Notes under the pieces: generated by a model | Database searches by the model: none | Told to the model about the DNA's origin: nothing | What the model saw: the letters and a program-made list of their open reading frames with translations, nothing else | Translations under genes and position numbers: made by a program | Shown: piece by piece, positions 1 to 64,000 of the stretch | How the letters are laid out: each line of letters begins with the position of its first letter | How positions within the stretch are numbered: position 1 is the first letter of the stretch | From: Lachnospiraceae bacterium | GTDB taxonomy: Bacteria; Bacillota; Clostridia; Lachnospirales; Lachnospiraceae | Direction: 5' to 3' | DNA: 64,000 nucleotides | Assembly: GCA_017470935.1 (NCBI GenBank) | Contig: JAFUXG010000059.1 | Span: 1 to 64,000, forward strand

Positions 1-283
1 ATTTGTCTATTATTTATCTGCTTACTTTGTATTTGTTCATTATATTGTATCTGCATATTATTATCCACTTCCCTGTTATCCTATTGTATATCTTGCTAAG
101 CTGCTAATCCCACATCACTTATCAGAAACAGATCACGCCAAACTGCTCATGCTAAGCTATATACGGTAAGCCTCTAATCCTTAAGCTACACTTCGATTAT
201 AACAAAATAAATGAATAATCACAACCTAAGCTTGATATCCTCTTCTTTGCCTTTTTGTTTTCAGCAAATACTTTTTGCCAGCT

Positions 284-2047
284 TCATCCTCCATAAGCCA
301 GAAGATATGGGATTATCCTAGTTGAACCCACATTATTACAAATTTCGATATCAGCAGCCACATCCCTCTTAGATATCAATCCTGCTGTCATGCAATATGC
401 CATTAATTCAATATTGTCCTTTTTAATAATATTAGCCAGATTTTCGTGACAGTATTTATTTGCAGAGTAATTGATCACTTTATCAACAGCCTTTAAGAAA
501 GATAATAAGGATATGTCAACGTCACTTAATACATCTGCCCTGCTTATTATTTCCATGGCTCTATTAAGGTATTCCCTTTGTCCGGGCCTGCTGCCATCCA
601 AGATAAATGGTGTTATTACAGCATGCTTTCTTTCATAGTATTTATCCCGGATATCCTTTATCTTGGATATATGAAGCTTTAACCTTAACTCTCTTAACTT
701 GTCCTGATTATCCCACCAGCATAAAGCCTCGTCCATTATCGCATCAGCATCAATGTCCAGCCGAAGCATATGATCTATCATCTTATCACAGTAAACTGCT
801 GAAGCTGCCGGCGCATGTTCAGGACAGACCACATACAAACAATAGGTATACACCAATAACATAGCCTGAAGCTTCTTTTCCTTTGAAAAAATCATATCAA
901 GACTTTTGATAACATTTGGTTTTAACAGCATATGACCATAATACCCGCAGTAATCCGCCAGTAAATATTCAACTGAGGATACACCACTGTCATCAAGCAT
1001 ACCATGATTATTCAGCTTATGATAATAATCATATTCTATCAAAGCAATATACAGATCATCTACTGCATTATCATATTCAACTCTATATCGGTATTTACCA
1101 GATCTGTTATTAATATCCTTTCTTGCTGTCTTGGTCTCTAAGACAGCATCCTCCCACGTTACCAAGGACTTTCCTGCTGCTTCATCAATCCGGCCATCCG
1201 AGCACAAAATATCCGATATTGATTCATCATTAACAATGGATCTTTGCCTTAACAGCCTATTATATATAAATATATTGTTTATTATAGACAGCCCCTTTAA
1301 GCTGCTTTCCTTAATTCCTTTAATAGCAGCAGAAAGCCTGTTGATGCATTTGATTGTATTGGATCCTGTATCATCATAATTATCATATATATGTTCTCCT
1401 GATATTCCGATCAAGAATCTGTAATAGCTGTTAATATAATTAAAAATATTGCCCATCAAAGCCTTTTCACGAACATTACCGGTCCAGTCCTTTTCTTCCG
1501 GTATAAGCCTACACTCCTTCAGATAGGCAAGCTCTTCAAAAAGCTTCCCAATTATATTCTTCGGTGTGTCAGATAACCCCATTACAAATTCAAAATTACT
1601 CACCTTAGCATCATAATTAAACACGTATGATACCTGAACATTTCCTGACATACACATGAACAATTTGTAGGGCTCTATGGAATAACCGGCATCAAGAAGC
1701 TTAAGTGCAGTATCATGCTCTTTTAAATATATTGCCATTACAACAGGAGCTGCAAAAACCGCATACATCTCCTCCGTGTGCCAGTGATCAATCTCAATAT
1801 GCTGTAATTCCATGTATCTTACATATCCGTCCTTATCAGTGATAAGCTCATCCGGATTCTCAAGCATATGAAGTACATGCTCCTTGGAATAGCCATCGGA
1901 TTCCATTGTCTGATCATTTGATGAGCCTGTAAGCATATCCCTTAGCGTATTGTTGAGCTCTTCAGGAACCGCTATATCAACCATATCCCTTTCAGCCGCA
2001 AAGCTGCAATGTATTCCATTAAGAGTATCCATACCAACTATATTCAT
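284..2047 (-). CDS. ankyrin-like repeat protein, paralogue A of three (unknown function)
   Basis: I do not recognise a named family. The 587-residue protein has no signal peptide or clear membrane segment. Residues 96-125 read like an ankyrin helix pair (motif MAIYLKEHDTALKLLDAGY), preceded by a short MLENPDE-type segment. The last ~50 residues look like two further ankyrin-type helices ending in IPYLLAY. The same three landmarks (ML-NPE, the AMPVAMA-like helix, terminal IPYLLAY) occur in the genes at 5141-6895 and 17515-19296, so the three are diverged paralogues of one locus. The start is the ATG at 2047, behind GGGAG. It is the last gene of a minus-strand run beginning at 9357 that also encodes an AAA+ ATPase, ClpP, a vWA protein and a MoxR ATPase. 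A scaffold or target-recognition role is inference only. Confidence 0.7.
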   Translation of the reverse strand: MNIVGMDTLNGIHCSFAAERDMVDIAVPEELNNTLRDMLTGSSNDQTMESDGYSKEHVLHMLENPDELITDKDGYVRYMELQHIEIDHWHTEEMYAVFAAPVVMAIYLKEHDTALKLLDAGYSIEPYKLFMCMSGNVQVSYVFNYDAKVSNFEFVMGLSDTPKNIIGKLFEELAYLKECRLIPEEKDWTGNVREKALMGNIFNYINSYYRFLIGISGEHIYDNYDDTGSNTIKCINRLSAAIKGIKESSLKGLSIINNIFIYNRLLRQRSIVNDESISDILCSDGRIDEAAGKSLVTWEDAVLETKTARKDINNRSGKYRYRVEYDNAVDDLYIALIEYDYYHKLNNHGMLDDSGVSSVEYLLADYCGYYGHMLLKPNVIKSLDMIFSKEKKLQAMLLVYTYCLYVVCPEHAPAASAVYCDKMIDHMLRLDIDADAIMDEALCWWDNQDKLRELRLKLHISKIKDIRDKYYERKHAVITPFILDGSRPGQREYLNRAMEIISRADVLSDVDISLLSFLKAVDKVINYSANKYCHENLANIIKKDNIELMAYCMTAGLISKRDVAADIEICNNVGSTRIIPYLLAYGG

Positions 2048-2106
2048 ATGCCATTTCTCCCGTTATCCATATCTTTTGACAATCCTTAATTAGAAATCAT
2101 TGCCGG

Positions 2107-3264
2107 CTAAGCCACCTTACAATACTTCTTGCAGGCCTCCACATACTTTCTATTTCCTGATTTGGTCATCAGCTTGATGAGCTCATCATCCTGATTAATA
2201 ATTCCGAATAATCTCTCAGAAAGCATGGGCTGCTTCATAAGCTCTGTCAGCTCAAATATATTTGTGACGGCTCTGTCTACCGCCTCTCTGCTTGACTTTC
2301 CCCTGACCTTATCTCCTAAGATCCTTCCCATATAATCTATAATAGACCATAATGTAGGAGCCTTATATTTATTCCATTTCGCAGCATATTCAGAAAGACC
2401 GACTCCCTTGAATACTTTCTCCAGATCCTTCATCTCACAGCCGATCTGGGACATTGCGTAATAATTCATGAAATCTATTGCAACCCTGTCAGACTTAATA
2501 AACTGGTTAATAAGCCCCACATCTACTGTCTCCGACATCTTCTCATATACATACAATGTGTTGCTTAGGTTCTCCCAGCCTCTGGTTGTGACAGGATCCA
2601 TGTTCTTCTTATCATCTGAAGCTACATATATATTACTGTGATTAGCCTTAAGATATTCAACTATGGCAGGATGAAATCCTCTCTCCTTGGCAAACTCAAG
2701 AAAATCCTCAGCCTTAAATTCAATAGAAAGCTTTCTAACCCTGTCTGTAAGTGCAGTATCTAGACTCCTGGCACTCTTGTTACACTCAGGGGGATTACCT
2801 GCCAGTACAATACACCAGCCCTCAGGAAGCTTATACTCTCCTATGTTTTTGGTCTGCAAAAACGCAAGCATTGTTGGTAATATAGTCTCTGAAACACAGT
2901 TAAACTCATCAAGCATAAGAATACCCTCATTATGCCCCTTGTCACATTCCTTCATGACAGCAGCAATGATCTCAGACATGGTGAATTCTGTATATCTTCC
3001 CCCATCCTTAAGTTCCTTGATAACAGGAAGACCCAGCAGGGAATTCCTTGTATGGTGGGTAAGAGAAAAGCTCACATAACCCAAGGAAAGCTCTTCAGCC
3101 ACCTGCTTGACAATTGCCGTCTTGCCAATGCCTGGCCATCCCAAAAGAAAGAACGGCAGACGGTTCATCTCATCAATGTAATATCTTCCTTTCTTATCCT
3201 TTGCCAGATAAGTTCTGATTCCTGTCAACATCTCATTCTTTGCTTCTCTGATTCCTACCTTCAT
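2107..3264 (-). CDS. MoxR-type AAA+ ATPase
   Basis: This 385-residue AAA+ ATPase is of the MoxR/CoxD type, which usually works as a chaperone or remodelling partner of a vWA-domain protein. Walker A is GWPGIGKTA near residue 45, Walker B is ILMLDEF near residue 115, and sensor 1 is the LAGNPPE stretch. A lid region follows. The first ATG (3270) sits only two bases after AGGAG, so the ATG two codons later (3264) is the better start. The neighbour upstream (3449-5059) encodes the matching vWA protein, the classic MoxR/vWA pairing. The family call is firm; the substrate is unknown. Its position between paralogue A and the vWA gene suggests the three work together. Confidence 0.9.
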   Translation of the reverse strand: MKVGIREAKNEMLTGIRTYLAKDKKGRYYIDEMNRLPFFLLGWPGIGKTAIVKQVAEELSLGYVSFSLTHHTRNSLLGLPVIKELKDGGRYTEFTMSEIIAAVMKECDKGHNEGILMLDEFNCVSETILPTMLAFLQTKNIGEYKLPEGWCIVLAGNPPECNKSARSLDTALTDRVRKLSIEFKAEDFLEFAKERGFHPAIVEYLKANHSNIYVASDDKKNMDPVTTRGWENLSNTLYVYEKMSETVDVGLINQFIKSDRVAIDFMNYYAMSQIGCEMKDLEKVFKGVGLSEYAAKWNKYKAPTLWSIIDYMGRILGDKVRGKSSREAVDRAVTNIFELTELMKQPMLSERLFGIINQDDELIKLMTKSGNRKYVEACKKYCKVA

Positions 3265-3448
3265 AATCATCTCTCCTTTTTATAATTCTCTTCACTTAAT
3301 ATTTCTTAAAGTGTTTTTCTTGTATGTTTCTTTTTACATGTTTTCTTATTACATAATATTTTCTTCTCTTATTGTTTTTCTCTATTTTCTTTCCCATGCA
3401 TCCCGATAAACGATGCAGATTGCCAGACCAGATAAACTCTGCAGGCTT

Positions 3449-5059
3449 CTAGAAAAAAGGCAGGTCATCATCATTGATGCCTACATTTCTTCCTGGATTC
3501 CCAAGATAATCCACATAGTTATTCTCAACTTCAAGCCTTACAGGTGTTATCCAGTCAGGGATTCCTATATATTCATTGCAGTTGCCCTGTTCATCAAAGC
3601 AGTCATTCTCCATTACAAAATATGTTTTAATCCCAGGATCCTCTTTCGGATATTCTCCACAGCCGTCTGTTAGATATATCAGCGCATCCACTGTCTCTCC
3701 CGATTCAATGTACTCCTTCACCTTGTCAAATACCGGCCTGAAATCCGTACCTCCAAAGCCATGTAGCTGAACCCTTTCACCAAAGCTTCCAAACTCATCT
3801 GCGCTGCCGTACTCATGCTCTCCGCATATATCAGCATCACATTCCAGCAGAATAACCTTTTGAAAGCTGCCAGCCCTTTCAATTCCCTCCAGCAGATTGT
3901 TTGTTTCTCTTATAAACTGTGATGCAGTACTGCCGCAGCATGATCCGCTTGTATCAATGGCTATCACAATAGTGTTAAGACAAAGTCTTTCATTCTCGAT
4001 CAATGGCTCCACAAGGGGCATATCCTGATACATGTCAAGTCCGAATTGGTACATCATAGTATCTATACTGTCAGGATCCTCATAACTGGTCTCATTAATA
4101 TGTTCAAGCTCCTTAAGCATATCCGAATAATTATATCCATTGTTATCTGCCGCCTCCACCAGACCATCAGCACCACTACTTCCATGCCCATAGTCAAATC
4201 TTTTCATATCAGAATCAAAGGACATATTAATAATAACATTGACATCACCATCAATGCTGTCCCTGCCGAAGGCATACATCCTCGCCTTTCCCCAAAGCTC
4301 CTTCAGCTGCTTCATTAACCTGCGAAGCTCCTCCTGCTGTTCACTGTCTAATTCAAGCCTGATATACTTATCCTTTCCTGAAGCTCCCTTACCTCTGCCA
4401 TCCTTATCATTTTTGTCCTCATTCTTCTTATTCTTTTCACAGTCAGCTATATACCAATACCTATGGTCATCCATTTCATGCTTGCACATTCTCCGCATGA
4501 TCCGTCTTCGCACATTCTTATCAGCCACGCCCTTTAAATATGTATTAAATGGAAACTCACTTTCCGTCTCTTCTCCGCCAAGCTCCTTTACCAGATTCTT
4601 AGAGTCATCTACTTCAAAGTGGTATGAAATTCTTAAGAGCTCATTCAGCACATTATCCACACAGTAGTCCATCAGTCCCCAGGCCAGCTTTTTCGATGAA
4701 AAATCATTTCTCATCTCATAATGTCCAAGCAGCCCATGGATAAGAATATGTAACAGCTCTCTCCTAAGCATATGCTCCCCTGACATGCCATCATAACCCT
4801 GAGTATATATGCGGCATACATACTCAGGGTTATAGCAGATTGCCATGCCATCTGTAGCCAGCCTTATATTCTCCTTAACAGGAATCCTTCTAAGCTCTGT
4901 CAATGCAAATGCAAGATTGGGATAAGTAAGCTTAAGATATGCTGCCTGCATATCAAGTATCTCTCCTGCACGTACAAGAAGCTCCCTGGTTTTTGCAGAT
5001 AATCTTTTGTCTGTCTCTTTAATTCTTGTGAGCTTAACCTCTGTATCCTTTTTCTTCAT
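3449..5059 (-). CDS. vWA-domain protein with DUF2201-type N-terminal metallopeptidase-like region
   Basis: The 536-residue protein has two parts. Near residue 108 the motif HILIHGLLGH has zincin-like histidine spacing but no glutamate after the first histidine; this suits the DUF2201 'putative metallopeptidase' N-terminus, perhaps inactive. A charged Lys/Asp/Gly-rich linker follows at about residues 210-235. Near residue 368 comes the MIDAS motif DTSGS, completed downstream by GGTDF and YLTDG, so the vWA metal site is intact. The first possible start is a GTG at 5068; I chose the ATG three codons later, although neither has a strong ribosome site. With the MoxR ATPase at 2107-3264 it forms the usual ATPase/vWA couple, in which the ATPase is thought to drive assembly or remodelling of targets held by the vWA domain. 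Confidence 0.85.
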   Translation of the reverse strand: MKKKDTEVKLTRIKETDKRLSAKTRELLVRAGEILDMQAAYLKLTYPNLAFALTELRRIPVKENIRLATDGMAICYNPEYVCRIYTQGYDGMSGEHMLRRELLHILIHGLLGHYEMRNDFSSKKLAWGLMDYCVDNVLNELLRISYHFEVDDSKNLVKELGGEETESEFPFNTYLKGVADKNVRRRIMRRMCKHEMDDHRYWYIADCEKNKKNEDKNDKDGRGKGASGKDKYIRLELDSEQQEELRRLMKQLKELWGKARMYAFGRDSIDGDVNVIINMSFDSDMKRFDYGHGSSGADGLVEAADNNGYNYSDMLKELEHINETSYEDPDSIDTMMYQFGLDMYQDMPLVEPLIENERLCLNTIVIAIDTSGSCCGSTASQFIRETNNLLEGIERAGSFQKVILLECDADICGEHEYGSADEFGSFGERVQLHGFGGTDFRPVFDKVKEYIESGETVDALIYLTDGCGEYPKEDPGIKTYFVMENDCFDEQGNCNEYIGIPDWITPVRLEVENNYVDYLGNPGRNVGINDDDLPFF

Positions 5060-5140
5060 ATATACCACGTATGATCTGTCTGCAAACTGCCATCCAGATC
5101 ATTTTTCCTTTCTCCCGAAGCCTTACGGGTAATTTGTCAT

Positions 5141-6895
5141 TTACACACAGCCCTCTTCATATGCCAGAAGATATGGGATCATCTTCACGGCACCCAGCTC
5201 AATCCCCTTTTCTACTAGATCAGGAATACTATCACCTGTTATGATGCCCTTTCTTATTAACACTATGACAAGCTCAGGCAGATCCCTCGATATCAGTCTG
5301 TCGATTCCTTTGGAGTAATGCTTTAATATATCAAAGTTTATAACACCATCTATCTCTTCAAAATTACTCCGTATATATAATTCCTGTGACTTGGTATAAG
5401 CGGTGTTAATATATTCCAGCTCGTTTATCAAATAATCTCTGAAAGCCTTTACCTTGCAGTCTAGTATTAATGGTCCAAGCATCTTGCGTGTATTTATCTC
5501 CAATTCCCGTCTTATTTCTTTGACAGCTTTAAGCTCAAAGTTTTTCATCATTATCTTTTTCTCACTCAGCCCATATAGTCCTGCATCAAAATCACTGGCT
5601 CTTCCCCGAACGATGCTTACATAAACACGCATACTGTCCCTTAATATATTTTTTTCTTTGATGCCGTAATCCACCATGAGCTTTACAAGATTTTTGAGGT
5701 ATGCCTTGCCTCCCTTATCCGTCCTGTCTTTGCTTCTGACATACTGTATATACATGAGCTTTATCAAAACATGCACACTGCTCTTATGTCCCTCTGCAAG
5801 CTTTTCGATGCTTCTAATATACCTAATGCTATAAGGCTGTATATTTCCCAGGGCAGAATCCATCTGGCACATCCAGTATTCCAGCATCCCGCTAAGAAGG
5901 TTTTCATTGGATTTCAAAGCTCTTTTAGATGAAGCATTCTTATCCTCTAACTGTCTCCATATGATACCGGTATACATCAGATAAAAGCTTTCTATAAGCC
6001 TTCCCTGCATGCTCAGCGTTCTGCCAAAACGTATATTTAATAAAAATGGATCTGTCATATCAAGGGGATTGCCAGAAAGCTCTTCAAACATACACATATC
6101 CAGTTTACAGATATCGTCAGAATAATCTGCTCCTGGGTCAATCATTATGTTGTCAATATTAAGGCCAGCCAGTCTGGCAAGCTGGGAATTTAATCTTTTG
6201 AAGCATTCAGTATATAGCTGCTGCATATCCCCAGAAAATATCATGCTGCCCGAATCAATGTGTGTGGCAGCTCCTTTGTTTCCCTTCTCGCATGCAAGCA
6301 TATGAGTATACTTATAATAATTATCCATATTATATGTTACATTTGAAAATACAGTTACTTTATCCTTGTTCTTAATAAGCTCACTCCATACACCATCCAC
6401 TACCCATTTTGGTGCATCGGCCATACAGGTCATAAGCTCAAGGTTAGTCAGATTATTATATCTGCATATATTAAGGTCGTCATGAGAAACAAGGCGGCAA
6501 ATATTAGTACGGAAAGCAAATGGAAATGTCATTTCCCCTTCTATGTGATATGCCTGAAAATGCTCCATGGGAGCATAATCAAAGCCTGACTCAATAAGTT
6601 TTCTTGCATACGAAAATTTTCTGAGATATACCGCCATTGCCACCGGCATCGCAAAGATCATCCATATTTCCCTTTTAACCGTACTCTTTGAATCACGTAT
6701 AAAAATAAGACAAAGCCTTCCCTGATCATCCAGCACCATCGTCTCCGGATTTTTGAGCATCCTTGAGACGGCTGCTCTTGAATGCTCTTCAGGGTCACCC
6801 TTAAGTATTTCCTCTATCTGGAGAGCCTGGGGCTCAACAAGATTATTATTCTCATCCATCAAAGCAAACTTCGCCAGCTCTGCTAATACAGACAT
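5141..6895 (-). CDS. ankyrin-like repeat protein, paralogue B of three (unknown function)
   Basis: Second member of the local family (584 residues). It shares with the genes at 284 and 17515 the MLKNPET segment, the ankyrin-like helix around MPVAMAVYLRKFSYARKLIE, a D-(S/T/A)-P motif followed ~10 residues later by EL, and the C-terminal IPYLLAY. Overall similarity by eye is low between these landmarks, so the copies are old. Start choice: GAGGTG precedes ATGGATATG; the second ATG (6895) has the better eight-base spacing. The gene lies between clpP and the vWA gene, with gaps of 121 and 81 bases, so it is probably in the same transcript. No catalytic motif is visible. Confidence 0.7.
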   Translation of the reverse strand: MSVLAELAKFALMDENNNLVEPQALQIEEILKGDPEEHSRAAVSRMLKNPETMVLDDQGRLCLIFIRDSKSTVKREIWMIFAMPVAMAVYLRKFSYARKLIESGFDYAPMEHFQAYHIEGEMTFPFAFRTNICRLVSHDDLNICRYNNLTNLELMTCMADAPKWVVDGVWSELIKNKDKVTVFSNVTYNMDNYYKYTHMLACEKGNKGAATHIDSGSMIFSGDMQQLYTECFKRLNSQLARLAGLNIDNIMIDPGADYSDDICKLDMCMFEELSGNPLDMTDPFLLNIRFGRTLSMQGRLIESFYLMYTGIIWRQLEDKNASSKRALKSNENLLSGMLEYWMCQMDSALGNIQPYSIRYIRSIEKLAEGHKSSVHVLIKLMYIQYVRSKDRTDKGGKAYLKNLVKLMVDYGIKEKNILRDSMRVYVSIVRGRASDFDAGLYGLSEKKIMMKNFELKAVKEIRRELEINTRKMLGPLILDCKVKAFRDYLINELEYINTAYTKSQELYIRSNFEEIDGVINFDILKHYSKGIDRLISRDLPELVIVLIRKGIITGDSIPDLVEKGIELGAVKMIPYLLAYEEGCV

Positions 6896-7016
6896 ATCCA
6901 TCACCTCGCAAATCCACTATCCTTCTTGTAAGCTTCTCTCCATCACGGCTTACGATCCATTCCTGTTCTCTGCTCTCTATCATGGCTTACAATCCATTCC
7001 TGCTATCTTCTCTCTA

Positions 7017-7586
7017 TCACGGCCTGCCATCCTCTCCCCAAATGCTGTCAACAATTCCATAATCAACTGCCTCCTCGGCATTCATCCAATGGTCAAGCTC
7101 TGTATCCTTTGAGACATCCTCAATCTTCTTGCCACAGTTACTGCTTAGTATCTCATTAAGAACACTCTTTGTCGTTTTCATATGATCAGCAGCCACCATA
7201 ATATCCGAAGCCTTTCCCTCCATGCCTCCTGAAGGCTGGTGTATCATCACCTCTGCGTGAGGCATGATAACTCTCCTTGTCCCTCCCGAAAGAATAACTG
7301 CTCCCATGCTTGCAGCTCTGCCGATACATATAGTGCGTACAGCAACTCCCTTGGCTGCAACTGCCTGCATCATATCATAGATAGCAAGTCCTGCACTTAC
7401 AGAGCCTCCCGGGCTGTTAATATAGATGCTGATATCCTTCCCTGACGTCTCAAGCATTGCAAGCTGCGCAATAATAGAAGCCGCCATCTCGTCCGTAACC
7501 TCTCCTGTCATATGAATGATCCCATGATTCAGATTATCTGAAAAAACATCCTTAGTCCCTTCCTGTGCTATTGGATTCAATACCAT
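7017..7586 (-). CDS. clpP: ClpP-family serine peptidase (accessory copy)
   Basis: A 189-residue ClpP subunit, the self-compartmentalising peptidase that degrades proteins fed by an AAA+ unfoldase. The triad is intact: Ser in GRAASMGAV, His in MIHQPSGG, Asp in ELDHWMNAEEA. It is slightly shorter than the usual housekeeping ClpP, lacks a recognisable propeptide, and has Val-Ile-Leu where housekeeping copies have a more hydrophobic pocket segment after SMGA. The start has GGAGG five bases upstream. It is not beside tig or clpX; instead it sits 22 bases after a CbxX-type AAA+ gene in the accessory system, so I take it to be a dedicated second copy whose partner may be one of the local ATPases. 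Confidence 0.92.
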   Translation of the reverse strand: MVLNPIAQEGTKDVFSDNLNHGIIHMTGEVTDEMAASIIAQLAMLETSGKDISIYINSPGGSVSAGLAIYDMMQAVAAKGVAVRTICIGRAASMGAVILSGGTRRVIMPHAEVMIHQPSGGMEGKASDIMVAADHMKTTKSVLNEILSSNCGKKIEDVSKDTELDHWMNAEEAVDYGIVDSIWGEDGRP

Positions 7587-7608
7587 AATTCATTCCTCCT
7601 TAAAATTA

Positions 7609-9357
7609 TTAATTAACGGCACTAAAGCCTATAACGTTCTTTGTTTCTTTTGTAATCTCTGCCTGTGATACAAGATTCTTAACAGCCCGTCTGATATCAG
7701 CGTGCTTAATATTACTGTCAAAGGAATCAAAGCCTGACCTCATATGCCTGAGGCAGAGCTCTGTAACGATCTCGTCAGCAAGCTTGCGCATCTCCCTTGC
7801 GTTACCGAAATGCCTTCCTGCAACAGCTCTTGCCGAATCAATATATGCATATATATCCTTTCTTGCACCCTTTGGCAGAGTATATCCACTATCAGAAAGC
7901 ATGCCTTCAATTATCCTATATAACTCAAGATTAGAATAATTCTCAAAATGTACTGTGTGCCTTATGCGTGATGCGAGGCCAAAATCAAGCTTTAAGAACT
8001 GTCTTGCCTCCTCAGGATACATTGCAAACATTACTGTAACATCTGAATACTGCTCCATATATCTTACAAACTCCTTAACAGCCTCCTTTGTATATTCAGT
8101 ATTGTCAAGCAATGCACCTGCCTCATCCACGAACAGCACTCCTCCACGAGCCCTGGCAAAGCAGTCTGCCACTCTTGGTGCTGTCTGGCCCACATACTGT
8201 CCTATAAGATCCTTTGTCTCTGCTCTTACAAAGCAGCCATTCCCCACGCCTGATTCATCAATTATCTCTGCAATTATCGATGCCACAGTGGATTTGCCTG
8301 TTCCTGGCTCTCCTACAAGAATCATATTCTGATATCCCATGGAAAGCTTAGGGTTAAGCCTTACCTCATGGGCACGGGCCATGAACTTTGACCCAATATC
8401 TTTCACCTTAGATAACCCCACCATCTGTGCAAGTCTGTCCATGCCCCTTAACCTGCCATAATGCCCAAAAAGCTCATCGCCGCATTCAAGATACCTTATT
8501 ACTATCTCTTCGGTAATATTGCCCCTGCATTTCTTTCTGATATTACCAATCTGTTCTAGCAGATCATCGCAATTAATATATGTTAACTCATCTATGGTCT
8601 TCTTATATAATTCTGCTATCTTATCATCAGAGGCTTCTGCTCCCAGCATGGTTTCAACATCATCCGCCTCAACATATTCGCCGGCATCCTCTACAAGTTC
8701 ACTTACAAAATCAGCATAGTATTGGTCGGATTTGCCCTCCAGCCAGACCGTTCCAAAGCCAAACTGCATCTTTAAGACCGATAGCATTGATATATCAGTC
8801 CTGCGCTCATCAAGAAGAATAAATGAATTATGAAAGCAATATCTGGCAGCCTTAACCGCCTCCATCTGCTGAGCAGAGATTCCGCTTGTACCGATCCCGG
8901 TGATCATAATATTCCGTGTATAAGCTGCGGCCGCATTCATAAGCTCTATATATGTATTCTTTGAAGAATCCAAAGCCTTGGATATATCCACTACCACAAT
9001 CGAAACACCCTCATCATACATCTCATCCTCGTCATAAGAGGAATAATAACTATCCTCCTCCATCATCATGGTCTCAATACTCTTCTTTGTCACTATAAGG
9101 GCAAACTTTATTGCCTCCTCCTCGTTAGCGGCACTTAAGATCATATTAACTCCATCTGCAGTGAACCTCCTGCTACAGATATCCTTCCCGTGAAGCTCAT
9201 CCACCCGCTGGCAGTCTGAATAAGCAGATGAATATTTGTAATAATTCTCAAGATTATTCCAGCATCTGATATCTATAAGCTTTCCATCATTTGTCATAAC
9301 CGGCTCCCTTTTCACCACCGGGATACGCTGATCCATTAAATATTCTAAATTCTTCAT
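7609..9357 (-). CDS. CbxX/SpoVK-type AAA+ ATPase
   Basis: The 582-residue protein has a ~240-residue N-terminal region of its own, then a linker, then a C-terminal AAA+ module of the CbxX/CfqX/SpoVK/EccA family. Walker A GEPGTGKST is near residue 350, Walker B GVLFVDEAGALL near 409, and the arginine-finger stretch LASRIRHTVHFENY follows. The start is the ATG at 9357, ten bases after AAGGAG; a longer in-frame ATG at 9378 lacks a site. This is the first gene of a six-gene run and is read from the operator-type promoter at 9481-9521. Position next to clpP makes it a candidate unfoldase or remodeller for that peptidase, but no IGF/LGF-type ClpP-docking loop was found by eye. Confidence 0.85.
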   Translation of the reverse strand: MKNLEYLMDQRIPVVKREPVMTNDGKLIDIRCWNNLENYYKYSSAYSDCQRVDELHGKDICSRRFTADGVNMILSAANEEEAIKFALIVTKKSIETMMMEEDSYYSSYDEDEMYDEGVSIVVVDISKALDSSKNTYIELMNAAAAYTRNIMITGIGTSGISAQQMEAVKAARYCFHNSFILLDERRTDISMLSVLKMQFGFGTVWLEGKSDQYYADFVSELVEDAGEYVEADDVETMLGAEASDDKIAELYKKTIDELTYINCDDLLEQIGNIRKKCRGNITEEIVIRYLECGDELFGHYGRLRGMDRLAQMVGLSKVKDIGSKFMARAHEVRLNPKLSMGYQNMILVGEPGTGKSTVASIIAEIIDESGVGNGCFVRAETKDLIGQYVGQTAPRVADCFARARGGVLFVDEAGALLDNTEYTKEAVKEFVRYMEQYSDVTVMFAMYPEEARQFLKLDFGLASRIRHTVHFENYSNLELYRIIEGMLSDSGYTLPKGARKDIYAYIDSARAVAGRHFGNAREMRKLADEIVTELCLRHMRSGFDSFDSNIKHADIRRAVKNLVSQAEITKETKNVIGFSAVN

Positions 9358-9480
9358 GGCACTTCTCCTTATGATCAATCACTGTCGGCTTAATACTTGT
9401 ATATAATGTTCGTGGCTTCAATACACGCATTATATATTGTTACTTATCCTGTGCTTTCTTGTTTCTGTTTCCATACGCGT

Positions 9481-9521
9481 ATTATATATGTCCGGTCACG
9501 GAAAATTTGTTCATGTATGGA
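9481..9521 (-). promoter_or_regulatory. system promoter 1 with palindromic operator
   Basis: On the minus strand a perfect TATAAT (9481-9486) lies 21 bases from TGAACA (9508-9513), which is the right half of the palindrome TCCATACATGAA (9510-9521). An A/T tract lies just upstream of it. The palindrome is centred about 41 bases before the expected start, where class II activators bind, and there is no consensus -35. It drives the gene run 9357 to 284 and lies between it and the WYL regulator gene (9648). The same layout recurs at 13010, 19338 and 20662. Confidence 0.65.
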
Positions 9522-9647
9522 CATTTTGAAATTTTTTTGATATATTTTAGATAAATTTATTAAAAGCGGTCATTTATGCAGCCATTCAATTACAATACAG
9601 TTTTATCAGTTATTTACGATCAAATTATAATCAGGAGGAACATTACT

Positions 9648-10970
9648 ATGGCAAATGACAAAAAAACATCTGCTGCGCCCCAAGCTCTCCAAAGCACCGC
9701 ATCATCAAGCAGCCAGTCAAAGGGCACACGCGAGCAGTTAGAAAAGATATACCGCGAATCTCTCTATACCCTTATCATCAATGTACTTAAGACCATGTCA
9801 ACAAAGGATAATCCTTTGTCTGTTAAAGATATCATAGGCCATTTGCTGAACATTACCGGACAGCTTTATAATACCGGCACCGTCAGGCGCCACATTAATG
9901 ATATAATTGAAATCTATGCTGATGAGGATGAAGAATATCTTTATATAAAAAATGCATTTATGTACAGCTTCAGCGGCATAGTTCATGAGGTCAACACTTC
10001 AAAGACTGGCAATTCCAGGTTCAAATACTATTTCGAGGCACTTTTGTCTGACAGTGACGTTAATATGCTGTGTGCAGCTGTTACCTCCAACAGATACTTT
10101 GAACCGGATGAGAAAAACTATCTAAACACGCGGCTAAAGACTCTTTCACAAAACCATGATATCATGTCTTCTGACAATGGCAAAAAAGAAAAAGCATCAA
10201 AGAATGAGGATGCTGTCTATTATTCAAAAACAATGGACATCAATGCGAAAAAACAGCTGGAGCTTCAGCAGACAACACTTAAGAAGGCTTACAGCAGTTC
10301 TTCAAAAGCTCCAAAGCAAAAGCTGCTGCTTGATATTATAAGCCGTCTGGATAGAGCTATCAGCAGCAGCCATCAGGTCAGACTGCGCTATGGTATATAT
10401 AACTACGATGAGACCAGGATCGAACATCTTAAGCTGATGGACCGGGGCAAAGACTACACCATCAATCCATATGCCCTGTGCTGGAACAACGGCAGCTACT
10501 ATCTGGTATGTACCAACAAAGGCCATGAAACACCATACCATTTCAGGGTTGACCGTATATTAAGTGTAGATATCCTTGAAGAAAAATCCGAGAAGCATCC
10601 TGAAGCTCTCAAGAAATTTTTCAAGGGCAAGACTTTCGAAGTGGAAAAGTACACAAGAACACATCCACATATGTCAATCTATAGCTCTCCCAACACAGTT
10701 AACTGCTGCTTTGAGATCCCTGCCCACTCTCTGTCCATACTTGTAGATTATTTTGGCAAGGATATCCATCTTGAAAAAACAGACAGGGAAGAACCCGATT
10801 ACAATGGCAAAATGTGGCCAATTTTAAGAGCCTCCATTGAAAAAATCGAATATCCCTGTCTTAAGCTTTTTACAGTTCAGCATCATCAGGTACTCCGCAT
10901 AATAGAGCCCCAGATATTGATCGACGATCTGAAAGCAGAGCTTACAAACTCATTAAATAAATATATCTGA
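9648..10970 (+). CDS. WYL-domain transcriptional regulator
   Basis: A 440-residue regulator, the only plus-strand gene in the first 25 kb. The N-terminal ~110 residues look like a winged helix (TVRRHINDI helix). The centre has a WYL domain: NPYALCWNNGSYYLVC, where Trp-Tyr-Leu is replaced by Tyr-Tyr-Leu, followed by HFRVDRILSVDIL. A WCX-like tail closes the protein. WYL domains bind nucleic-acid-type ligands and commonly control phage-defence and DNA-damage genes. The start at 9648 has AGGAGG at the ideal distance; an upstream in-frame ATG (9576) has none. Its stop lies eight bases from the stop of the convergent AAA+ gene. The shared operator 9510-9521 lies upstream, so it is the natural candidate for binding the four TTCATnnATGAA sites. 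Confidence 0.85.
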   Translation: MANDKKTSAAPQALQSTASSSSQSKGTREQLEKIYRESLYTLIINVLKTMSTKDNPLSVKDIIGHLLNITGQLYNTGTVRRHINDIIEIYADEDEEYLYIKNAFMYSFSGIVHEVNTSKTGNSRFKYYFEALLSDSDVNMLCAAVTSNRYFEPDEKNYLNTRLKTLSQNHDIMSSDNGKKEKASKNEDAVYYSKTMDINAKKQLELQQTTLKKAYSSSSKAPKQKLLLDIISRLDRAISSSHQVRLRYGIYNYDETRIEHLKLMDRGKDYTINPYALCWNNGSYYLVCTNKGHETPYHFRVDRILSVDILEEKSEKHPEALKKFFKGKTFEVEKYTRTHPHMSIYSSPNTVNCCFEIPAHSLSILVDYFGKDIHLEKTDREEPDYNGKMWPILRASIEKIEYPCLKLFTVQHHQVLRIIEPQILIDDLKAELTNSLNKYI

Positions 10971-10978
10971 TGGGATTA

Positions 10979-12976
10979 CTACAGTCCATACCGCCTGTTG
11001 GAGTCAATAGCTCCATTACTCTCAATATACTTGATGGTCTTGATGATATCCTGCTTAGTAACTGTATCCATTGACGCATGCTTGCCCTTCTTCTCATATT
11101 CGTCCATAGTTCTGACTGCTAAATGCTTAATGAGCTGGTCTGCAAATCTCCTTGCATCACGGCCATTACCGAAATTAGGATTTCTGATAAGCCTTGAAAA
11201 ATAAGCCTCAATCTCCTGATCCGCAGTATGTACCATCTTAAGCTCCATCATTCTAATAAAGTGGTGGACTATCTGTACCATCTGCTCAGGTGTATATGAC
11301 TCAAAGCGTATGGTCTCATTGATACGGCTTCTTATGCCAGGATTAGCATCAAGGAATTCTTTCATCTTATTGTTCTTATCAGTAACGCCCTCACCGCCAT
11401 AGCCCGCAAAGATAATTAGCTTGTCCTTAGAATGCTCCTCGAGCTCAATCGCAAGCTGGGCAAGAGCCTCCTGAGAAAATGTATCCAGTGTGCCATGGTC
11501 GTTAGCAGCAATCGAATATGCTTCATCGATCAGGATGATGTCATAGCTTTCAAAAAGTTTCTTAATCTTAGGCGCTGTGTGTCCTACATACTCGCCCTTA
11601 AGCTCTGCACCGGTAACTGCCTTAAAACGTGTTCTTTTCAGAAGATTATTCTTCTTCATCAATCTTCCAAAGGCCTTTGCAACTGTAGTCTTGGCAGTAC
11701 CGGGAGCACCAATAAACTGAAAGACATTATGAAATTCACTATGTTTGACTCCATTTAATCTTCGCTCTCTATGAAATCTCATAAGTTTCACAATATTCTC
11801 AATCTCTTTCTTGACCTCTTCCATTCCCACAAGGTCATCCATAGATTCTTTGATATCACCATTATCTTTAGAAACATCCACTATTCCATATTCTGCAAGC
11901 TTGGCAACAGATATCTCCTCACTGTTCTTATCCTTGTGAAGCAGATACTTAAGTGTTCTGTCAATATTATAAGCAGGTCTGTCATTACTGATGTTAACAA
12001 GGATATTCATAATTGAATTAAATTCTTTCTCATCGGCAAGCTTTAATCTGTTAGAATGCATTATGGAATTGAATACCAGTTTAAGATAAGCGCTATGGGT
12101 TCCCTGTTTGCCCCTTACATCAATAACATCTGCTGTATATCTGATCAGCATCTTTGTGAGAGATACATCCGATTCATCATCATTATCATTATTAATATCA
12201 TCTTCCCGCCTATAATTTGTTCCCATATCAAAGGGATTATTATCATCTTCATCATAATAATAATAATTCATATTGGAATCACCGCATACTATGAGATAAT
12301 ACACATATTCGCTATCAGAGAAGAAATCAAATATTCTTGAATCGCGATCAGTATATAATACGTCGTAATCTTCCATATGCTTGACAATACACACACTTCG
12401 GTCATGCATGTTAAACCAAAATGGATCTCTCTGTATATTAATAGCCGGTGCAAAGGCCTCCATATTGGAAATGGGAGAGCCGGAAAACTGATCACCTCTG
12501 AATATAATTCTTGATAACGCCTCTTCATAATCGAGCACCGTAATGTTACGCGGATCTGACAGCGTGCCTTCAAGAAAATTTCCATCCTCAATGTCTATCT
12601 CATCATCATAACCTTCATCATAGTCGTCCACATTAGAAGAAAGCCAGCTTTCAAGCGAATCATCAGAAAATCCATTAAGTTCCAATGAATCTCCATCTTT
12701 GGCATCTGTAAGAATATTATGCAGATAGCTGATAGCTATAAGCCCTTCCTCCTCACTGTCAGCCTTGACCACCACATATTTTTCTATGTCAGAGGCATTG
12801 ATATCCATAAGGGGAGCAAACTGTGAAGCCCCAACAAGAACATCTGCCTTAAGACAGCTCCTGTCCATAGCCTCTGAGACATGCAAAAGCTTATACTCCT
12901 CTGACATTCCCCTGCTCTTTATGGAGCCGGTGAGAAGCTCAGGCATAGGCATCTTAAGATAATTATTCTCTTTCAT
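10979..12976 (-). CDS. second CbxX/SpoVK-type AAA+ ATPase with Asp-rich N-terminal half
   Basis: The 665-residue protein carries a C-terminal CbxX-type AAA+ module. Walker A is GAPGTAKTT near residue 425, with Ala where Gly normally precedes the lysine; Walker B IILIDEAYSIA is near 480; RSRINETIRFESYTPEQM holds the arginine finger. The first ~370 residues are unlike the ATPase at 7609 and contain several Asp/Asn/Tyr runs (around residues 115-135 and 240-265). GGGAGG precedes the start. It forms a single-gene unit with its own operator-type promoter (13010-13050), convergent with the WYL gene. Two different ATPases of this family in one locus could form a hetero-oligomer, as CbxX-type activases do in some lineages; that is inference. 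Confidence 0.85.
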   Translation of the reverse strand: MKENNYLKMPMPELLTGSIKSRGMSEEYKLLHVSEAMDRSCLKADVLVGASQFAPLMDINASDIEKYVVVKADSEEEGLIAISYLHNILTDAKDGDSLELNGFSDDSLESWLSSNVDDYDEGYDDEIDIEDGNFLEGTLSDPRNITVLDYEEALSRIIFRGDQFSGSPISNMEAFAPAINIQRDPFWFNMHDRSVCIVKHMEDYDVLYTDRDSRIFDFFSDSEYVYYLIVCGDSNMNYYYYDEDDNNPFDMGTNYRREDDINNDNDDESDVSLTKMLIRYTADVIDVRGKQGTHSAYLKLVFNSIMHSNRLKLADEKEFNSIMNILVNISNDRPAYNIDRTLKYLLHKDKNSEEISVAKLAEYGIVDVSKDNGDIKESMDDLVGMEEVKKEIENIVKLMRFHRERRLNGVKHSEFHNVFQFIGAPGTAKTTVAKAFGRLMKKNNLLKRTRFKAVTGAELKGEYVGHTAPKIKKLFESYDIILIDEAYSIAANDHGTLDTFSQEALAQLAIELEEHSKDKLIIFAGYGGEGVTDKNNKMKEFLDANPGIRSRINETIRFESYTPEQMVQIVHHFIRMMELKMVHTADQEIEAYFSRLIRNPNFGNGRDARRFADQLIKHLAVRTMDEYEKKGKHASMDTVTKQDIIKTIKYIESNGAIDSNRRYGL

Positions 12977-13009
12977 AAAACAAACCTCCCTTAAAATATG
13001 ATTTTCTAT

Positions 13010-13050
13010 ATCATATCCTATGGAAGGCTGTAATTTTGTTCATGTATGGA
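13010..13050 (-). promoter_or_regulatory. system promoter 2 with palindromic operator
   Basis: Minus-strand TATGAT (13010-13015) is preceded at 21 bases by TGAACA, part of the operator TCCATACATGAA (13039-13050), with a run of A's further upstream. It matches the layout at 9481, 19338 and 20662 and drives the AAA+ gene 10979-12976. Confidence 0.6.
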
Positions 13051-13088
13051 TTTTTTCATATTTTTTTATTTCCTGACCCTAACCCCTA

Positions 13089-13739
13089 TCAGAAAATCGA
13101 TATCATATTTCCTTCTCCTGTCATGCCCTCAATTATCCTATCGATATCGCGCTGTGTAAGAACCTCTTTGTTCTCAGTATTCCCTTGGGTCTTTGGCACC
13201 ATGCTCCTTAACAGTTTGCTATTGCCGGTAACGAAGCCCTTATGAACAGCATACTTATAGCTTTTTGACTTATCATCCATGTTTCTGTCAAAGAGAATAC
13301 TGATTATCCCTCCATTCATTGTATACATCTGCATAACGAAATTGTCCGATTCCTCTATCACCTCATATATGTATTCGCACACTTCTTTGCAGTTTCTGTA
13401 AAAAAGGCTCTGATCAAGCTTATATACAAAACCGTTAGATGCCAGCACCTCATGGGTACCGCTGTTATATGTAATAGCATGAACTATGCCCATACCAAAT
13501 TCTGCAAGATCTTCTTTTTTAATATCTGCCACCTCAGTTATGGTACCTTGTTCAGTTATAGTAACTACCTCGAAGGTAACTCCCCAGTAATAATACCTAT
13601 ATATATCCGTCTTCAGATTATACTGGGCTGTCTTATGGGCAAATGGACCAGTAACATACCTTACATAGCAGTTTGCCATTTCCTTATCCTTATATTCTTC
13701 AATCGGCCATATAAATGCCAAACACTTATAAGTTTTCAT
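13089..13739 (-). CDS. hypothetical protein of the AAA+/vWA system
   Basis: I do not recognise this 216-residue protein. It is soluble, rich in Tyr and Val, and starts MKTYKCLAFIWPIEEYKDKE. The composition suggests a beta-rich fold in the first 150 residues and a short helical tail. GAGAGG lies upstream of the start. It is the last gene of a six-gene minus-strand run that begins at 19296, and its stop is 39 bases before operator 13039-13050. No homologous neighbour is visible in the window. A function specific to the system is likely only from context. Confidence 0.6.
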   Translation of the reverse strand: MKTYKCLAFIWPIEEYKDKEMANCYVRYVTGPFAHKTAQYNLKTDIYRYYYWGVTFEVVTITEQGTITEVADIKKEDLAEFGMGIVHAITYNSGTHEVLASNGFVYKLDQSLFYRNCKEVCEYIYEVIEESDNFVMQMYTMNGGIISILFDRNMDDKSKSYKYAVHKGFVTGNSKLLRSMVPKTQGNTENKEVLTQRDIDRIIEGMTGEGNMISIF

Positions 13740-13858
13740 TACGCATCATCCTCTCTTTTTTATAGTACTGCCTCTTACAAAGCTGCCTTTTTATCGCCAC
13801 TGTTAGAACCATCATTAGCATAAATGCTTTAGTCAGCATTATCATTATTATCAATGCT

Positions 13859-14761
13859 TTAGTCACCATTATCATCATTGTTATCTTCAGCGCCATCATC
13901 TGTTTGTTCAGATAATTTCATAAATGCATCAAGGTAAACAGATTTCCCGTTATAACAATCAGGACTTACAAGTCCCTGATGATGTCCCTTGGTTGTGAAT
14001 ACCTTAGTCTCTCCAGCGCTTATATTATTCCCGTTGAACCATATTGGCAATTCTTCTTCATTTTTAATAATAGCATATTTAATGTTGTCAGACCAGCTAT
14101 ATGTTTCCATACTTCTTATTGCTTTTGGAAAATATCTGAAATCAAGCCTGCAGTCATTATCTTCCTCAATTCCATATTTCATATAGAGAACACTGTCCTG
14201 GAACATTCCGGAATGAAACTCCGGAATAACAACTCCTGCATAATCTCCAAGATGATATGCAAGCTTATCCCCGGAATTGATATTAGATACCTCTATATAT
14301 ACTGCATCTTCGTAATTCTTTACGATATCTATCATCCTTGCATTATCCCTGTCTTCTAACTCCCTTAATTCCATATGTCCCTTTTCTATAAGTTCGGACA
14401 CATGCTTGACATATTCATCCGCCTCAAAACCTCCAACTGCCATCTTCGCAGCTGTTGAAATGATCTTATCAAGGCAGCTGTCTGAAGCATCTGCTCTATG
14501 AGTCAATTCCTCTTTATATTCAGGAATAACATAAGAATATGGCTGCTTCTCCATATATTTAAGTGGACATACATATATCGTATTACGCGTCTCATAAGTC
14601 AATATATCATTTTCAAGACTGTAGTTCTCAACATGTGACGTATGACCAATATATGTATTTTTCCCAAGCTTTGGGTGATAATCTGCTGTACCTGAGAGAT
14701 TATATCTCTCGTCATATACATATAGACTCCAGTTTGTCATATTAACTGTTGGTTTATTCAT
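13859..14761 (-). CDS. hypothetical protein of the AAA+/vWA system
   Basis: An unrecognised 300-residue soluble protein (AGGAGG upstream of the start). The first ~75 residues are rich in Tyr, Asn and Thr and look beta-stranded; a helical centre with many acidic residues follows; the last ten residues are a tract of Asp, Asn and Glu (DDGAEDNNDDNGD). It lies 12 bases after the gene at 14774, so the two are surely co-transcribed. Nothing in it suggests catalysis. Downstream, between it and the next gene, there is a short repeat of ATTATCATTATT-like bases at about 13838-13880 that corresponds partly to the Asp-coding tail. Confidence 0.6.
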   Translation of the reverse strand: MNKPTVNMTNWSLYVYDERYNLSGTADYHPKLGKNTYIGHTSHVENYSLENDILTYETRNTIYVCPLKYMEKQPYSYVIPEYKEELTHRADASDSCLDKIISTAAKMAVGGFEADEYVKHVSELIEKGHMELRELEDRDNARMIDIVKNYEDAVYIEVSNINSGDKLAYHLGDYAGVVIPEFHSGMFQDSVLYMKYGIEEDNDCRLDFRYFPKAIRSMETYSWSDNIKYAIIKNEEELPIWFNGNNISAGETKVFTTKGHHQGLVSPDCYNGKSVYLDAFMKLSEQTDDGAEDNNDDNGD

Positions 14762-14773
14762 ACTTAAAACCTC

Positions 14774-15160
14774 CTATTCCCATATATCCCCACCCAAAGC
14801 TCTATACAAATATAACGGCACATAAGGAAAACTCTGGTATTCCTCACGTATAATATCACCGGTATTTCTGTAATATCTGTAAGTAATAGCTAATCGCTCT
14901 ATCTCTTCATCTATACATAAATGAATTGCAATATCCTCATTATCCTCTGTAACCCCTGCATAAAAACGAACGGCAACACAGCTGACACGTCCACCATCTT
15001 TAATTCTAAGAACCGTTACTTCATTACCGTAAGTATGATCAGGCCCATCTATAAACTCAGCCTTCTCTATATCATCAGAAATCGAAAGAAATTGCAGATC
15101 TTCCAAATTAACCTCAATGTATTCAGGATCATTACAATGCGGAAACGAAAACAACTTCAT
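14774..15160 (-). CDS. hypothetical protein of the AAA+/vWA system
   Basis: An unrecognised, acidic 128-residue protein beginning MKLFSFPHCNDPEYIEVNLE. The start is uncertain: the ATG at 15160 is 13 bases from the only ribosome site (GAGGTG), while an in-frame TTG two codons upstream (15166) has better spacing. Upstream extension to 15223 would place the ribosome site inside the gene and is unlikely. It probably forms one transcript with 13859-14761 (12-base gap). The sequence alternates short hydrophobic and acidic segments, as in small beta-rich binding domains, but I cannot assign a fold. Confidence 0.55.
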   Translation of the reverse strand: MKLFSFPHCNDPEYIEVNLEDLQFLSISDDIEKAEFIDGPDHTYGNEVTVLRIKDGGRVSCVAVRFYAGVTEDNEDIAIHLCIDEEIERLAITYRYYRNTGDIIREEYQSFPYVPLYLYRALGGDIWE

Positions 15161-15306
15161 TATCAAACTTATCACCTCAAACATATAATGGATTCTTATT
15201 ATACACAGTGTAACACTGATCACTTACATTAGCACTCAACTGTTAGTTGAATAAACTTATTATTCTCCACAATCATCTGTTTTGTCAGTTATGCATAAAA
15301 CTGTTG

Positions 15307-16470
15307 TCAGAGCTTTTGTCCACATTGTACAATCTCCGGTACTATGGGACATCCACCCATACACGCTGTACGTTTCTCACATTCTTTACAGCTCATCAGA
15401 AAATGATTTCTAAAACCATCAAACAATTCACTATCCCAGGCTTCCTTGATGCTGTTTTTTCTAAGGCCAACTGCCCATCTTTCACTCTGATTGTCAAAGC
15501 TGCAGGGCATCATTTTCATGTCCGCTGATATGTATGCAGACCATCTGCCACCCTCACATGTATCCATGCTGTCAGGATCCACATTACTCATACCAAGCAG
15601 CGCCGGGACAGTACAGGAGTCGAAGCCTATCTTGAATGGAAAGCTGTGTTCGTCAATATATTCTATAAGCTCATGAAACTCTTTGTTATTAGATGTTATC
15701 ATCTCTTCTTTCGTGCCCAGTCCCACCGGCTTATGAAGCAGAAAGATTATTGCATTGATATCATCCGGAAATGAGCTGTACTCCTCATCGGCATCACCAT
15801 AATATCTATTATCATTATTATGTTTATCATTTCTATTGTCTTCCGACGCATTAGCGCTATATATAGATGATTTCTTTAGTCTGCAAATTGCTTCATGAAC
15901 ACTTGACTTAGACAGTACATAGTGAATATTCGTCTTAACTCCTGCCGCAATCAGCATATCTATTGCTCTTAGGGTATATTCACTTCTATACCAGCTTACT
16001 GCCACCGCACCGCAATATCTTTTGCATAGCCTAGCAATATCTTCAGTCATACCATAACCAGATGTGGTGAAATTAGGAACTATTCCTGCAGCTTTGCATG
16101 ATCTCAATATACCTTCAAACTGCTCATGCTGATCCGGATCTCCGCACCCTCCAAGGGCTATCTGGAAAGTCTTTCCTTTGCACTGATCCACAATACTTTC
16201 AAAATCCTTCAATGACATATTATCTTTATTCGAGTGAAGACCATCCTGATAACAGCCGATCCCTGCTTTCACGCAAAGTCCTGTCTCTCCATGCGTACAA
16301 TGCCCCATGATTCCCACATCAAGAAGCTCAGGGAAACTCGCCATGAACGGATCTATTCCGGTATCTCTTCTCCTTCCATTCTCATCTGTTTCCAGAATGC
16401 CGGTTCTCATATATCTCCCCGTCTTCTCATTAAAACAAGAAATAAAATCCTTTTCCTTTTTAATTTTCAT
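15307..16470 (-). CDS. radical SAM/SPASM-type protein with atypical cluster motif
   Basis: A 387-residue iron-sulfur protein. The putative cluster-binding cysteines are in MGHCTHGETGLCVKAGIGCY, a C-x7-C-x6-C spacing instead of C-x3-C-x2-C. GGCGDP about 45 residues later corresponds to the GGEP glycine motif of radical SAM enzymes. The C-terminus has a SPASM-like set (CSFDNQ, then CKECEKRTACMGGCP), which normally holds extra clusters in peptide-modifying enzymes. An Asn/Asp-rich insertion lies at about residues 215-235. I start it at the ATG at 16470, because the upstream GTG overlaps the GAGGTG ribosome site. In this locus it may modify one of the small or paralogous proteins, but no precursor peptide was found. 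Confidence 0.82.
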   Translation of the reverse strand: MKIKKEKDFISCFNEKTGRYMRTGILETDENGRRRDTGIDPFMASFPELLDVGIMGHCTHGETGLCVKAGIGCYQDGLHSNKDNMSLKDFESIVDQCKGKTFQIALGGCGDPDQHEQFEGILRSCKAAGIVPNFTTSGYGMTEDIARLCKRYCGAVAVSWYRSEYTLRAIDMLIAAGVKTNIHYVLSKSSVHEAICRLKKSSIYSANASEDNRNDKHNNDNRYYGDADEEYSSFPDDINAIIFLLHKPVGLGTKEEMITSNNKEFHELIEYIDEHSFPFKIGFDSCTVPALLGMSNVDPDSMDTCEGGRWSAYISADMKMMPCSFDNQSERWAVGLRKNSIKEAWDSELFDGFRNHFLMSCKECEKRTACMGGCPIVPEIVQCGQKL

Positions 16471-16498
16471 GCGCTGCACCTCATAACATATGATCTCA

Positions 16499-17302
16499 TC
16501 AATCCCACAAGTCCCAGAAATACTTTGAAAACAAATTAAAGAATTCCTCCCTGCATTTATCTCTGTAAAAATATATATAATGGTTCCTCAGACTATGTTC
16601 ATAATACAATTTTTGAAAATCAGGATAAAGTTCAGGAAAATCCGAAGGACCATACCATGTATACGCACCCTCTTCCTCTTCTTTCTGTTTCTCTTCCTCA
16701 GATTTAAGACCATCTCCGTACATACCGTATTTTTTTTTAAAATCTTCCAGTACTTTATAATATTCTTCGTCATATTCATTTTTCATTGAGCAGGTATCAG
16801 GATTCATTTCCCTAAGAAGAAATATCATCCTATCCAATATCTCTTTCCACTCATCAGCTTCCTGCGGCACTTCTGCACTCTTACTGAAATAACACTGTGA
16901 ATTACCTGGATATGAAACATTAAAATCAGGAAAGCCCCTAAGGTTATCCTTCATATATGTAAGCATCTCAGGCATAATCTTCATAAACCATGAATGAATA
17001 TTATGGGCATCCACATATGAAAAGCCTCGTTCTGCCCTTTCTCTTCTGCATCTTTCCTCAGCCTCATCCATCTCCTTGCAGTAATCTATATAATGATTCA
17101 ATCTGCTTATCAGCTCATCAGTAAGCTCCTTTGTATCAAATGGATAATCGGCATTATAATGCTCCTTGAACATTAACATCCGTTTCTTAGAAGGCTTCTT
17201 TTCAAATATTTTATATTTGAAACAATCCCTTATAAGCCTATCCGTCTTACTTCTAACATTTTTATTATCCTTTATTTCAATGTATCTTGAATATATATTC
17301 AT
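16499..17302 (-). CDS. hypothetical helical protein of the AAA+/vWA system
   Basis: An unrecognised 267-residue protein, strongly charged and helical, with many Glu, Lys and Tyr residues and a possible coiled coil at about residues 80-100 and 195-215 (KSEEEKQKEEEEGAY). The start at 17302 is supported by GGGAGG nine bases upstream; the open frame continues to 17374 without another site. It is the gene before the radical SAM gene (28-base gap). No catalytic motif or membrane segment is seen. Confidence 0.6.
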   Translation of the reverse strand: MNIYSRYIEIKDNKNVRSKTDRLIRDCFKYKIFEKKPSKKRMLMFKEHYNADYPFDTKELTDELISRLNHYIDYCKEMDEAEERCRRERAERGFSYVDAHNIHSWFMKIMPEMLTYMKDNLRGFPDFNVSYPGNSQCYFSKSAEVPQEADEWKEILDRMIFLLREMNPDTCSMKNEYDEEYYKVLEDFKKKYGMYGDGLKSEEEKQKEEEEGAYTWYGPSDFPELYPDFQKLYYEHSLRNHYIYFYRDKCREEFFNLFSKYFWDLWD

Positions 17303-17514
17303 AACCTTTGTACCTCCCATTTTTTGATAATTAAAAATACCTATCCACATACATATCTCTAAGATAAAATGCAATGTACATCAGGGCAATACGTTTCAGC
17401 TTATCATCGGATAATAATATCTTATCTTCACAGTTATCATCCTCCTCTTCTTTCTTCAGCTAAATATAACATATTGCTATATTCTCTTCATCAACCCTAT
17501 AGTTTGAACTGCAA

Positions 17515-19296
17515 TCATCTCTCCTTATACGCCAGCAGATAAGGAATATAACAAAAATATCCTTTGTCAATGCATGTATCAATAACTACATCAATATTCT
17601 CTCGCGCCACAAAGCCTTTAGAAAGCAGCAGCACAAACCTATCTACCCTTTGCTGTTTCAATATGTCAATAAATGAATCATATCTGCTGTCAAGCACTGA
17701 ATATCCCACCACCTTATCTATACAGCCGGCAAGTCTAACACATTCCTCCACATATTCCTCATAACCCTTATAATATTCATTATCAGTAATAGAAATCCCA
17801 TCCACTATCTCATCTAACATTTCATGATAGTACTTGTCCTTATCCCCTGTTATTACAAGCTTATCCGGCCATTTCCCGCCTCTCAGCCTTACCTGTTCTC
17901 CAATATCATCAATTGAAGCTCTAAGGGATCTTATAGTAATGCCTTTGTCAATATTAGTTTCAACATAAAAGTCTTCATCAGCTATGCCATACTTTAATAA
18001 GTTATCAACTATAATACGTCTGTATCGTAAAGCTGCTTTTCCGCTCCTATGTGTATTAACAATATATTGCATGTACATGGCTCTTGTAATATTATCTAAT
18101 TTGAAATCATACTTGTCATATATCTTCATGGCCATACCGAGAAAGCCAAATGAAAAGGGAGCATTTCCAAGCTGTTTTGCACAGTTTATACAAATATAAT
18201 CCAGCATATCTTTAAGTTTATCCCTATTATCATTCCAATCTTCCGCATTGCCTGTATTTTGCTCGTATTGAAAGCACAATAGTTTAATACACAAGGAATA
18301 ATATCGTTCCATAAGCTCATCGGCTATCAATCTTTCCGAGTAGAACTTAGTGCCTTTATATATAGAGCATTTATTCATATAGCAAAGATCATTAAACCAT
18401 TTTGACCCGATCTTATAAGTAACATTCATTACATTTGCCATTTTCACGATATCAAACACAAACCTGCTATCCTTATATAGCAACAGTTTATCTAACTGAT
18501 CGCATAACCTTTCAATACTTCTGAAAAACTCATTCATATATATCCTATGGTTATCATTGTTTACCTCGCCCCTTCCGGCATAATAATAACTGCTTAGATT
18601 ATCGCACACATCAGCAAAGACCACATTCCTGCCCCGTACCTTAAGAAGCTCATCGTACATGCCATCACATATATGGTCCGGAGAATCAACAAAGCATGTA
18701 GCAAGTTCAATATTGGATATATCAACAAAGTGATCCATTCTAATCGTATATAATTGCTGTTTGCTAAGATATTGTATTTCTTTCTCTGTTCCCATGGGAT
18801 AACTTATCTCATAGCACTTGAATCTTTCAAAGGGACAGTATTCATATCCAGCGGACACAAGCTTATCTATAATGGAGGAAGCTTCCATTCCTTTAAGATG
18901 AATTGCCATGGCTATAGGTGTCGCAATAGTTATAACAAATGTTACCAAGGGATCTCCCAACACCTTTCTGTCATAATTATTGTTCTTCTCAATATAAAGA
19001 AGCTTACCCTTATAGTATGGAACTATATTCTCTGGTTTCTCAAGCATGGCTAATACACTCTCCTTGGAATATGCCGGGTTATCTTCCATACAAAGCCTCT
19101 TGAGTCTTTTCTTAAGTCTTGAGGAATACCTGTTTCTTCGGCAGTTTTCTTCATTTCTTCTTGTCATCTCCTCATATACTGAGTTACCGGATGCCTCCAT
19201 AAGCTTATTCCAATTAATAATGTTATCCTTCCAGAAGTCACTATGTCTGTCAGGAAGCTTCTTTTCAGTTTTATTACAACAACAGGTTATAGCCAT
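17515..19296 (-). CDS. ankyrin-like repeat protein, paralogue C of three (unknown function)
   Basis: Third member of the local family (593 residues). It shares MLEKPENIV, the helix AMAIHLKGMEASSIIDKLVSAGYEY, the D-S-P...DEL motif and the terminal IPYLLAYKER with the genes at 284 and 5141. It alone has a Cys-rich start (AITCCCNKTEK) and an Arg-rich stretch near residues 45-65. I place the start at the ATG at 19296, eight bases after GGGAG; a TTG at 19311 is also open. It is the first gene of the run 19296-13089 and is read from promoter 3. Having paralogue C lead one operon, and A and B in another, suggests three interchangeable or co-assembling subunits. Confidence 0.7.
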   Translation of the reverse strand: MAITCCCNKTEKKLPDRHSDFWKDNIINWNKLMEASGNSVYEEMTRRNEENCRRNRYSSRLKKRLKRLCMEDNPAYSKESVLAMLEKPENIVPYYKGKLLYIEKNNNYDRKVLGDPLVTFVITIATPIAMAIHLKGMEASSIIDKLVSAGYEYCPFERFKCYEISYPMGTEKEIQYLSKQQLYTIRMDHFVDISNIELATCFVDSPDHICDGMYDELLKVRGRNVVFADVCDNLSSYYYAGRGEVNNDNHRIYMNEFFRSIERLCDQLDKLLLYKDSRFVFDIVKMANVMNVTYKIGSKWFNDLCYMNKCSIYKGTKFYSERLIADELMERYYSLCIKLLCFQYEQNTGNAEDWNDNRDKLKDMLDYICINCAKQLGNAPFSFGFLGMAMKIYDKYDFKLDNITRAMYMQYIVNTHRSGKAALRYRRIIVDNLLKYGIADEDFYVETNIDKGITIRSLRASIDDIGEQVRLRGGKWPDKLVITGDKDKYYHEMLDEIVDGISITDNEYYKGYEEYVEECVRLAGCIDKVVGYSVLDSRYDSFIDILKQQRVDRFVLLLSKGFVARENIDVVIDTCIDKGYFCYIPYLLAYKER

Positions 19297-19337
19297 ATAA
19301 ATATCTCCCAATATGCTTTACTATTAACATATCTCTT

Positions 19338-19377
19338 ATTATACATATTGAGGATCACATTTTTGTTCATGCATGAA
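19338..19377 (-). promoter_or_regulatory. system promoter 3 with palindromic operator
   Basis: Perfect TATAAT (19338-19343) lies 20 bases from TGAACA. The operator TTCATGCATGAA (19366-19377) is a perfect 12-base palindrome here, followed upstream by an A-rich tract. It drives the run starting with the paralogue C gene. The -35 region holds the palindrome rather than TTGACA. Confidence 0.65.
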
Positions 19378-19415
19378 TATTTTATATACTTTTTTCTTTT
19401 GTCTATTGGGACGAA

Positions 19416-19440
19416 ACAAAAAGCAGGATAATAATCCTGC
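19416..19440 (-). terminator. terminator after the tRNA-like RNA
   Basis: The hairpin GCAGGAT/ATCCTGC (19423-19440) is followed on the minus strand by TTTTTGTTT. It ends the transcript that comes from 20655 through the DIP1984-like gene and the structured RNA, before the next promoter at 19338. Confidence 0.75.
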
Positions 19441-19659
19441 CTTTAATAAATATATACTTACAAATCTGCCTACAGTACAGCCATGCGGAAAATCTAAGGT
19501 TAATCAGTTTAACACCGGACCGTGCTCATGGATTTCAGCATTTGATCCTAAGGGACCAATGCCTATATACTCCTTACCAATTGACTGAAAAGAATTCAAG
19601 CAGTGATAATTAATCTTTCAATAGTAAATGTTAACCCAAAATATAAAACCGTTGAATAC

Positions 19660-19732
19660 TGGCTCCTTTTATGGGAATCGAACCCATGCCTTCGCCTTAA
19701 CGGGCAATGATCATCCACTAATCTGAAAAGGA
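19660..19732 (-). tRNA. tRNA-like domain 2 (Asn-like, six-base anticodon loop)
   Basis: The acceptor TCCTTTT pairs perfectly with AAAAGGA, followed by G and an encoded CCA (19660-19662). The T arm is perfect (ATGGG, loop TTCGATT, CCCAT). The D arm is weak (GAT/ATC, loop with AGTGG). The anticodon stem TTGCC/GGCGA leaves a six-base loop CGTTAA: GTT is present but one base is missing before it. Acceptor and discriminator resemble tRNA-Asn. I take it as a tRNA mimic inside the larger RNA, not a decoding tRNA. Confidence 0.6.
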
Positions 19733-19739
19733 ATTTGGG

Positions 19740-19810
19740 TATCTCTTAGAGGACTCGAACCCCTTACACCTTGGGCTAACCAAGTGCTCTACCGATTGAG
19801 CTAAAGAGAA
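19740..19810 (-). tRNA. tRNA-like domain 1 (shortened anticodon loop, no CCA)
   Basis: The acceptor TTCTCTT pairs with AAGAGAT except for a T-T first pair. The D arm is canonical (GCTC, AATCGGTA, GAGC), and the T arm is AGGGG, loop TTCGAGT, CCTCT. The anticodon stem CTTGG/CCAAG leaves only a five-base loop (TTAGC); with four stem pairs the loop would be seven and read TAG, which would be odd without a long variable arm. The 3' end reads ACCCA instead of NCCA. It stands seven bases before domain 2. Confidence 0.55.
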
Positions 19811-19903
19811 TTAAACTGCAGCATAACCCCACTGCAGGGGAAACCGAATTAAAGACTTTCGTACTGCAGGCAGATACTGATAAGTATTACCTCAAACACT
19901 CAT

Positions 19904-20566
19904 TTAATCAATCTCAACAAATGTTGTAGCATTAGATACCTTTATCTGTGTATCCAGCTCAGTAAGAAGAGCATCCCTCTTTTCCTTGAGTTGTTCTGCT
20001 TTCTTCTGTATATCAAGGGGATCCACCAGTTCAGTAGTATTCTCCTTGACATAAGCATCTACTACATCTAGCGGCTTATCATTCTTCACCTTGGAATCCT
20101 TGCCTAGAATACTAAGTCTCATATTCTCTGCAGTTGACTGGAGCTGGCGGTTCTTAAGATCTATTCTCTGTACCATATCCTCATACTCACCAGTCAGCTT
20201 TTTGTATAGCATTCCTTCAAAATCAGCTTCTGATCCAAAGGAGCCAATGCCTTTAATTCTGCTTCTCAAAGAAATTGCGGCTGCAACGGTAAAACTGCCA
20301 TAGCTGGTTTCTATCATTGTGGCTGCATTAGATGCAACAATTGCGGCATCAATCTTTGCAAATCTTGTAATAAGATCCTCAATCTGCTGGTAAGCAGAAG
20401 AAACCTTCTTTGCAAACTCATCTCTTGTCTGCTGCGCGTTAAGCACCTTCTCCTCATTAGGCTTGACAGAATCCAAAAAGCTGGCATTACCAATCTTGTC
20501 ACCTATTTTCTTGATCAACAGATCTCTCTCATCCAGTGCCTGTGTTACCAGTAATTTCTCACTCAT
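19904..20566 (-). CDS. DIP1984/septicolysin-like protein
   Basis: A 220-residue soluble, mostly helical protein. The pattern of an N-terminal ALDERDLLIKKI helix, IEDLITRFAKIDAAIVASNAAT in the middle, and LDTQIKVSNATT at the end resembles the DIP1984/septicolysin family, whose molecular role is not established; I match it from memory of the family pattern, not a search. It is longer than the usual ~150 residues, with an insertion around residues 150-180. AGGAGG precedes the start. The 5' leader (about 90 bases) holds a perfect 7-bp hairpin at 20621-20646, and promoter 4 lies at 20662. The structured tRNA-like RNA follows its stop by 30 bases, so protein and RNA are made from one transcript and may form a complex. 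Confidence 0.6.
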   Translation of the reverse strand: MSEKLLVTQALDERDLLIKKIGDKIGNASFLDSVKPNEEKVLNAQQTRDEFAKKVSSAYQQIEDLITRFAKIDAAIVASNAATMIETSYGSFTVAAAISLRSRIKGIGSFGSEADFEGMLYKKLTGEYEDMVQRIDLKNRQLQSTAENMRLSILGKDSKVKNDKPLDVVDAYVKENTTELVDPLDIQKKAEQLKEKRDALLTELDTQIKVSNATTFVEID

Positions 20567-20661
20567 ACTGATACCTCCTGTAATATTATCTTACTTATTA
20601 TTACTATAGCATAGCGTTTTAAACCACGTCACTAACTCTGTGGTTTAATGAACTGGTTATC

Positions 20662-20701
20662 ATTATACACACCCACAGTTCTTTTTTTGTTCATACATGA
20701 A
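20662..20701 (-). promoter_or_regulatory. system promoter 4 with palindromic operator
   Basis: TATAAT (20662-20667) stands 20 bases from TGAACA, and the operator TTCATGTATGAA (minus strand, 20690-20701) has an A-rich tract upstream. It reads the DIP1984-like gene and the tRNA-like RNA. Spacing is identical to promoter 3. Confidence 0.65.
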
Positions 20702-20758
20702 TATTTCTATATTTTTTCATAATTACTTTAATTCTTATGAGGGTAATTATTTGCACCT

Positions 20759-20798
20759 AAAAAAGCCCCGCCGAAAATATCATATCCAACGGGGCTTT
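20759..20798 (-). terminator. ppdK terminator
   Basis: The hairpin AAAGCCCCG/CGGGGCTTT with a T run on the minus strand ends the ppdK transcript 54 bases after its stop. It also separates ppdK from the accessory system. Confidence 0.85.
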
Positions 20799-20851
20799 CT
20801 GCCATTATTATAACTTATTAAGTTCTTAAACCATTAGACCTTAAATGGTGA

Positions 20852-23488
20852 TCACTCTGCAGCGATTGCAGCCTGTGCAGCAGCAAGACGTGCAACAGGT
20901 ACACGGAATGGTGAACATGAAACATAATCAAGTCCAATCTTGTGGCAGAACTCTACTGATGTAGGATCTCCACCGTGCTCACCACAGATACCGATGTGAA
21001 GGTTAGGATTAACCGGCTTACCAAGCTTGATAGCCATCTCCATTAACTTACCAACACCAGTCTGGTCTAACTTAGCAAACGGATCATTCTCGAAGATCTT
21101 TGTATCATAGTAAGCCTCTAAGAACTTACCAGCATCATCACGAGAGAATCCAAATGTCATCTGTGTAAGGTCATTAGTACCGAAGCAGAAGAAATCAGCC
21201 TCCTTAGCGATCTCATCAGCTGTAAGAGCTGCACGAGGAATCTCGATCATTGTACCAACCTCATACTCAAGGTTGACACCTGCTGCCTTAATCTCCTCAT
21301 CTGCTGTCTCAACAACAACCTTCTTAACAAACTTAAGCTCTTTGATCTCACATACAAGCGGAATCATGATCTCCGGCTTAACTGTCCAGTCAGCATGAGC
21401 CTTCTGAACCTCGATAGCTGCGCGGATAACAGCCTTGGTCTGCATCTTAGCGATCTCAGGATATGTTACTGCAAGACGACATCCACGATGACCCATCATA
21501 GGGTTGAACTCCTTAAGGCTTTCAACAATCTCCTTAACCTCGTCTAATGTCTTACCAAGATCAGCTGCAAGCTTCTTCTGCTCAGCTTCCTCATGAGGAA
21601 CGAACTCATGAAGAGGTGGATCAAGGAAACGGATGGTAACAGGATTACCCTCAAGAGCCTCATAAAGAGCCTTAAAGTCACTCTGCTGGTAAGGAAGAAT
21701 CTTATCAAGAGCCTTCTCTCTAGCCTCTACAGTATCAGCACAGATCATCTCACGGAATGCTGCAATTCTGTCCTCCTCGAAGAACATATGCTCTGTACGG
21801 CAAAGACCAATACCCTCAGCACCAAGCTCTCTAGCCTTCTTAGCATCTGCAGGTGTATCAGCATTAGTACGAACCTTAAGCTTTCTGTACTTGTCAGCCC
21901 AATCCATGATACGTCCGAACTCTCCTGCGATAGTAGCATCAACTGTAGGAATCTCTCCCTCGTAAATGTTACCTGTAGAACCATCAATTGAAATATAGTC
22001 ACCCTCTTTGAAGGTCTTACCTGCTAATGTAAACTGCTTGTTCTCCTCATCCATGTTGATGTCACCACAACCTGATACGCAGCAGGTACCCATACCACGG
22101 GCAACAACAGCTGCATGTGATGTCATACCACCACGAACTGTAAGGATACCCTGTGCAGACTTCATACCTGTAATATCCTCAGGTGATGTCTCAAGACGAA
22201 CAAGAACAACTTTCTCTCCACGCTCAGCCCAAGCAACTGCATCATCAGCTGTAAATACACACTTACCACAAGCTGCTCCGGGAGAAGCGCCAAGACCCTT
22301 TCCAAGAGGTGTAGCAGACTTAAGTGCTGCTGCATCAAACTGTGGATGAAGAAGTGTATCAAGGTTACGGGGATCGATCATTGCTACAGCTTCCTTCTCT
22401 GTCTTATGTCCCTCATCTACAAGGTCACAAGCAATCTTCAAAGCTGCCGGAGCTGTTCTCTTACCGTTACGACACTGAAGCATGTATAACTTCTTGTTCT
22501 CAACTGTGAACTCCATATCCTGCATATCATGATAGTGATTCTCTAAGATATCACAAACCTTGATAAATTCTGCATAAGCCTCAGGGAACTCCTGCTCCAT
22601 CTGAGCGATCGGCATCGGTGTACGAACACCGGCAACAACGTCCTCGCCCTGTGCGTTCTTAAGGAACTCACCCATAAGCTTATTCTCACCTGTTGCAGGA
22701 TCACGTGTAAATGCAACACCTGTTCCTGACTCATCATTCAAGTTACCGAATACCATAGGCATTACGTTAACAGCTGTACCCCATGAATAAGGGATATCAT
22801 TATCACGACGATATACGTTAGCACGAGGATTATCCCATGAACGGAACACTGCCTCGATAGCAAGCTTTAACTGCTCAACAGGATCTGAAGGGAAGTCCTG
22901 ACCTAACTGATTCTTATACTCAGCCTTGAACTGCTCTGCAAGTGTCTTAAGATCTGCTGCAGTAAGATCTACATCATACTTAACACCCTTCTCTTCCTTC
23001 ATCTTGTCAATCAACTGCTCAAAATACTTCTTACCAACTTCCATAACGACATCCGAGAACATCTGGATGAAACGTCTGTATGAGTCGTATACGAAACGCT
23101 CAAAGGCTGGATCCGGATTACCTGCGATCATAGAAGCAACAACATCATCATTAAGACCAAGGTTAAGGATTGTATCCATCATACCAGGCATTGAAGCTCT
23201 TGCACCTGAACGAACAGATACGAGAAGAGGATTCTCCTTATCGCCGAACTTCTTGCCGTTGATCTCCTCCATCTTCTTAACACCTTCCATAGCCTGAGCC
23301 ATGATCTCGTCATTGATCTTACGTCCGTCCTCATAGTACTGTGTACAAGCTTCTGTTGTAATCGTGAAGCCCTGTGGTACAGGAAGACCGATGCTTGTCA
23401 TCTCTGCGAGGTTAGCACCCTTACCTCCAAGCAGGTTACGCATAGTCATGTCGCCTTCGCTGAACATGTAGACCCATTTGTTTGCCAT
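20852..23488 (-). CDS. ppdK: pyruvate, phosphate dikinase
   Basis: An 878-residue enzyme that interconverts pyruvate, ATP and phosphate with PEP, AMP and pyrophosphate. In anaerobic clostridia it works in glycolysis or gluconeogenesis. The N-terminal nucleotide-binding part begins with GGKGANLAEMTSIGLPVPQG; the swivelling phosphohistidine domain has GGMTSHAAVVARGMG near residue 459; the C-terminal PEP/pyruvate barrel has CGEHGGDP near residue 838. Length is normal for the family. The start at 23488 has AGGAGGT at a good distance; an open frame to 23593 lacks one. It is a single-gene unit with an extended -10 promoter around 23573 and a strong terminator. It marks the chromosomal border of the accessory system. 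Confidence 0.97.
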   Translation of the reverse strand: MANKWVYMFSEGDMTMRNLLGGKGANLAEMTSIGLPVPQGFTITTEACTQYYEDGRKINDEIMAQAMEGVKKMEEINGKKFGDKENPLLVSVRSGARASMPGMMDTILNLGLNDDVVASMIAGNPDPAFERFVYDSYRRFIQMFSDVVMEVGKKYFEQLIDKMKEEKGVKYDVDLTAADLKTLAEQFKAEYKNQLGQDFPSDPVEQLKLAIEAVFRSWDNPRANVYRRDNDIPYSWGTAVNVMPMVFGNLNDESGTGVAFTRDPATGENKLMGEFLKNAQGEDVVAGVRTPMPIAQMEQEFPEAYAEFIKVCDILENHYHDMQDMEFTVENKKLYMLQCRNGKRTAPAALKIACDLVDEGHKTEKEAVAMIDPRNLDTLLHPQFDAAALKSATPLGKGLGASPGAACGKCVFTADDAVAWAERGEKVVLVRLETSPEDITGMKSAQGILTVRGGMTSHAAVVARGMGTCCVSGCGDINMDEENKQFTLAGKTFKEGDYISIDGSTGNIYEGEIPTVDATIAGEFGRIMDWADKYRKLKVRTNADTPADAKKARELGAEGIGLCRTEHMFFEEDRIAAFREMICADTVEAREKALDKILPYQQSDFKALYEALEGNPVTIRFLDPPLHEFVPHEEAEQKKLAADLGKTLDEVKEIVESLKEFNPMMGHRGCRLAVTYPEIAKMQTKAVIRAAIEVQKAHADWTVKPEIMIPLVCEIKELKFVKKVVVETADEEIKAAGVNLEYEVGTMIEIPRAALTADEIAKEADFFCFGTNDLTQMTFGFSRDDAGKFLEAYYDTKIFENDPFAKLDQTGVGKLMEMAIKLGKPVNPNLHIGICGEHGGDPTSVEFCHKIGLDYVSCSPFRVPVARLAAAQAAIAAE

Positions 23489-23572
23489 TGTAATAATACC
23501 TCCTACTAGTAAATAATATTTACCCGGACTGTATGCAGCAGTCTGCGATACCTTGTCCAAAGTCTGTTTATC

Positions 23573-23602
23573 ATTATAGCACAAAATGTCCAAAAAACAA
23601 AA
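23573..23602 (-). promoter_or_regulatory. probable ppdK promoter
   Basis: Minus-strand TGCTATAAT is an extended -10 (TATAAT at 23573-23578), with TTGTTT about 16 bases upstream. It gives a leader of about 80 bases. The rest of 23489-23791 is AT-rich and holds only the terminator of the next gene. Confidence 0.45.
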
Positions 23603-23729
23603 TGGTTTTTTCCATTTTTTATGAAAAATTTACTATTAAAATTTATAGATATTTAACGATACAGTATATTTAACCTATAAAGTGATAGCATATTTGTATA
23701 TGTCAAAAAGCTATGATTATTACAATATA

Positions 23730-23762
23730 AAAAAGGTACCATGGTTTACATGATACCTTTAA
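23730..23762 (-). terminator. terminator of the NlpC/P60 gene
   Basis: The hairpin AAAGGTATCATG/CATGGTACCTTT is followed by T's on the minus strand, about 30 bases after the stop at 23792. Confidence 0.75.
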
Positions 23763-23791
23763 TAATATTTACAAATATTATTTTACTCTGA

Positions 23792-25117
23792 TTATTTAAT
23801 AATTCTGCAGGCTGAATCAATAGATGCATAGTTATATGCAGAAATCTTAATTCCTGATTCAGGATTACTTGCGTGAACAACCTGTCCACCACCTATGTAA
23901 ATTGCAACGTGACCATATCCATGATAGAAAATCAAATCTCCCGGCTGTAAGCTGTCAAGGCTGACTGCTGTTCCGTCACCTGCCTGTGAAGCAGCTGTTC
24001 TTGATAATGAATATCCAAAATGTGCATATACAGACTGAACAAATCCAGAACAGTCAGCACCATTTGTTAAGCTTGTACCACCATACACATAAGGATTACC
24101 AACAAACTGTACAGCATAATCTGCAACCGCCTGCCCTGAAGCTGATGCCGACTCCTGCTTAACAGTTTCTGTTGCTGTCTTCTCTTCCTTAACCACAACA
24201 TCTGTTGACTCTACTGTTTCCTTCTTCTCCTTCTTAGGAGCTTCTGTTGCAGCCTCTGTTGCAGGTGCTTCGGTGGTCTGCTGTACGGCAGTCTGTGTCT
24301 GTGTCTCTGTCACTGCCTGTTCAGCCGCCTGTGCCTCTGCTGCCTGCTGCTCAAGCTCAGCCTGGCGTGCAGCCTCTGCAGCCTGTTCCTCTTCAATAGT
24401 TACTGCTGTCTCATATATATAATCAATATATACATAATCACCTGAAACATAACCTGTTGTCTCATCATTAACCGCAACCTTGTACCAGCCATTCTCCTGG
24501 CCAAGTACTGTAAGTGCATCACCCTGATCCTTAAGATCAAGAACCTCACTGTCAGTTGATTCCTCTGCACGAACATTAATTGTATCAGCCGCAACTCTTG
24601 CAACCTGATCGCAGTTATTTTTGATGTAATCCTCTGCATCACTGCCAAACAGAAGATAATCATTATTCACATATCCATAAGCGTTGCCTGAAGAAACCAG
24701 CGACCATTCATCACCCTTCTCCACAACATCACCTACATTACCATTATAGAACTTTCCTACAACCTCTCCATCCTCTGATGCCTCCTCACGGATGTTAAGA
24801 TAGCTGTCTATATTGGCTACAACCTGATTACTCTCAACCTTTACTTCCTTTGTCTCAATCTCTGTTGATGGCTCTGCAGAAATCTCTGCTACTTCTTTAT
24901 TATCAGTATCTTCTGTTGAAATCTGTGCAAGCTGGGAAACCGGTGTTCCCTTGTTAATCTCAGTATCAAGTGCCTGACTGTTCTCAATAGCCTTGCTAAC
25001 AATGTCAGATGTTCTTGTTACCTGTTCCTTCACGCTTGTCGGAGCTGCTATACCTCCTGCTAACAATGATAATGCTGCAACTGCTAACATTGAACTCCGA
25101 ATAACATTCTTCTTCAT
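23792..25117 (-). CDS. secreted NlpC/P60 cell-wall hydrolase with SH3b domains
   Basis: A 441-residue exported peptidoglycan endopeptidase. A signal peptide covers about residues 1-27 (MKKNVIRSSMLAVAALSLLAGG). Two bacterial SH3 domains, which bind the wall, lie at about 95-150 and 170-225, followed by an Ala/Gln/Thr-rich linker at 235-330. The C-terminal NlpC/P60 domain has the catalytic Cys in ADCSGFVQ near residue 356 and the His in GYGHVAIYIG near 404. The start at 25117 (GAGGT upstream) gives a proper signal peptide; an upstream ATG at 25156 would not. It resembles clostridial enzymes used in cell separation or growth. It is a single-gene unit with its own terminator. Upstream 25118-25420 is very AT-rich with no gene. 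Confidence 0.92.
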   Translation of the reverse strand: MKKNVIRSSMLAVAALSLLAGGIAAPTSVKEQVTRTSDIVSKAIENSQALDTEINKGTPVSQLAQISTEDTDNKEVAEISAEPSTEIETKEVKVESNQVVANIDSYLNIREEASEDGEVVGKFYNGNVGDVVEKGDEWSLVSSGNAYGYVNNDYLLFGSDAEDYIKNNCDQVARVAADTINVRAEESTDSEVLDLKDQGDALTVLGQENGWYKVAVNDETTGYVSGDYVYIDYIYETAVTIEEEQAAEAARQAELEQQAAEAQAAEQAVTETQTQTAVQQTTEAPATEAATEAPKKEKKETVESTDVVVKEEKTATETVKQESASASGQAVADYAVQFVGNPYVYGGTSLTNGADCSGFVQSVYAHFGYSLSRTAASQAGDGTAVSLDSLQPGDLIFYHGYGHVAIYIGGGQVVHASNPESGIKISAYNYASIDSACRIIK

Positions 25118-25423
25118 ATTATACCTCGTTTTTTCGTTATTATCTAACCTCATCACTAAATGTTACAAAAATGTTAAATTTATTACAACAACCATATAAT
25201 ACCAAAGGTTGTTTGTTATGTCAACTCTAAATTACAAAATTTTTCTAATTGTGCGTTATTTTATTTATTTTTTTCTAAATTATCATATTATGTCGACACT
25301 ATTTGTCATTATTTATCATATAAATTATGTTACATTTATTCTTATTATTTAGTTCCATTGGTTATAATACACATTAGATATGCCAATACTACAAATATTT
25401 ATAGTACATTTTCATTATTTTTA

Positions 25424-25452
25424 TTGCTTTTTATGACTTTGTTATGTATAAT
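25424..25452 (+). promoter_or_regulatory. promoter of the PocR-type sensor gene
   Basis: TTGCTT (25424-25429), 17 bases, then perfect TATAAT (25447-25452) on the plus strand, 42 bases before the start codon. Confidence 0.6.
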
Positions 25453-25494
25453 CATAATATGTAAACCAGTATATACAAGAAAGGATAACTATCT

Positions 25495-26271
25495 ATGGAT
25501 ATTAGAGAAGTATTAGACTTGAAGCAGTTAGAGGGACTAATGAGGGATTGGTCAGATTCCACCGGGCTTGCAACCATTGCAGTTGATGCCAAGGGCGAAT
25601 ATGTGACAGGAGATGTTAATTTCACTGATTTCTGTATCAAATATACGAGAGGCTCAGAAGAAGGCCTTAAGCGCTGTCAGAAATGTGATGCCGAATGTAC
25701 AGGTACATACTACTGCCACGCAGGATTAATGGATTTTTCAAGAGATATTATAGTTAATGGCGAGAAGATCGGTGCCATCATAGGCGGACAGGTACTCCCC
25801 AGCGAGCCTGATGAGGAGAAGTTCAGAAAGATCGCTGACGAGTTAGGCATAGACCAGGACACATATATCAAGGCTTTAAGAAAGGTTCCTGTACGTACTG
25901 AGAAATCCATCAAGGCAGCAGCAAAGCTTCTTGGAGATGTTGTCAATATGCTGGCAAATGCCAATTATGTTAATGAACATGATGCTGATATGATCCACAA
26001 ATTGGATGATGAGATTGGACATGCCTCAACTCTCATCGGAGAGATCAATGAGAAATCTGCACAGCTTGATAAGATTGAGAGCAAGCAGAACATTCTGTCC
26101 CTCAATGCATCTATCGAGGCTGCAAGAGCCGGTGAGTTCGGACGCGGCTTTGCAGTTGTTGCAGCCGAGGTCGGCAAGCTTGCGGTTAACTCAGGAGAGA
26201 TCAACAAGTCCATCAAGGAATCCCTGAAGGAGCTTACAGCAGCTATCAAAGCCTTGGAGGCTGCCAAATAA
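25495..26271 (+). CDS. soluble PocR-domain chemosensor with MCP signalling tip
   Basis: The 258-residue cytoplasmic protein joins two modules. Residues ~8-155 are a PocR-type sensory domain, with cysteines in [18 protein letters not shown] that may bind a ligand or metal. Residues ~185-258 are the cytoplasmic hairpin tip of a methyl-accepting chemotaxis protein ([21 protein letters not shown]...EVGKLA). There is no membrane segment and no HAMP domain, and the signalling part is far shorter than in standard chemoreceptors. AAAGGA precedes the start. It is a single-gene unit with a promoter at 25424 and a terminator at 26297. No che genes are in the window. It could feed a chemotaxis array or some other CheW/CheA-like partner. 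Confidence 0.88.
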
Positions 26272-26296
26272 TATTCTATAGAATAAGTCAATATAT

Positions 26297-26344
26297 AAAG
26301 CCCGTACATTTTTGAGTTACCTCATTCCTGTACGGGCTTTTCAT
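26297..26344 (+). terminator. terminator of the PocR-type sensor gene
   Basis: A long hairpin AAAGCCCGTACA/TGTACGGGCTTT ends in TTTT on the plus strand, 25 bases after the stop. It may also work weakly for the convergent glyS transcript. Confidence 0.85.
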
Positions 26345-26418
26345 ATTCCTTATATTTTACTATATAAACTTTATACATTATCCAATGAGTTTATTCAAGG
26401 TCTGTCTGATTATAAGCT

Positions 26419-27816
26419 TTAGTACTCAAACTTCTTCTCAAAGTAAGCCTTAAGCTCTTCAATCTTGATCCTCTCCTGCTCCATGGAATCACGGTCTCTG
26501 ACAGTAACTGCTCCATCCTCCTCTGAATCAAAATCATATGTTACACAGAATGGAGTTCCAATCTCGTCCTGTCTTCTGTATCTCTTTCCAATATTACCCC
26601 TGTCATCAAATTCACAATTATAATATTTTGAAAGCTCTGCATATATCTTCTCTGCGCCTTCATTTAACTTCTTTGACAAAGGAAGCACACCAATCTTGAC
26701 AGGTGCGATCGCAGGATGGAAATGGAGAACTGTACGCACATCATTTCTCTCAGCATCAAGCACTTCTTCATCATAGGCTTCACAAAGGAATGCAAGGGTT
26801 ACACGGTCTGCACCAAGAGAAGGCTCAATAACATATGGTATATACTTCTCCTTAGTCTCGTCATCAAAGTATTCCATAGGCTCCCCTGAAACAAGCTGAT
26901 GCTGTGTAAGATCATAATCGGTACGGTCAGCAATTCCCCATAGCTCACCCCAGTCGGTAAATGGAAATGCATACTCGATATCCGTTGTTCCGTTACTGTA
27001 ATGCGAAAGCTCCGCCTTATCATGATCCCTAAGTCTAAGATTCTCTTCCTTGATTCCAAGATTCAATAACCACTTGTAACAGAATTCTCTCCAATATTCA
27101 AACCACTCAAGATCCGTACCCGGCTTACAGAAAAACTCAAGCTCCATCTGTTCGAACTCCCTTGTACGGAAGGTAAAGTTACCCGGTGTAATCTCATTAC
27201 GGAAGGATTTTCCAACCTGTCCTATTCCAAATGGTACCTTCTTCCTTGATGTCCTCTGAACATTCTTAAAGTTGACGAAAATTCCCTGTGCAGTCTCAGG
27301 TCTTAAGTAAATAGTCGCAGATGAATCCTCTGTAACTCCCTGGAAGGTCTTGAACATAAGGTTAAATTCACGAATATCAGTAAAGTTATGCTTGCCACAA
27401 TCAGGACATACAATATTGTTATCTGCGATATATTTCTGCATTTCCTCATGAGACCATCCGTCTACTGAGGTTTCAAGGGTAATACCCTTCTCCAATGCAT
27501 AGTCCTCAATAAGCTTGTCTGCACGGTGTCTTGAATGACACTCCTTACAATCCATAAGGGGATCTGAGAAGTTTCCAAGATGTCCTGATGCCTCCCATGT
27601 CTTAGGATTCATAAGAATTGCGCAATCCACACCAACATTATATGGATTTTCCTGGATAAACTTCTTCCACCATGCCTTCTTAACATTATTCTTAAGCTCT
27701 ACGCCAAGATTACCATAGTCCCATGTATTTGCTAATCCTCCATAGATCTCAGAGCCCGGATACACGAATCCTCTCGACTTAGCCAGTGCCACAATCTTGT
27801 CAAATGACTTTTCCAT
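26419..27816 (-). CDS. glyS: glycyl-tRNA synthetase (single-chain, class II)
   Basis: A 465-residue dimer-type (alpha2) glycyl-tRNA synthetase that charges tRNA-Gly. Motif 2 is seen in [19 protein letters not shown] and motif 3 in [15 protein letters not shown] zinc-type CxxC pair (CKEC...CPDC) lies in the N-terminal insertion. The C-terminal anticodon-binding domain begins around residue 365. Length fits the bacterial alpha2 type found in many Gram-positives. No T-box was seen in the 100 bases upstream, so it is probably read with the lipoprotein-recO-era run. AGGT lies before the start. Confidence 0.96.
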
Positions 27817-27915
27817 AACTTATACCTGCCTTTATATAATATAGTTAATTATTAATCAATATTAATATTCACCTATCAAGCATGATGCTCACATTATTAT
27901 CAACAATACCATCCG

Positions 27916-28488
27916 CTACTTGAATATAATGATCGCTTTCTTGTTACCTGATGTCTTGGCAACCCCATCCTTAATAGTAACCTCATCATTGTAATACATG
28001 ATGGTTCCCTTGACCACCACATCAGTCGCCTCAGTAACCGTAAGCACCTTTCCCTTATCCTCTGCCATTATATCAGAAGGGCTTGTCTTCTTGTCATCAG
28101 ACGAGGTAAAGCTTCCCGTGAGATCAGCCTCCTTAGCATCAGCAACATCCACAAAGGAATAGTCTAGGAGGTTAAATGCATTAAAGCTGTCAATATCCTT
28201 ATAGGAAAGCACAAGCTTTACATTGCTCATATCCTCTGTGTCTATAGACTTCATCTTGATCTTGCTGTCAGATCCTTCATTAAATGTATCTATCTGCTCC
28301 TCAACATATGATGTAATACCTTCAGCATCCACGGAGGCTCCCTTAAAATCCTCAACCGAGACCTCCACAATAGACCCATTGCCCTTAACCACTAAAGTAT
28401 TTGTATCATACTGCTTGGAATAATTGTCACATCCCGTAAGCAGGCCTATCATACATACCATTACCGCCAAACCTTGCAGCTTCTTCAT
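27916..28488 (-). CDS. lipoprotein of unknown function
   Basis: A 190-residue predicted lipoprotein. The signal MKKLQGLAVMVCMIGLLTGC has a clear lipobox (LLTGC), so the mature protein is lipid-anchored on the outer face of the membrane. The mature part alternates Asp/Val/Lys-rich strands and is otherwise unrecognised. GAGGTG lies before the ATG at 28488. It stands between recO and glyS; such a gene at this place is common in related clostridia, as far as I recall, but its role is not known. Confidence 0.75.
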   Translation of the reverse strand: MKKLQGLAVMVCMIGLLTGCDNYSKQYDTNTLVVKGNGSIVEVSVEDFKGASVDAEGITSYVEEQIDTFNEGSDSKIKMKSIDTEDMSNVKLVLSYKDIDSFNAFNLLDYSFVDVADAKEADLTGSFTSSDDKKTSPSDIMAEDKGKVLTVTEATDVVVKGTIMYYNDEVTIKDGVAKTSGNKKAIIIFK

Positions 28489-28572
28489 CTTATACACCTC
28501 GTATCTCATTTTGCACTCATTTATCAGCCTATATATTCTACTAGAGAATTACCAATATTTCAAGCTAAACTT

Positions 28573-29313
28573 TCAAGCTAATGCGGAAAGAATATCCAAG
28601 GATTTGAATTTCTTGTTAACATGGCTTGAAAAATAACTGCCTGCCACATGATCAAGCTGCGCAAAAACCTCATCCGTAACCTGAAATGAGTACAGCTTAT
28701 TAATTGGTGAGCTCAATATGTATTGTATAGTATATACCGTGGATTCTGAAATGGGATATACATCCGCAATATACCTGGCACATTCACTGCATACCAGTCC
28801 GTTATTAGACAGGCTGTAAAATGCAGGTTCTTCCTTTCCGCATTTCACACATGAAAAAGCAGCCATCATCTCACCTTCAAGGGCAAGTAGCTTCAGCTCA
28901 AAAATTCTCCTTATGAGCCCGCCGTGAATATTTTTCCTTGACAATGCTTTAAGACTTACATAGAGAAGATTTAAAACATCAGTATCTCCCACGCCTTCAA
29001 CACACATATGCTCAAGTACCTCGCAAAAGTACGAGCCATAGCATATACCCTCAATATCATTTTTCACATCACTGAAATATTCGTCTATATCGGCTCCCAC
29101 AAACCTGTAAGCATCATATCCCTCATAGAGTGTAAATGTTCCAAAATTAAAGGGTTCAGAGATGCCTGAGAGAGCACTGCTGACCTTCCTTGCACCATTT
29201 GCAAAGGCAGTTATCTTTCCCCTCTCCCTTGTAAGCAGCACCAGTCTTTTATCGTAATCCTTCACAGGAGATGTTCCCAATATGATACCCTTAAGCTCCA
29301 GCTTTTCCTTCAT
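28573..29313 (-). CDS. recO: DNA repair protein RecO
   Basis: A 246-residue RecO, the recombination mediator that loads RecA and anneals strands with RecF/RecR. The N-terminal OB fold begins ELKGIILGTSPVKDYDKRL. The zinc finger is CVKCGKE...CSEC around residues 150-180, and the helical C-terminus follows. Length is typical. GGAG lies seven bases before the start. It is downstream of era, the usual neighbour in Firmicutes, with a 96-base gap. Confidence 0.94.
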   Translation of the reverse strand: MKEKLELKGIILGTSPVKDYDKRLVLLTRERGKITAFANGARKVSSALSGISEPFNFGTFTLYEGYDAYRFVGADIDEYFSDVKNDIEGICYGSYFCEVLEHMCVEGVGDTDVLNLLYVSLKALSRKNIHGGLIRRIFELKLLALEGEMMAAFSCVKCGKEEPAFYSLSNNGLVCSECARYIADVYPISESTVYTIQYILSSPINKLYSFQVTDEVFAQLDHVAGSYFSSHVNKKFKSLDILSALA

Positions 29314-29409
29314 ATGATAACTCCACTTAGTACTATGCCATTATCCTTTTGCCCTATGGCTTTTCAAGCTATGGCATCCGGCATTATTATTCCAATTCCA
29401 TGTATAGTC

Positions 29410-30309
29410 TCACTCATCCTTCTGATAGCCATAATTCTTCAAAAGGAACTCACTGTCTCTCCAATCCTTCTTGACCTTTACCCAAAGCTTAAGATTGACC
29501 CTTGTATCAAGAAGCCTCTCCATGTCTTGCCTCGCCTCTGTTCCGATCTTCTTAAGCATTGCGCCCTTCTTCCCGATTATTATACCCTTATGGGAATCTC
29601 TTTCACATATAATAGTGGCATCAATATCCACAAGACCACCACCCTCTCTGTCCTTCATCCTGTCGATCACAACCGCTATGCCATGGGGCACCTCCTTGTC
29701 AAGACTCCTTAAGGCCTTCTCTCTTATCATTTCCGCAACAATGGCACGCTCAGGCTGATCCGTTATAGTGTCCTCATCATAGAACTGCGGTCCCTGAGGA
29801 AGATAAGAAAAAATGGTCTTAATAAGCTCATCCGTGTTCCTGTCCTTAAGTGCCGAAACCGGCACGATCTCCTTAAAATCATACACATCCTTATATGTGT
29901 TGATAGCCTCGAAGATCTGTCCCTCATCAACACTGTCAATCTTATTGACCACAAGTATTACCGGCGTCTTCACCTTTGAAAGTCTTTCTGCAATATACTG
30001 CTCTCCCTTGCCAATATATGTTGTGGGCTCCACCAGCCACAATATAAGATCCACCTCATTAAGAGTGTTCTCTGCAGCCATAAGCATATATTCCCCAAGC
30101 TTATTCTTCGCCCTGTTGATTCCTGGCGTATCCAAGAAGATTATCTGTCCCTCATCACAGCTATACACCGTCTGTATCCTATTCCTTGTAGTCTGCGCCT
30201 TGTTACTTGTTATGGCGATCTTCTGCCCGATCAAATGATTCATCAGGGTTGACTTCCCTACATTAGGCCGCCCTATTATGGTCACAAAGCCTGACTTGTA
30301 CTCTCCCAT
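29410..30309 (-). CDS. era: GTPase Era
   Basis: A 299-residue Era, the GTPase that binds the 3' end of 16S rRNA during 30S assembly. It has G1 GRPNVGKST, G3 DTPGI and G4 NKID. The C-terminal KH domain has GIIIGKKGAMLKKIG. The start is the ATG at 30309 behind AAAGGAGAG; an open frame up to 30333 would add eight residues. It is 35 bases after the M16 peptidase gene and is read with recO. Confidence 0.97.
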   Translation of the reverse strand: MGEYKSGFVTIIGRPNVGKSTLMNHLIGQKIAITSNKAQTTRNRIQTVYSCDEGQIIFLDTPGINRAKNKLGEYMLMAAENTLNEVDLILWLVEPTTYIGKGEQYIAERLSKVKTPVILVVNKIDSVDEGQIFEAINTYKDVYDFKEIVPVSALKDRNTDELIKTIFSYLPQGPQFYDEDTITDQPERAIVAEMIREKALRSLDKEVPHGIAVVIDRMKDREGGGLVDIDATIICERDSHKGIIIGKKGAMLKKIGTEARQDMERLLDTRVNLKLWVKVKKDWRDSEFLLKNYGYQKDE

Positions 30310-30344
30310 GCTCTCTCCTTTCCGATACTGCACTTAAACAGTGA

Positions 30345-33254
30345 TCAGGCAAGCGTCTTAAGCTCCTTGAAAAGCTCTGAACCTTCCTTAATGACCTCCT
30401 CATTGCCAAGGGCTGCCACACAGCCGTCACTGAGCACTGCCTCAATATAAGGTGCAAGTGCACGGATCGCGTCAACATCACAGGAGAGGATCTGGTCTCT
30501 GTCTTTCTGTAGCTGCTCATTATCGATTCCAAGAAAATAACAGTTCAAGCAGTAGCCTCCCTCTACAAATGGTGTCATAGGTGTATCAAGCTTTGCAATG
30601 GTACCTATTATATATTTCAACATATCTCTATCGCTTACATCAAAACTCTTCACATATTCCACCGCACCCTTGTAAACATCATATGTCCTCTTAAGATTTG
30701 GATCTCTGTATGAAGTGAAATATGTTTCACCGGTACGATTAAAGTTGCACATACAACCGTATGCCCCACCCTGAACTCTAACATTTAACCAGAGATAATC
30801 ATAGGAGAATATCACCTGAAGTACCGAAAGTGCACCTGTATACTCAAGGCCTGCCTTTCTGTAGTTTCCTCCAAGAGCAGCATACTGAATCTTGCTGGCA
30901 GTCATAAATCCCTCGTTCTTTGCCGACAACTCTATCGTCTGTTTACCCTCATCAGATGTATCAGAATTAAGCCTTTTCTTAAGTCCGTTAATCGCAACCT
31001 CAAGAGTTTTATCAATATCTTCTGTTCCTGTGTACGATATAACAAGATTCTCAGGTTTTGCCAACACATGAAGTGCCGCCTTAAGATTCTTGCAAATACT
31101 TTCATATGAATCCTCGAAGTTCTTATTAAGGGCAGTTATAAATTCATAAAAACCTATACGTTCCATCATTTCCTTTATATAGGCACCTGCCGACAAATAT
31201 GACATTACCCTTCCTGCCATCGCAACGTGACCACTGTCTATGATGCTCATTTTCATCTGCGAAGCCATCTCGGAAATTAGTTCCTTTAATCGCTTCTTAT
31301 TGGTTATATCCGAATCAAATAGTATCTCTTCCACAAGAGAAAGGGTATCTGAAAGATTCTCCGTCAATGCCTTTGTCCTTGCAGTAAAGTATATTGTGTA
31401 GCCTGACTCTGCCTTTAAGGAAGCTTGAACATTGGTTGAAAATCCTATTCCACCGGAAATTATATCGATCTCATTGGCAAGCTCTCCGTAGGAACGCTTT
31501 GCAGTATCAACCTCTTTATATACATTGGCAAGCAGCGCCACATAGGGAAGAAGGGAAAGAGGCACCTTATCAAGCATAAAATAATATCCCATATAAGCAA
31601 TTCCGTTAGTTGGAATCTCATGCTGTATCATTTTAACATCGGCTATACACCTTTCCTTATTTCTTATCTTAAATGCTTCCTTACCGATATCCTCACGCTT
31701 AAGCATCGGTATCCTTTGAAGCTCCTCTGCAGTAGATGGTTCTGCCTGATACGCCAAAAGCTCATTGGTATCGGCAACCAGCTTCTTTATCTCCTCCTCC
31801 GATAAAGACTCTTTATAAGCCTTCAGCTTATCAGCAAGTGCCTTATCGTTTTCCTTGTTAAGTCCCTTCTTAGGAACTCCGGTAACAATTGTCTTATGAT
31901 TATTGTCAAGAAGATAAGTCTTAAGCAGTCCTGTGTAATAGTCAGTACCCATCTTACTCTTAAGATAATCGAAGGCCTCATTATATTTGAGATAGGTAAA
32001 TGGCTTTTCATCATCATAAAGCCAGCTGTTAAATGCGGTAAGCCCGTACATCAGCCCCTTAGGATAACGTCCATAGCTTGCTTCCTTTAGCTTGAACTCA
32101 AAATGATTGATGGCGCCCTTAAGCACCTTCTCGTCAAAGCCCTTTGCAATTATATCGGTTATGGTATCATTTATTATTCTTACAAACCTATCCTTATCCT
32201 CCTTCTTGCAGCCCTTTGCCACAATGGAATAAACCGGCTGTTTCAAGCTCTCCTCATAAGAGCTGAACACATCATTACTGATTCCCGCATCCACAAGAGC
32301 CTTCTTCACAGGGGCTCCCGGCACATCAATAAGAGCGTAATCCAAAATTGTAAATGCAAGATCAAGGGTACGGTCCGCACTGCTTCCAACAACAAGGTTA
32401 TAGCTAAGATAGGTATTCTCCTCTTCATCATCCGAATCAGCAATAGGATACTTGATCTCAACATCCTTCGCCTCATCAAACACCTTCTGATCTACAATCT
32501 CAGAATCTACAGCCAGGTAATCATAATGTGACAGATATTCCTCATCTATAAATGTAAGCTCCTTGTCCGCATCCACATCTCCATAGAGATAAATGTAGCT
32601 GTTAGATGGATGGTAATATTTTCTGTGGAAATCAAGAAACTCCTCATAGGAAAGCTCCGGTATGTTCTTTGGATCACCTCCGGAGTCACAGCCATAGGTA
32701 TTATCAGGGAATAATGACCTCTGAATCTCCTGCATAAGCATCTGCTCAGGTGAAGAATATGCTCCCTTCATCTCATTATAAACAACGCCATTATAGGTAA
32801 TCTCATCCTCTTCCTTTTCAAGATGATAATGCCAGCCCTCCTGGCGAAGTATCTTCTCATTACTGTATGTGTTCGGATTAAAAACCGCATCCAGATACAC
32901 ATCCATCAAATTATGATAATCCTTGTCATTCACTGATGCTATGGGGTATACGGTCTTATCCGGATATGTCATGGCATTAAGAAATGTGTTAAGGGAACCC
33001 TTAGCAAGCTCCACAAAGGGATCCTTTGCAGGAAATTTCTTAGAGCCGCAAAGCACAGAATGCTCTGTTATATGAGCCACACCTGTATCATTTTTCGGAG
33101 GTGTTCTAAAACCGATATAAAACACCTTATTCTTATCATCATTTTTTACATAAAGCACTCTTGCCTTGGTCTTATCATGCTCCAAAAGATAAGCAGTACC
33201 ATTGACCTCTGCGATATCCTCCTGCTTTATCACCGAATAATTCTTAATCTCCAA
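30345..33254 (-). CDS. M16C-type zinc metallopeptidase (insulinase/PreP-like)
   Basis: A 969-residue two-halved M16C peptidase. The zinc site is the inverted motif HITEH near residue 60, with the distal glutamate expected in the NEMKGAYSSPE region about 75-80 residues later. This family degrades short peptides in a closed chamber. Length is typical of PreP-like enzymes (~970). The start is a TTG at 33254, supported by AGGAGG at the right distance and the lack of any ATG nearby. Upstream are the tRNA genes; downstream is era. Confidence 0.93.
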   Translation of the reverse strand: MEIKNYSVIKQEDIAEVNGTAYLLEHDKTKARVLYVKNDDKNKVFYIGFRTPPKNDTGVAHITEHSVLCGSKKFPAKDPFVELAKGSLNTFLNAMTYPDKTVYPIASVNDKDYHNLMDVYLDAVFNPNTYSNEKILRQEGWHYHLEKEEDEITYNGVVYNEMKGAYSSPEQMLMQEIQRSLFPDNTYGCDSGGDPKNIPELSYEEFLDFHRKYYHPSNSYIYLYGDVDADKELTFIDEEYLSHYDYLAVDSEIVDQKVFDEAKDVEIKYPIADSDDEEENTYLSYNLVVGSSADRTLDLAFTILDYALIDVPGAPVKKALVDAGISNDVFSSYEESLKQPVYSIVAKGCKKEDKDRFVRIINDTITDIIAKGFDEKVLKGAINHFEFKLKEASYGRYPKGLMYGLTAFNSWLYDDEKPFTYLKYNEAFDYLKSKMGTDYYTGLLKTYLLDNNHKTIVTGVPKKGLNKENDKALADKLKAYKESLSEEEIKKLVADTNELLAYQAEPSTAEELQRIPMLKREDIGKEAFKIRNKERCIADVKMIQHEIPTNGIAYMGYYFMLDKVPLSLLPYVALLANVYKEVDTAKRSYGELANEIDIISGGIGFSTNVQASLKAESGYTIYFTARTKALTENLSDTLSLVEEILFDSDITNKKRLKELISEMASQMKMSIIDSGHVAMAGRVMSYLSAGAYIKEMMERIGFYEFITALNKNFEDSYESICKNLKAALHVLAKPENLVISYTGTEDIDKTLEVAINGLKKRLNSDTSDEGKQTIELSAKNEGFMTASKIQYAALGGNYRKAGLEYTGALSVLQVIFSYDYLWLNVRVQGGAYGCMCNFNRTGETYFTSYRDPNLKRTYDVYKGAVEYVKSFDVSDRDMLKYIIGTIAKLDTPMTPFVEGGYCLNCYFLGIDNEQLQKDRDQILSCDVDAIRALAPYIEAVLSDGCVAALGNEEVIKEGSELFKELKTLA

Positions 33255-33475
33255 TTCCGTTACCTCCTAATTTTATAATCCTTTTATTATCCTTACGCTA
33301 GAACTCAACTTATTCTCTTCCCCCTGCTGTTACCTGTTTGAATATTTATAACCTTTATCAAAGTTATATCCACACAATGGAATAGTATACCATTCCTTCA
33401 AAAAAAATGCCAGCATATCATCACAATAATGCTGACTGTCTTTATCAATAATAATATATTGGGGCAAAAAAATAA

Positions 33476-33549
33476 TAGCGCAGGGGAGATTCGAACTCCC
33501 GACACCACGGGTATGAACCGTGTGCTCTAGCCAACTGAGCTACCGCGCC
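33476..33549 (-). tRNA. tRNA-Met (CAT)
   Basis: A cloverleaf with acceptor GGCGCGG/CTGCGCT, a D arm with GCTC/GAGC, anticodon loop TTCATAC (CAT) and T arm GGGAG/CTCCC. CCA is not encoded; a T7 run follows directly. The first pair is G-U rather than mismatched, and I take it as elongator Met. Confidence 0.92.
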
Positions 33550-33550
33550 A

Positions 33551-33626
33551 TGGTGGAACCTACAGGGCTCGAACCTGTGACCCTCTGCTTGTAAGGCAGA
33601 TGCTCTCCCAGCTGAGCTAAGATTCC
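33551..33626 (-). tRNA. tRNA-Val (TAC)
   Basis: A cloverleaf with acceptor GGAATCT/AGGTTCC, anticodon loop CTTACAA (TAC), T arm ACAGG/CCTGT and encoded CCA. It lies one base before tRNA-Met, so the two are processed from one transcript. Confidence 0.94.
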
Positions 33627-33795
33627 ATATGTCATTTGACACAAGTGATAGTATATTCAAAATACACCCAAATGTCAAGTACTTTTTTAAAAAATGCCTG
33701 ACAGTACTTTTTCAGATGTAGAATTATCTTTTAATAAGTCCTTTATTATCGAATATTACAATTAATAAATATGTCATATTATCTTTATAAGATAT

Positions 33796-34338
33796 TCACC
33801 TGGAAAAATACATAATAAGGTAAATGATACCAAGCATTAACAGTATAGGAATTCCGAAGGTAACTAACACCCAGAATCCAATCCTTATGACAAAGAAGAA
33901 TATTATTACCATTAGTATCAAAAACAGCACGAAAACAGCTCTTGCCAGAATTCCGGAAAAATCAAACTCAAATTGTCTGTTGTAATTGCTTCCCCTGCTG
34001 CCTTTATTATTTGCAGCACCATTTCCATTTTTATCTGCGGTTGAATTTCCACTCCGTTCCTCATTTTTCCTGCTGCTCTGTCCTCTAACAGTCTTTGTTC
34101 TTCCATCCTCAGTATATTCGTAATCAACCTGTCGCGCACCTGTCTGGGCAGCAATTATGGATCTGGCAATAAGCATCGGTCTTCCCAGCTCCTCTAATAC
34201 CTCCTGCTCGCTCCTGCCATTTCTCATTTCTTCATCTATATAATTGGAATAGTAGCTGTAGGAATCCATCATAACGTTAACCGGCACCTCGCCATTTAAT
34301 GCCTCCCGTAATTCCTCCAAAAACTGCTGTTTTGTCAT
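33796..34338 (-). CDS. HAAS/DUF1700-type membrane protein
   Basis: A 180-residue protein. Residues 1-65 match the HAAS/DUF1700 pattern (LEELREALNGEVP ... YYSNYIDEEMRNGRSEQEVLEELG), a helical module often paired with PadR-like regulators. A basic low-complexity linker lies at 75-125, and the C-terminus has two hydrophobic segments (about 130-180). GGAG precedes the start. It is 12 bases after the transglutaminase-like gene, so they are co-transcribed. No PadR gene is beside it. Confidence 0.75.
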   Translation of the reverse strand: MTKQQFLEELREALNGEVPVNVMMDSYSYYSNYIDEEMRNGRSEQEVLEELGRPMLIARSIIAAQTGARQVDYEYTEDGRTKTVRGQSSRKNEERSGNSTADKNGNGAANNKGSRGSNYNRQFEFDFSGILARAVFVLFLILMVIIFFFVIRIGFWVLVTFGIPILLMLGIIYLIMYFSR

Positions 34339-34350
34339 GCTCCTCTCCTT

Positions 34351-35460
34351 TCAATTAGCCTCCATGATCAGCACTCTATATTTACCACTCTCAAAGGTTT
34401 GCCAGTTAAGACTGCTATATCTTAGGTTTCCATCAAACAGAAACTCCATAGCATCATCATTCTCATCAAAATTTTCTATGACCGCCTCATATCTGGTATT
34501 ACCATGAGAAACCATTTCCTTATAAGCATGGGTTTTATAATCATCAAAGCTTTCAAAATAGTTACCATTAAACACATAATAATTGTATTTCATTTCAGTA
34601 GCCTTAGGATAATCCTCCCTGTTCCATATATGATTGTCTGAAATGACCTCATCTGATACATTAAAATACGGATGAATAATTACCTCTCCCTTGTCTGGCA
34701 GGGGATCATCCCATGTAGCGTCTAAATGATACCAGCTTTCCCCAATTTTCACAAGGTTCCATGCATGGTCTATGCCATCTGCCGTTCCCACCACAAGCTG
34801 TGACTCCACATCAACACAGTCAAACAAAAGCTTCAGTGCCTCTGCATATCCGTTACATACTGCATCTCCATTTATAATAGCTCCATAAGCCCTGTATATA
34901 TCACTGTCTGCCTCCTGGTCTGTATTCTCACTATAATGGCAATTAGCCACAAGATAATCGTGCAGAGCCAATTCCTTCTGGTAATCTGTCATTCCCGGAG
35001 TTATGCATGTATCAATTATCTCCTTAACTCTTCCGTATAAAATCCTTGCCCCTGCTATGTCAGAGGGCAGCTCCCCGCCTGTTTTATAAGCATTCAAAAC
35101 ATAGTAATTAATGTTTCTTTTGACCTTTATAGTGACCTTTTTATAATCATCTCCAAATGATCCGATCTGCTGATATGTGTCACCGCTTCCATATATCCCC
35201 GTGACAAGATGGTTGATGTTATCGATCTCACTTACATCCATATCCTTAAGATATACATTAAATGATTCCGAGCCCTTAAGTATCTCTTCGTCTAACCGCC
35301 CGGCCAATTCCTCCAGATCAGAATATGTATTATCAGTGGTAAATTCTTCATCAGTATACTCCGCCACCTTTTCCTGAACTGCCGGCACGCGAAAATACAT
35401 CTGCGTCACCGCAAATGCTAATACCACTATCAATATAGTAAAGAAAGCAAGCTTCTTCAT
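34351..35460 (-). CDS. exported transglutaminase-like (peptidase-type) protein
   Basis: A 369-residue protein with an N-terminal signal or anchor (KKLAFFTILIVVLAFAVTQ) and a transglutaminase/protease-like core. The triad is Cys in DAVCNGYAEA near residue 198, His in DHAWNLV near 234 and Asp in HLDATWDDP near 249. It probably acts outside the membrane on proteins or wall peptides. The start at 35460 has GGAGG upstream; an open frame to 35493 would add an Arg-rich stretch and spoil the signal. It is read with the HAAS-domain gene downstream. Confidence 0.85.
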   Translation of the reverse strand: MKKLAFFTILIVVLAFAVTQMYFRVPAVQEKVAEYTDEEFTTDNTYSDLEELAGRLDEEILKGSESFNVYLKDMDVSEIDNINHLVTGIYGSGDTYQQIGSFGDDYKKVTIKVKRNINYYVLNAYKTGGELPSDIAGARILYGRVKEIIDTCITPGMTDYQKELALHDYLVANCHYSENTDQEADSDIYRAYGAIINGDAVCNGYAEALKLLFDCVDVESQLVVGTADGIDHAWNLVKIGESWYHLDATWDDPLPDKGEVIIHPYFNVSDEVISDNHIWNREDYPKATEMKYNYYVFNGNYFESFDDYKTHAYKEMVSHGNTRYEAVIENFDENDDAMEFLFDGNLRYSSLNWQTFESGKYRVLIMEAN

Positions 35461-35673
35461 TGCACATCTCCTCCGGCAGGTTCTTATATGCAAGGTTTCT
35501 TAAATATAGAATTACTTTTATGCAGAAATTGATTGTATCACTGTTTCTTTATACTTGCAAATTTTATTTGCAATAATTATACTTATATCTATATAATAAT
35601 ATATGTGACATTAAAAATATTTTTTTGACTTTTGATACTTATATAACAAAATAATTTTTAAGGAAGTGAACTC

Positions 35674-36276
35674 ATGCCAGATAATAATATACCTATAATA
35701 CTTGCCTCTGCATCTCCTAGAAGAAAAGAGCTTATGGAGCAGGCAGGTTTTTCATTTACCGTACACACCTCAAATGCCGATGAGATCACAGAGGAAACAT
35801 CTCCCGGTGAGCTTGCTGAAAGCCTTGCTCTTCTTAAGGCAAATGATGTATATCAGAGTATCAAAAATGAATATAAGGATACAGAATTTGTGGTGATCGG
35901 CGCTGATACAATAGTCTATTATGACGGTGAGGTATTGGGCAAGCCCGAGGATGAACAGGAAGCCTTCGATATGCTTACAATGCTTTCAGACCGCACCCAC
36001 CAGGTATATACAGGCGTATGTATCATTTACAGGGGAGGCCTTGGAAAACAGGTGGAGCTGTTTCATGAAAAAACAGATGTCACCTTCTATCCCGCCACAA
36101 GCTTTGAGATAAAGGAATATATCAAAACAGGCGATCCATTAGACAAGGCCGGAGCTTATGGTATCCAGGGTCCCTTCGCAATACATGTAAGGGAAATAAA
36201 TGGCGATTACAACAATGTTGTAGGACTTCCCATTGCAAAGCTGTACCAGACCCTTAAGGGTATGGGAGTCATGTGA
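35674..36276 (+). CDS. maf: Maf-type nucleotide pyrophosphatase
   Basis: A 200-residue Maf/YhdE-family enzyme, which hydrolyses dTTP/UTP or modified nucleotides. The hallmark SASPRRKELM lies at the N-terminus, followed by IGADTIV and GKPED. The Maf1 type is suggested but not proven. AAGGAAGTG precedes the start. It is a single plus-strand gene, convergent with the TetM-like gene (70-base gap with a weak hairpin). Confidence 0.94.
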   Translation: MPDNNIPIILASASPRRKELMEQAGFSFTVHTSNADEITEETSPGELAESLALLKANDVYQSIKNEYKDTEFVVIGADTIVYYDGEVLGKPEDEQEAFDMLTMLSDRTHQVYTGVCIIYRGGLGKQVELFHEKTDVTFYPATSFEIKEYIKTGDPLDKAGAYGIQGPFAIHVREINGDYNNVVGLPIAKLYQTLKGMGVM

Positions 36277-36346
36277 TCGTCCATTAATCATGAAGATACT
36301 CTTCATTCATATAAAAAACAAGTACGTATTGAAGTTTTGTGATTGT

Positions 36347-39139
36347 CTATGAATCATGAAAGCTCCCATTTTCTATCATGGATCTAATGGACTCATTAGC
36401 GCGCTCTATCTCTGCCTTAAGCTCTCTTGCAGAAATCACCATACAGTTCTGCCCTCTTGTTATTAGCTGAACAAGTCCGTCCGAGGTGGCAACAGTCACC
36501 TGATACTGCTTTGCCATCTCATGGGTAAGCTGTTCAATATAGGAATCAGCAGTCTGGGCTTCCCTTGTATATACCACATGAATATTGTGGTAGTCAAAAA
36601 ACTCTCCCACATTCCCCTTCACCTTATATGCATCAAAAACCAGGATCAGCTCGCATTTAACAAACGCCTGATAATTGGATAGTACATCCATCAGCCGGTT
36701 TCTTGCCCCCTCCAAATTATCATCCACAAGCTCCTTGAGCTCATCCCATGCATGGACAATATTATAGCCGTCTACTATAAGGTACCTTGTACCGTTATTG
36801 TTTCTTTCCTTACCCTTATAATTTGTATATATCTGCGGCTTAGTCTTTTTATAAATGTGCTTTGATGCCCGTTCATTGGCGTGTGAGGTCTTATTGATTA
36901 TCTCATTAATCTGCTCCTCATCTATAGAATAGTCTATAACGCCCCTGCTGCCTGCAGGTTTCAAATCAGCATAATTATCATTCCCGTTCCCATGATCCTC
37001 CGATCCAGTGAATACCATAGCCTCAACATGCATATTTTCATGCACCTCATACCACGGAACTATGGTTCCCGCCCCATGACTGCAAAATACTGAAGAGCTT
37101 GGGTTATCTATATCCTGGTCCGGATCATATGAGATGCTCTCTGCCACCTCGTCAGTATTATGACACACATCATACCCCCTTACTGTACATGTGAGCCTGC
37201 CCATTCCCTTAGTATATGAATTGACCTCCACCTGATAGTCCCTCATTGTAGACACAGGCACAGTTCCTGTAAGTACAGCCACTTCACCCAATATTTCCGG
37301 CGGATCAGCCTTGCCTGACATAGCCTCCACATCTGTCATGGCACGGCCCACATTTACAGCAGGTATTTCAAGTCGAAAATCATAATAGGGCTCAAGGAGC
37401 ACATTCTCCGCCTGCATAAGTCCCTGACGGACAGCCCTGTAGGTAGCCTGTCTGAAATCACCGCCTTCGGTATGCTTTGTATGGGCTCTCCCTCCGACCA
37501 CAGTGATCCGGATATCTGTTATGGGATGACCTGTAAGCACTCCAATATGCTCCTTCTCCTCAAGATGTGTAAGTATAAGGTTCTGCCAGTTTCTGTTAAG
37601 CATATCGGTACTCACATCTGCAATGAACTGGCATCCGTTTCCCCTATCTGCCGGCTCCATTTTCAGATGCACCTCTGCATAATGCCTCAAGGGTTCAAAA
37701 TGCCCTACTCCCTCCACCACATTTGCAATAGTCTCCTTATATACAATACTCCCCTCTCCAAACCTGACATCAATACCATATCTTTCTGCAATCTGATACC
37801 TTAAAACCTCTGTCTGTACTTCTCCCATTAGCATCACCTGTATCTCGGAGGTCTTTTCCACCCATGACACATGAAGCTCCGGTTCTTCCTCCTCTAGCTC
37901 CTTGAGCTTTGAAAGCATATCAGTTCTATTAACATCCTCAGGGTATTCCAGTGAGTATGTCAGTACAGGCTCTAATGAGGGAAGCTTGTTCATGCTCTCA
38001 TTTCCGATTCCCTGGCCCGGTCTTGTGGTACTTAAACCGGTCACTGCGATTACCTGGCCCCTTGACGCTTCCGGCACCGTTTCATATTTTTCTCCTGAAT
38101 ATATTCTGATCTGATTGACCTTCTCTGAAATACTGTCAGCCTCATTGGTGATAAGCTCATCCTTCACCCTTAACACACCGCTCGTTATCTTCATGTATGT
38201 AAGACGCTCACCCTTAGCATCCCTTGCAAGCTTATATACCTTCGCTCCAAAGGCGTTATTATCAAGAGCAGACACATCTTCCCTGCATTTGGTATTACCT
38301 TCTTGGGATTGGCCTGCTTCCTTGTAAAGAGCATTGCCTTCTTTAGATTGGCCTGCTTCCTCGTAAAAAGTATTGGATCCATCAGGCTGCAAGCCATCCT
38401 CTGTATATGCAATAAATGATTCCAGAAGCTCCTTAACTCCGTCAAGCTTAAGAGCAGACCCAAAGAAGCACGGATATAACTTACGCTGTGATATGAGACG
38501 GGTTATATCCTCTCTGGTCACTTGAATGCCCTCAAGATATGTTTCCAGAAGCCTTTCATCGCATACAGCTACTGCCTCTGAAAACTCCTCCGGATAATCA
38601 TTATGGTTTAATCCACTGTTATCAATCCTGTCATTTTCCGAAATGTTTTTTTCAACAGGAACACACAAATCAGAAAAGTCAACAAACCCTTCTCCAAAGG
38701 ACTTCTTAAGCTGTGACAATATTGCCTCCTTATCAGTCCCCTCCTGATCCATCTTATTGACAAATACAAAGACCGGAATATTGTATCTTTTCAAAAGCTT
38801 CCATAAAGTGTATGTGTGTCCCTGTACTCCATCGGCACCGCTTATAACAAGTATGGCATAATCCATGACCCACAGTGTCCGCTCCATTTCAGCAGAAAAA
38901 TCCACATGTCCAGGGGTGTCCAAAAGAGTTATCTCATTATCTCCATATCTTATGATTGCCTGCTTTGAAAAGATAGTGATACCACGGCTTCGCTCCTGCT
39001 CATCTGTATCAAGAAATGCATTCTTAGAGTCAACTCTTCCAAGCTTTCTTATCATCCCGCTTTCATAAAGGAGGGCCTCTGATAAAGTTGTCTTGCCCGC
39101 ATCAACATGGGCCAGTATTCCTGCTGCAATATGCTTCAT
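36347..39139 (-). CDS. TetM-like ribosomal-protection-type GTPase fused to a YacP/NYN nuclease domain
   Basis: A 930-residue fusion. Residues 1-~700 form an EF-G/TetM-like GTPase: G1 AHVDAGKTT, G3 DTPGHVDF, G4 NKMDQEG, then EF-G-type domains II-V. Residues ~775-930 are a NYN/PIN-like domain of the YacP/Rae1 type, with YLIVDGYNIVHAWDEL and TSDGLVQ; Rae1 cleaves mRNA in the ribosomal A site. The fusion therefore suggests a ribosome-rescue or translation-linked nuclease rather than plain tetracycline resistance. A 13-residue motif (N-x-x-Y-x-E-A-G-Q-S-x-E-G) is repeated in tandem at about residues 255-281, in a variable loop. AGGT precedes the start. It is a single-gene unit, divergent from 39419. 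Confidence 0.9.
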   Translation of the reverse strand: MKHIAAGILAHVDAGKTTLSEALLYESGMIRKLGRVDSKNAFLDTDEQERSRGITIFSKQAIIRYGDNEITLLDTPGHVDFSAEMERTLWVMDYAILVISGADGVQGHTYTLWKLLKRYNIPVFVFVNKMDQEGTDKEAILSQLKKSFGEGFVDFSDLCVPVEKNISENDRIDNSGLNHNDYPEEFSEAVAVCDERLLETYLEGIQVTREDITRLISQRKLYPCFFGSALKLDGVKELLESFIAYTEDGLQPDGSNTFYEEAGQSKEGNALYKEAGQSQEGNTKCREDVSALDNNAFGAKVYKLARDAKGERLTYMKITSGVLRVKDELITNEADSISEKVNQIRIYSGEKYETVPEASRGQVIAVTGLSTTRPGQGIGNESMNKLPSLEPVLTYSLEYPEDVNRTDMLSKLKELEEEEPELHVSWVEKTSEIQVMLMGEVQTEVLRYQIAERYGIDVRFGEGSIVYKETIANVVEGVGHFEPLRHYAEVHLKMEPADRGNGCQFIADVSTDMLNRNWQNLILTHLEEKEHIGVLTGHPITDIRITVVGGRAHTKHTEGGDFRQATYRAVRQGLMQAENVLLEPYYDFRLEIPAVNVGRAMTDVEAMSGKADPPEILGEVAVLTGTVPVSTMRDYQVEVNSYTKGMGRLTCTVRGYDVCHNTDEVAESISYDPDQDIDNPSSSVFCSHGAGTIVPWYEVHENMHVEAMVFTGSEDHGNGNDNYADLKPAGSRGVIDYSIDEEQINEIINKTSHANERASKHIYKKTKPQIYTNYKGKERNNNGTRYLIVDGYNIVHAWDELKELVDDNLEGARNRLMDVLSNYQAFVKCELILVFDAYKVKGNVGEFFDYHNIHVVYTREAQTADSYIEQLTHEMAKQYQVTVATSDGLVQLITRGQNCMVISARELKAEIERANESIRSMIENGSFHDS

Positions 39140-39418
39140 ATTATATCATACCTGTTATTCTGTTATTATTTACTTCCATGTTCCTATGAATCTTCTGTTA
39201 TCTTCTTATTAGATATTCTTATTCAAACACATTATATCGTATTTCCACCTAAAACAATACATATATTTTGTATGTTTTATCCAAAAATAAATCCAAAATT
39301 TATATGAATGTTAAAAAACAATATTTTTTGTCATAAACACTAGAACGAACAAACGTTTTGTGATATACTATGGATAATTATAGTTCTTATACTATGTACG
39401 GGGGCAAGGTGTTGTATA

Positions 39419-39709
39419 ATGACTGGAATAATGGCTGGAACTAAAGCAACGACGGGAATTGCATCAGGAATTGGAATTATGAACATACTTCTAATAATAA
39501 TTATGGCAGCAGCAGCTTTGATGATCATTTCATATTTCATCGCTGCCATAACAAGGAAGCCTAAGCTTAAGATTGTTTTTTCTGCCTTACTATTAATCCT
39601 TATTGCCCTTCTTCTCATCACATGGATCTACAGCATAATATCCCACCAGCACTCTATAATCCTCTTGGTTTTAGCTATAATCTTTATTATATTACACAGG
39701 CTGGCCTAA
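39419..39709 (+). CDS. small hydrophobic membrane protein
   Basis: A possible 96-residue protein with three hydrophobic segments (about residues 22-45, 51-70 and 75-95) joined by a basic loop (ITRKPKLK). AAGGTG lies nine bases upstream and a strong hairpin terminator lies 140 bases downstream (39850-39890). The composition is coherent for a membrane protein, but no family is recognised, and a complementary open frame exists over much of the same bases, so it remains tentative. Confidence 0.4.
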   Translation: MTGIMAGTKATTGIASGIGIMNILLIIIMAAAALMIISYFIAAITRKPKLKIVFSALLLILIALLLITWIYSIISHQHSIILLVLAIIFIILHRLA

Positions 39710-39747
39710 GCGATGCTGCGTAGCCTCTTATTATTGAATGATTCAAC

Positions 39748-39845
39748 CTGACAACAGACCCCCATGGTCTTAGCTGTATCCTTCCCATTACTATGGCGGA
39801 TCAGGGACTTTCACACCTTAGAGACTTGCGCTGCAAGGCGTACTA
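39748..39845 (-). mobile_element. possible group II intron remnant (domain I piece)
   Basis: The minus strand reads GCAAGTCTCTAAGG then GTGTGAAAGTCCC (39803-39815). The latter resembles the conserved early part of bacterial group II introns. Only ~100 bases are present, with no reverse transcriptase and no domain V recognised. It may instead be a degenerate repeat. Confidence 0.25.
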
Positions 39846-39849
39846 TAAT

Positions 39850-39890
39850 GAAAGCATATTATGAAAAGTTTACATAATATGCTTTCTTTT
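39850..39890 (+). terminator. hairpin terminator
   Basis: GAAAGCATATTATG/CATAATATGCTTTC with TTTT on the plus strand. It probably ends the transcript from 39419 and may weakly end aspS transcription in the other direction. Confidence 0.65.
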
Positions 39891-39970
39891 ATTACTGCAA
39901 TTACAGCTCAATAATATTACCAATTATTATATATTGCCACTATTCCCTGAATAACAGCATTAATAATACA

Positions 39971-41722
39971 TTACTGCCGTACCTTAATATGAACCTCTCT
40001 AAGCTGCTGCTCCGTAACCTCAGAAGGTGCTCCGCACATAAGATCCTGGGCATTACCGTTCATAGGGAATGGAACAACCTCTCTTATATTCTCCTCGTTT
40101 CTAAGAAGCATTATCATGCGGTCAACTCCTGGTGCCATTCCTGCATGAGGCGGTGCACCAAACTGGAATGCATTATATAATGCTCCGAACTTCTCCTTAA
40201 GGTCATCCTCTGTATAGCCTGCAATCTCAAAGGCCTTCACCATAATATCAAGGTTGTGGTTTCTCACAGCTCCTGAAGAAAGCTCCACTCCATTACATAC
40301 AATATCGTACTGGTATGCAAGAATTTCTAACGGGTCCTTCTCATTAAGTGCCTCAAGTCCTCCCTGTGGCATTGAGAATGGATTGTGTGTAAATATGATT
40401 TTCTTGCTCTCCTTATCGTACTCAAACATAGGGAAGTCATTGATATAGCAGAAGCGGTATGCATTCTTCTCCAAAAGGTCAAGACGGTCTGCGATCTCTG
40501 TTCTTAACTGTCCCGCATAGGATGCTGCCAGCTCTTCCACATCTGCAATAAAGAATATGGTATCTCCCGCTGTAAGTCCTGCAAGATCTCTTATTTCTGT
40601 CTTCATATCATCAGGAATGAATTTATCAATAGGTCCCTTATATGTCATGTCCTCTAATACCTCAAGATATCCGAGACCGCCCATTCCGATAGACTGTGCG
40701 TATTTCAAAAGCTTCTCATGCTGTCCTCTTGTAAGTTGTGCATGAACATTAATTGCACGTACTGTCTTGTCATGGAAGGGCTTAAATGTACATCTTGAGA
40801 AGAACTCACTTACGTCAATAATTCGGAGAGGATTTCTAAGATCCGGCTTATCTGTACCGAACTCTAACATCGCCTGCTTATAGCTTATGATCGGGAATGG
40901 TGCTGCTGTAATCTCCGCCCCCTCAGGTGCAAACTTCTTAAAGGTCTCATATAAAACCTCTTCACCCACCTTGAATACATCCTCCTGGGTAGCAAAGCTC
41001 ATCTCAAAATCAAGCTGGTAGAACTCTCCGGGACTTCTGTCTGCCCTTGCATCCTCATCTCTGAAGCATGGTGCAATCTGGAAATACTTATCAAAGCCTG
41101 ACACCATAAGCAGCTGCTTGTACTGCTGAGGCGCCTGGGGAAGCGCATAGAATTTGCCCTTAAACTTTCTTGAAGGTACAATGTAATCTCTTGCGCCTTC
41201 AGGTGAAGACGCACAAAGGATTGGCGTCTGAATCTCCAAAAATCCCATATCTGTCATCTTCTGTCTCAAGTAGCTTATAACCTTGGAACGGAATATCATA
41301 TTATCTCTGACCTTTGCATTTCTAAGATCGAGATAACGGTACTTAAGTCTTACATCCTCTCTTGTCTCCTTTGAGGTCATTACCTCAAATGGCAGCTGGC
41401 GGTACACCTTGCCAAGAACCTCCACCTTCTTAGCCTCCAGCTCAATTGTTCCGGTGGGAATCTTAGGATTGTAGGTTTCCTCATCCCTATGTTCAATTAC
41501 ACCGGATACACTGATACAATCCTCTCTTGACAGACCATCAAGAAGTGATGTGTCACGCATTACCACCTGCATAACTCCATACATATCCCTGAGATCAATA
41601 AATGATACACCTCCATGATCTCTTATGTTCTCAACCCAGCCTGCAAGTGTGAGGGCAGCTCCCACGTCCTGCTCACTTACATTGTCAAGCGTTCTGTTGC
41701 GATAGATGTTGTTCGTATTCAT
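39971..41722 (-). CDS. aspS: aspartyl-tRNA synthetase
   Basis: A 583-residue bacterial-type AspRS with an N-terminal OB anticodon-binding domain (LAGWVENIRDHGGVSFIDLRD), class II motif 2 (FRDEDARADRSPGEFYQLD) and motif 3 (GMAPGVDRMIMLL), plus the GAD insertion of bacterial enzymes. The start at 41722 follows AAGGAG by six bases; an open frame to 41740 has no such site. It is controlled by the T-box leader at 41950-42276 under promoter 42283-42311. A MITE-like element lies in the leader just upstream of the ribosome site. Confidence 0.97.
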   Translation of the reverse strand: MNTNNIYRNRTLDNVSEQDVGAALTLAGWVENIRDHGGVSFIDLRDMYGVMQVVMRDTSLLDGLSREDCISVSGVIEHRDEETYNPKIPTGTIELEAKKVEVLGKVYRQLPFEVMTSKETREDVRLKYRYLDLRNAKVRDNMIFRSKVISYLRQKMTDMGFLEIQTPILCASSPEGARDYIVPSRKFKGKFYALPQAPQQYKQLLMVSGFDKYFQIAPCFRDEDARADRSPGEFYQLDFEMSFATQEDVFKVGEEVLYETFKKFAPEGAEITAAPFPIISYKQAMLEFGTDKPDLRNPLRIIDVSEFFSRCTFKPFHDKTVRAINVHAQLTRGQHEKLLKYAQSIGMGGLGYLEVLEDMTYKGPIDKFIPDDMKTEIRDLAGLTAGDTIFFIADVEELAASYAGQLRTEIADRLDLLEKNAYRFCYINDFPMFEYDKESKKIIFTHNPFSMPQGGLEALNEKDPLEILAYQYDIVCNGVELSSGAVRNHNLDIMVKAFEIAGYTEDDLKEKFGALYNAFQFGAPPHAGMAPGVDRMIMLLRNEENIREVVPFPMNGNAQDLMCGAPSEVTEQQLREVHIKVRQ

Positions 41723-41752
41723 AGCTGTCTCCTTTTCCAATTATTTTTCTTT

Positions 41753-41867
41753 GGCTCTGTCACAACACATGCTTGATTTATGCCTTCCCCCTCAGGGGGA
41801 AGGTGTCGGCATAGCCGACGGATGAGGGCATTCGTAGTGGTCATCAACCATGTGTTGTGACAGAGCC
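41753..41867. mobile_element. MITE-like element in the aspS leader
   Basis: A 115-bp element bounded by perfect 19-bp inverted repeats (GGCTCTGTCACAACACATG, 41753-41771 and 41849-41867) and flanked by a perfect 8-bp direct repeat TTTTCTTT (41745-41752 and 41868-41875). Inside are two hairpins: CCTTCCCC/GGGGAAGG and GTCGGC/GCCGAC. There is no coding frame. The 8-bp target duplication and GGCTCTGTC ends suggest mobilisation by a transposase of the ISL3/IS1595/IS256 kind, not identified further. Confidence 0.8.
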
Positions 41868-41949
41868 TTTTCTTTTAATATTGACTACAGTTAAATTAGA
41901 TATCTTGCATAATCCAAAAGAAATCCTTAACCATAGTCTTATCAATCAA

Positions 41950-42276
41950 GAAGCCCGCCCTAAGCGAACATTCTTACAGTTCACTCAGGACGGGCAATAT
42001 ATCCCGCGGTACCACCTGAATTACCTCACATTGCGATCATTTCATACATTATGACCATGAATAATGTGACAGTCTCTCATAGGTTCATTAAAACCCCACT
42101 GCATAACGGACAGCTTCCGGCGCACCTACTGATCGGATTAAAACATCCATGTTCAGATTGCAGCTGATAGAGTGTTATTCACAAGGATTCATTCTACGGG
42201 GTTTCCACTGTCTCCCATTCACTGTAAGCGATAATCCACGCTACTTGTCTCCGTCATAGCCTTTCCTTTATAAACG
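41950..42276 (-). promoter_or_regulatory. T-box riboswitch of aspS
   Basis: The minus-strand leader has the T-box sequence AGGTGGTACCGCG (42005-42017) and a factor-independent terminator (arms 41979-41995 and 41953-41969, GCCCGTCCTGAGTGAAC type). It also has the stem I signatures GACAAGTA and an upstream AAAGGAAAGG. Uncharged tRNA binding would favour the antiterminator and allow aspS expression. The specifier codon could not be fixed by eye. Confidence 0.93.
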
Positions 42277-42282
42277 CTAACA

Positions 42283-42311
42283 ATTATATATTATGATGAT
42301 TTCTGTGTCAA
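42283..42311 (-). promoter_or_regulatory. aspS promoter
   Basis: Perfect TTGACA (42306-42311), 17 bases, then perfect TATAAT (42283-42288) on the minus strand, just upstream of the T-box leader. Confidence 0.85.
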
Positions 42312-42323
42312 CCAATTTATTGA

Positions 42324-42352
42324 AAAACCGCACCGGTAACACCCGGTGCGGT
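42324..42352 (-). terminator. terminator of the large secreted protein gene
   Basis: The hairpin CCGCACCGG/CCGGTGCGG is followed by TTTTT on the minus strand, 30 bases after the stop at 42382. Confidence 0.85.
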
Positions 42353-42381
42353 CTCTCGTTATTGCGATGTAAATGCCATAA

Positions 42382-45300
42382 TTACTTCAGATATTTCTTG
42401 ATCTGCTTCTTGCTCCATGTACCATCATCAATACGGACTAAAAGTCTTGTATAATAGGTCTTTCCATTCTGTGTTATCTCAGCTGTCAAGTGTACCCATC
42501 CCTTCTTCTTACCCTTGATCGTACATGTAGCTGTTGTTCCTTTTCGCTTTACCTTACCAATCTTAAGTGATTTTGCTTCCTTCTTATTTGCCACATAGAA
42601 CTTGACCGTAGCGTCTGTTGCGACCTTTGTGAACTTGATCTTAGTGTTCTTACCCTTGACAATACGCTTATATACATTGAATTCAGGAAGCTCACCACCG
42701 GTCTTTACAAGTCCCTTCGGCTTCAGATTGTAGTTCTTGCTTGTTCCCTTGTAAGCTTTAAGAACCTTAATATCAACCACAACCTTGTACTCTGCACCAT
42801 TCTGAATTATGGTACATGTAACCTGGCTCTTGCCAGCCTTCTTTGGTGTTATAACAACATCACCGTTAGCCTTCTGCTTAATAGCGACGACCTTCTTTGC
42901 CTTCTTACCCTTTCCGGTAATTGAAGCATTAACAACTGCATACTTTGTAATTCCCTGGAGATTAACTGTAAATGTATTCTTCTTCTTAAGCACAATCTCC
43001 TTGTACATTGAGAACAATGGCGGATTCTTAACAATGGTTGCCTCATCATAGTCCACAACAGTAATAGTGAACTTCTGCTCTGTACCATCTGCATAGGTAA
43101 CAACCGCCTGATAAGAGCCCTTAGGAAGGGTATCAAGATAATCCTTGCTTATTATCAATGTACCGCCATCCGCACTTACACTGTACTGATCAACATTTAC
43201 CCCATCAACCTTCAAGGCACCTGTAGGAGGAACCTGCTTTGATGAATCAATCGGTTCTGTCTTATCCTGGGGATTTGTCTTTTCATATACAATGTCAGCA
43301 GGTGAAACTGAGATTCCAACAGGTGTGATCTTCTTTGCAGAATCATTGTTAACCGTTTCATCCTGGGCATTAGCCTGTGAGGCCTTATCTATATCACCGA
43401 TAGTATCCCAGTCTCCATCAATCGTTACATTGATGGTCGTTGAAGTTCCCTTTGCAGTAGTCAGTGTTATCGGATATGTTCCTGCTGCATTGGCAACCTG
43501 GCTTGTATCAATACTTGTTATCTCGATAGGTGTCTTTAATACTGTATCATAAGCCTTTGCATTGGATAGCTTTGTAACATTTGTGTCCTTTGAAGAATCT
43601 CCAAAAATGCGGTCATAATCATTGATACCAATCTTGAAGTTATTAGCAGCTATCGTTTCATCTGTCTTGGTTGAATTATCAGCCTCGGTATCTTCATTCT
43701 TATCTGTGACTGTTACATTAACTGTGACTTTTGTTCCGTTAGGTGTTGTAACCTCAACAGGATATGTTCCCTTCTTGCCATCCTTGATTGCTTCATTTAA
43801 CTTATCGAGATCATCCTTATTGACTGATGAATCAGGCGGAAGAACTATAGGTGTTCCATTGCCATCAACCGCATCCACATTGCCCTTATCAATAATATCC
43901 TGTGGTGTAAGCGGTGTACTGCCGCCTGCTACAGTGAAATCATTGCCTGTGATCTCCTCGGCATCATCCTTATCCACATTGTTATCTCCAGGCTTTTCAG
44001 AATCCTTAGAACCGCTGCTGCCCTTAACGGTAGCATACACCTTAACGGATACACCATTATAGGTAAATGTTACAGGATATATGCCCGGTTCAGCCTTAAG
44101 CTCTGTCTTATATTCATCATCCACATCTATATCTTTAGTTTCAACATTACTGTCACCTGCTACTGCAACAACTGAAGAAAGCTTTTTAAGTATCTCCTCA
44201 TCTCCGGCAAGAGCCTTCTTCACATCATCTACAGAAATATCAAAGTTGTTGGCACCTATCGTAATCTTCTTTGTAGGATCATTTTCATCAGTGCCAGTTG
44301 CAACATCATCAACAATGTGGGCTGTGATGGTGGTTGTAATTCCCGATGTAACAGCAGTATTTTCCAGCTCAACAGAAATCTTATCCGGTGTTTTTGTGTT
44401 TTTGATGGTAGTTACATCATCGTCCTTCACATCTATCTTATCAGATGTAATTGGATTATTACTCTCATCCTTTCCTGATGCGTCAGACTTATCTTTGATA
44501 TCGTCTTCACTTATATTCGGGGCATCCTCCACTCGGACGATAATATCATGTGCTTCCACATTTGGATATGGAAGGACTGTAACTGTAGCAATAGTCTCTA
44601 CTCTCTTCCCTGCCGCATTCGTATAAGAATATGTTACCGGATATACTCCCTCTTCTGCCTTTAACGGTTTCGTGGCATCGTAGGTTATTCTTACTGTAGG
44701 ATTGGAGCCAAGGAAGGTCAATGTTCCCACTTTGCTTCCGGCATCCACCGCAACCACATCTGCATAATCTCCTGATGCTAATATTGCTGCATGAGCCGGA
44801 TTGGAATCAGCTTTTTCAAATGTCTTTGCAACAGACCTTGTTACTGTAATATTATTAGCACCGATCGCAATCACCTTGCCATCGGCATCCGTATCCTGCT
44901 TTGCAGAATCCTTAACATACGCATTAGCCGTTGTATACTTTTGAGTTGTTGTTATCGGATCTACAGCTGTAACATTGACATTGACATTATCATCACCATC
45001 ATTTATTGTTGCAGTTCCGATATATTTTATCGGAACAACAGTAGGTCCCGTAACATCTCTCAAAGCTGTCAGGTCAGTTTCGTCAGCAAGCTTAACAGTA
45101 TCATTAGCTGCTGATCCGGTATGTAATTTGTTGTCCCAGTTAGTCTGAACATCTGCCTTATTAGCAATAGCACTTCTGTCAGCTGTCGGCTTCACAGAAT
45201 TTGCCTCTGCTAAGCTCATAACAATATCAGATGCCTGTACTGTCAGATAATCAACAAATGTTCCACCGGCACCATTCTTATCAGTGCGTCTCTTTCCGTT

Positions 45301-47682
45301 TTCATCAAGCCATTTATCATAACCGTCGCCATCCACAGAAAGTTCAGTTGTTTTTACATAACCTTTTCCGTCGATAGGTGTAATAATTACTCGAACCTTA
45401 CTTCCTGCAATAGCCGTTGCCGCTGTCTGTTCCGCTGTCAGAGAACTTCCTGTTGCACCTGTAATCGTTGTCCAAGTCTGTTTTCCTGAAGAATCCTTTG
45501 TTCCATCAGAATACTGCCACTCATACGTAACATTATTTGCCATGTCAGCAGCTGACAGCTTAGTTCCATCATTTAACATGATCTCATCAACTTTAATTAC
45601 CTCTCCCACATAATAATGCTCTGGAGAAACACCCGGTTCATCCCCATGGTCATCCTTAAACGGAGATAATGTAGCACTTTCTAATGCGATCTTATCTGAC
45701 GGAATGATCTTTACTGTAATATCCGTAGTCAGATTATTAGCTGTATCTTTTATAGTTATGGTCACAGTAGCTGAAGTATTAGCATCTATTGCGTTGTCTA
45801 ATTTTGTTTTATCTTCATCTGAAATCGTATATGTACCTGTTACTTTTGTACCATATTTATATGTAATAGGAGCAGAACGATCAATAACATAACTTATTTC
45901 CTTATGTCCCGAACCTCCTGCAACAGAAAAATCACTTGCAACTACTGCAGTATCCGCCACAACAGTTGTACCCGTGATCTTATTAGTCTGGTCATCCGAA
46001 CCTGTGGCATCAAGATATATATCTCCTGCATATTTATCAGTATTAGCACTTTCATAATCTGTACTTGCTGTGATATGTACCCTTAACCTCTTCCCCAGAT
46101 CTGCTGAGACCGGTGTATAGCTTTTTGCTTTACTGCCGTCTCCTGTAGCATTTTCCCACTTGCCTTTCTCTTCGTTATAAACCTCCCACTGATATACAGG
46201 TATTGATGTATTAACAAGCTGATGATTTAGTTCCTTATCTCCGATAACAGAAGTAACTGTAATCGGTTTTCCCACAGCAAATGTTGATGTGTCAAGCTCA
46301 GCATAAACGATATGCGGCTGTGCCGTTATTATAGTGAGATCCTCATCAACCGGTGTTTCATTATACTCTCCGGGATCATTCTCCTTTCCGTTACCATTAA
46401 TGTCATAAGGACTGAACTCCACAATAAATCCGCCCGGAGCTTTATAAATGCCTTCTTCGGAATCTATATTGTTACCATTTTCATTATGCTCAGGTCCCCA
46501 GTCATTCCATGCTCCGTTAGTCTCAAAACCATACTGCAGGCAGAACTCCTGACCGTATTTATTAGAATCATTGTTATTAGGTTCGTTACTCTCGCCGCCT
46601 CTTACACCTCTATTCCAATATTCGTAGCCATTAGCAGTTCCTTCATAAGCATAAGCATAAGCATTATTAAGTGTATAGAATACTCTATCTGATTCTTTCT
46701 TGGACTCAGGACCGCACATCCAGCGCCACTTAAGTGCTGCTGTACCTGTCTTGATTCCATCACTATTAGGATATAGTTCATTAATAGTCTCTGCATCAAA
46801 AACAACAGCGGCTGCAGCTGAGCTTTTCTCAGACGAATCCGTAGTTTCAGATGCATAAGTTCTGGCGGCTCCAATCCAGGCACCGTCTGATTTATCAGAC
46901 TGCACTATTCCCAGCCTGTTATATATATAGAACTGTTCCTCAGGACTAGTTATAGTAGCAAGATATCCCTTAAGTCCATTCAAGGTTTCTTTCTTTGCAA
47001 GCTCATACGCTTTGAACCACGTCCACTCCATAGGCTGATCCTTTACTGAAGATGGAGCGATAGTTGCAGTTTCTCCTCCGACATAAATTTGTTTAACTTC
47101 GTTATTCCAGTCAATATACTTGTAAAAATGCAGCTTACCGTCAATCGCCAGTGCAGTCGCTCCATCCGTACGAGCATCAAAGGAACTTGATACAACAGAA
47201 ACCTTCTGTTCTTTTGTGATATCAGTTGTATTTCTATAAAATACCAGATCCTGAATAAATTTCTTAATCTCAGCATCTGTAATATCGCCCAGTACAGTTA
47301 TAGAAATAAGATCTTCCGTGCTATTAAGCTGTTTAATTCCTGTAACACCGCTATTGTCTGCATATGTATTATCTGCCAATACTCCGGAAATATCTACCGA
47401 ACTTGCTATGTCACTTAAATTTGCTCTAAAGCTTCCTCCATCACTTACAGAAATACAGAACACCCTCTGTTTGTCTGTACCACCCGACATGCTTATTGTC
47501 ACCTCAGGAAACTTATAATTTGTACGTTCTGAGCTGGTCCACTTAGGAATCCCCAACGTAATACCATGGACACCATCCTCTGCCTTAACAGCCATCGGTG
47601 CCGAAATGTGCACCACACTGCACACCATCGCCATGACCATAAGCCATGAAAGTAACCTTTTCCCAAATCTCTTTGCTTTCAT
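42382..47682 (-). CDS. very large secreted protein with C-type-lectin-like domain and Ig-like repeats
   Basis: A 1766-residue exported protein. Signal peptide: residues 1-~36 (RLLSWLMVMAMVCSVVHISA...AVKAEDG). Residues ~195-440 resemble a C-type-lectin-like domain, with GYLATITSPEEQ, W-x-G, GESNEPNNND and AWNDWG, and the closing GGFIVEF. Residues ~480-1550 hold many Thr/Asp-rich beta-sandwich segments; several begin with a repeated phrase ending in T-V-T-V or V-K-V-Y. The last ~220 residues have two Lys-rich Big-like domains. There is no LPXTG and no SLH domain, so the way it attaches to the wall is unclear. AAAGGATG lies before the start. A sugar- or mucin-binding adhesin is plausible from the domain set, not proven. 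Confidence 0.82.
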   Translation of the reverse strand: MKAKRFGKRLLSWLMVMAMVCSVVHISAPMAVKAEDGVHGITLGIPKWTSSERTNYKFPEVTISMSGGTDKQRVFCISVSDGGSFRANLSDIASSVDISGVLADNTYADNSGVTGIKQLNSTEDLISITVLGDITDAEIKKFIQDLVFYRNTTDITKEQKVSVVSSSFDARTDGATALAIDGKLHFYKYIDWNNEVKQIYVGGETATIAPSSVKDQPMEWTWFKAYELAKKETLNGLKGYLATITSPEEQFYIYNRLGIVQSDKSDGAWIGAARTYASETTDSSEKSSAAAAVVFDAETINELYPNSDGIKTGTAALKWRWMCGPESKKESDRVFYTLNNAYAYAYEGTANGYEYWNRGVRGGESNEPNNNDSNKYGQEFCLQYGFETNGAWNDWGPEHNENGNNIDSEEGIYKAPGGFIVEFSPYDINGNGKENDPGEYNETPVDEDLTIITAQPHIVYAELDTSTFAVGKPITVTSVIGDKELNHQLVNTSIPVYQWEVYNEEKGKWENATGDGSKAKSYTPVSADLGKRLRVHITASTDYESANTDKYAGDIYLDATGSDDQTNKITGTTVVADTAVVASDFSVAGGSGHKEISYVIDRSAPITYKYGTKVTGTYTISDEDKTKLDNAIDANTSATVTITIKDTANNLTTDITVKIIPSDKIALESATLSPFKDDHGDEPGVSPEHYYVGEVIKVDEIMLNDGTKLSAADMANNVTYEWQYSDGTKDSSGKQTWTTITGATGSSLTAEQTAATAIAGSKVRVIITPIDGKGYVKTTELSVDGDGYDKWLDENGKRRTDKNGAGGTFVDYLTVQASDIVMSLAEANSVKPTADRSAIANKADVQTNWDNKLHTGSAANDTVKLADETDLTALRDVTGPTVVPIKYIGTATINDGDDNVNVNVTAVDPITTTQKYTTANAYVKDSAKQDTDADGKVIAIGANNITVTRSVAKTFEKADSNPAHAAILASGDYADVVAVDAGSKVGTLTFLGSNPTVRITYDATKPLKAEEGVYPVTYSYTNAAGKRVETIATVTVLPYPNVEAHDIIVRVEDAPNISEDDIKDKSDASGKDESNNPITSDKIDVKDDDVTTIKNTKTPDKISVELENTAVTSGITTTITAHIVDDVATGTDENDPTKKITIGANNFDISVDDVKKALAGDEEILKKLSSVVAVAGDSNVETKDIDVDDEYKTELKAEPGIYPVTFTYNGVSVKVYATVKGSSGSKDSEKPGDNNVDKDDAEEITGNDFTVAGGSTPLTPQDIIDKGNVDAVDGNGTPIVLPPDSSVNKDDLDKLNEAIKDGKKGTYPVEVTTPNGTKVTVNVTVTDKNEDTEADNSTKTDETIAANNFKIGINDYDRIFGDSSKDTNVTKLSNAKAYDTVLKTPIEITSIDTSQVANAAGTYPITLTTAKGTSTTINVTIDGDWDTIGDIDKASQANAQDETVNNDSAKKITPVGISVSPADIVYEKTNPQDKTEPIDSSKQVPPTGALKVDGVNVDQYSVSADGGTLIISKDYLDTLPKGSYQAVVTYADGTEQKFTITVVDYDEATIVKNPPLFSMYKEIVLKKKNTFTVNLQGITKYAVVNASITGKGKKAKKVVAIKQKANGDVVITPKKAGKSQVTCTIIQNGAEYKVVVDIKVLKAYKGTSKNYNLKPKGLVKTGGELPEFNVYKRIVKGKNTKIKFTKVATDATVKFYVANKKEAKSLKIGKVKRKGTTATCTIKGKKKGWVHLTAEITQNGKTYYTRLLVRIDDGTWSKKQIKKYLK

Positions 47683-48053
47683 CCCTAATCATCCTTTCTT
47701 AATATTCTTATTATTTTTATACATATATTTCTATATGTGATTCTTGAATAACAAGCCCCTATACTTAAATTACCCAAAACACATATAGATAAAAATAGCC
47801 TTTATAAGTTAATCTCAGTAAATATAACAATATAAACATCAATCCGCCCATAAAAGCTATACTCGTGGTGCATGCCCACCTCATACATGACACCAGTCTT
47901 TATCGACATGTACAATCTCTCTAATATACTAATAATACTAAAAAATTCGTGAATTTTCAATTATTTGTAAATAATTTTTCACTGTCAAATTGTAGAAATT
48001 TCACAGAAATATTTATGCACATTGCCAAATCCAGTGTTTTGAATAATCTCTCT

Positions 48054-48923
48054 TCATGCATTTCCATCCCTGAACATTTGCATCATTTCATTTGTAAGAC
48101 TATACTGTGCAGGCTGAAGCTCGATATCCTCACGTTTTACCCACTGGGCATATTTAAGCTCTGTCTCATCCATATGAATTGTATCATCACCATCCACATC
48201 ACAGTAAAAGCCTGCTAACAGGTCGCCTGCAATCCCCCAGGGCTGAGATTTGTAGTACCTGATATTCTTTACAGAAAGACCTGTCTCCTCCTTAACCTCT
48301 CTGGCAACTGCCTCCTCTATGGTTTCTCCCACCTCGACAAAGCCCGCCACTAATGCATTATACTTGAACCCCTGCTTATATCTTGTAAGGAGAATGGAAT
48401 CCCCATTTCTCACACCTGCAATAACCGCCGGATTTAACCGCGGATAAAATATCTGCCCACAGTTATCACATCGCATTGCACGTTCTATATCATCTCTGCG
48501 CAGTATGCTTCCGCATCTGCCGCAGAACTGATGCCTGTTATACCACTCTGATAAATGCATAGCAGTAAATGCAGCATATGCGTGAGTCTTCGGTTCAAGT
48601 GGATGTGATGTAAGACTTCTGACCGTCATGAAATCAAAGCCAGCCTCTGACAGCTTCTTATAAACAGACATCCCTTCCGAAAATGCCTCCTGCCTGTACT
48701 CAGAAAGCATATAAAAGCCCGTGTTATCAATGGAAAACAGATATACAAGCTCATCCTTTTCTGTCACATCTGACACCTTGGGAAAGGTCATTGTTTTTTC
48801 CTCTTCATTGACCTTAACCAATATCTGCCTATCGTTATATACAACTACGAAATCATCCGGCTTTGGAGTTCTATCCGGATAATATGCATTGTCCAATTTG
48901 TGTGGTGATATGTCCTGTATCAT
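48054..48923 (-). CDS. nudC: NADH pyrophosphatase NudC-like Nudix hydrolase
   Basis: A 289-residue NudC-type enzyme that cleaves NAD(H) and can remove NAD caps from RNA. The zinc ribbon is CGRCG...CDNCG, the Nudix box GFVEVGETIEEAVAREVKEE, and SQPWGIAGDLLAGF holds the NudC SQPWPFPxS motif in altered form (GIA for PFP). Its ATG overlaps the fliB stop by four bases (ATGA), and its ribosome site is inside fliB, so translation is coupled. Upstream 47683-48053 (371 bases) holds only AT-rich DNA and weak hairpins; I see no gene in it. Confidence 0.92.
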   Translation of the reverse strand: MIQDISPHKLDNAYYPDRTPKPDDFVVVYNDRQILVKVNEEEKTMTFPKVSDVTEKDELVYLFSIDNTGFYMLSEYRQEAFSEGMSVYKKLSEAGFDFMTVRSLTSHPLEPKTHAYAAFTAMHLSEWYNRHQFCGRCGSILRRDDIERAMRCDNCGQIFYPRLNPAVIAGVRNGDSILLTRYKQGFKYNALVAGFVEVGETIEEAVAREVKEETGLSVKNIRYYKSQPWGIAGDLLAGFYCDVDGDDTIHMDETELKYAQWVKREDIELQPAQYSLTNEMMQMFRDGNA

Positions 48924-50221
48924 AACAATCCCCCCTTCAATCTATTAATAATATTATCCACGGTTAAAATCGGATGTGCCGACAACACTAACTGCAAGGA
49001 TTCATAGTTATTATATGAATGCTCCACCTCTTTTGAATAGGCATGTGCAACAGTTACCTGATCATCATATAAAAAATTTTTATTCTGAGAGATCCATCTT
49101 GCCACATCGAGCTGCAAAATAACAAGATACGAAATCACCGCAAATTTAACCTTAGTCAAAATATCATGATCGTATGAAGCTCCCAGAAAATAATTGAATA
49201 TATAGTATACCAGTATATGCTCAAATTCATACTCTTTGTCTTTGTAGTTCTCAAGAAACTCTGTAACATCCCGCCTGCAAGATTCGGATTTCAGATGCTG
49301 CTTCCCGAGAGAAAGTATGTCCTTCCATTCCGGCTTGATATTCTCCAAGCCATCATACATATTGAGAATCTGACTCACAAAGTTATCTACCCTAGTATTA
49401 TGATATTCACTATCTGTCGCATAATCATCTTCTTTATTATTATCTATGCATTTATCTCCATTATCATCTATGCTTTTATCATCATCCCTATCTATACATT
49501 TGTCTTTTCCATCATAAGATGCTTTACCCCGATACCTTTCAATTATATCATCAATTTCGGAATAAGCTTTACTACTGCCATATTGTCTTTCTCCCACCTC
49601 ATCAACACAATCCTGAAGCTCTTTTGCAAAAGAAAGTATGCGGACAGCTCTAAGCGGTACCGGTTTTGTTCTGTCCTGCAGCATATCATATATTAGTTCT
49701 CTTGCCTCATAAAGCTTATCAAACAAAGGCTTATCAAGCTTATTCTCATGACCTCTTTTCCAGAATGCAAATCTGCTTACTGCCTTAATCTCCTTAAGGC
49801 CATAATCTCTGTCATTGCCTTCTTTGCAGATAAATGTCATCTTATCTTTCTTTGAAAGCATAATACGGCTGGCCTCAGGACATGACATGGTAAGGCTTAC
49901 CTCTTTGAGATCATCGAATTCCTCAATGTGTCTCGGAAAATTGGTACATGTCTGACAGAGCGCCTCTTCTCCCATTTCAATGAATATGTCACACAGGTCA
50001 TCATCATTATGAAATGGGCATCTGACACCATTTAAAATGAACTGCTTATCCTTTACTCTGGTGCACTTCTTTAACCTCTTGCCAAACTCGCCTTTTTGTG
50101 ACATATAAAGCTTAAGAGATCCATCATCAAGATCGATCTCCCAGTTATCACAGCAGGAATCCTCGCAAGCTCCGCCTATGCATTTGAATTCATCATAAAA
50201 CGATACCGTTCTGTATTGCAT
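48920..50221 (-). CDS. fliB: FliB-family lysine-N-methylase-like protein
   Basis: A 433-residue FliB-type protein; the family contains flagellin lysine N-methylase, an iron-sulfur/radical-type enzyme. The N-terminal cysteines are CIGGACEDSCCDNW, CPFHNDDDLCDIF and CQTCTNFPRH, as expected. An insertion at about residues 240-265 contains repeated DKCID/DKSID units rich in Asp, not typical of the family. GGAG lies before the start. No flagellin or flagellar genes lie in the window, so the substrate here is not shown; many clostridial FliB-like proteins are far from flagellar loci. Confidence 0.88.
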   Translation of the reverse strand: MQYRTVSFYDEFKCIGGACEDSCCDNWEIDLDDGSLKLYMSQKGEFGKRLKKCTRVKDKQFILNGVRCPFHNDDDLCDIFIEMGEEALCQTCTNFPRHIEEFDDLKEVSLTMSCPEASRIMLSKKDKMTFICKEGNDRDYGLKEIKAVSRFAFWKRGHENKLDKPLFDKLYEARELIYDMLQDRTKPVPLRAVRILSFAKELQDCVDEVGERQYGSSKAYSEIDDIIERYRGKASYDGKDKCIDRDDDKSIDDNGDKCIDNNKEDDYATDSEYHNTRVDNFVSQILNMYDGLENIKPEWKDILSLGKQHLKSESCRRDVTEFLENYKDKEYEFEHILVYYIFNYFLGASYDHDILTKVKFAVISYLVILQLDVARWISQNKNFLYDDQVTVAHAYSKEVEHSYNNYESLQLVLSAHPILTVDNIINRLKGGLL

Positions 50222-50270
50222 CTCTTTATCTCCGCGCTATATCTATATTTGTGTTTAAACAAACCGTGAC

Positions 50271-51062
50271 TTATCCTCTCCTCACAAAGTGCGTTCCACA
50301 GTCCTCACCCTCAAGGATACGATATATATTCTCCGGATCAATGCCATGAGCAATATGCATATCAATTCCATGCATCGTAGCATATTCCGCAGCCTCTAAC
50401 TTTGTCACCATTCCGCCAGTTCCGCGGTTAGAGCTTGTTCCCGTTGCAAGTCCTCTTATATCATCATTAATTTCTTCCACACGATGAATAAGCTTTGCAT
50501 CAGGATTAATGTGAGGATTGCTGTCATATAAGCCCTCTATATCAGAAAGTATAATAAGCCTGTCCGCTTCCGTAAGCTTTGCCACTATCGCAGAAAGCAT
50601 ATCATTATCACCGAACACCTTCTTGTCTGATTCAATCTCAGCATGGCTTATGGAATCATTTTCATTAACGACAGGGATCATACCGTTTTCAAGAAGCGCC
50701 TCAAATGTATTGGTTATATTGCGGCGCTTTGCCTTCACCGCAATATCATCTGCGGTTAATAATATCTGACCCACAATATTGCCATACTCACCAAAACATT
50801 TATCGTATATATGCATGAGCTCGCACTGTCCGACTGCTGCTACAGCCTGCTTCATGGAAACTTCTGTAGGCTTCCTCTGAAGTCTCATTTTATTCACCCC
50901 CACAGCAATCGCACCTGAGGATACAAGTATCACCTGATTTCCCTCATTATGAAGTGCTGATAACACTTGGGCTAATTTATCTATAGTGCGTAACATCAAA
51001 GCACCGTTTTCTCCTGTAAGTGTGGAGGTGCCTACCTTCACCACAATCCTTTGTTTCTCCAT
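50271..51062 (-). CDS. proB: glutamate 5-kinase
   Basis: A 263-residue amino-acid kinase, the first step of proline synthesis. KVGTSTLT, SSGAIAVG and NENDSI are visible at the expected places. The C-terminal PUA domain of longer homologues is absent, as in several Gram-positives. AAAAAGGAG lies before the start. proA is not next to it; fliB follows after 49 bases. Confidence 0.94.
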   Translation of the reverse strand: MEKQRIVVKVGTSTLTGENGALMLRTIDKLAQVLSALHNEGNQVILVSSGAIAVGVNKMRLQRKPTEVSMKQAVAAVGQCELMHIYDKCFGEYGNIVGQILLTADDIAVKAKRRNITNTFEALLENGMIPVVNENDSISHAEIESDKKVFGDNDMLSAIVAKLTEADRLIILSDIEGLYDSNPHINPDAKLIHRVEEINDDIRGLATGTSSNRGTGGMVTKLEAAEYATMHGIDMHIAHGIDPENIYRILEGEDCGTHFVRRG

Positions 51063-51106
51063 TATCTGCTCCTTTTTACCTATTCATTATATAATCTTTA
51101 AGATGA

Positions 51107-51661
51107 TCACTCATTATCGGAAATGTTCAACAAATACTCAGAGAAAGCTTCCTGATATTCCTTTTCTTCTTTTCTCACGATTTCCTTATATTGTTCAGCA
51201 TTATCAACCTGATTTGCACCCAACCAAGTGAGATTTTTATTCGCCTTCTCACTCTTAACAGCTACCTGTATATATTCCGGACCCATACACAGAATATTTA
51301 CCGCATGTTCCGGCTTTACAAAACCACTGGTCAGTATTCCAAATGTATCATAAATAGTATCATTTGCAATAGGTCCTATTATAACATCATGACCAAGTCC
51401 GTCTTTGAATCTCCTGTTATTATAAATGTATTCAAACCATTCTTCATTTCTCGAAAACTCATAAACCGAAAGACCTTCTATATCCAATATGTATTCATTT
51501 ATCATTGCATCCTTCGACGCCCATCTTAGTGCAAATTCTCTGTCAGGAGTCAGATAAAAGCCCTGGCCAAAGTCCGCATTTTTCCTGCCATGGTATATGT
51601 GCGGTTTTCTTATCTCAACAGAGCTTGTATGGTATAAATGCATTTTTGTATATGTATCCAT
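51107..51661 (-). CDS. DUF3990 (ADP-ribosyltransferase-like) protein
   Basis: A 184-residue protein of the DUF3990 type: LYHTSS at the N-terminus, then KPHIYHGRKNADFGQGFYLT, and VIIGPIANDT later. This pattern has the H/Y/E-like elements of ART-fold proteins, a group with both toxins and RNA phosphotransferases. GAGG precedes the start. It lies 44 bases upstream of proB. No antitoxin-like gene is beside it, so a toxin role is open. Confidence 0.82.
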   Translation of the reverse strand: MDTYTKMHLYHTSSVEIRKPHIYHGRKNADFGQGFYLTPDREFALRWASKDAMINEYILDIEGLSVYEFSRNEEWFEYIYNNRRFKDGLGHDVIIGPIANDTIYDTFGILTSGFVKPEHAVNILCMGPEYIQVAVKSEKANKNLTWLGANQVDNAEQYKEIVRKEEKEYQEAFSEYLLNISDNE

Positions 51662-51834
51662 TTCCTTTTCCTCATTATAATATCTGTAAATCGATTAACT
51701 GCTTTCTAAATTTCAAGATATGCATGGCTGTTTACAGCCTTCAGCATTCACATTTTTTAAGCTATATACTGCTTTCCATATTTTAAACTCTATACTGCAA
51801 TTTACAGGCAGCTTTTAGACACCCCTCAATCTGC

Positions 51835-52839
51835 TCAGACATTCTCTTCGGCATCAATCCCGGCAATTCTCGTCTTATGTTTCTTAATAACATCAAGAAA
51901 CCTCTGCCTTATCTCAAACTCAGGGTTGTTACCAAGCAGTGGAACACTCTCTGCAGTTATCATCCCTCCAGCCATAGAGAAATGCCCTCCACCTCCTCCG
52001 AGATCCTTAAGTGCCTCCTGCGTTACCGTTCCTGCATGATAGTATGGAGTTTCATTGCGTACTGAGAATTTGTAACCCCCATTTCTTGCTGCATAGACAA
52101 CTGCAAATTCCACCACATCAAGACCTAATATGAAATCAGATATCATTGCAACCAGTGCATCAGGACAGTCAAAGGAAATGGCAGCAAAGCCCACATTTTC
52201 ATATATCTGGATATTCCTTATGGCTTCACCATAGGCGTGGAGATCATCAATCTCCATATTGTTGTGATACAGGTTGATAATCTTCTGATTATCGGCTATC
52301 TTGTGAAGATAACCGAACATTTCTATATCGAAATCAGTTACTCCACGATTGAAAGAATCTGTGTCCATCTTAAGTCCGTAAAGCAGTGCCGTTGCCGTAT
52401 TGGTATCAAGGGTCGTATGGCTTTGAATAAAATAATCAGCAACTATGGAACAGCATGAGCCGCATATCCTGATATCACTGTACTTGTATGAGCACGGGAT
52501 CATGGTAGGGTGATGGTCGATTGCAGCCACCTCATCTCCCGGAAAATCAGTAATATTGGAATTATACTTCTGCGAATCCATTGTAACGATATAATCCTGT
52601 TCATCCATCTTAGGAATGTCATCAATATGTATCGCCTTTATATCAAAGACCTCCAGCATTTTCTTAGTGCTGGACTTATCAATCTTTCCCGCATAACAGA
52701 TGGTACTCTTAACCCCATGCGCCTGCAAGAACACCTGCATTCCATAAGCTGATGCCAATGCATCCGGATCAGGGAAATTGTGTGTCTGCAAGAACACAAC
52801 ATGTCCCTTCAATAAATCAATCAATTTCTGCCAGTCCAT
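51835..52839 (-). CDS. DHH/DHHA1-family phosphoesterase (NrnA-like)
   Basis: A 334-residue DHH-family enzyme of the nanoRNase/pAp phosphatase type. Motifs: HNFPDPDALASAYG (DHH motif I, with Phe-Pro), DSQKYN, AIDHHPT and the DHHA1 signature GGGGHFSMAGG. Manganese-dependent removal of phosphate or short RNAs is the family activity. I start it at the ATG at 52839 behind GGAAGG; an open frame to 52881 is possible. It lies 51 bases downstream of the AAA+/winged-helix gene and on the same strand. Confidence 0.9.
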   Translation of the reverse strand: MDWQKLIDLLKGHVVFLQTHNFPDPDALASAYGMQVFLQAHGVKSTICYAGKIDKSSTKKMLEVFDIKAIHIDDIPKMDEQDYIVTMDSQKYNSNITDFPGDEVAAIDHHPTMIPCSYKYSDIRICGSCCSIVADYFIQSHTTLDTNTATALLYGLKMDTDSFNRGVTDFDIEMFGYLHKIADNQKIINLYHNNMEIDDLHAYGEAIRNIQIYENVGFAAISFDCPDALVAMISDFILGLDVVEFAVVYAARNGGYKFSVRNETPYYHAGTVTQEALKDLGGGGGHFSMAGGMITAESVPLLGNNPEFEIRQRFLDVIKKHKTRIAGIDAEENV

Positions 52840-52890
52840 CTTATCAAATCCTTCCTTTGTCAATATAAAACCACATTCCACATGAATTAA

Positions 52891-53925
52891 TTAATAATTT
52901 TCCAATATAAATTCATCAAAATACGGGAGTGTAAGACTCACATACCCATACTTATCTCCGTCGATCAACCCTTTCTTTACCAAACGTTTACGGTAAGGAT
53001 TAAACTCATTGGTCTCCATTCCCAGGAATTCTCGTACATCCTTAACTCTTCCACCTTGTGTATTGGCTATCCCATACAATACCTGCCTGTCTTTATTGGA
53101 AACTTCAGACCATATTTTGTCATATACAAAATCACCCAGATACTTCTTATATTCGTCAACAACTTTTTCATACTTCCCCTTCTCTTCCCATACAAAATGT
53201 CCCAGCACCTGAAATGCAAACGAATATCCCATAGTCATCTTCGCCATTGTCATAGCTGTTTCATCATCTATATCAATATTATTCATATAATTATCAGCCA
53301 TACTTCTTGTATTAAGCGGCTTTAGAGCTATCCTTGGTGCCCTATATAAAAAGGTCAGATTCTTTTCATTTTGCAATTCGTCTATATTCTCAAACAATCC
53401 GGTCATAAGGAGATAAATTGGAAGATCCTGCCTTATAAATATCTGATAAGCACTGGCAAATTCACGCATTGATTTGCTGCTTACCACCTCATCAATAGTA
53501 ACAAGCAGTCGCTTATTTTGCTTTTTCATGCTCTCAAGCATTTTTGTAATTGCAACTTCAATATTTGTAATCGGTGCAACCCCACTTACTTCCAAGCCAA
53601 ATCCCCAAAATGAAAGATTGATCTTTGCCGTCTTAAAAATCTGTGCAAGGCTGTTCTCACTCGAAAGCTTAGACACCAGATTTTCTAATATTTCCGTTTC
53701 CGAGTTCAGCTCAACCACCACCCAATCCTTATCCTTCTTAAACTGATTGGACACCTCTGTCATAAATACAGTTTTACCTGAGCCCCTGACACCTGTTATC
53801 AAATATAACTGTTCTGTTGGCTCATCAGCGTCAAAATTCTCTATGACAGTACTTGTTTCATACCTTCTGGAGATAAATTGCTTTGGTTCTTTCCCGAAAA
53901 GCAATGTGTATGGATTCTTTTTCAT
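52891..53925 (-). CDS. AAA+ ATPase with C-terminal winged helix (copy 1)
   Basis: A 344-residue ATPase with Walker A GVRGSGKTVF near residue 45, Walker B LLVTIDEV near 145 and a C-terminal winged-helix domain (about 270-344, KDVREFLGMETNEFNPYRKRLVKKGLI). The fold is like ORC/Cdc6 or STAND-type ATPases. The gene at 57579 is a clear paralogue with the same domain order and the start M-x-KNP-(F/Y)-T. GGAGG precedes the start. Its promoter is overlaid by a direct-repeat array (53954-54048) that I take to be its own operator. Its target besides itself is unknown. It lies just upstream of the DHH gene. Confidence 0.88.
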   Translation of the reverse strand: MKKNPYTLLFGKEPKQFISRRYETSTVIENFDADEPTEQLYLITGVRGSGKTVFMTEVSNQFKKDKDWVVVELNSETEILENLVSKLSSENSLAQIFKTAKINLSFWGFGLEVSGVAPITNIEVAITKMLESMKKQNKRLLVTIDEVVSSKSMREFASAYQIFIRQDLPIYLLMTGLFENIDELQNEKNLTFLYRAPRIALKPLNTRSMADNYMNNIDIDDETAMTMAKMTMGYSFAFQVLGHFVWEEKGKYEKVVDEYKKYLGDFVYDKIWSEVSNKDRQVLYGIANTQGGRVKDVREFLGMETNEFNPYRKRLVKKGLIDGDKYGYVSLTLPYFDEFILENY

Positions 53926-53953
53926 GTTGCCTGCGCCTCCATGTTATCATTCC

Positions 53954-54057
53954 TTTACTGGTTTTATATTCTTTTACTACTTTTTACTGGTTTATAAATT
54001 TTTTACTGGTCTTTACTGGTTTTAAATAATTTTACTGGTCTTTACTGGTTTTGTCAA
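53954..54057 (-). repeat. 29-bp-period direct-repeat operator array and promoter of ATPase copy 1
   Basis: On the plus strand TTTACTGG (minus: CCAGTAAA) occurs at 53954, 53983, 54002, 54012, 54031 and 54041, and as TTTACTAC at 53973. Distances alternate 19 and 10, so the unit is 29 bp. The promoter TTGACA (54052-54057), 17 bases, TAAAAT (54029-54034) has the first pair inside its spacer. The -35 box overlaps the end of the gene at 54054. Confidence 0.85.
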
Positions 54058-54932
54058 TCATTTCCTATATATCCTATGGAAAACTTGTTTTCCTTGATCA
54101 TAATCAGATATTTTATCAGACTGGTCGTAACAAATTCATACTTATAAGTCTTCTCATTATAAAAATAAATGCTGTCATCCCGAATGCTATACACAATATA
54201 GCCATCCTCAACTTTTCTTAAAACTAAATGATCCTGCAAATGTCTTCTATCCCAAAACTCTTTAGTCTTTATACTAAAATCAAATTCACCACCGCTATTC
54301 TTTCTTAATAGAAAACCACATTCAATCAGTTCATCAATCTGAACATTTTCTATAACCAAAGAAAAGTCATTATATAATTTCGTAGCCTTTACACTCTTCA
54401 AATATTTTTTTATATAATCACAATCATTTTTATTATCATTGATATTACGATGATAAAATTTCAATAAATCCTCAATCTTTATATTATTCTCATTGTTTAT
54501 CTGTTTCCTGCTGAGTTTATTAGCAGGCTCTGTTAACAAGTAAACAATAGGACAAATGCCTAAAATAAAAATAGTAATATCCCTAAGATCATCCCATGTA
54601 TACTTTAACGGAATCCTATATTTGTACCATTCGTTTCTTGATATAACAATAGTCATTTTTTCTCCAATAATATCACTTTTTACAGCATAGATTGATGCTT
54701 TTTTAATTTGTCCATTTATCATATATTCAATAGTAATGTAATCTCTGGAATAATTAAAACGTCCTCCTTTATGATACTCTGTATATTTATCAATTATCGT
54801 TGCTTCGGTTTTATAGAATAGATCACTATCAAAATATCTGCACAATTCTACAAGTGGTAAACATATATTTGATGTAAAGAAATATGTTATATCTATCAAT
54901 ATTAAAATTGTAACAACAATTTTTCTTAACAT
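54054..54932 (-). CDS. membrane protein of unknown function (DUF3592-like N-terminus)
   Basis: A 292-residue protein with an N-terminal membrane segment (about residues 5-25) and a second at 118-138 (DITIFILGICPIVYLL). The part between (YKTEATIIDKYTEYHKGG) is like DUF3592-type extracytoplasmic domains. The C-terminal half is soluble, acidic and Asn/Asp-rich. GGGG lies before the start. It follows the frameshifted gene at 54972 by 39 bases and looks related in style to it. Confidence 0.6.
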   Translation of the reverse strand: MLRKIVVTILILIDITYFFTSNICLPLVELCRYFDSDLFYKTEATIIDKYTEYHKGGRFNYSRDYITIEYMINGQIKKASIYAVKSDIIGEKMTIVISRNEWYKYRIPLKYTWDDLRDITIFILGICPIVYLLTEPANKLSRKQINNENNIKIEDLLKFYHRNINDNKNDCDYIKKYLKSVKATKLYNDFSLVIENVQIDELIECGFLLRKNSGGEFDFSIKTKEFWDRRHLQDHLVLRKVEDGYIVYSIRDDSIYFYNEKTYKYEFVTTSLIKYLIMIKENKFSIGYIGND

Positions 54933-54971
54933 GTTTGTTATCCCCTATTCTCTTCTTTATTTTTCAACTCA

Positions 54972-55497
54972 TCACTCAAAATATTCCAGAAAAGACTCTC
55001 TTACACCGGCAAGCCATTCAATCCCCCTCACCTTATGCTTTGCTGGGTTTAAAGGATCAATCAAAATTGCAATATCTTCATGTATTTTTTCTGCCTTAAA
55101 AAGCTTCTGAAAACAAATTTCTGCTCTAAAGTCATTATAATAAAAATGATCTTTAAAAACATATGTTGAATCATCAACAATATAAAATCCTTCTATCGTA
55201 TAGCCAGAAAAAAAAACGGTCTCCTGTAAAGCGAATCTTATTAGTATCCACTTTCCCAATGATCAATTCTCCCTCAAATGAATCTCTTATAATATGCATT
55301 ATTAATGGAATCAGCTCATTCTTAATATTCATTACAACAACAAATGTAAAAGCACAGATGAAAAAAAGCTTAATAAAAATATAGAATGATATATTAGGCA
55401 TCATAATTACAAAAATATCCACTATAGTCAAAAAAATAATATCAATACACCAATATATTAGCCCAAACTTAGTCTGCCTTTTTGCTGATTGAATCAT
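54972..55497 (-). pseudogene. membrane protein gene broken by a frameshift at a nine-T run
   Basis: Two overlapping frames make one protein. The first (55497 to 55174) has two membrane segments and ends just after IRFTGDRFFF; the second (to 54972) continues GYTIEGFYIVDDSTYVF in the next frame. The switch point is a minus-strand run of nine T's at about 55208-55216. Removing one T would give one frame of about 174 residues. GGAG lies before the start at 55497. It is a pseudogene, a phase-variable gene, or a sequencing error. Confidence 0.7.
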
Positions 55498-55648
55498 GCT
55501 TACCTACTCCTTAACACAAATAATGTTTATAAGTTTGTTTTATATTTTATCAAATACTATGCTAAACTTCCATTATTTTTATCTCAATATGCATAAAAAA
55601 TCTTTAATTTCAAATAATAATCATTATTATGATTTCAAGGAGATTCCC

Positions 55649-56269
55649 ATGAACGACACCCTGTATATAAAAGTCCCGGCATGTATTGAAATAACTAATC
55701 CCAATGTACAGTTTTCAGACTTTCTGACTATATACTGTAAGAACAAGAAAATAGAAAACGATATAAAGTCAATGCACTTTTTCACCTTTGACAAAGAGGG
55801 ACAGATCGTGGTGTCAATCTTAAAGATCATTGAAATGATACAGGAAAAATACCCTGATATCGAGGTCAGTAATCTGGGTGAGGAGGACTTTATAATAGAA
55901 TATTCCAAAGAAAAGAGGCACGCTTCCCTAAAGGAATTTCTTTCCACTATATTTATATGTCTTGTGGCATTTTTCGGAGGCGGCTATGCCATTATGGCAT
56001 ACAATACAGATGTGGGTGCAAAGGAGCTTTTCGTCTACCTGTCCATGCTGTTTCTGGGTAATGCAAAGCAGGGAGTGATACTTCTGTCCATATTCTATGC
56101 AATCGGATTGACCCTTGGAATCATTTTGTTCTTCAATCATATCGGCAACAAAAAGCTCACAGGTGATCCCACACCACTGGAAATCCAGATGCGCCTATAT
56201 GAACAGGATATAAGCACCACCATAATCAAGGATGTAAGCAGAAAACAGGAAAGCATAGATGTGAAGTAG
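55649..56269 (+). CDS. spoVAA: stage V sporulation protein AA
   Basis: A 206-residue SpoVAA, part of the SpoVA channel that moves dipicolinic acid into and out of the spore. Soluble N-terminal domain to about residue 100, then two or three membrane segments (FLSTIFICLVAFFGGGYAIM; FVYLSMLFLG; GVILLSIFYAIGLTLGIILFF). The open frame begins at 55496, but AAGGAG before the ATG at 55649 decides the start. spoVAB follows after 22 bases. Confidence 0.92.
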   Translation: MNDTLYIKVPACIEITNPNVQFSDFLTIYCKNKKIENDIKSMHFFTFDKEGQIVVSILKIIEMIQEKYPDIEVSNLGEEDFIIEYSKEKRHASLKEFLSTIFICLVAFFGGGYAIMAYNTDVGAKELFVYLSMLFLGNAKQGVILLSIFYAIGLTLGIILFFNHIGNKKLTGDPTPLEIQMRLYEQDISTTIIKDVSRKQESIDVK

Positions 56270-56291
56270 CAGGCTTCAGAAAGGAAGGATC

Positions 56292-56750
56292 ATGACTGCT
56301 CTAGGATACACTCTTCTAATCCTCATGGGATTGTCGGCAGGACTTATTACCGCAGCGGCTTATGTGGCATTTATTACCATGCTTGGAATCATTCCCAAAT
56401 TCGCCGCCAAGACCGAAACTGCAAGGGAATGCATTCTTTACGAAAACTGCCTTATCTTCGGAATACTTATAGCTACATTATTACAGTTCTTCGTTTCATA
56501 CTCTTCCGCAGGGATAACGTCACCAACGCTCCCCTCTTCTGTTATGGGAATGATCCTTCTTATTGCAATAGGACTTTTCGGCGGCATATATGTTGGCTTT
56601 CTGATAGGCGGGCTCTCCGAAGTCCTTAACACCATTCCCATCTACGCAAGAAAGACACATATAAGAAAGCAGCTGCCCCTTGCCATATATGCACTGGCTC
56701 TGGGAAAAGGAATATTTATCCTTGTTCAGTTTCTGATATTAAATGAATAA
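56292..56750 (+). CDS. spoVAB: stage V sporulation protein AB
   Basis: A 152-residue membrane protein with four or five hydrophobic segments, matching SpoVAB (AGLITAAAYVAFITMLGIIPK...ENCLIFG). AAAGGAAGG lies before the start. It belongs to the SpoVA channel set and is co-transcribed with spoVAA. Confidence 0.9.
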   Translation: MTALGYTLLILMGLSAGLITAAAYVAFITMLGIIPKFAAKTETARECILYENCLIFGILIATLLQFFVSYSSAGITSPTLPSSVMGMILLIAIGLFGGIYVGFLIGGLSEVLNTIPIYARKTHIRKQLPLAIYALALGKGIFILVQFLILNE

Positions 56751-56927
56751 ATAAACGGTGACATAACATACTATAATTAATCAGTTATTTTAACAAAAAC
56801 ATTACTTGCTAAACACAGCTCATGCTGTATCAAATATTTGATAATATTAACTTGCATAATGTCTTATATCATTGCATACAGCACAATAATTATTATATCT
56901 GACATAATAAAACAGGAGGAAACTTAC

Positions 56928-57389
56928 ATGGAACAACAACTTAGTAACGAAGAATATAACGAATATGTGGAGCAGGTCACTCCCAAATATAACGTGTGGA
57001 AGAATTGCTTCAACGCCTTCTGGGTGGGAGGCGCAATCTGCGTCTATGGTGAGCTGATATTTCAGTTTTTCAAGACAAGGCTGGGACTTCCAGAAGCAGA
57101 CGCTGCAAGCTATGAATCCATGCTGCTTGTCCTTACAAGTGTTATTCTCACAGGACTAAATGCATATGGCCACATTGCCCGCTTTGCCGGTGCCGGGGCG
57201 TTAGTCCCTATAACAGGCTTTGCCAATTCTGTTGCCGCACCTGCCATCGAGTACCAAAAAGAAGGACAGGTATTCGGAATCGGCGTCAAGATATTCACTA
57301 TTGCAGGACCCGTGATCTTATACGGAATATTTACAAGCTGGATTCTGGGAATCGGATATTTCTTCGGAAAAATGTGGGGACTGTGGTAA
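56928..57389 (+). CDS. spoVAC: stage V sporulation protein AC
   Basis: A 153-residue SpoVAC, the mechanosensitive part of the spore dipicolinate channel. N-terminal soluble helix (YVEQVTPKYNVWKNCFNAFWVGG), then hydrophobic segments and the conserved HIARFAGAGALVPITGFANS...PAIEY. AGGAGG lies before the ATG at 56928; the longer open frame to 56838 lacks it. The gap of 178 bases from spoVAB and the lack of spoVAD/AE after it are unusual. Confidence 0.93.
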   Translation: MEQQLSNEEYNEYVEQVTPKYNVWKNCFNAFWVGGAICVYGELIFQFFKTRLGLPEADAASYESMLLVLTSVILTGLNAYGHIARFAGAGALVPITGFANSVAAPAIEYQKEGQVFGIGVKIFTIAGPVILYGIFTSWILGIGYFFGKMWGLW

Positions 57390-57464
57390 GCCGCAATCCC
57401 CATATTACATATCTCATATAATAAATAATGATATTTATCACTCTCAATTAAAAAACAAAATCAC

Positions 57465-57548
57465 TTGACAATACCTATAAGAAGTTATAAGATATCCAAA
57501 AACCTATAAGAAGTTATAACAACTTTCTAAACCTATAAGAAGTTATAA
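57465..57548 (+). repeat. 29-bp-period direct-repeat operator array and promoter of ATPase copy 2
   Basis: ACCTATAAGAAGTTATAA occurs perfectly at 57473, 57502 and 57531, period exactly 29 bp. Each copy holds two half-sites (CTATAA and TTATAA) ten bases apart. The promoter TTGACA (57465-57470), 17 bases, TAAGAT (57488-57493) has copy 1 inside its spacer, in the same register as the array at 53954. Confidence 0.88.
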
Positions 57549-57578
57549 TCATTTTATAACATATAAGGGAGTATTCCT

Positions 57579-58637
57579 ATGCCTAAAAATCCATTTACAA
57601 TAATATTTGGCATTGAGCCCGACTCAATGATTCCTCGAAATAAAGAATACATGCAAATTGTCAATGACTTTGAAAGTCCAAGTCCTGTATCCTATGCATA
57701 TGTTATTACAGGTGTCAGAGGCTGCGGAAAAACGGTTCTAATGACCTCTATACAGAACTACTTTACAACGCAAAAAAACTGGATAGTATTACGTTTAAAT
57801 CCGGATTTGGATTTATACGAATCGGCTATCAGTCAGCTAAACGAGTATATCCGTTTAAAAAATGAAACTGTTACAGACATGAACATTTCCATTGCCAGTA
57901 TAGGTGGCGGACTGGCAAGACGTTCTCTCTCAGATAATGAAACGCTGCTTAAAAAACTATTAAAAGAAGCCAAAAAAAACAATAAACGGGTTCTTATTAC
58001 AATTGACGAGGCTTCAAACACAAAAAGTATAAAGACTTTTTTCCATTCATATCAGGCATTTATAGGTGAAACTCTTCCTGTTTTCCTGCTTATGACCGCA
58101 TTACCGGAAAACTTTAGTGCACTTTCAAATGCCAAAAACAGTACCTTTATAAGAAGATTGCCTAGAATCAAATTACAAGGTCTCAATAATCTTCTTGTTG
58201 AAGACAAATACATGGAAATATTCTCTTTAGCACAGGAAGAAGCACTTCCTCTATCAAAGGTTGTTAACGGATATCCCTATGCATTTCAACTTCTTGGTAC
58301 TCTCCTATGGGACACAGACAAAAGAAGTGTTGACGCAAGTATCCTCAGAAAACTTGATGCAATGCTTTATGACGGTTCATATAAAGCAATATGGGATCAT
58401 TTGACCGAAAGAGAACGAGATGTAGTGCTGGCTATAGCCCACAGCAAAGAATCAAGCATCAAAGAAATACGCCAAAAGCTTAATATGGAATCAAATCAAT
58501 TCTCTCCATACAGGGAAATACTCAAAGAAAATGGTCTTATAGATACAAATACATACGGAATGATATTTTTTACCCTACCAAGATTTAAAGAGTTTGTGCT
58601 TCACATAGAAGAATATATGTTGCCGGAGTTACTATGA
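57579..58637 (+). CDS. AAA+ ATPase with C-terminal winged helix (copy 2)
   Basis: A 352-residue paralogue of the ATPase at 52891. Walker A GVRGCGKTVL near residue 48, Walker B VLITIDEA near 145, winged helix about 280-340 (KEIRQKLNMESNQFSPYREIL). The two proteins share their start (M-x-KNP-F-T), the RLPRI segment and the domain order but differ in the recognition helix. GGGAG lies before the start. The repeat array over its promoter differs in sequence from that of copy 1. It is convergent with the ArsR gene (22-base gap). Autorepression is likely; other targets are unknown. Confidence 0.88.
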   Translation: MPKNPFTIIFGIEPDSMIPRNKEYMQIVNDFESPSPVSYAYVITGVRGCGKTVLMTSIQNYFTTQKNWIVLRLNPDLDLYESAISQLNEYIRLKNETVTDMNISIASIGGGLARRSLSDNETLLKKLLKEAKKNNKRVLITIDEASNTKSIKTFFHSYQAFIGETLPVFLLMTALPENFSALSNAKNSTFIRRLPRIKLQGLNNLLVEDKYMEIFSLAQEEALPLSKVVNGYPYAFQLLGTLLWDTDKRSVDASILRKLDAMLYDGSYKAIWDHLTERERDVVLAIAHSKESSIKEIRQKLNMESNQFSPYREILKENGLIDTNTYGMIFFTLPRFKEFVLHIEEYMLPELL

Positions 58638-58659
58638 TAGTTATAATTACACTTTAGTA

Positions 58660-59025
58660 TTAATTATCCTCCTCAATATGCTCCTGCCCCATTGCGATTA
58701 TAGTTCTGACATGATCATCCGCAAGTGAATAAAATATCGACTTTCCCTCACGCCTTGCTTTTACCAGCTTATTCTGCTTCAATATTCTAAGCTGATGCGA
58801 AATCGCCGACTGGTTCATATTAAGAAGTGCCGCAAGATCACATACACAAACCTCCGCCTGTAATAAAACAAAAAGAATTCTTATTCTTGTTGAATCACCA
58901 AAAACCTTGAAAAGCTCAGCCAGATCGTAAAGCTCTGTCTCCTCCGGCATGGTTTCATTAACTATCTTTAAAAGATCAGGATGGATTTCCGTTACTTCAC
59001 AGCCAATGTCAATCTTTTTACTCAT
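58660..59025 (-). CDS. ArsR/SmtB-family metal-responsive repressor
   Basis: A 121-residue winged-helix repressor. Helix 3 carries EVCVCDLAA, the Cys pair used for Cd/Pb/Zn sensing in CadC-type proteins; the recognition helix is QSAISHQLRILKQNKLV. A C-terminal DDHVRTIIAMGQEH could hold the alpha5 site. AAGGAA lies before the ATG at 59025. It is the last gene of the efflux operon and its probable operator is at 62186-62219. Confidence 0.9.
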   Translation of the reverse strand: MSKKIDIGCEVTEIHPDLLKIVNETMPEETELYDLAELFKVFGDSTRIRILFVLLQAEVCVCDLAALLNMNQSAISHQLRILKQNKLVKARREGKSIFYSLADDHVRTIIAMGQEHIEEDN

Positions 59026-59107
59026 ACCTATTCCTTCCTTCCTCACATATTATCCGAATGCACATCTCGATTCCACTTCGTTTCATCTCAATGCATTACT
59101 CGTCACC

Positions 59108-61003
59108 TTATACATTCTTCACCATCAGCGCCCTTATTGCATTGAGCACCGCAATGACCATAACTCCCACATCAGCAAATATAGCAAGCCACATATTCGC
59201 AATACCAAGTGCCCCCAGCAGCAGGCAGATCAGCTTAACTCCAATCGCAAAGTAAATGTTCTCATACACAATTCTCATACATTTCTTTGATATCCCGATA
59301 GCCTTAACAATCTTTAAGGGATCGTCATCCATAAGAACAATATCCGCTGCCTCGATTGCCGCATCTGAGCCAAGCGCACCCATGGCAATTCCCACATCAG
59401 CTCTCGAAAGCACAGGGGCATCATTTATTCCGTCACCTACAAAAGCAAGCTTTTCCTTTGAAGGCTTTGCATCCAGAAGCTCTTCAACCTTGGACACCTT
59501 ATCACCGGGAAGGAGTTCACTGTTGACTTCGGATATTCCAAGCTCTCCTGCTACATGGTCTGCCACAGCCTTACTGTCGCCGGTTAGCATTACAGTATGG
59601 TTAACGCCCATCTTGTTAAGACGTTTTATGGCATCCTTTGAATTATCCTTTAACACATCAGATATTACAATGTGTCCCGCATACTCGTCATCAACTGCAA
59701 TATGTAGAATCGTTCCCACATCATGGCAGTCTTTATATGGCACAAAATAAAGCTCCATCAGCTTGGAATTACCGATTGCAACCTTTCTTCCATCGACCCT
59801 TGCAGTAACGCCCTTGCCGCTTATCTCCTCTATATCCGTTACACGGCTCTGATCTATCGTCTTTCCGTAAGCCGCCTGAACACTCTTTCCTATTGGATGG
59901 CTGGAAAAGCTCTCTGCATGTGCTGCAAGCTCTAACAGTTCATCCCTTTCCATATTACTGTGATGAACTCCAGTCACCTGAAATATTCCCTTCGTAAGTG
60001 TACCCGTCTTATCAAACACTATATGCTTAACACTTGCAAGGGCTTCAAGATAATTAGAGCCCTTAACAAGAACTCCCGCCTTAGAAGCGCCGCCGATTCC
60101 AGCAAAAAATGATAGTGGGATACTGATAACAAGTGCACATGGGCAGCTTATAACAAGAAATGTGAGTGCTCTATATATCCACTCTCCAAGCTCTGCCGGA
60201 AGTCCCATAATAAGTCTGATTATCGGAGGTATTACTGCAAGTGCCAGTGCTCCATAACACACGGCCGGTGTGTAATAATGGGCAAACCTTGATATGAAAT
60301 TCTCAGAACGGGATTTCTTAGAGCTGGAATTTTCCACAAGTTCAAGAATCTTTGATACAGTAGATTCTCCAAATTCCTTGGTAGTCCGAATCTTAAGAAC
60401 TCCTGTCATATTGATACATCCACTGATGACCTCATCACCAACAGATACTGTTCTTGGAACACTCTCTCCGGTAAGTGCACTGGTATTAACGGAAGCATTC
60501 CCCTCCACAACAACACCGTCAATAGGTACCTTTTCTCCGGGTGACACAATAATTATTGTCCCTATCTCCACCTCATCAGGATCCACCTGCTCTAAGCCAT
60601 TCTCTCCTTCAATATTGGCATAATCAGGACGGATATCCATGAGCTCGCTGATATTCCTGCGGCTCTTTCCCACAGCATAGCTCTGGAACAGCTCTCCTAT
60701 CTGATAAAAGAGCATAACCGCTACGCCCTCGCGGTACTCACCAAGACATATCGCACCCACCGTTGCCACAGCCATAAGAAAATTCTCGTCAAATACCTGA
60801 CGGTTCATAATACCCTTAAATGCTTTCTTAAGTATATCATATCCTATCACAAAATAAGGAATAAGATAAAGGATAAGCTGAACTATTCCATTATCTGAGA
60901 GAAACGGTATTCCAAGCTTTTCACTTGTAAGAATTGCAATAAGTATCAATAAAACAGCTGATACAATAATTCTTATAAGTACCTTTTTCTGCTTCTTATT
61001 CAT
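59108..61003 (-). CDS. heavy-metal-translocating P-type ATPase (Cd/Zn/Pb type)
   Basis: A 631-residue P1B-type ATPase. Motifs: SCPCALV (CPC metal site), DKTGTLTKG (phosphorylation), TGDSKAV and GDGINDAPVL. The usual N-terminal HMA domain is missing; instead a free HMA protein is encoded at 61934 in the same operon. CPC and the ArsR/CadC partner point to Zn/Cd/Pb export rather than copper. GAGGG precedes the start. Confidence 0.93.
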   Translation of the reverse strand: MNKKQKKVLIRIIVSAVLLILIAILTSEKLGIPFLSDNGIVQLILYLIPYFVIGYDILKKAFKGIMNRQVFDENFLMAVATVGAICLGEYREGVAVMLFYQIGELFQSYAVGKSRRNISELMDIRPDYANIEGENGLEQVDPDEVEIGTIIIVSPGEKVPIDGVVVEGNASVNTSALTGESVPRTVSVGDEVISGCINMTGVLKIRTTKEFGESTVSKILELVENSSSKKSRSENFISRFAHYYTPAVCYGALALAVIPPIIRLIMGLPAELGEWIYRALTFLVISCPCALVISIPLSFFAGIGGASKAGVLVKGSNYLEALASVKHIVFDKTGTLTKGIFQVTGVHHSNMERDELLELAAHAESFSSHPIGKSVQAAYGKTIDQSRVTDIEEISGKGVTARVDGRKVAIGNSKLMELYFVPYKDCHDVGTILHIAVDDEYAGHIVISDVLKDNSKDAIKRLNKMGVNHTVMLTGDSKAVADHVAGELGISEVNSELLPGDKVSKVEELLDAKPSKEKLAFVGDGINDAPVLSRADVGIAMGALGSDAAIEAADIVLMDDDPLKIVKAIGISKKCMRIVYENIYFAIGVKLICLLLGALGIANMWLAIFADVGVMVIAVLNAIRALMVKNV

Positions 61004-61130
61004 GATGTGCGCCCTCTTTCTGATATATTTTCTTTTTCTATGCCAGAAATATATTTACTATTAGATTTACTTTTTATTTATATGATGATCAATTTTTTTA
61101 ACCACAGTTAATTTTATATTGATAACTCAA

Positions 61131-61760
61131 TCAACCAACTGTATACACAATCAGTGCCGCCACATAGTATACAACAAATATAACATTACTAAAGCCTCCG
61201 CATATGACCATGTGAAGCCCCTTTGGAAGCTTGCGCGCTAATGGTTTTAATAGGAATAATATTACAGGAGAAAGAACTGCCATCCACGCCGAAAGCATTG
61301 TCCTTCCCATAAGGATAAGTATAGTGAAAATAAGCAGCCCTGCTCCCTCTCCACCATACAGAATAAATCCTATTCTCTTAAGATAGTCCATTACAATATC
61401 CAGATCTTTTCTCTGCTCGTCTTCCCCAAGAAGTCCGAGATAGGCACAATGGCTATGGTACGCACCGCCTGAAATGATTCCCATACAGCACAGCAGAAAC
61501 GAAATTATCGCTGGAATATGTACCGATTCATCAGCCATCAGCACAATATGATAGAACCCGATACAATAGAGAAATGCTGCCACAGGTCCGATTATCCCGC
61601 CTATCATCACACGCTTTTTCGGCAGCTTTTTCATGATATTGATTACCGGTTCAAGTGAACCATTATTATCATAATCATTCGGATCATAATATAATGTCAT
61701 ATCTCCTGCAAACATCAATATTGCTCCGATCAAACCAACAATCAGCGTTATAAGCAGCAT
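61131..61760 (-). CDS. six-segment membrane protein of the metal operon
   Basis: A 209-residue protein with six hydrophobic segments, possibly of the DUF6796 type. GDMTLYYDP near residue 20 and AYHSHC in the middle may be conserved sites. Good ribosome site (GGAAGG). It lies between the HMA protein and the efflux ATPase genes, so a link to metal handling is suggested by context only. Confidence 0.65.
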   Translation of the reverse strand: MLLITLIVGLIGAILMFAGDMTLYYDPNDYDNNGSLEPVINIMKKLPKKRVMIGGIIGPVAAFLYCIGFYHIVLMADESVHIPAIISFLLCCMGIISGGAYHSHCAYLGLLGEDEQRKDLDIVMDYLKRIGFILYGGEGAGLLIFTILILMGRTMLSAWMAVLSPVILFLLKPLARKLPKGLHMVICGGFSNVIFVVYYVAALIVYTVG

Positions 61761-61933
61761 TTTATCCTTCCCTCTTTCATTTTTACGGATTCTTTTCTAT
61801 AGTCTCGACCACACGAAACATCTTTATATGCACAAAATAAAGATCAACATAACCCTTCATTGAAGTTATATTATTTGGTCAAGTACCATTTCTTGCATCA
61901 GATAAATATCATCCATCACGATCAATCTATCTC

Positions 61934-62152
61934 TTACAGGAATATCTCGCAGTCATCCTCAACCTTCTTGCAGTTCTTAAGCACATCCTGCATAACTGAC
62001 TTAGGCTCTGCTCCATCCTCAAACTCCACGATCATCTTAAGAGTCATGAAATTAACCGTTGCATCCTTAACTCCCGTTGTCTTCTTGGCAGCCTCCTCCA
62101 TCTTGTTGGCACAGTTAGCACAATCAACTTCGATCTTATAAGTCTTCTTCAT
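61934..62152 (-). CDS. free HMA-domain metal-binding protein
   Basis: A 72-residue heavy-metal-associated domain with the CxxC site in VDCANCANKMEEAA, as in ATPase N-terminal domains and CopZ-like carriers. It is the first gene of the efflux operon. It probably replaces the HMA domain missing from the ATPase at 59108. GAGAGG lies before the start. Confidence 0.9.
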   Translation of the reverse strand: MKKTYKIEVDCANCANKMEEAAKKTTGVKDATVNFMTLKMIVEFEDGAEPKSVMQDVLKNCKKVEDDCEIFL

Positions 62153-62185
62153 AATATTAATCCTCTCTTTCTATATAAAACAAAG

Positions 62186-62250
62186 AATCAACATATGAAC
62201 AATTATTCATATGTTGATTTGATTATAATACCCGTATTCTATATTGTCAA
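62186..62250 (-). promoter_or_regulatory. promoter and ArsR-type operator of the metal efflux operon
   Basis: TTGACA (62245-62250), 17 bases, TATAAT (62222-62227) on the minus strand, directly followed by the perfect palindrome AATCAACATATGAA/TTCATATGTTGATT (62186-62199 and 62206-62219; six-base centre). The core ATATGAA...TTCATAT is like SmtB/CadC operators. A bound repressor would cover the start point. Confidence 0.88.
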
Positions 62251-62353
62251 TCCTGTTATCAATATTTTTTCTCAATATCTGAAAGCTTTCTCTGTTTCAA
62301 TCGTGACTTCTATTCATTATCTGCATCAGTATCCATTTTGTCCGTATCAGTCT

Positions 62354-62542
62354 TTATTTCACAGTCATTATCCATTCTGCTCTCATCAAAGCTTCCCTTG
62401 CTGTCTCTAATAAATCCCACCATAAAGTAGATAGAATTAATACGACTATTACACTGACAATAATGATAACCGGCAATACACCTGCGCCAAAATAAAAACC
62501 TTTAGATTCATCCACCACCGGATCGATAACATCTAAAAACAT
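62354..62542 (-). CDS. small single-pass membrane protein
   Basis: A 62-residue protein with one clear hydrophobic segment (residues 22-42, VLPVIIIVSVIVVLILSTLWW) and a polar tail. A very good ribosome site (GAGGAGGG) nine bases before the ATG supports it. No family is recognised. It lies upstream of the metal operon's promoter on the same strand. Confidence 0.5.
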   Translation of the reverse strand: MFLDVIDPVVDESKGFYFGAGVLPVIIIVSVIVVLILSTLWWDLLETAREALMRAEWIMTVK

Positions 62543-62700
62543 ATCAATACCCTCCTCTAGTCAAATGATTGTAACACATATAACATATAAAAGCCACGGA
62601 ATTATTGCATTTACAATTATTCAAAGTTAATAGAGTAATTCACGTACTATGAATATCAGATATTGTTATTTCTCCCATATACTTGATGACAAAACTCCAA

Positions 62701-63492
62701 TTACTTTCTCACTGTAAGCTCTGCCATGGTAACGTAGTGAAGAATCTCGAACTGTTCCGGTGCTTCGTTAATAAGCATATTCATATGCTCCTCTTCCCAG
62801 CTTCTAAGATCAGTTTCCGGCAACGATGCTCCAACTCCCCGACATGCTCTCATTCTTCCATGCCAGCCTTCTCTTGTAAATGGTATCATAACATCATAGT
62901 CAATCCTGCTTGTAACATCAAAATATTCCAAATATTCATCCGGAACCGATATCGGATTCCTCTTGTATCCCGAACCGTTCCATCCCGGATTATATTTTAG
63001 AATAATATCCTCACTTCTGCATGCAATCCTATCCTCATAGGGAAGCCATGCCATCCAAAGGATCAGAAATCTTCCATCCTTTTTCAATATACGGGCGAAC
63101 TTAGGTGCCGTAACACTATGGTCAGGATAATATATGCACTGACATGCTGTTATCACGTCAAATGCATTATCCGGGTAATCAATATCTTCAGCCTGACAAG
63201 TGTAAAATTCAATATCCATCCCTGATTCTTTTGCAAGGATACGCGCCTGCCTAATCTTATTCTCAGATATATCAGTGCCCACCCAATTGGCACCATACTT
63301 GTACATTGCTCTTGGAAGTACCCCTGTCCCGGTACCTATATCAAGTATCCTCTGTCCGTCTTTGCCGATACCAAGCTTATATATCTTCTCATAAAAGCTG
63401 TCAGGATATATATCCCTATACTTTGCATAATCCTCTGAAGTCTTTCCCCAGTCAAATGGCCTTCCTGCATCTATATTATCTGACTGCTGCAT
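62701..63492 (-). CDS. SAM-dependent class I methyltransferase
   Basis: A 263-residue methyltransferase with motif I ILDIGTGTGVLPRAM, the acidic residue after it in GTDISENKI and motif IV DVITACQCIYY. The substrate is not visible; the fold is of the UbiE/small-molecule kind. Start: AGGAG before the ATG at 63492; the longer frame overlaps the ACT gene and is unlikely. It is 91 bases downstream of the ACT-domain gene. Confidence 0.88.
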   Translation of the reverse strand: MQQSDNIDAGRPFDWGKTSEDYAKYRDIYPDSFYEKIYKLGIGKDGQRILDIGTGTGVLPRAMYKYGANWVGTDISENKIRQARILAKESGMDIEFYTCQAEDIDYPDNAFDVITACQCIYYPDHSVTAPKFARILKKDGRFLILWMAWLPYEDRIACRSEDIILKYNPGWNGSGYKRNPISVPDEYLEYFDVTSRIDYDVMIPFTREGWHGRMRACRGVGASLPETDLRSWEEEHMNMLINEAPEQFEILHYVTMAELTVRK

Positions 63493-63583
63493 TATTATTT
63501 CTCCTAAACCCAAAGTAATTGTACAGTTTAACTTATTAACATGGTATTCTATCATACATTTTTCTGACAAACGTCTTTGAGGA

Positions 63584-63949
63584 CTACACGATCTTATACC
63601 CTGCATCTTCCAAGACATTCAGGGCCTTATCGTAATTCTCTTGTTTAACCAAAATATAATCCGTATTGTAGGTTGACACAGCAAATATTCCAATCTTATT
63701 CTCTGCAAGAATCCCGGAAATCTCAGACAATATACCAACCAAAGAAAAATCCAGCACACCTTGAATGCGGAATGCTCTCCATCCATCCTCCCTCTCTGAT
63801 GTGATGCTTGGAGTATCTTCAGTCTTACATACAAGGGATATCTCCTCATCCGTTCTTCCGATGAAATAAAAATCCTTATTAAGATCAATATCATCTGTTG
63901 ATATAAGCCTGCACACCGTCAATTTGTAATCAATTTTCTTAAGCTCCAC
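63584..63949 (-). CDS. ACT-domain (CASTOR/ACT_7-like) protein
   Basis: A 121-residue protein. The C-terminal half (VLDFSLVGILSEISGILAENKIGI...AVSTYNTDYILV) is an ACT domain of the type that binds small amino acids; the N-terminal half looks like a second, diverged copy. It probably works as a sensor rather than an enzyme. The start is a GTG at 63949, supported by AGGAG at a good distance. Confidence 0.85.
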   Translation of the reverse strand: MELKKIDYKLTVCRLISTDDIDLNKDFYFIGRTDEEISLVCKTEDTPSITSEREDGWRAFRIQGVLDFSLVGILSEISGILAENKIGIFAVSTYNTDYILVKQENYDKALNVLEDAGYKIV

Positions 63950-64000
63950 GTTCTTTCTCCTTTATTCTTAATTATCATATCCGTACTATATCAATAAACA

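What the first reader, a model, noticed from the sequence alone, without database searches (positions are those of the whole stretch)
284..20701. Candidate new system: two CbxX-type ATPases, a MoxR/vWA pair, ClpP, radical SAM, three paralogues and a tRNA-like RNA under one regulator
Sequence: about 16 genes in four minus-strand units plus a plus-strand WYL regulator, all bounded by ppdK. Known: MoxR/vWA pairs, CbxX ATPases and ClpP are NTP-driven remodelling or proteolysis modules, vWA-MoxR sets occur in predicted conflict systems, and WYL regulators often control defence genes. Inference: the proteins form an RNA-associated sensing/remodelling machine that answers to translation or phage stress, with the tRNA mimic as sensor, bait or scaffold. 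I know of no described system with this exact set.
Basis: partly seen in the sequence, partly recalled or inferred. Interest (0 to 1): 0.9.

Follow-up and report, generated by a model that had tools for sequence, protein, structure and literature searches.

The report
Phage-shared RNA carrying a swappable tRNA
Inside a bacterial gene island lies an apparently undescribed RNA that carries tRNA-like parts and has a dedicated partner protein; many phages carry the same pair, and in related bacteria it often sits among RNA-repair enzymes, which suggests a machine that senses or repairs attacks on tRNA.

Summary
Anatomy confirmed: 15 protein genes (one plus-strand WYL regulator) and tRNA-like RNA in four units, each behind the same palindrome-promoter element (8 sites in 3.06 Mb, none for the reversed pattern). 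The RNA core follows u220 in 75 of 81 loci (80 relatives plus window), with strong covariation. ARAGORN calls a tRNA-like insert in 57 of 81, with 26 labels. Phages carry the pair: model hits after u220 in 59 of 71 viral sources, 44 at E < 0.01; T5 has the protein (T5.085). Rfam 15 matches only the tRNA part. RNA ligases, RtcB, Thg1, kinase, phosphoesterases, PARG or PIN nuclease lie near u220 in 36 of 80 loci, 0 of 22 controls. Some window genes (radical SAM, CbxX-ClpP-WYL, MoxR, u300, u291) recur beside it; the exact set does not, and the three paralogues were found only here (1 of 200 genomes). Best reading: an RNP platform in tRNA damage or conflict. Function is inferred.

The parts
19904..20566 (-). 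u220: 220-aa helical protein, the RNA's constant neighbour; homologue of phage T5.085
   Evidence: phrog_1491 E 5.5e-35; matches in 589 phage records, 115 of them over 80% or more of the query; 61-74% identical in 80 bacterial loci; AF2 pLDDT 91.3; T5.085 HMM E 1.7e-48
19468..19871 (-). structured RNA (ends set by the closing helix P1: 19861-19871 with 19468-19478)
   Evidence: only the tRNA family of Rfam 15 reaches its threshold here
19815..19840 (-). H-type pseudoknot of the RNA (CCCC/GGGG; CTGCAG/CTGCAG)
   Evidence: letters; CTGCAG/CTGCAG row and at least six other complementary sequence pairs among relatives
19738..19810 (-). tRNA-like domain 1
   Evidence: Rfam tRNA 49.0 bits; ARAGORN tRNA-Leu(tag)
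19663..19732 (-). tRNA-like domain 2
   Evidence: Rfam tRNA 42.5 bits; not called by ARAGORN
19464..19571 (-). 3' core of the RNA (GAAATCC...GGCTG) found by covariance model R1 (the window is one of its 55 training rows)
   Evidence: 78 bits, E 6.7e-20 in own genome; covariation
20662..20701 (-). operator and promoter of unit 4 (u220-RNA)
19338..19377 (-). operator and promoter of unit 3 (paraC, u291, rSAM, u149, u300, u216)
   Evidence: unit extent inferred from strand and spacing
13010..13050 (-). operator and promoter of unit 2 (cbxX2)
9481..9521 (-). operator and promoter of unit 1 (cbxX1, clpP, paraB, vWA, moxR, paraA); lies between it and the divergent WYL gene
   Evidence: unit extent inferred
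9576..10970 (+). WYL-domain regulator
   Evidence: PF13280 E 4.5e-11
7609..9378 (-). cbxX1: ~320-aa N-terminal part plus CbxX/SpoVK-type AAA
   Evidence: TIGR02881 E 6.9e-45, below its cut-off
7017..7586 (-). ClpP
   Evidence: PF00574 E 2.8e-60
10979..12976 (-). cbxX2: ~370-aa N-terminal part plus CbxX-type AAA
   Evidence: CbbX structures E 2.6e-32 over 375-662
3449..5068 (-). VWA-like protein (DUF2201)
   Evidence: PF09967 E 7.9e-12
2107..3270 (-). MoxR-type AAA ATPase
   Evidence: three AAA families above cut-off; bpMoxR 23.9 bits, below its cut-off of 27
284..2047 (-). paralogue A
5141..6904 (-). paralogue B
17515..19311 (-). paralogue C
15307..16479 (-). SPASM radical SAM enzyme; 58-60% relatives directly upstream of u220 in L191 and L192 and within 9 kb in L134; 171 phage records match it
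13859..14761 (-). u300; 58% relative 2 kb upstream of u220 in L095
16499..17374 (-). u291; matches near u220 in 5 of 80 loci
13089..13739 (-). u216, no family match reaching its cut-off
14774..15223 (-). u149, no family match

Best explanation
The island's core is a ribonucleoprotein: protein u220 and a structured RNA encoded right after its gene. SHOWN by comparison: the RNA's two ends pair (P1); just inside lies an H-type pseudoknot; the 3' core has three covarying helices, and a long-range helix of about 7 bp joins the halves; between the halves sits an exchangeable tRNA-like cassette (two here; in relatives one, or none that ARAGORN calls). Phages carry the same protein-RNA pair, often near tRNA genes. 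In bacteria the pair often lies among RNA ligases, RtcB, Thg1, kinase, phosphoesterases, PARG and PIN nuclease. INFERRED: u220 binds the scaffold and displays the cassette as bait, sensor or reference for enzymes that cut or alter tRNA during phage conflict, and repair enzymes act beside it. In this genome the WYL regulator switches on, through one operator, the RNP, two CbxX ATPases with ClpP, a MoxR-vWA pair, a radical SAM enzyme and three paralogues; these would remodel or degrade what the RNP captures. One unlinked unit behind the same operator holds a phosphoesterase-like protein of a family met beside u220 elsewhere.
For: RNA: 3' core in 75 of 81 loci, 72 of those 75 with a matching 5' element. 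Structure on 55 of the 70 distinct cores: 97.5% of cells paired (shuffled 91.2), 70 cells changed on both sides (shuffled mean 20.1; slid at most 8). P1: 715 of 770 cells pair, 245 and 272 when slid by one and two. Pseudoknot and long-range variants. Linkage: the 8 family genomes with full or near-full u220 are 8 of the 10 with the RNA, out of 200. Phages: all but 2 of the 61 R1 hits at E <= 10 lie downstream of u220 on its strand, in 59 of 71 sources, 44 of them at E < 0.01 (near-duplicates and two bacterial-type contigs included). P1 in 37 of those 59: median 15 pairs, shuffled 10; T5 21. RNA repair: 36/80 loci against 0/22, 14 of the 23 loci with both full flanks, 28 of 64 groups after collapsing close u220s; Pfam names from one member each. 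The T4-type ligase is over its cut-off in 1 of 200 genomes, near u220 in 5 of 80 loci. Window genes: L261 has pieces of cbxX1 end, moxR start (55.6%), u220 end, then RNA and phosphoesterase; L129 has CbxX-ClpP-WYL. Regulon.
Against: No expression, binding or phenotype data. The window has no RNA ligase or kinase, and PF09511 was not found in its own genome (77.75% complete). 44 of 80 u220 loci show none of the repair families; 57 of 80 have a flank under 10 kb. The families counted as repair-type were chosen by me after the clustering. The 80 loci are the best 80 of 181, mostly Lachnospiraceae, some close kin. The 22 controls were not matched for island type, and the own-genome loci L047, L049, L050 and L099 were left out of them; L050 and L099 share one phosphoesterase-like gene and L099 has another; L264, fetched around the one T4-type ligase over its cut-off, was also left out. 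ARAGORN calls no insert in 24 of 81. The anticodon excess among close pairs is modest (0.167 against 0.098 differences per site, 30 non-independent pairs). AAA, MoxR and vWA matches are rare near u220. The u220 fold gives no RNA-binding hint.
Confidence: 0.5

Rival explanations
1. Phage remnant: u220-RNA is a phage RNP for phage purposes (for example tRNA provision or processing), left behind or carried as cargo in bacterial islands, with no host function; the neighbouring repair enzymes are other phage genes.
For: u220 matches in 589 phage records and 99 viral places; the radical SAM protein matches 171 phage records; tRNA genes in 47 of 68 viral loci, some of which may be the cassette itself; a family that looks like an integrase (my reading) near 5 of 83 bacterial loci; two viral contigs carry a 65% bacterial-type copy (L195, L196); the congener G188 keeps the ppdK neighbourhood without the island.
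Against: 61-74% identity and a kept RNA in many bacterial loci; in the window the unit shares an operator with 13 other minus-strand genes; paralogue C has no match in the phage collection.
Confidence: 0.25
2. Four unrelated units that merely share one stress regulator (ordinary defence or stress island); RNA and AAA machines do not work together.
For: vWA/MoxR pairs were met without other window genes in the loci read; few u220 loci have AAA genes.
Against: Adjoining remnants of cbxX1, moxR, u220 and the RNA in L261; CbxX-ClpP-WYL near u220 in L129, WYL and ClpP in L123, rSAM next to u220 in L191 and L192; the same operator outside the window precedes a unit with a phosphoesterase-like protein 64.8% like one beside u220 in L095.
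Confidence: 0.2
3. A cis-acting leader: the tRNA-like RNA lies between u220 and paraC and regulates paraC transcription or translation.
For: The RNA ends about 90 nt before the paraC operator.
Against: paraC has its own promoter element (19338-19376) after the RNA; in the relatives mapped, different genes follow; P1 closes the RNA as a separate molecule.
Confidence: 0.05

Closest known systems
Ro60/Rsr with Y RNA (YrlA) in rsr-yrlBA-rtcBA RNA-repair operons (PMC7790460, passages read)
   Same: A protein with a small RNA that has a tRNA-like domain, encoded next to RNA-repair enzymes. That Y RNAs also join a stem of the RNA ends to a variable module is recalled.
   Different: No TROVE match in the own genome (PF05731); u220 has no Pfam match reaching its cut-off; the RNA has a pseudoknot and no Y-RNA family match; RtcB is a neighbour in 4 of 80 loci, not in the window.
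GOLLD and ROOL RNAs (PMC12286853, passages read)
   Same: Large structured phage and prophage RNAs near tRNA islands; GOLLD linkers sometimes hold tRNAs.
   Different: No Rfam match to either in the sources scanned; shorter than GOLLD; constant protein partner, whereas that paper says none is known for ROOL.
MoxR-vWA ternary conflict systems (PMC7159879, passages read)
   Same: MoxR ATPase and vWA protein as a pair.
   Different: No known third component recognised; vWA is of the DUF2201 type; neither 'DUF2201' nor 'ClpP' occurs in that paper's main text.
Phage tRNAs that evade tRNA-cleaving defences (PMC10264068, PMC11555353; titles and starts of abstracts in a search listing only)
   Same: tRNAs of phages as a response to host attack on tRNA.
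   Different: Phage tRNAs, not cassettes in a scaffold with a partner protein (my comparison).
Skipping-rope RNA, RF02924
   Same: Found directly after the u220 homologue in Brevibacillus phage Jenst.
   Different: No match in the window or the Lachnospiraceae loci scanned; in Jenst it lies beside, not in, the core found by R1.

Membership tests
Ro60/Rsr-Y RNA RNP | TROVE-domain protein | tested here: not met
   PF05731: 0 matches in own genome (77.75% complete); no TROVE match among the 15 window proteins
Ro60/Rsr-Y RNA RNP | small RNA with a tRNA-like domain | tested here: met
Ro60/Rsr-Y RNA RNP | linkage to RtcB/RtcA | tested here: inconclusive
   RtcB near 4 of 80 relatives' loci, not in the window; RtcA not sought
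MoxR-vWA ternary conflict system | MoxR and vWA gene pair | tested here: met
MoxR-vWA ternary conflict system | third component of VMAP, iSTAND, FtsH or beta-propeller type | tested here: inconclusive
   no such Pfam match in the 15 window proteins; bpMoxR 23.9 bits, cut-off 27; the paralogues match nothing, so a divergent third component is not excluded
Known anti-phage systems (PADLOC) | full-length matches to system proteins | tested here: not met
   partial AAA matches, WYL matches and one weak match to the radical SAM protein among the 10 proteins scanned; u220 and four small proteins were not scanned
Known Rfam RNA class | score above gathering threshold over the scaffold | tested here: not met
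   only tRNA in the window stretch and in the bacterial loci scanned
tmRNA | tRNA-like ends plus tag-coding stretch | tested here: not met
   ARAGORN, which also seeks tmRNA, reported none in the window
Translation-competent tRNA | charging and decoding by the cassette | not testable with these tools
   50 of 57 ARAGORN calls have a 7-nt loop, 13 of 57 end in CCA
RNA-repair system | ligase, end-healing kinase or phosphatase, regulator | tested here: inconclusive
   at least one repair-type family near 36 of 80 relatives' loci, ligase, RtcB, Thg1 or kinase near 23 of 80; none in the window; a phosphoesterase-like gene behind the same operator elsewhere in the genome

The most novel reading that the evidence does not exclude
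A new class of ribonucleoprotein, ancient and shared by phages (T5 included) and bacteria, that presents a swappable tRNA-like cassette as bait for tRNA-attacking enzymes; bacteria have wired it to RNA-repair enzymes and, here, to AAA/ClpP/MoxR-vWA remodellers under one WYL switch, so that RNA damage and protein remodelling act as one response.
Probability: 0.35. Interest if true: 0.95.

Novelty: categorically new. Interest (0 to 1): 0.85.

Why it matters
A structured RNA with strong covariation, a constant protein partner and hundreds of phage records with the protein, T5 among them, but no Rfam entry found, is open to direct experiment in standard laboratory phages. If the tRNA-like cassette is bait or sensor, it would give phages and bacteria a common RNA-based answer to tRNA-cutting defences, and would explain why tRNA genes, RNA ligases and this pair keep company. 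It would also give u220 ('tail fiber protein' in some phage records) a more plausible role. The RNP is rated categorically new by its parts; I cannot exclude a description in papers that are not held.


Full report
WHAT IS THERE. The window is contig C67:1-64000 of a 3.06-Mb genome, 77.75% complete; that the family is Lachnospiraceae is inferred from the relatives. Between 284 and 20566 lie 14 minus-strand genes and one plus-strand WYL gene, then ppdK. Pfam and NCBIfam give two CbxX/SpoVK-type AAA proteins, a MoxR-type AAA, a DUF2201 VWA-like protein, ClpP, a SPASM radical SAM enzyme and the WYL domain; the three ~590-aa paralogues and u220, u291, u300, u149, u216 have no Pfam match reaching its cut-off. 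Two tandem tRNA-like domains stand at 19663-19810.

ONE OPERATOR, FOUR UNITS. A palindrome (TTCATGYATGAA-like) followed after 18-28 nt by a TATRAT box precedes cbxX1, cbxX2, paraC and u220. Genome-wide the composite, written after seeing these sites, has 8 matches, none for the reversed pattern. Three of the other four: C5:5240, before a unit whose third gene is a VTNSSSSSY protein; C29:27806, just after a phosphoesterase gene (PF00149; 42.7% like one beside u220 in L095) and before a unit that holds a protein 64.8% like another phosphoesterase-like protein of L095, itself without a Pfam match; C29:37761, beside a cluster of 21 tRNA genes. The fourth, C15, was not examined. In congener G188 four genes next to the island (GlyS, PocR-like, NlpC-like, ppdK; names by my reading) keep their order, but in the 13.9 kb read beyond ppdK no island gene was met; u220, the RNA, the vWA protein and paralogue C were not found anywhere in G188. 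The island is accessory.

THE RNA AND ITS PROTEIN. u220 relatives were found in 10 of 200 family genomes, 8 of them full or nearly so, in 4 of 388 phylum genomes, the own one included, and in 181 places of the named genome collection, of which the best 80 were fetched. The stretch after the gene is conserved. Of 81 loci (80 plus window) 75 have the 3' core, and 72 of these a 5' element that pairs with it; the six misses include contig ends, a run of N (L185) and altered stretches. On 55 of 70 distinct cores the named structure has 97.5% paired cells (shuffled 91.2), 70 cells with changes on both sides (shuffled mean 20.1; slid at most 8) and a covariation score of 0.311 against 0.183; a fourth helix of two pairs shows no covariation. 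P1 pairs in 715 of 770 cells, 245 and 272 when slid. The pseudoknot helix appears as GTAAC/GTTAC, GCAGC/GCTGC, GACAGC/GCTGTC, GGCAGG/CCTGCC, GAGAGGC/GCCTCTC, GCGGC/GCCGC and CTGCAG/CTGCAG (window); a long-range 7-bp helix varies likewise. The covariance model R1 finds the RNA in 10 of 200 family genomes: the 8 u220 genomes, G135 and, weakly, G046.

THE CASSETTE. ARAGORN reports a tRNA in 57 of 81 loci, with 26 labels from Thr to Pyl, four of them two-letter anticodons; 50 have a 7-nt loop, 13 end in CCA. Among the loci without a call some have a shorter RNA. T-loop letters are nearly fixed, the anticodon is among the more variable sites, but the excess among close pairs is modest. Whether any is charged is unknown.

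PHAGES. u220 matches occur in 589 phage records, 115 over most of the query. R1 has 61 hits at E <= 10 in 71 viral sources; 59, one for each of 59 sources, lie on the u220 strand downstream of the gene, 44 of them at E < 0.01; near-duplicate contigs and two bacterial-type ones are among them. In 37 of these 59 the ends pair over a median of 15 bases against 10 for shuffled ends. T5.085 is a member; its downstream stretch pairs over 21 bases and by eye has the pseudoknot and core; the T5 record annotates no RNA there, and R1 does not find it.

NEIGHBOURS. Clustering of ORFs in 83 loci followed by Pfam on one member of each family gives, per 80 named loci: XRE-type HTH (below its Pfam cut-off) 40, ligase with PHA02142 OB and RNA_ligase domains 15, three phosphoesterase families 10, 9 and 5, PARG 10, PIN7 9, Thg1 7, T4-type RNA ligase 5, RtcB 4, kinase-like 3. 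None was met in 22 control loci (367 kb), while a general ABC family was in 8 of 80 and 5 of 22. At least one repair-type family: 36 of 80 against 0 of 22 (Fisher p 2e-5; loci not all independent, controls not matched, families chosen after clustering, own-genome regulon loci left out of the controls). Of the 23 loci with both 10-kb flanks, 14 are positive; after collapsing u220s at 95% identity, 28 of 64 groups; counting only ligases, RtcB, Thg1 and kinase, 23 of 80. The T4-type ligase family is over its cut-off in only 1 of 200 genomes.

LINK TO THE WINDOW'S OTHER GENES. By tblastn, u220 loci hold WYL in 5, u291 in 5, rSAM in 4 (one a short stretch), clpP in 3, cbxX1 in 3, cbxX2 in 2, moxR in 2 and vWA in 2 of 80. 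L129 has CbxX, ClpP and WYL in a row 7-10 kb from u220. L261 (G135) holds, in a row, the end of cbxX1, the start of moxR (55.6%), the last residues of u220, the RNA with a tRNA-Ile-like insert and a phosphoesterase: a decayed relative that ties the AAA genes to the RNA. A relative of paralogue C was met in no other genome of 200, and a profile of the three met only marginal matches in other fetched loci (best E 6e-4, L159).

READING. The shown part is a structured RNA with a constant partner protein, shared by phages and bacteria, bearing exchangeable tRNA-like cassettes, and absent from Rfam 15 as far as scanned. The inferred part is its work in tRNA damage or conflict. It works like the Ro/Y-RNA repair platform (TROVE protein with a tRNA-like partner also named for phages) but is not a member, since TROVE was tested and not found. 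The window's AAA, ClpP, MoxR-vWA and radical SAM genes are best seen as one local set of effectors under the same switch.

Noticed in passing
G000:C29 (L050:2781-7211; operators at C29:27806 and C29:37761): A cluster of 21 tRNA genes lies between two copies of the island's operator-promoter element; whether the tRNAs belong to the regulon is open.
   Followed up: partly
L047:6955-7857; L134:3-209; L191:8487-8861; L192:2617-3084: VTNSSSSSF-type proteins (a cut piece in L134) sit next to the radical SAM gene in L134, L191 and L192, and one with VTNSSSSSY lies behind the island's operator in this genome: a possible substrate of the enzyme.
   Followed up: no
L090:6619-6696: Skipping-rope RNA (RF02924, 67.6 bits) starts 10 nt after the u220 homologue of phage Jenst.
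   Followed up: partly
L195, L196: Two viral contigs carry a bacterial-type u220 (65%) with the RNA (98 and 92 bits): possible recent vehicles.
   Followed up: no
viral loci L205, L206, L214, L218, L222, L224, L225, L243: ClpP matches within the u220 flanks in 8 of 68 viral loci; T5 also has a putative Clp protease, T5.042.
   Followed up: no
L264 (G172:C13): A T4-type RNA ligase directly beside a kinase-like gene; no u220 match in the 15 kb read.
   Followed up: no
G000:C46:3907-5202: A second cbxX1 relative (31% over 148-588) elsewhere in the genome; fetched as L263, its neighbours were not read.
   Followed up: no
window 52891-58637: AT-rich stretch (GC down to 0.29) with two ATPase-like genes of 344 and 352 aa around a plus-strand group of membrane-protein-like genes (my reading).
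   Followed up: no
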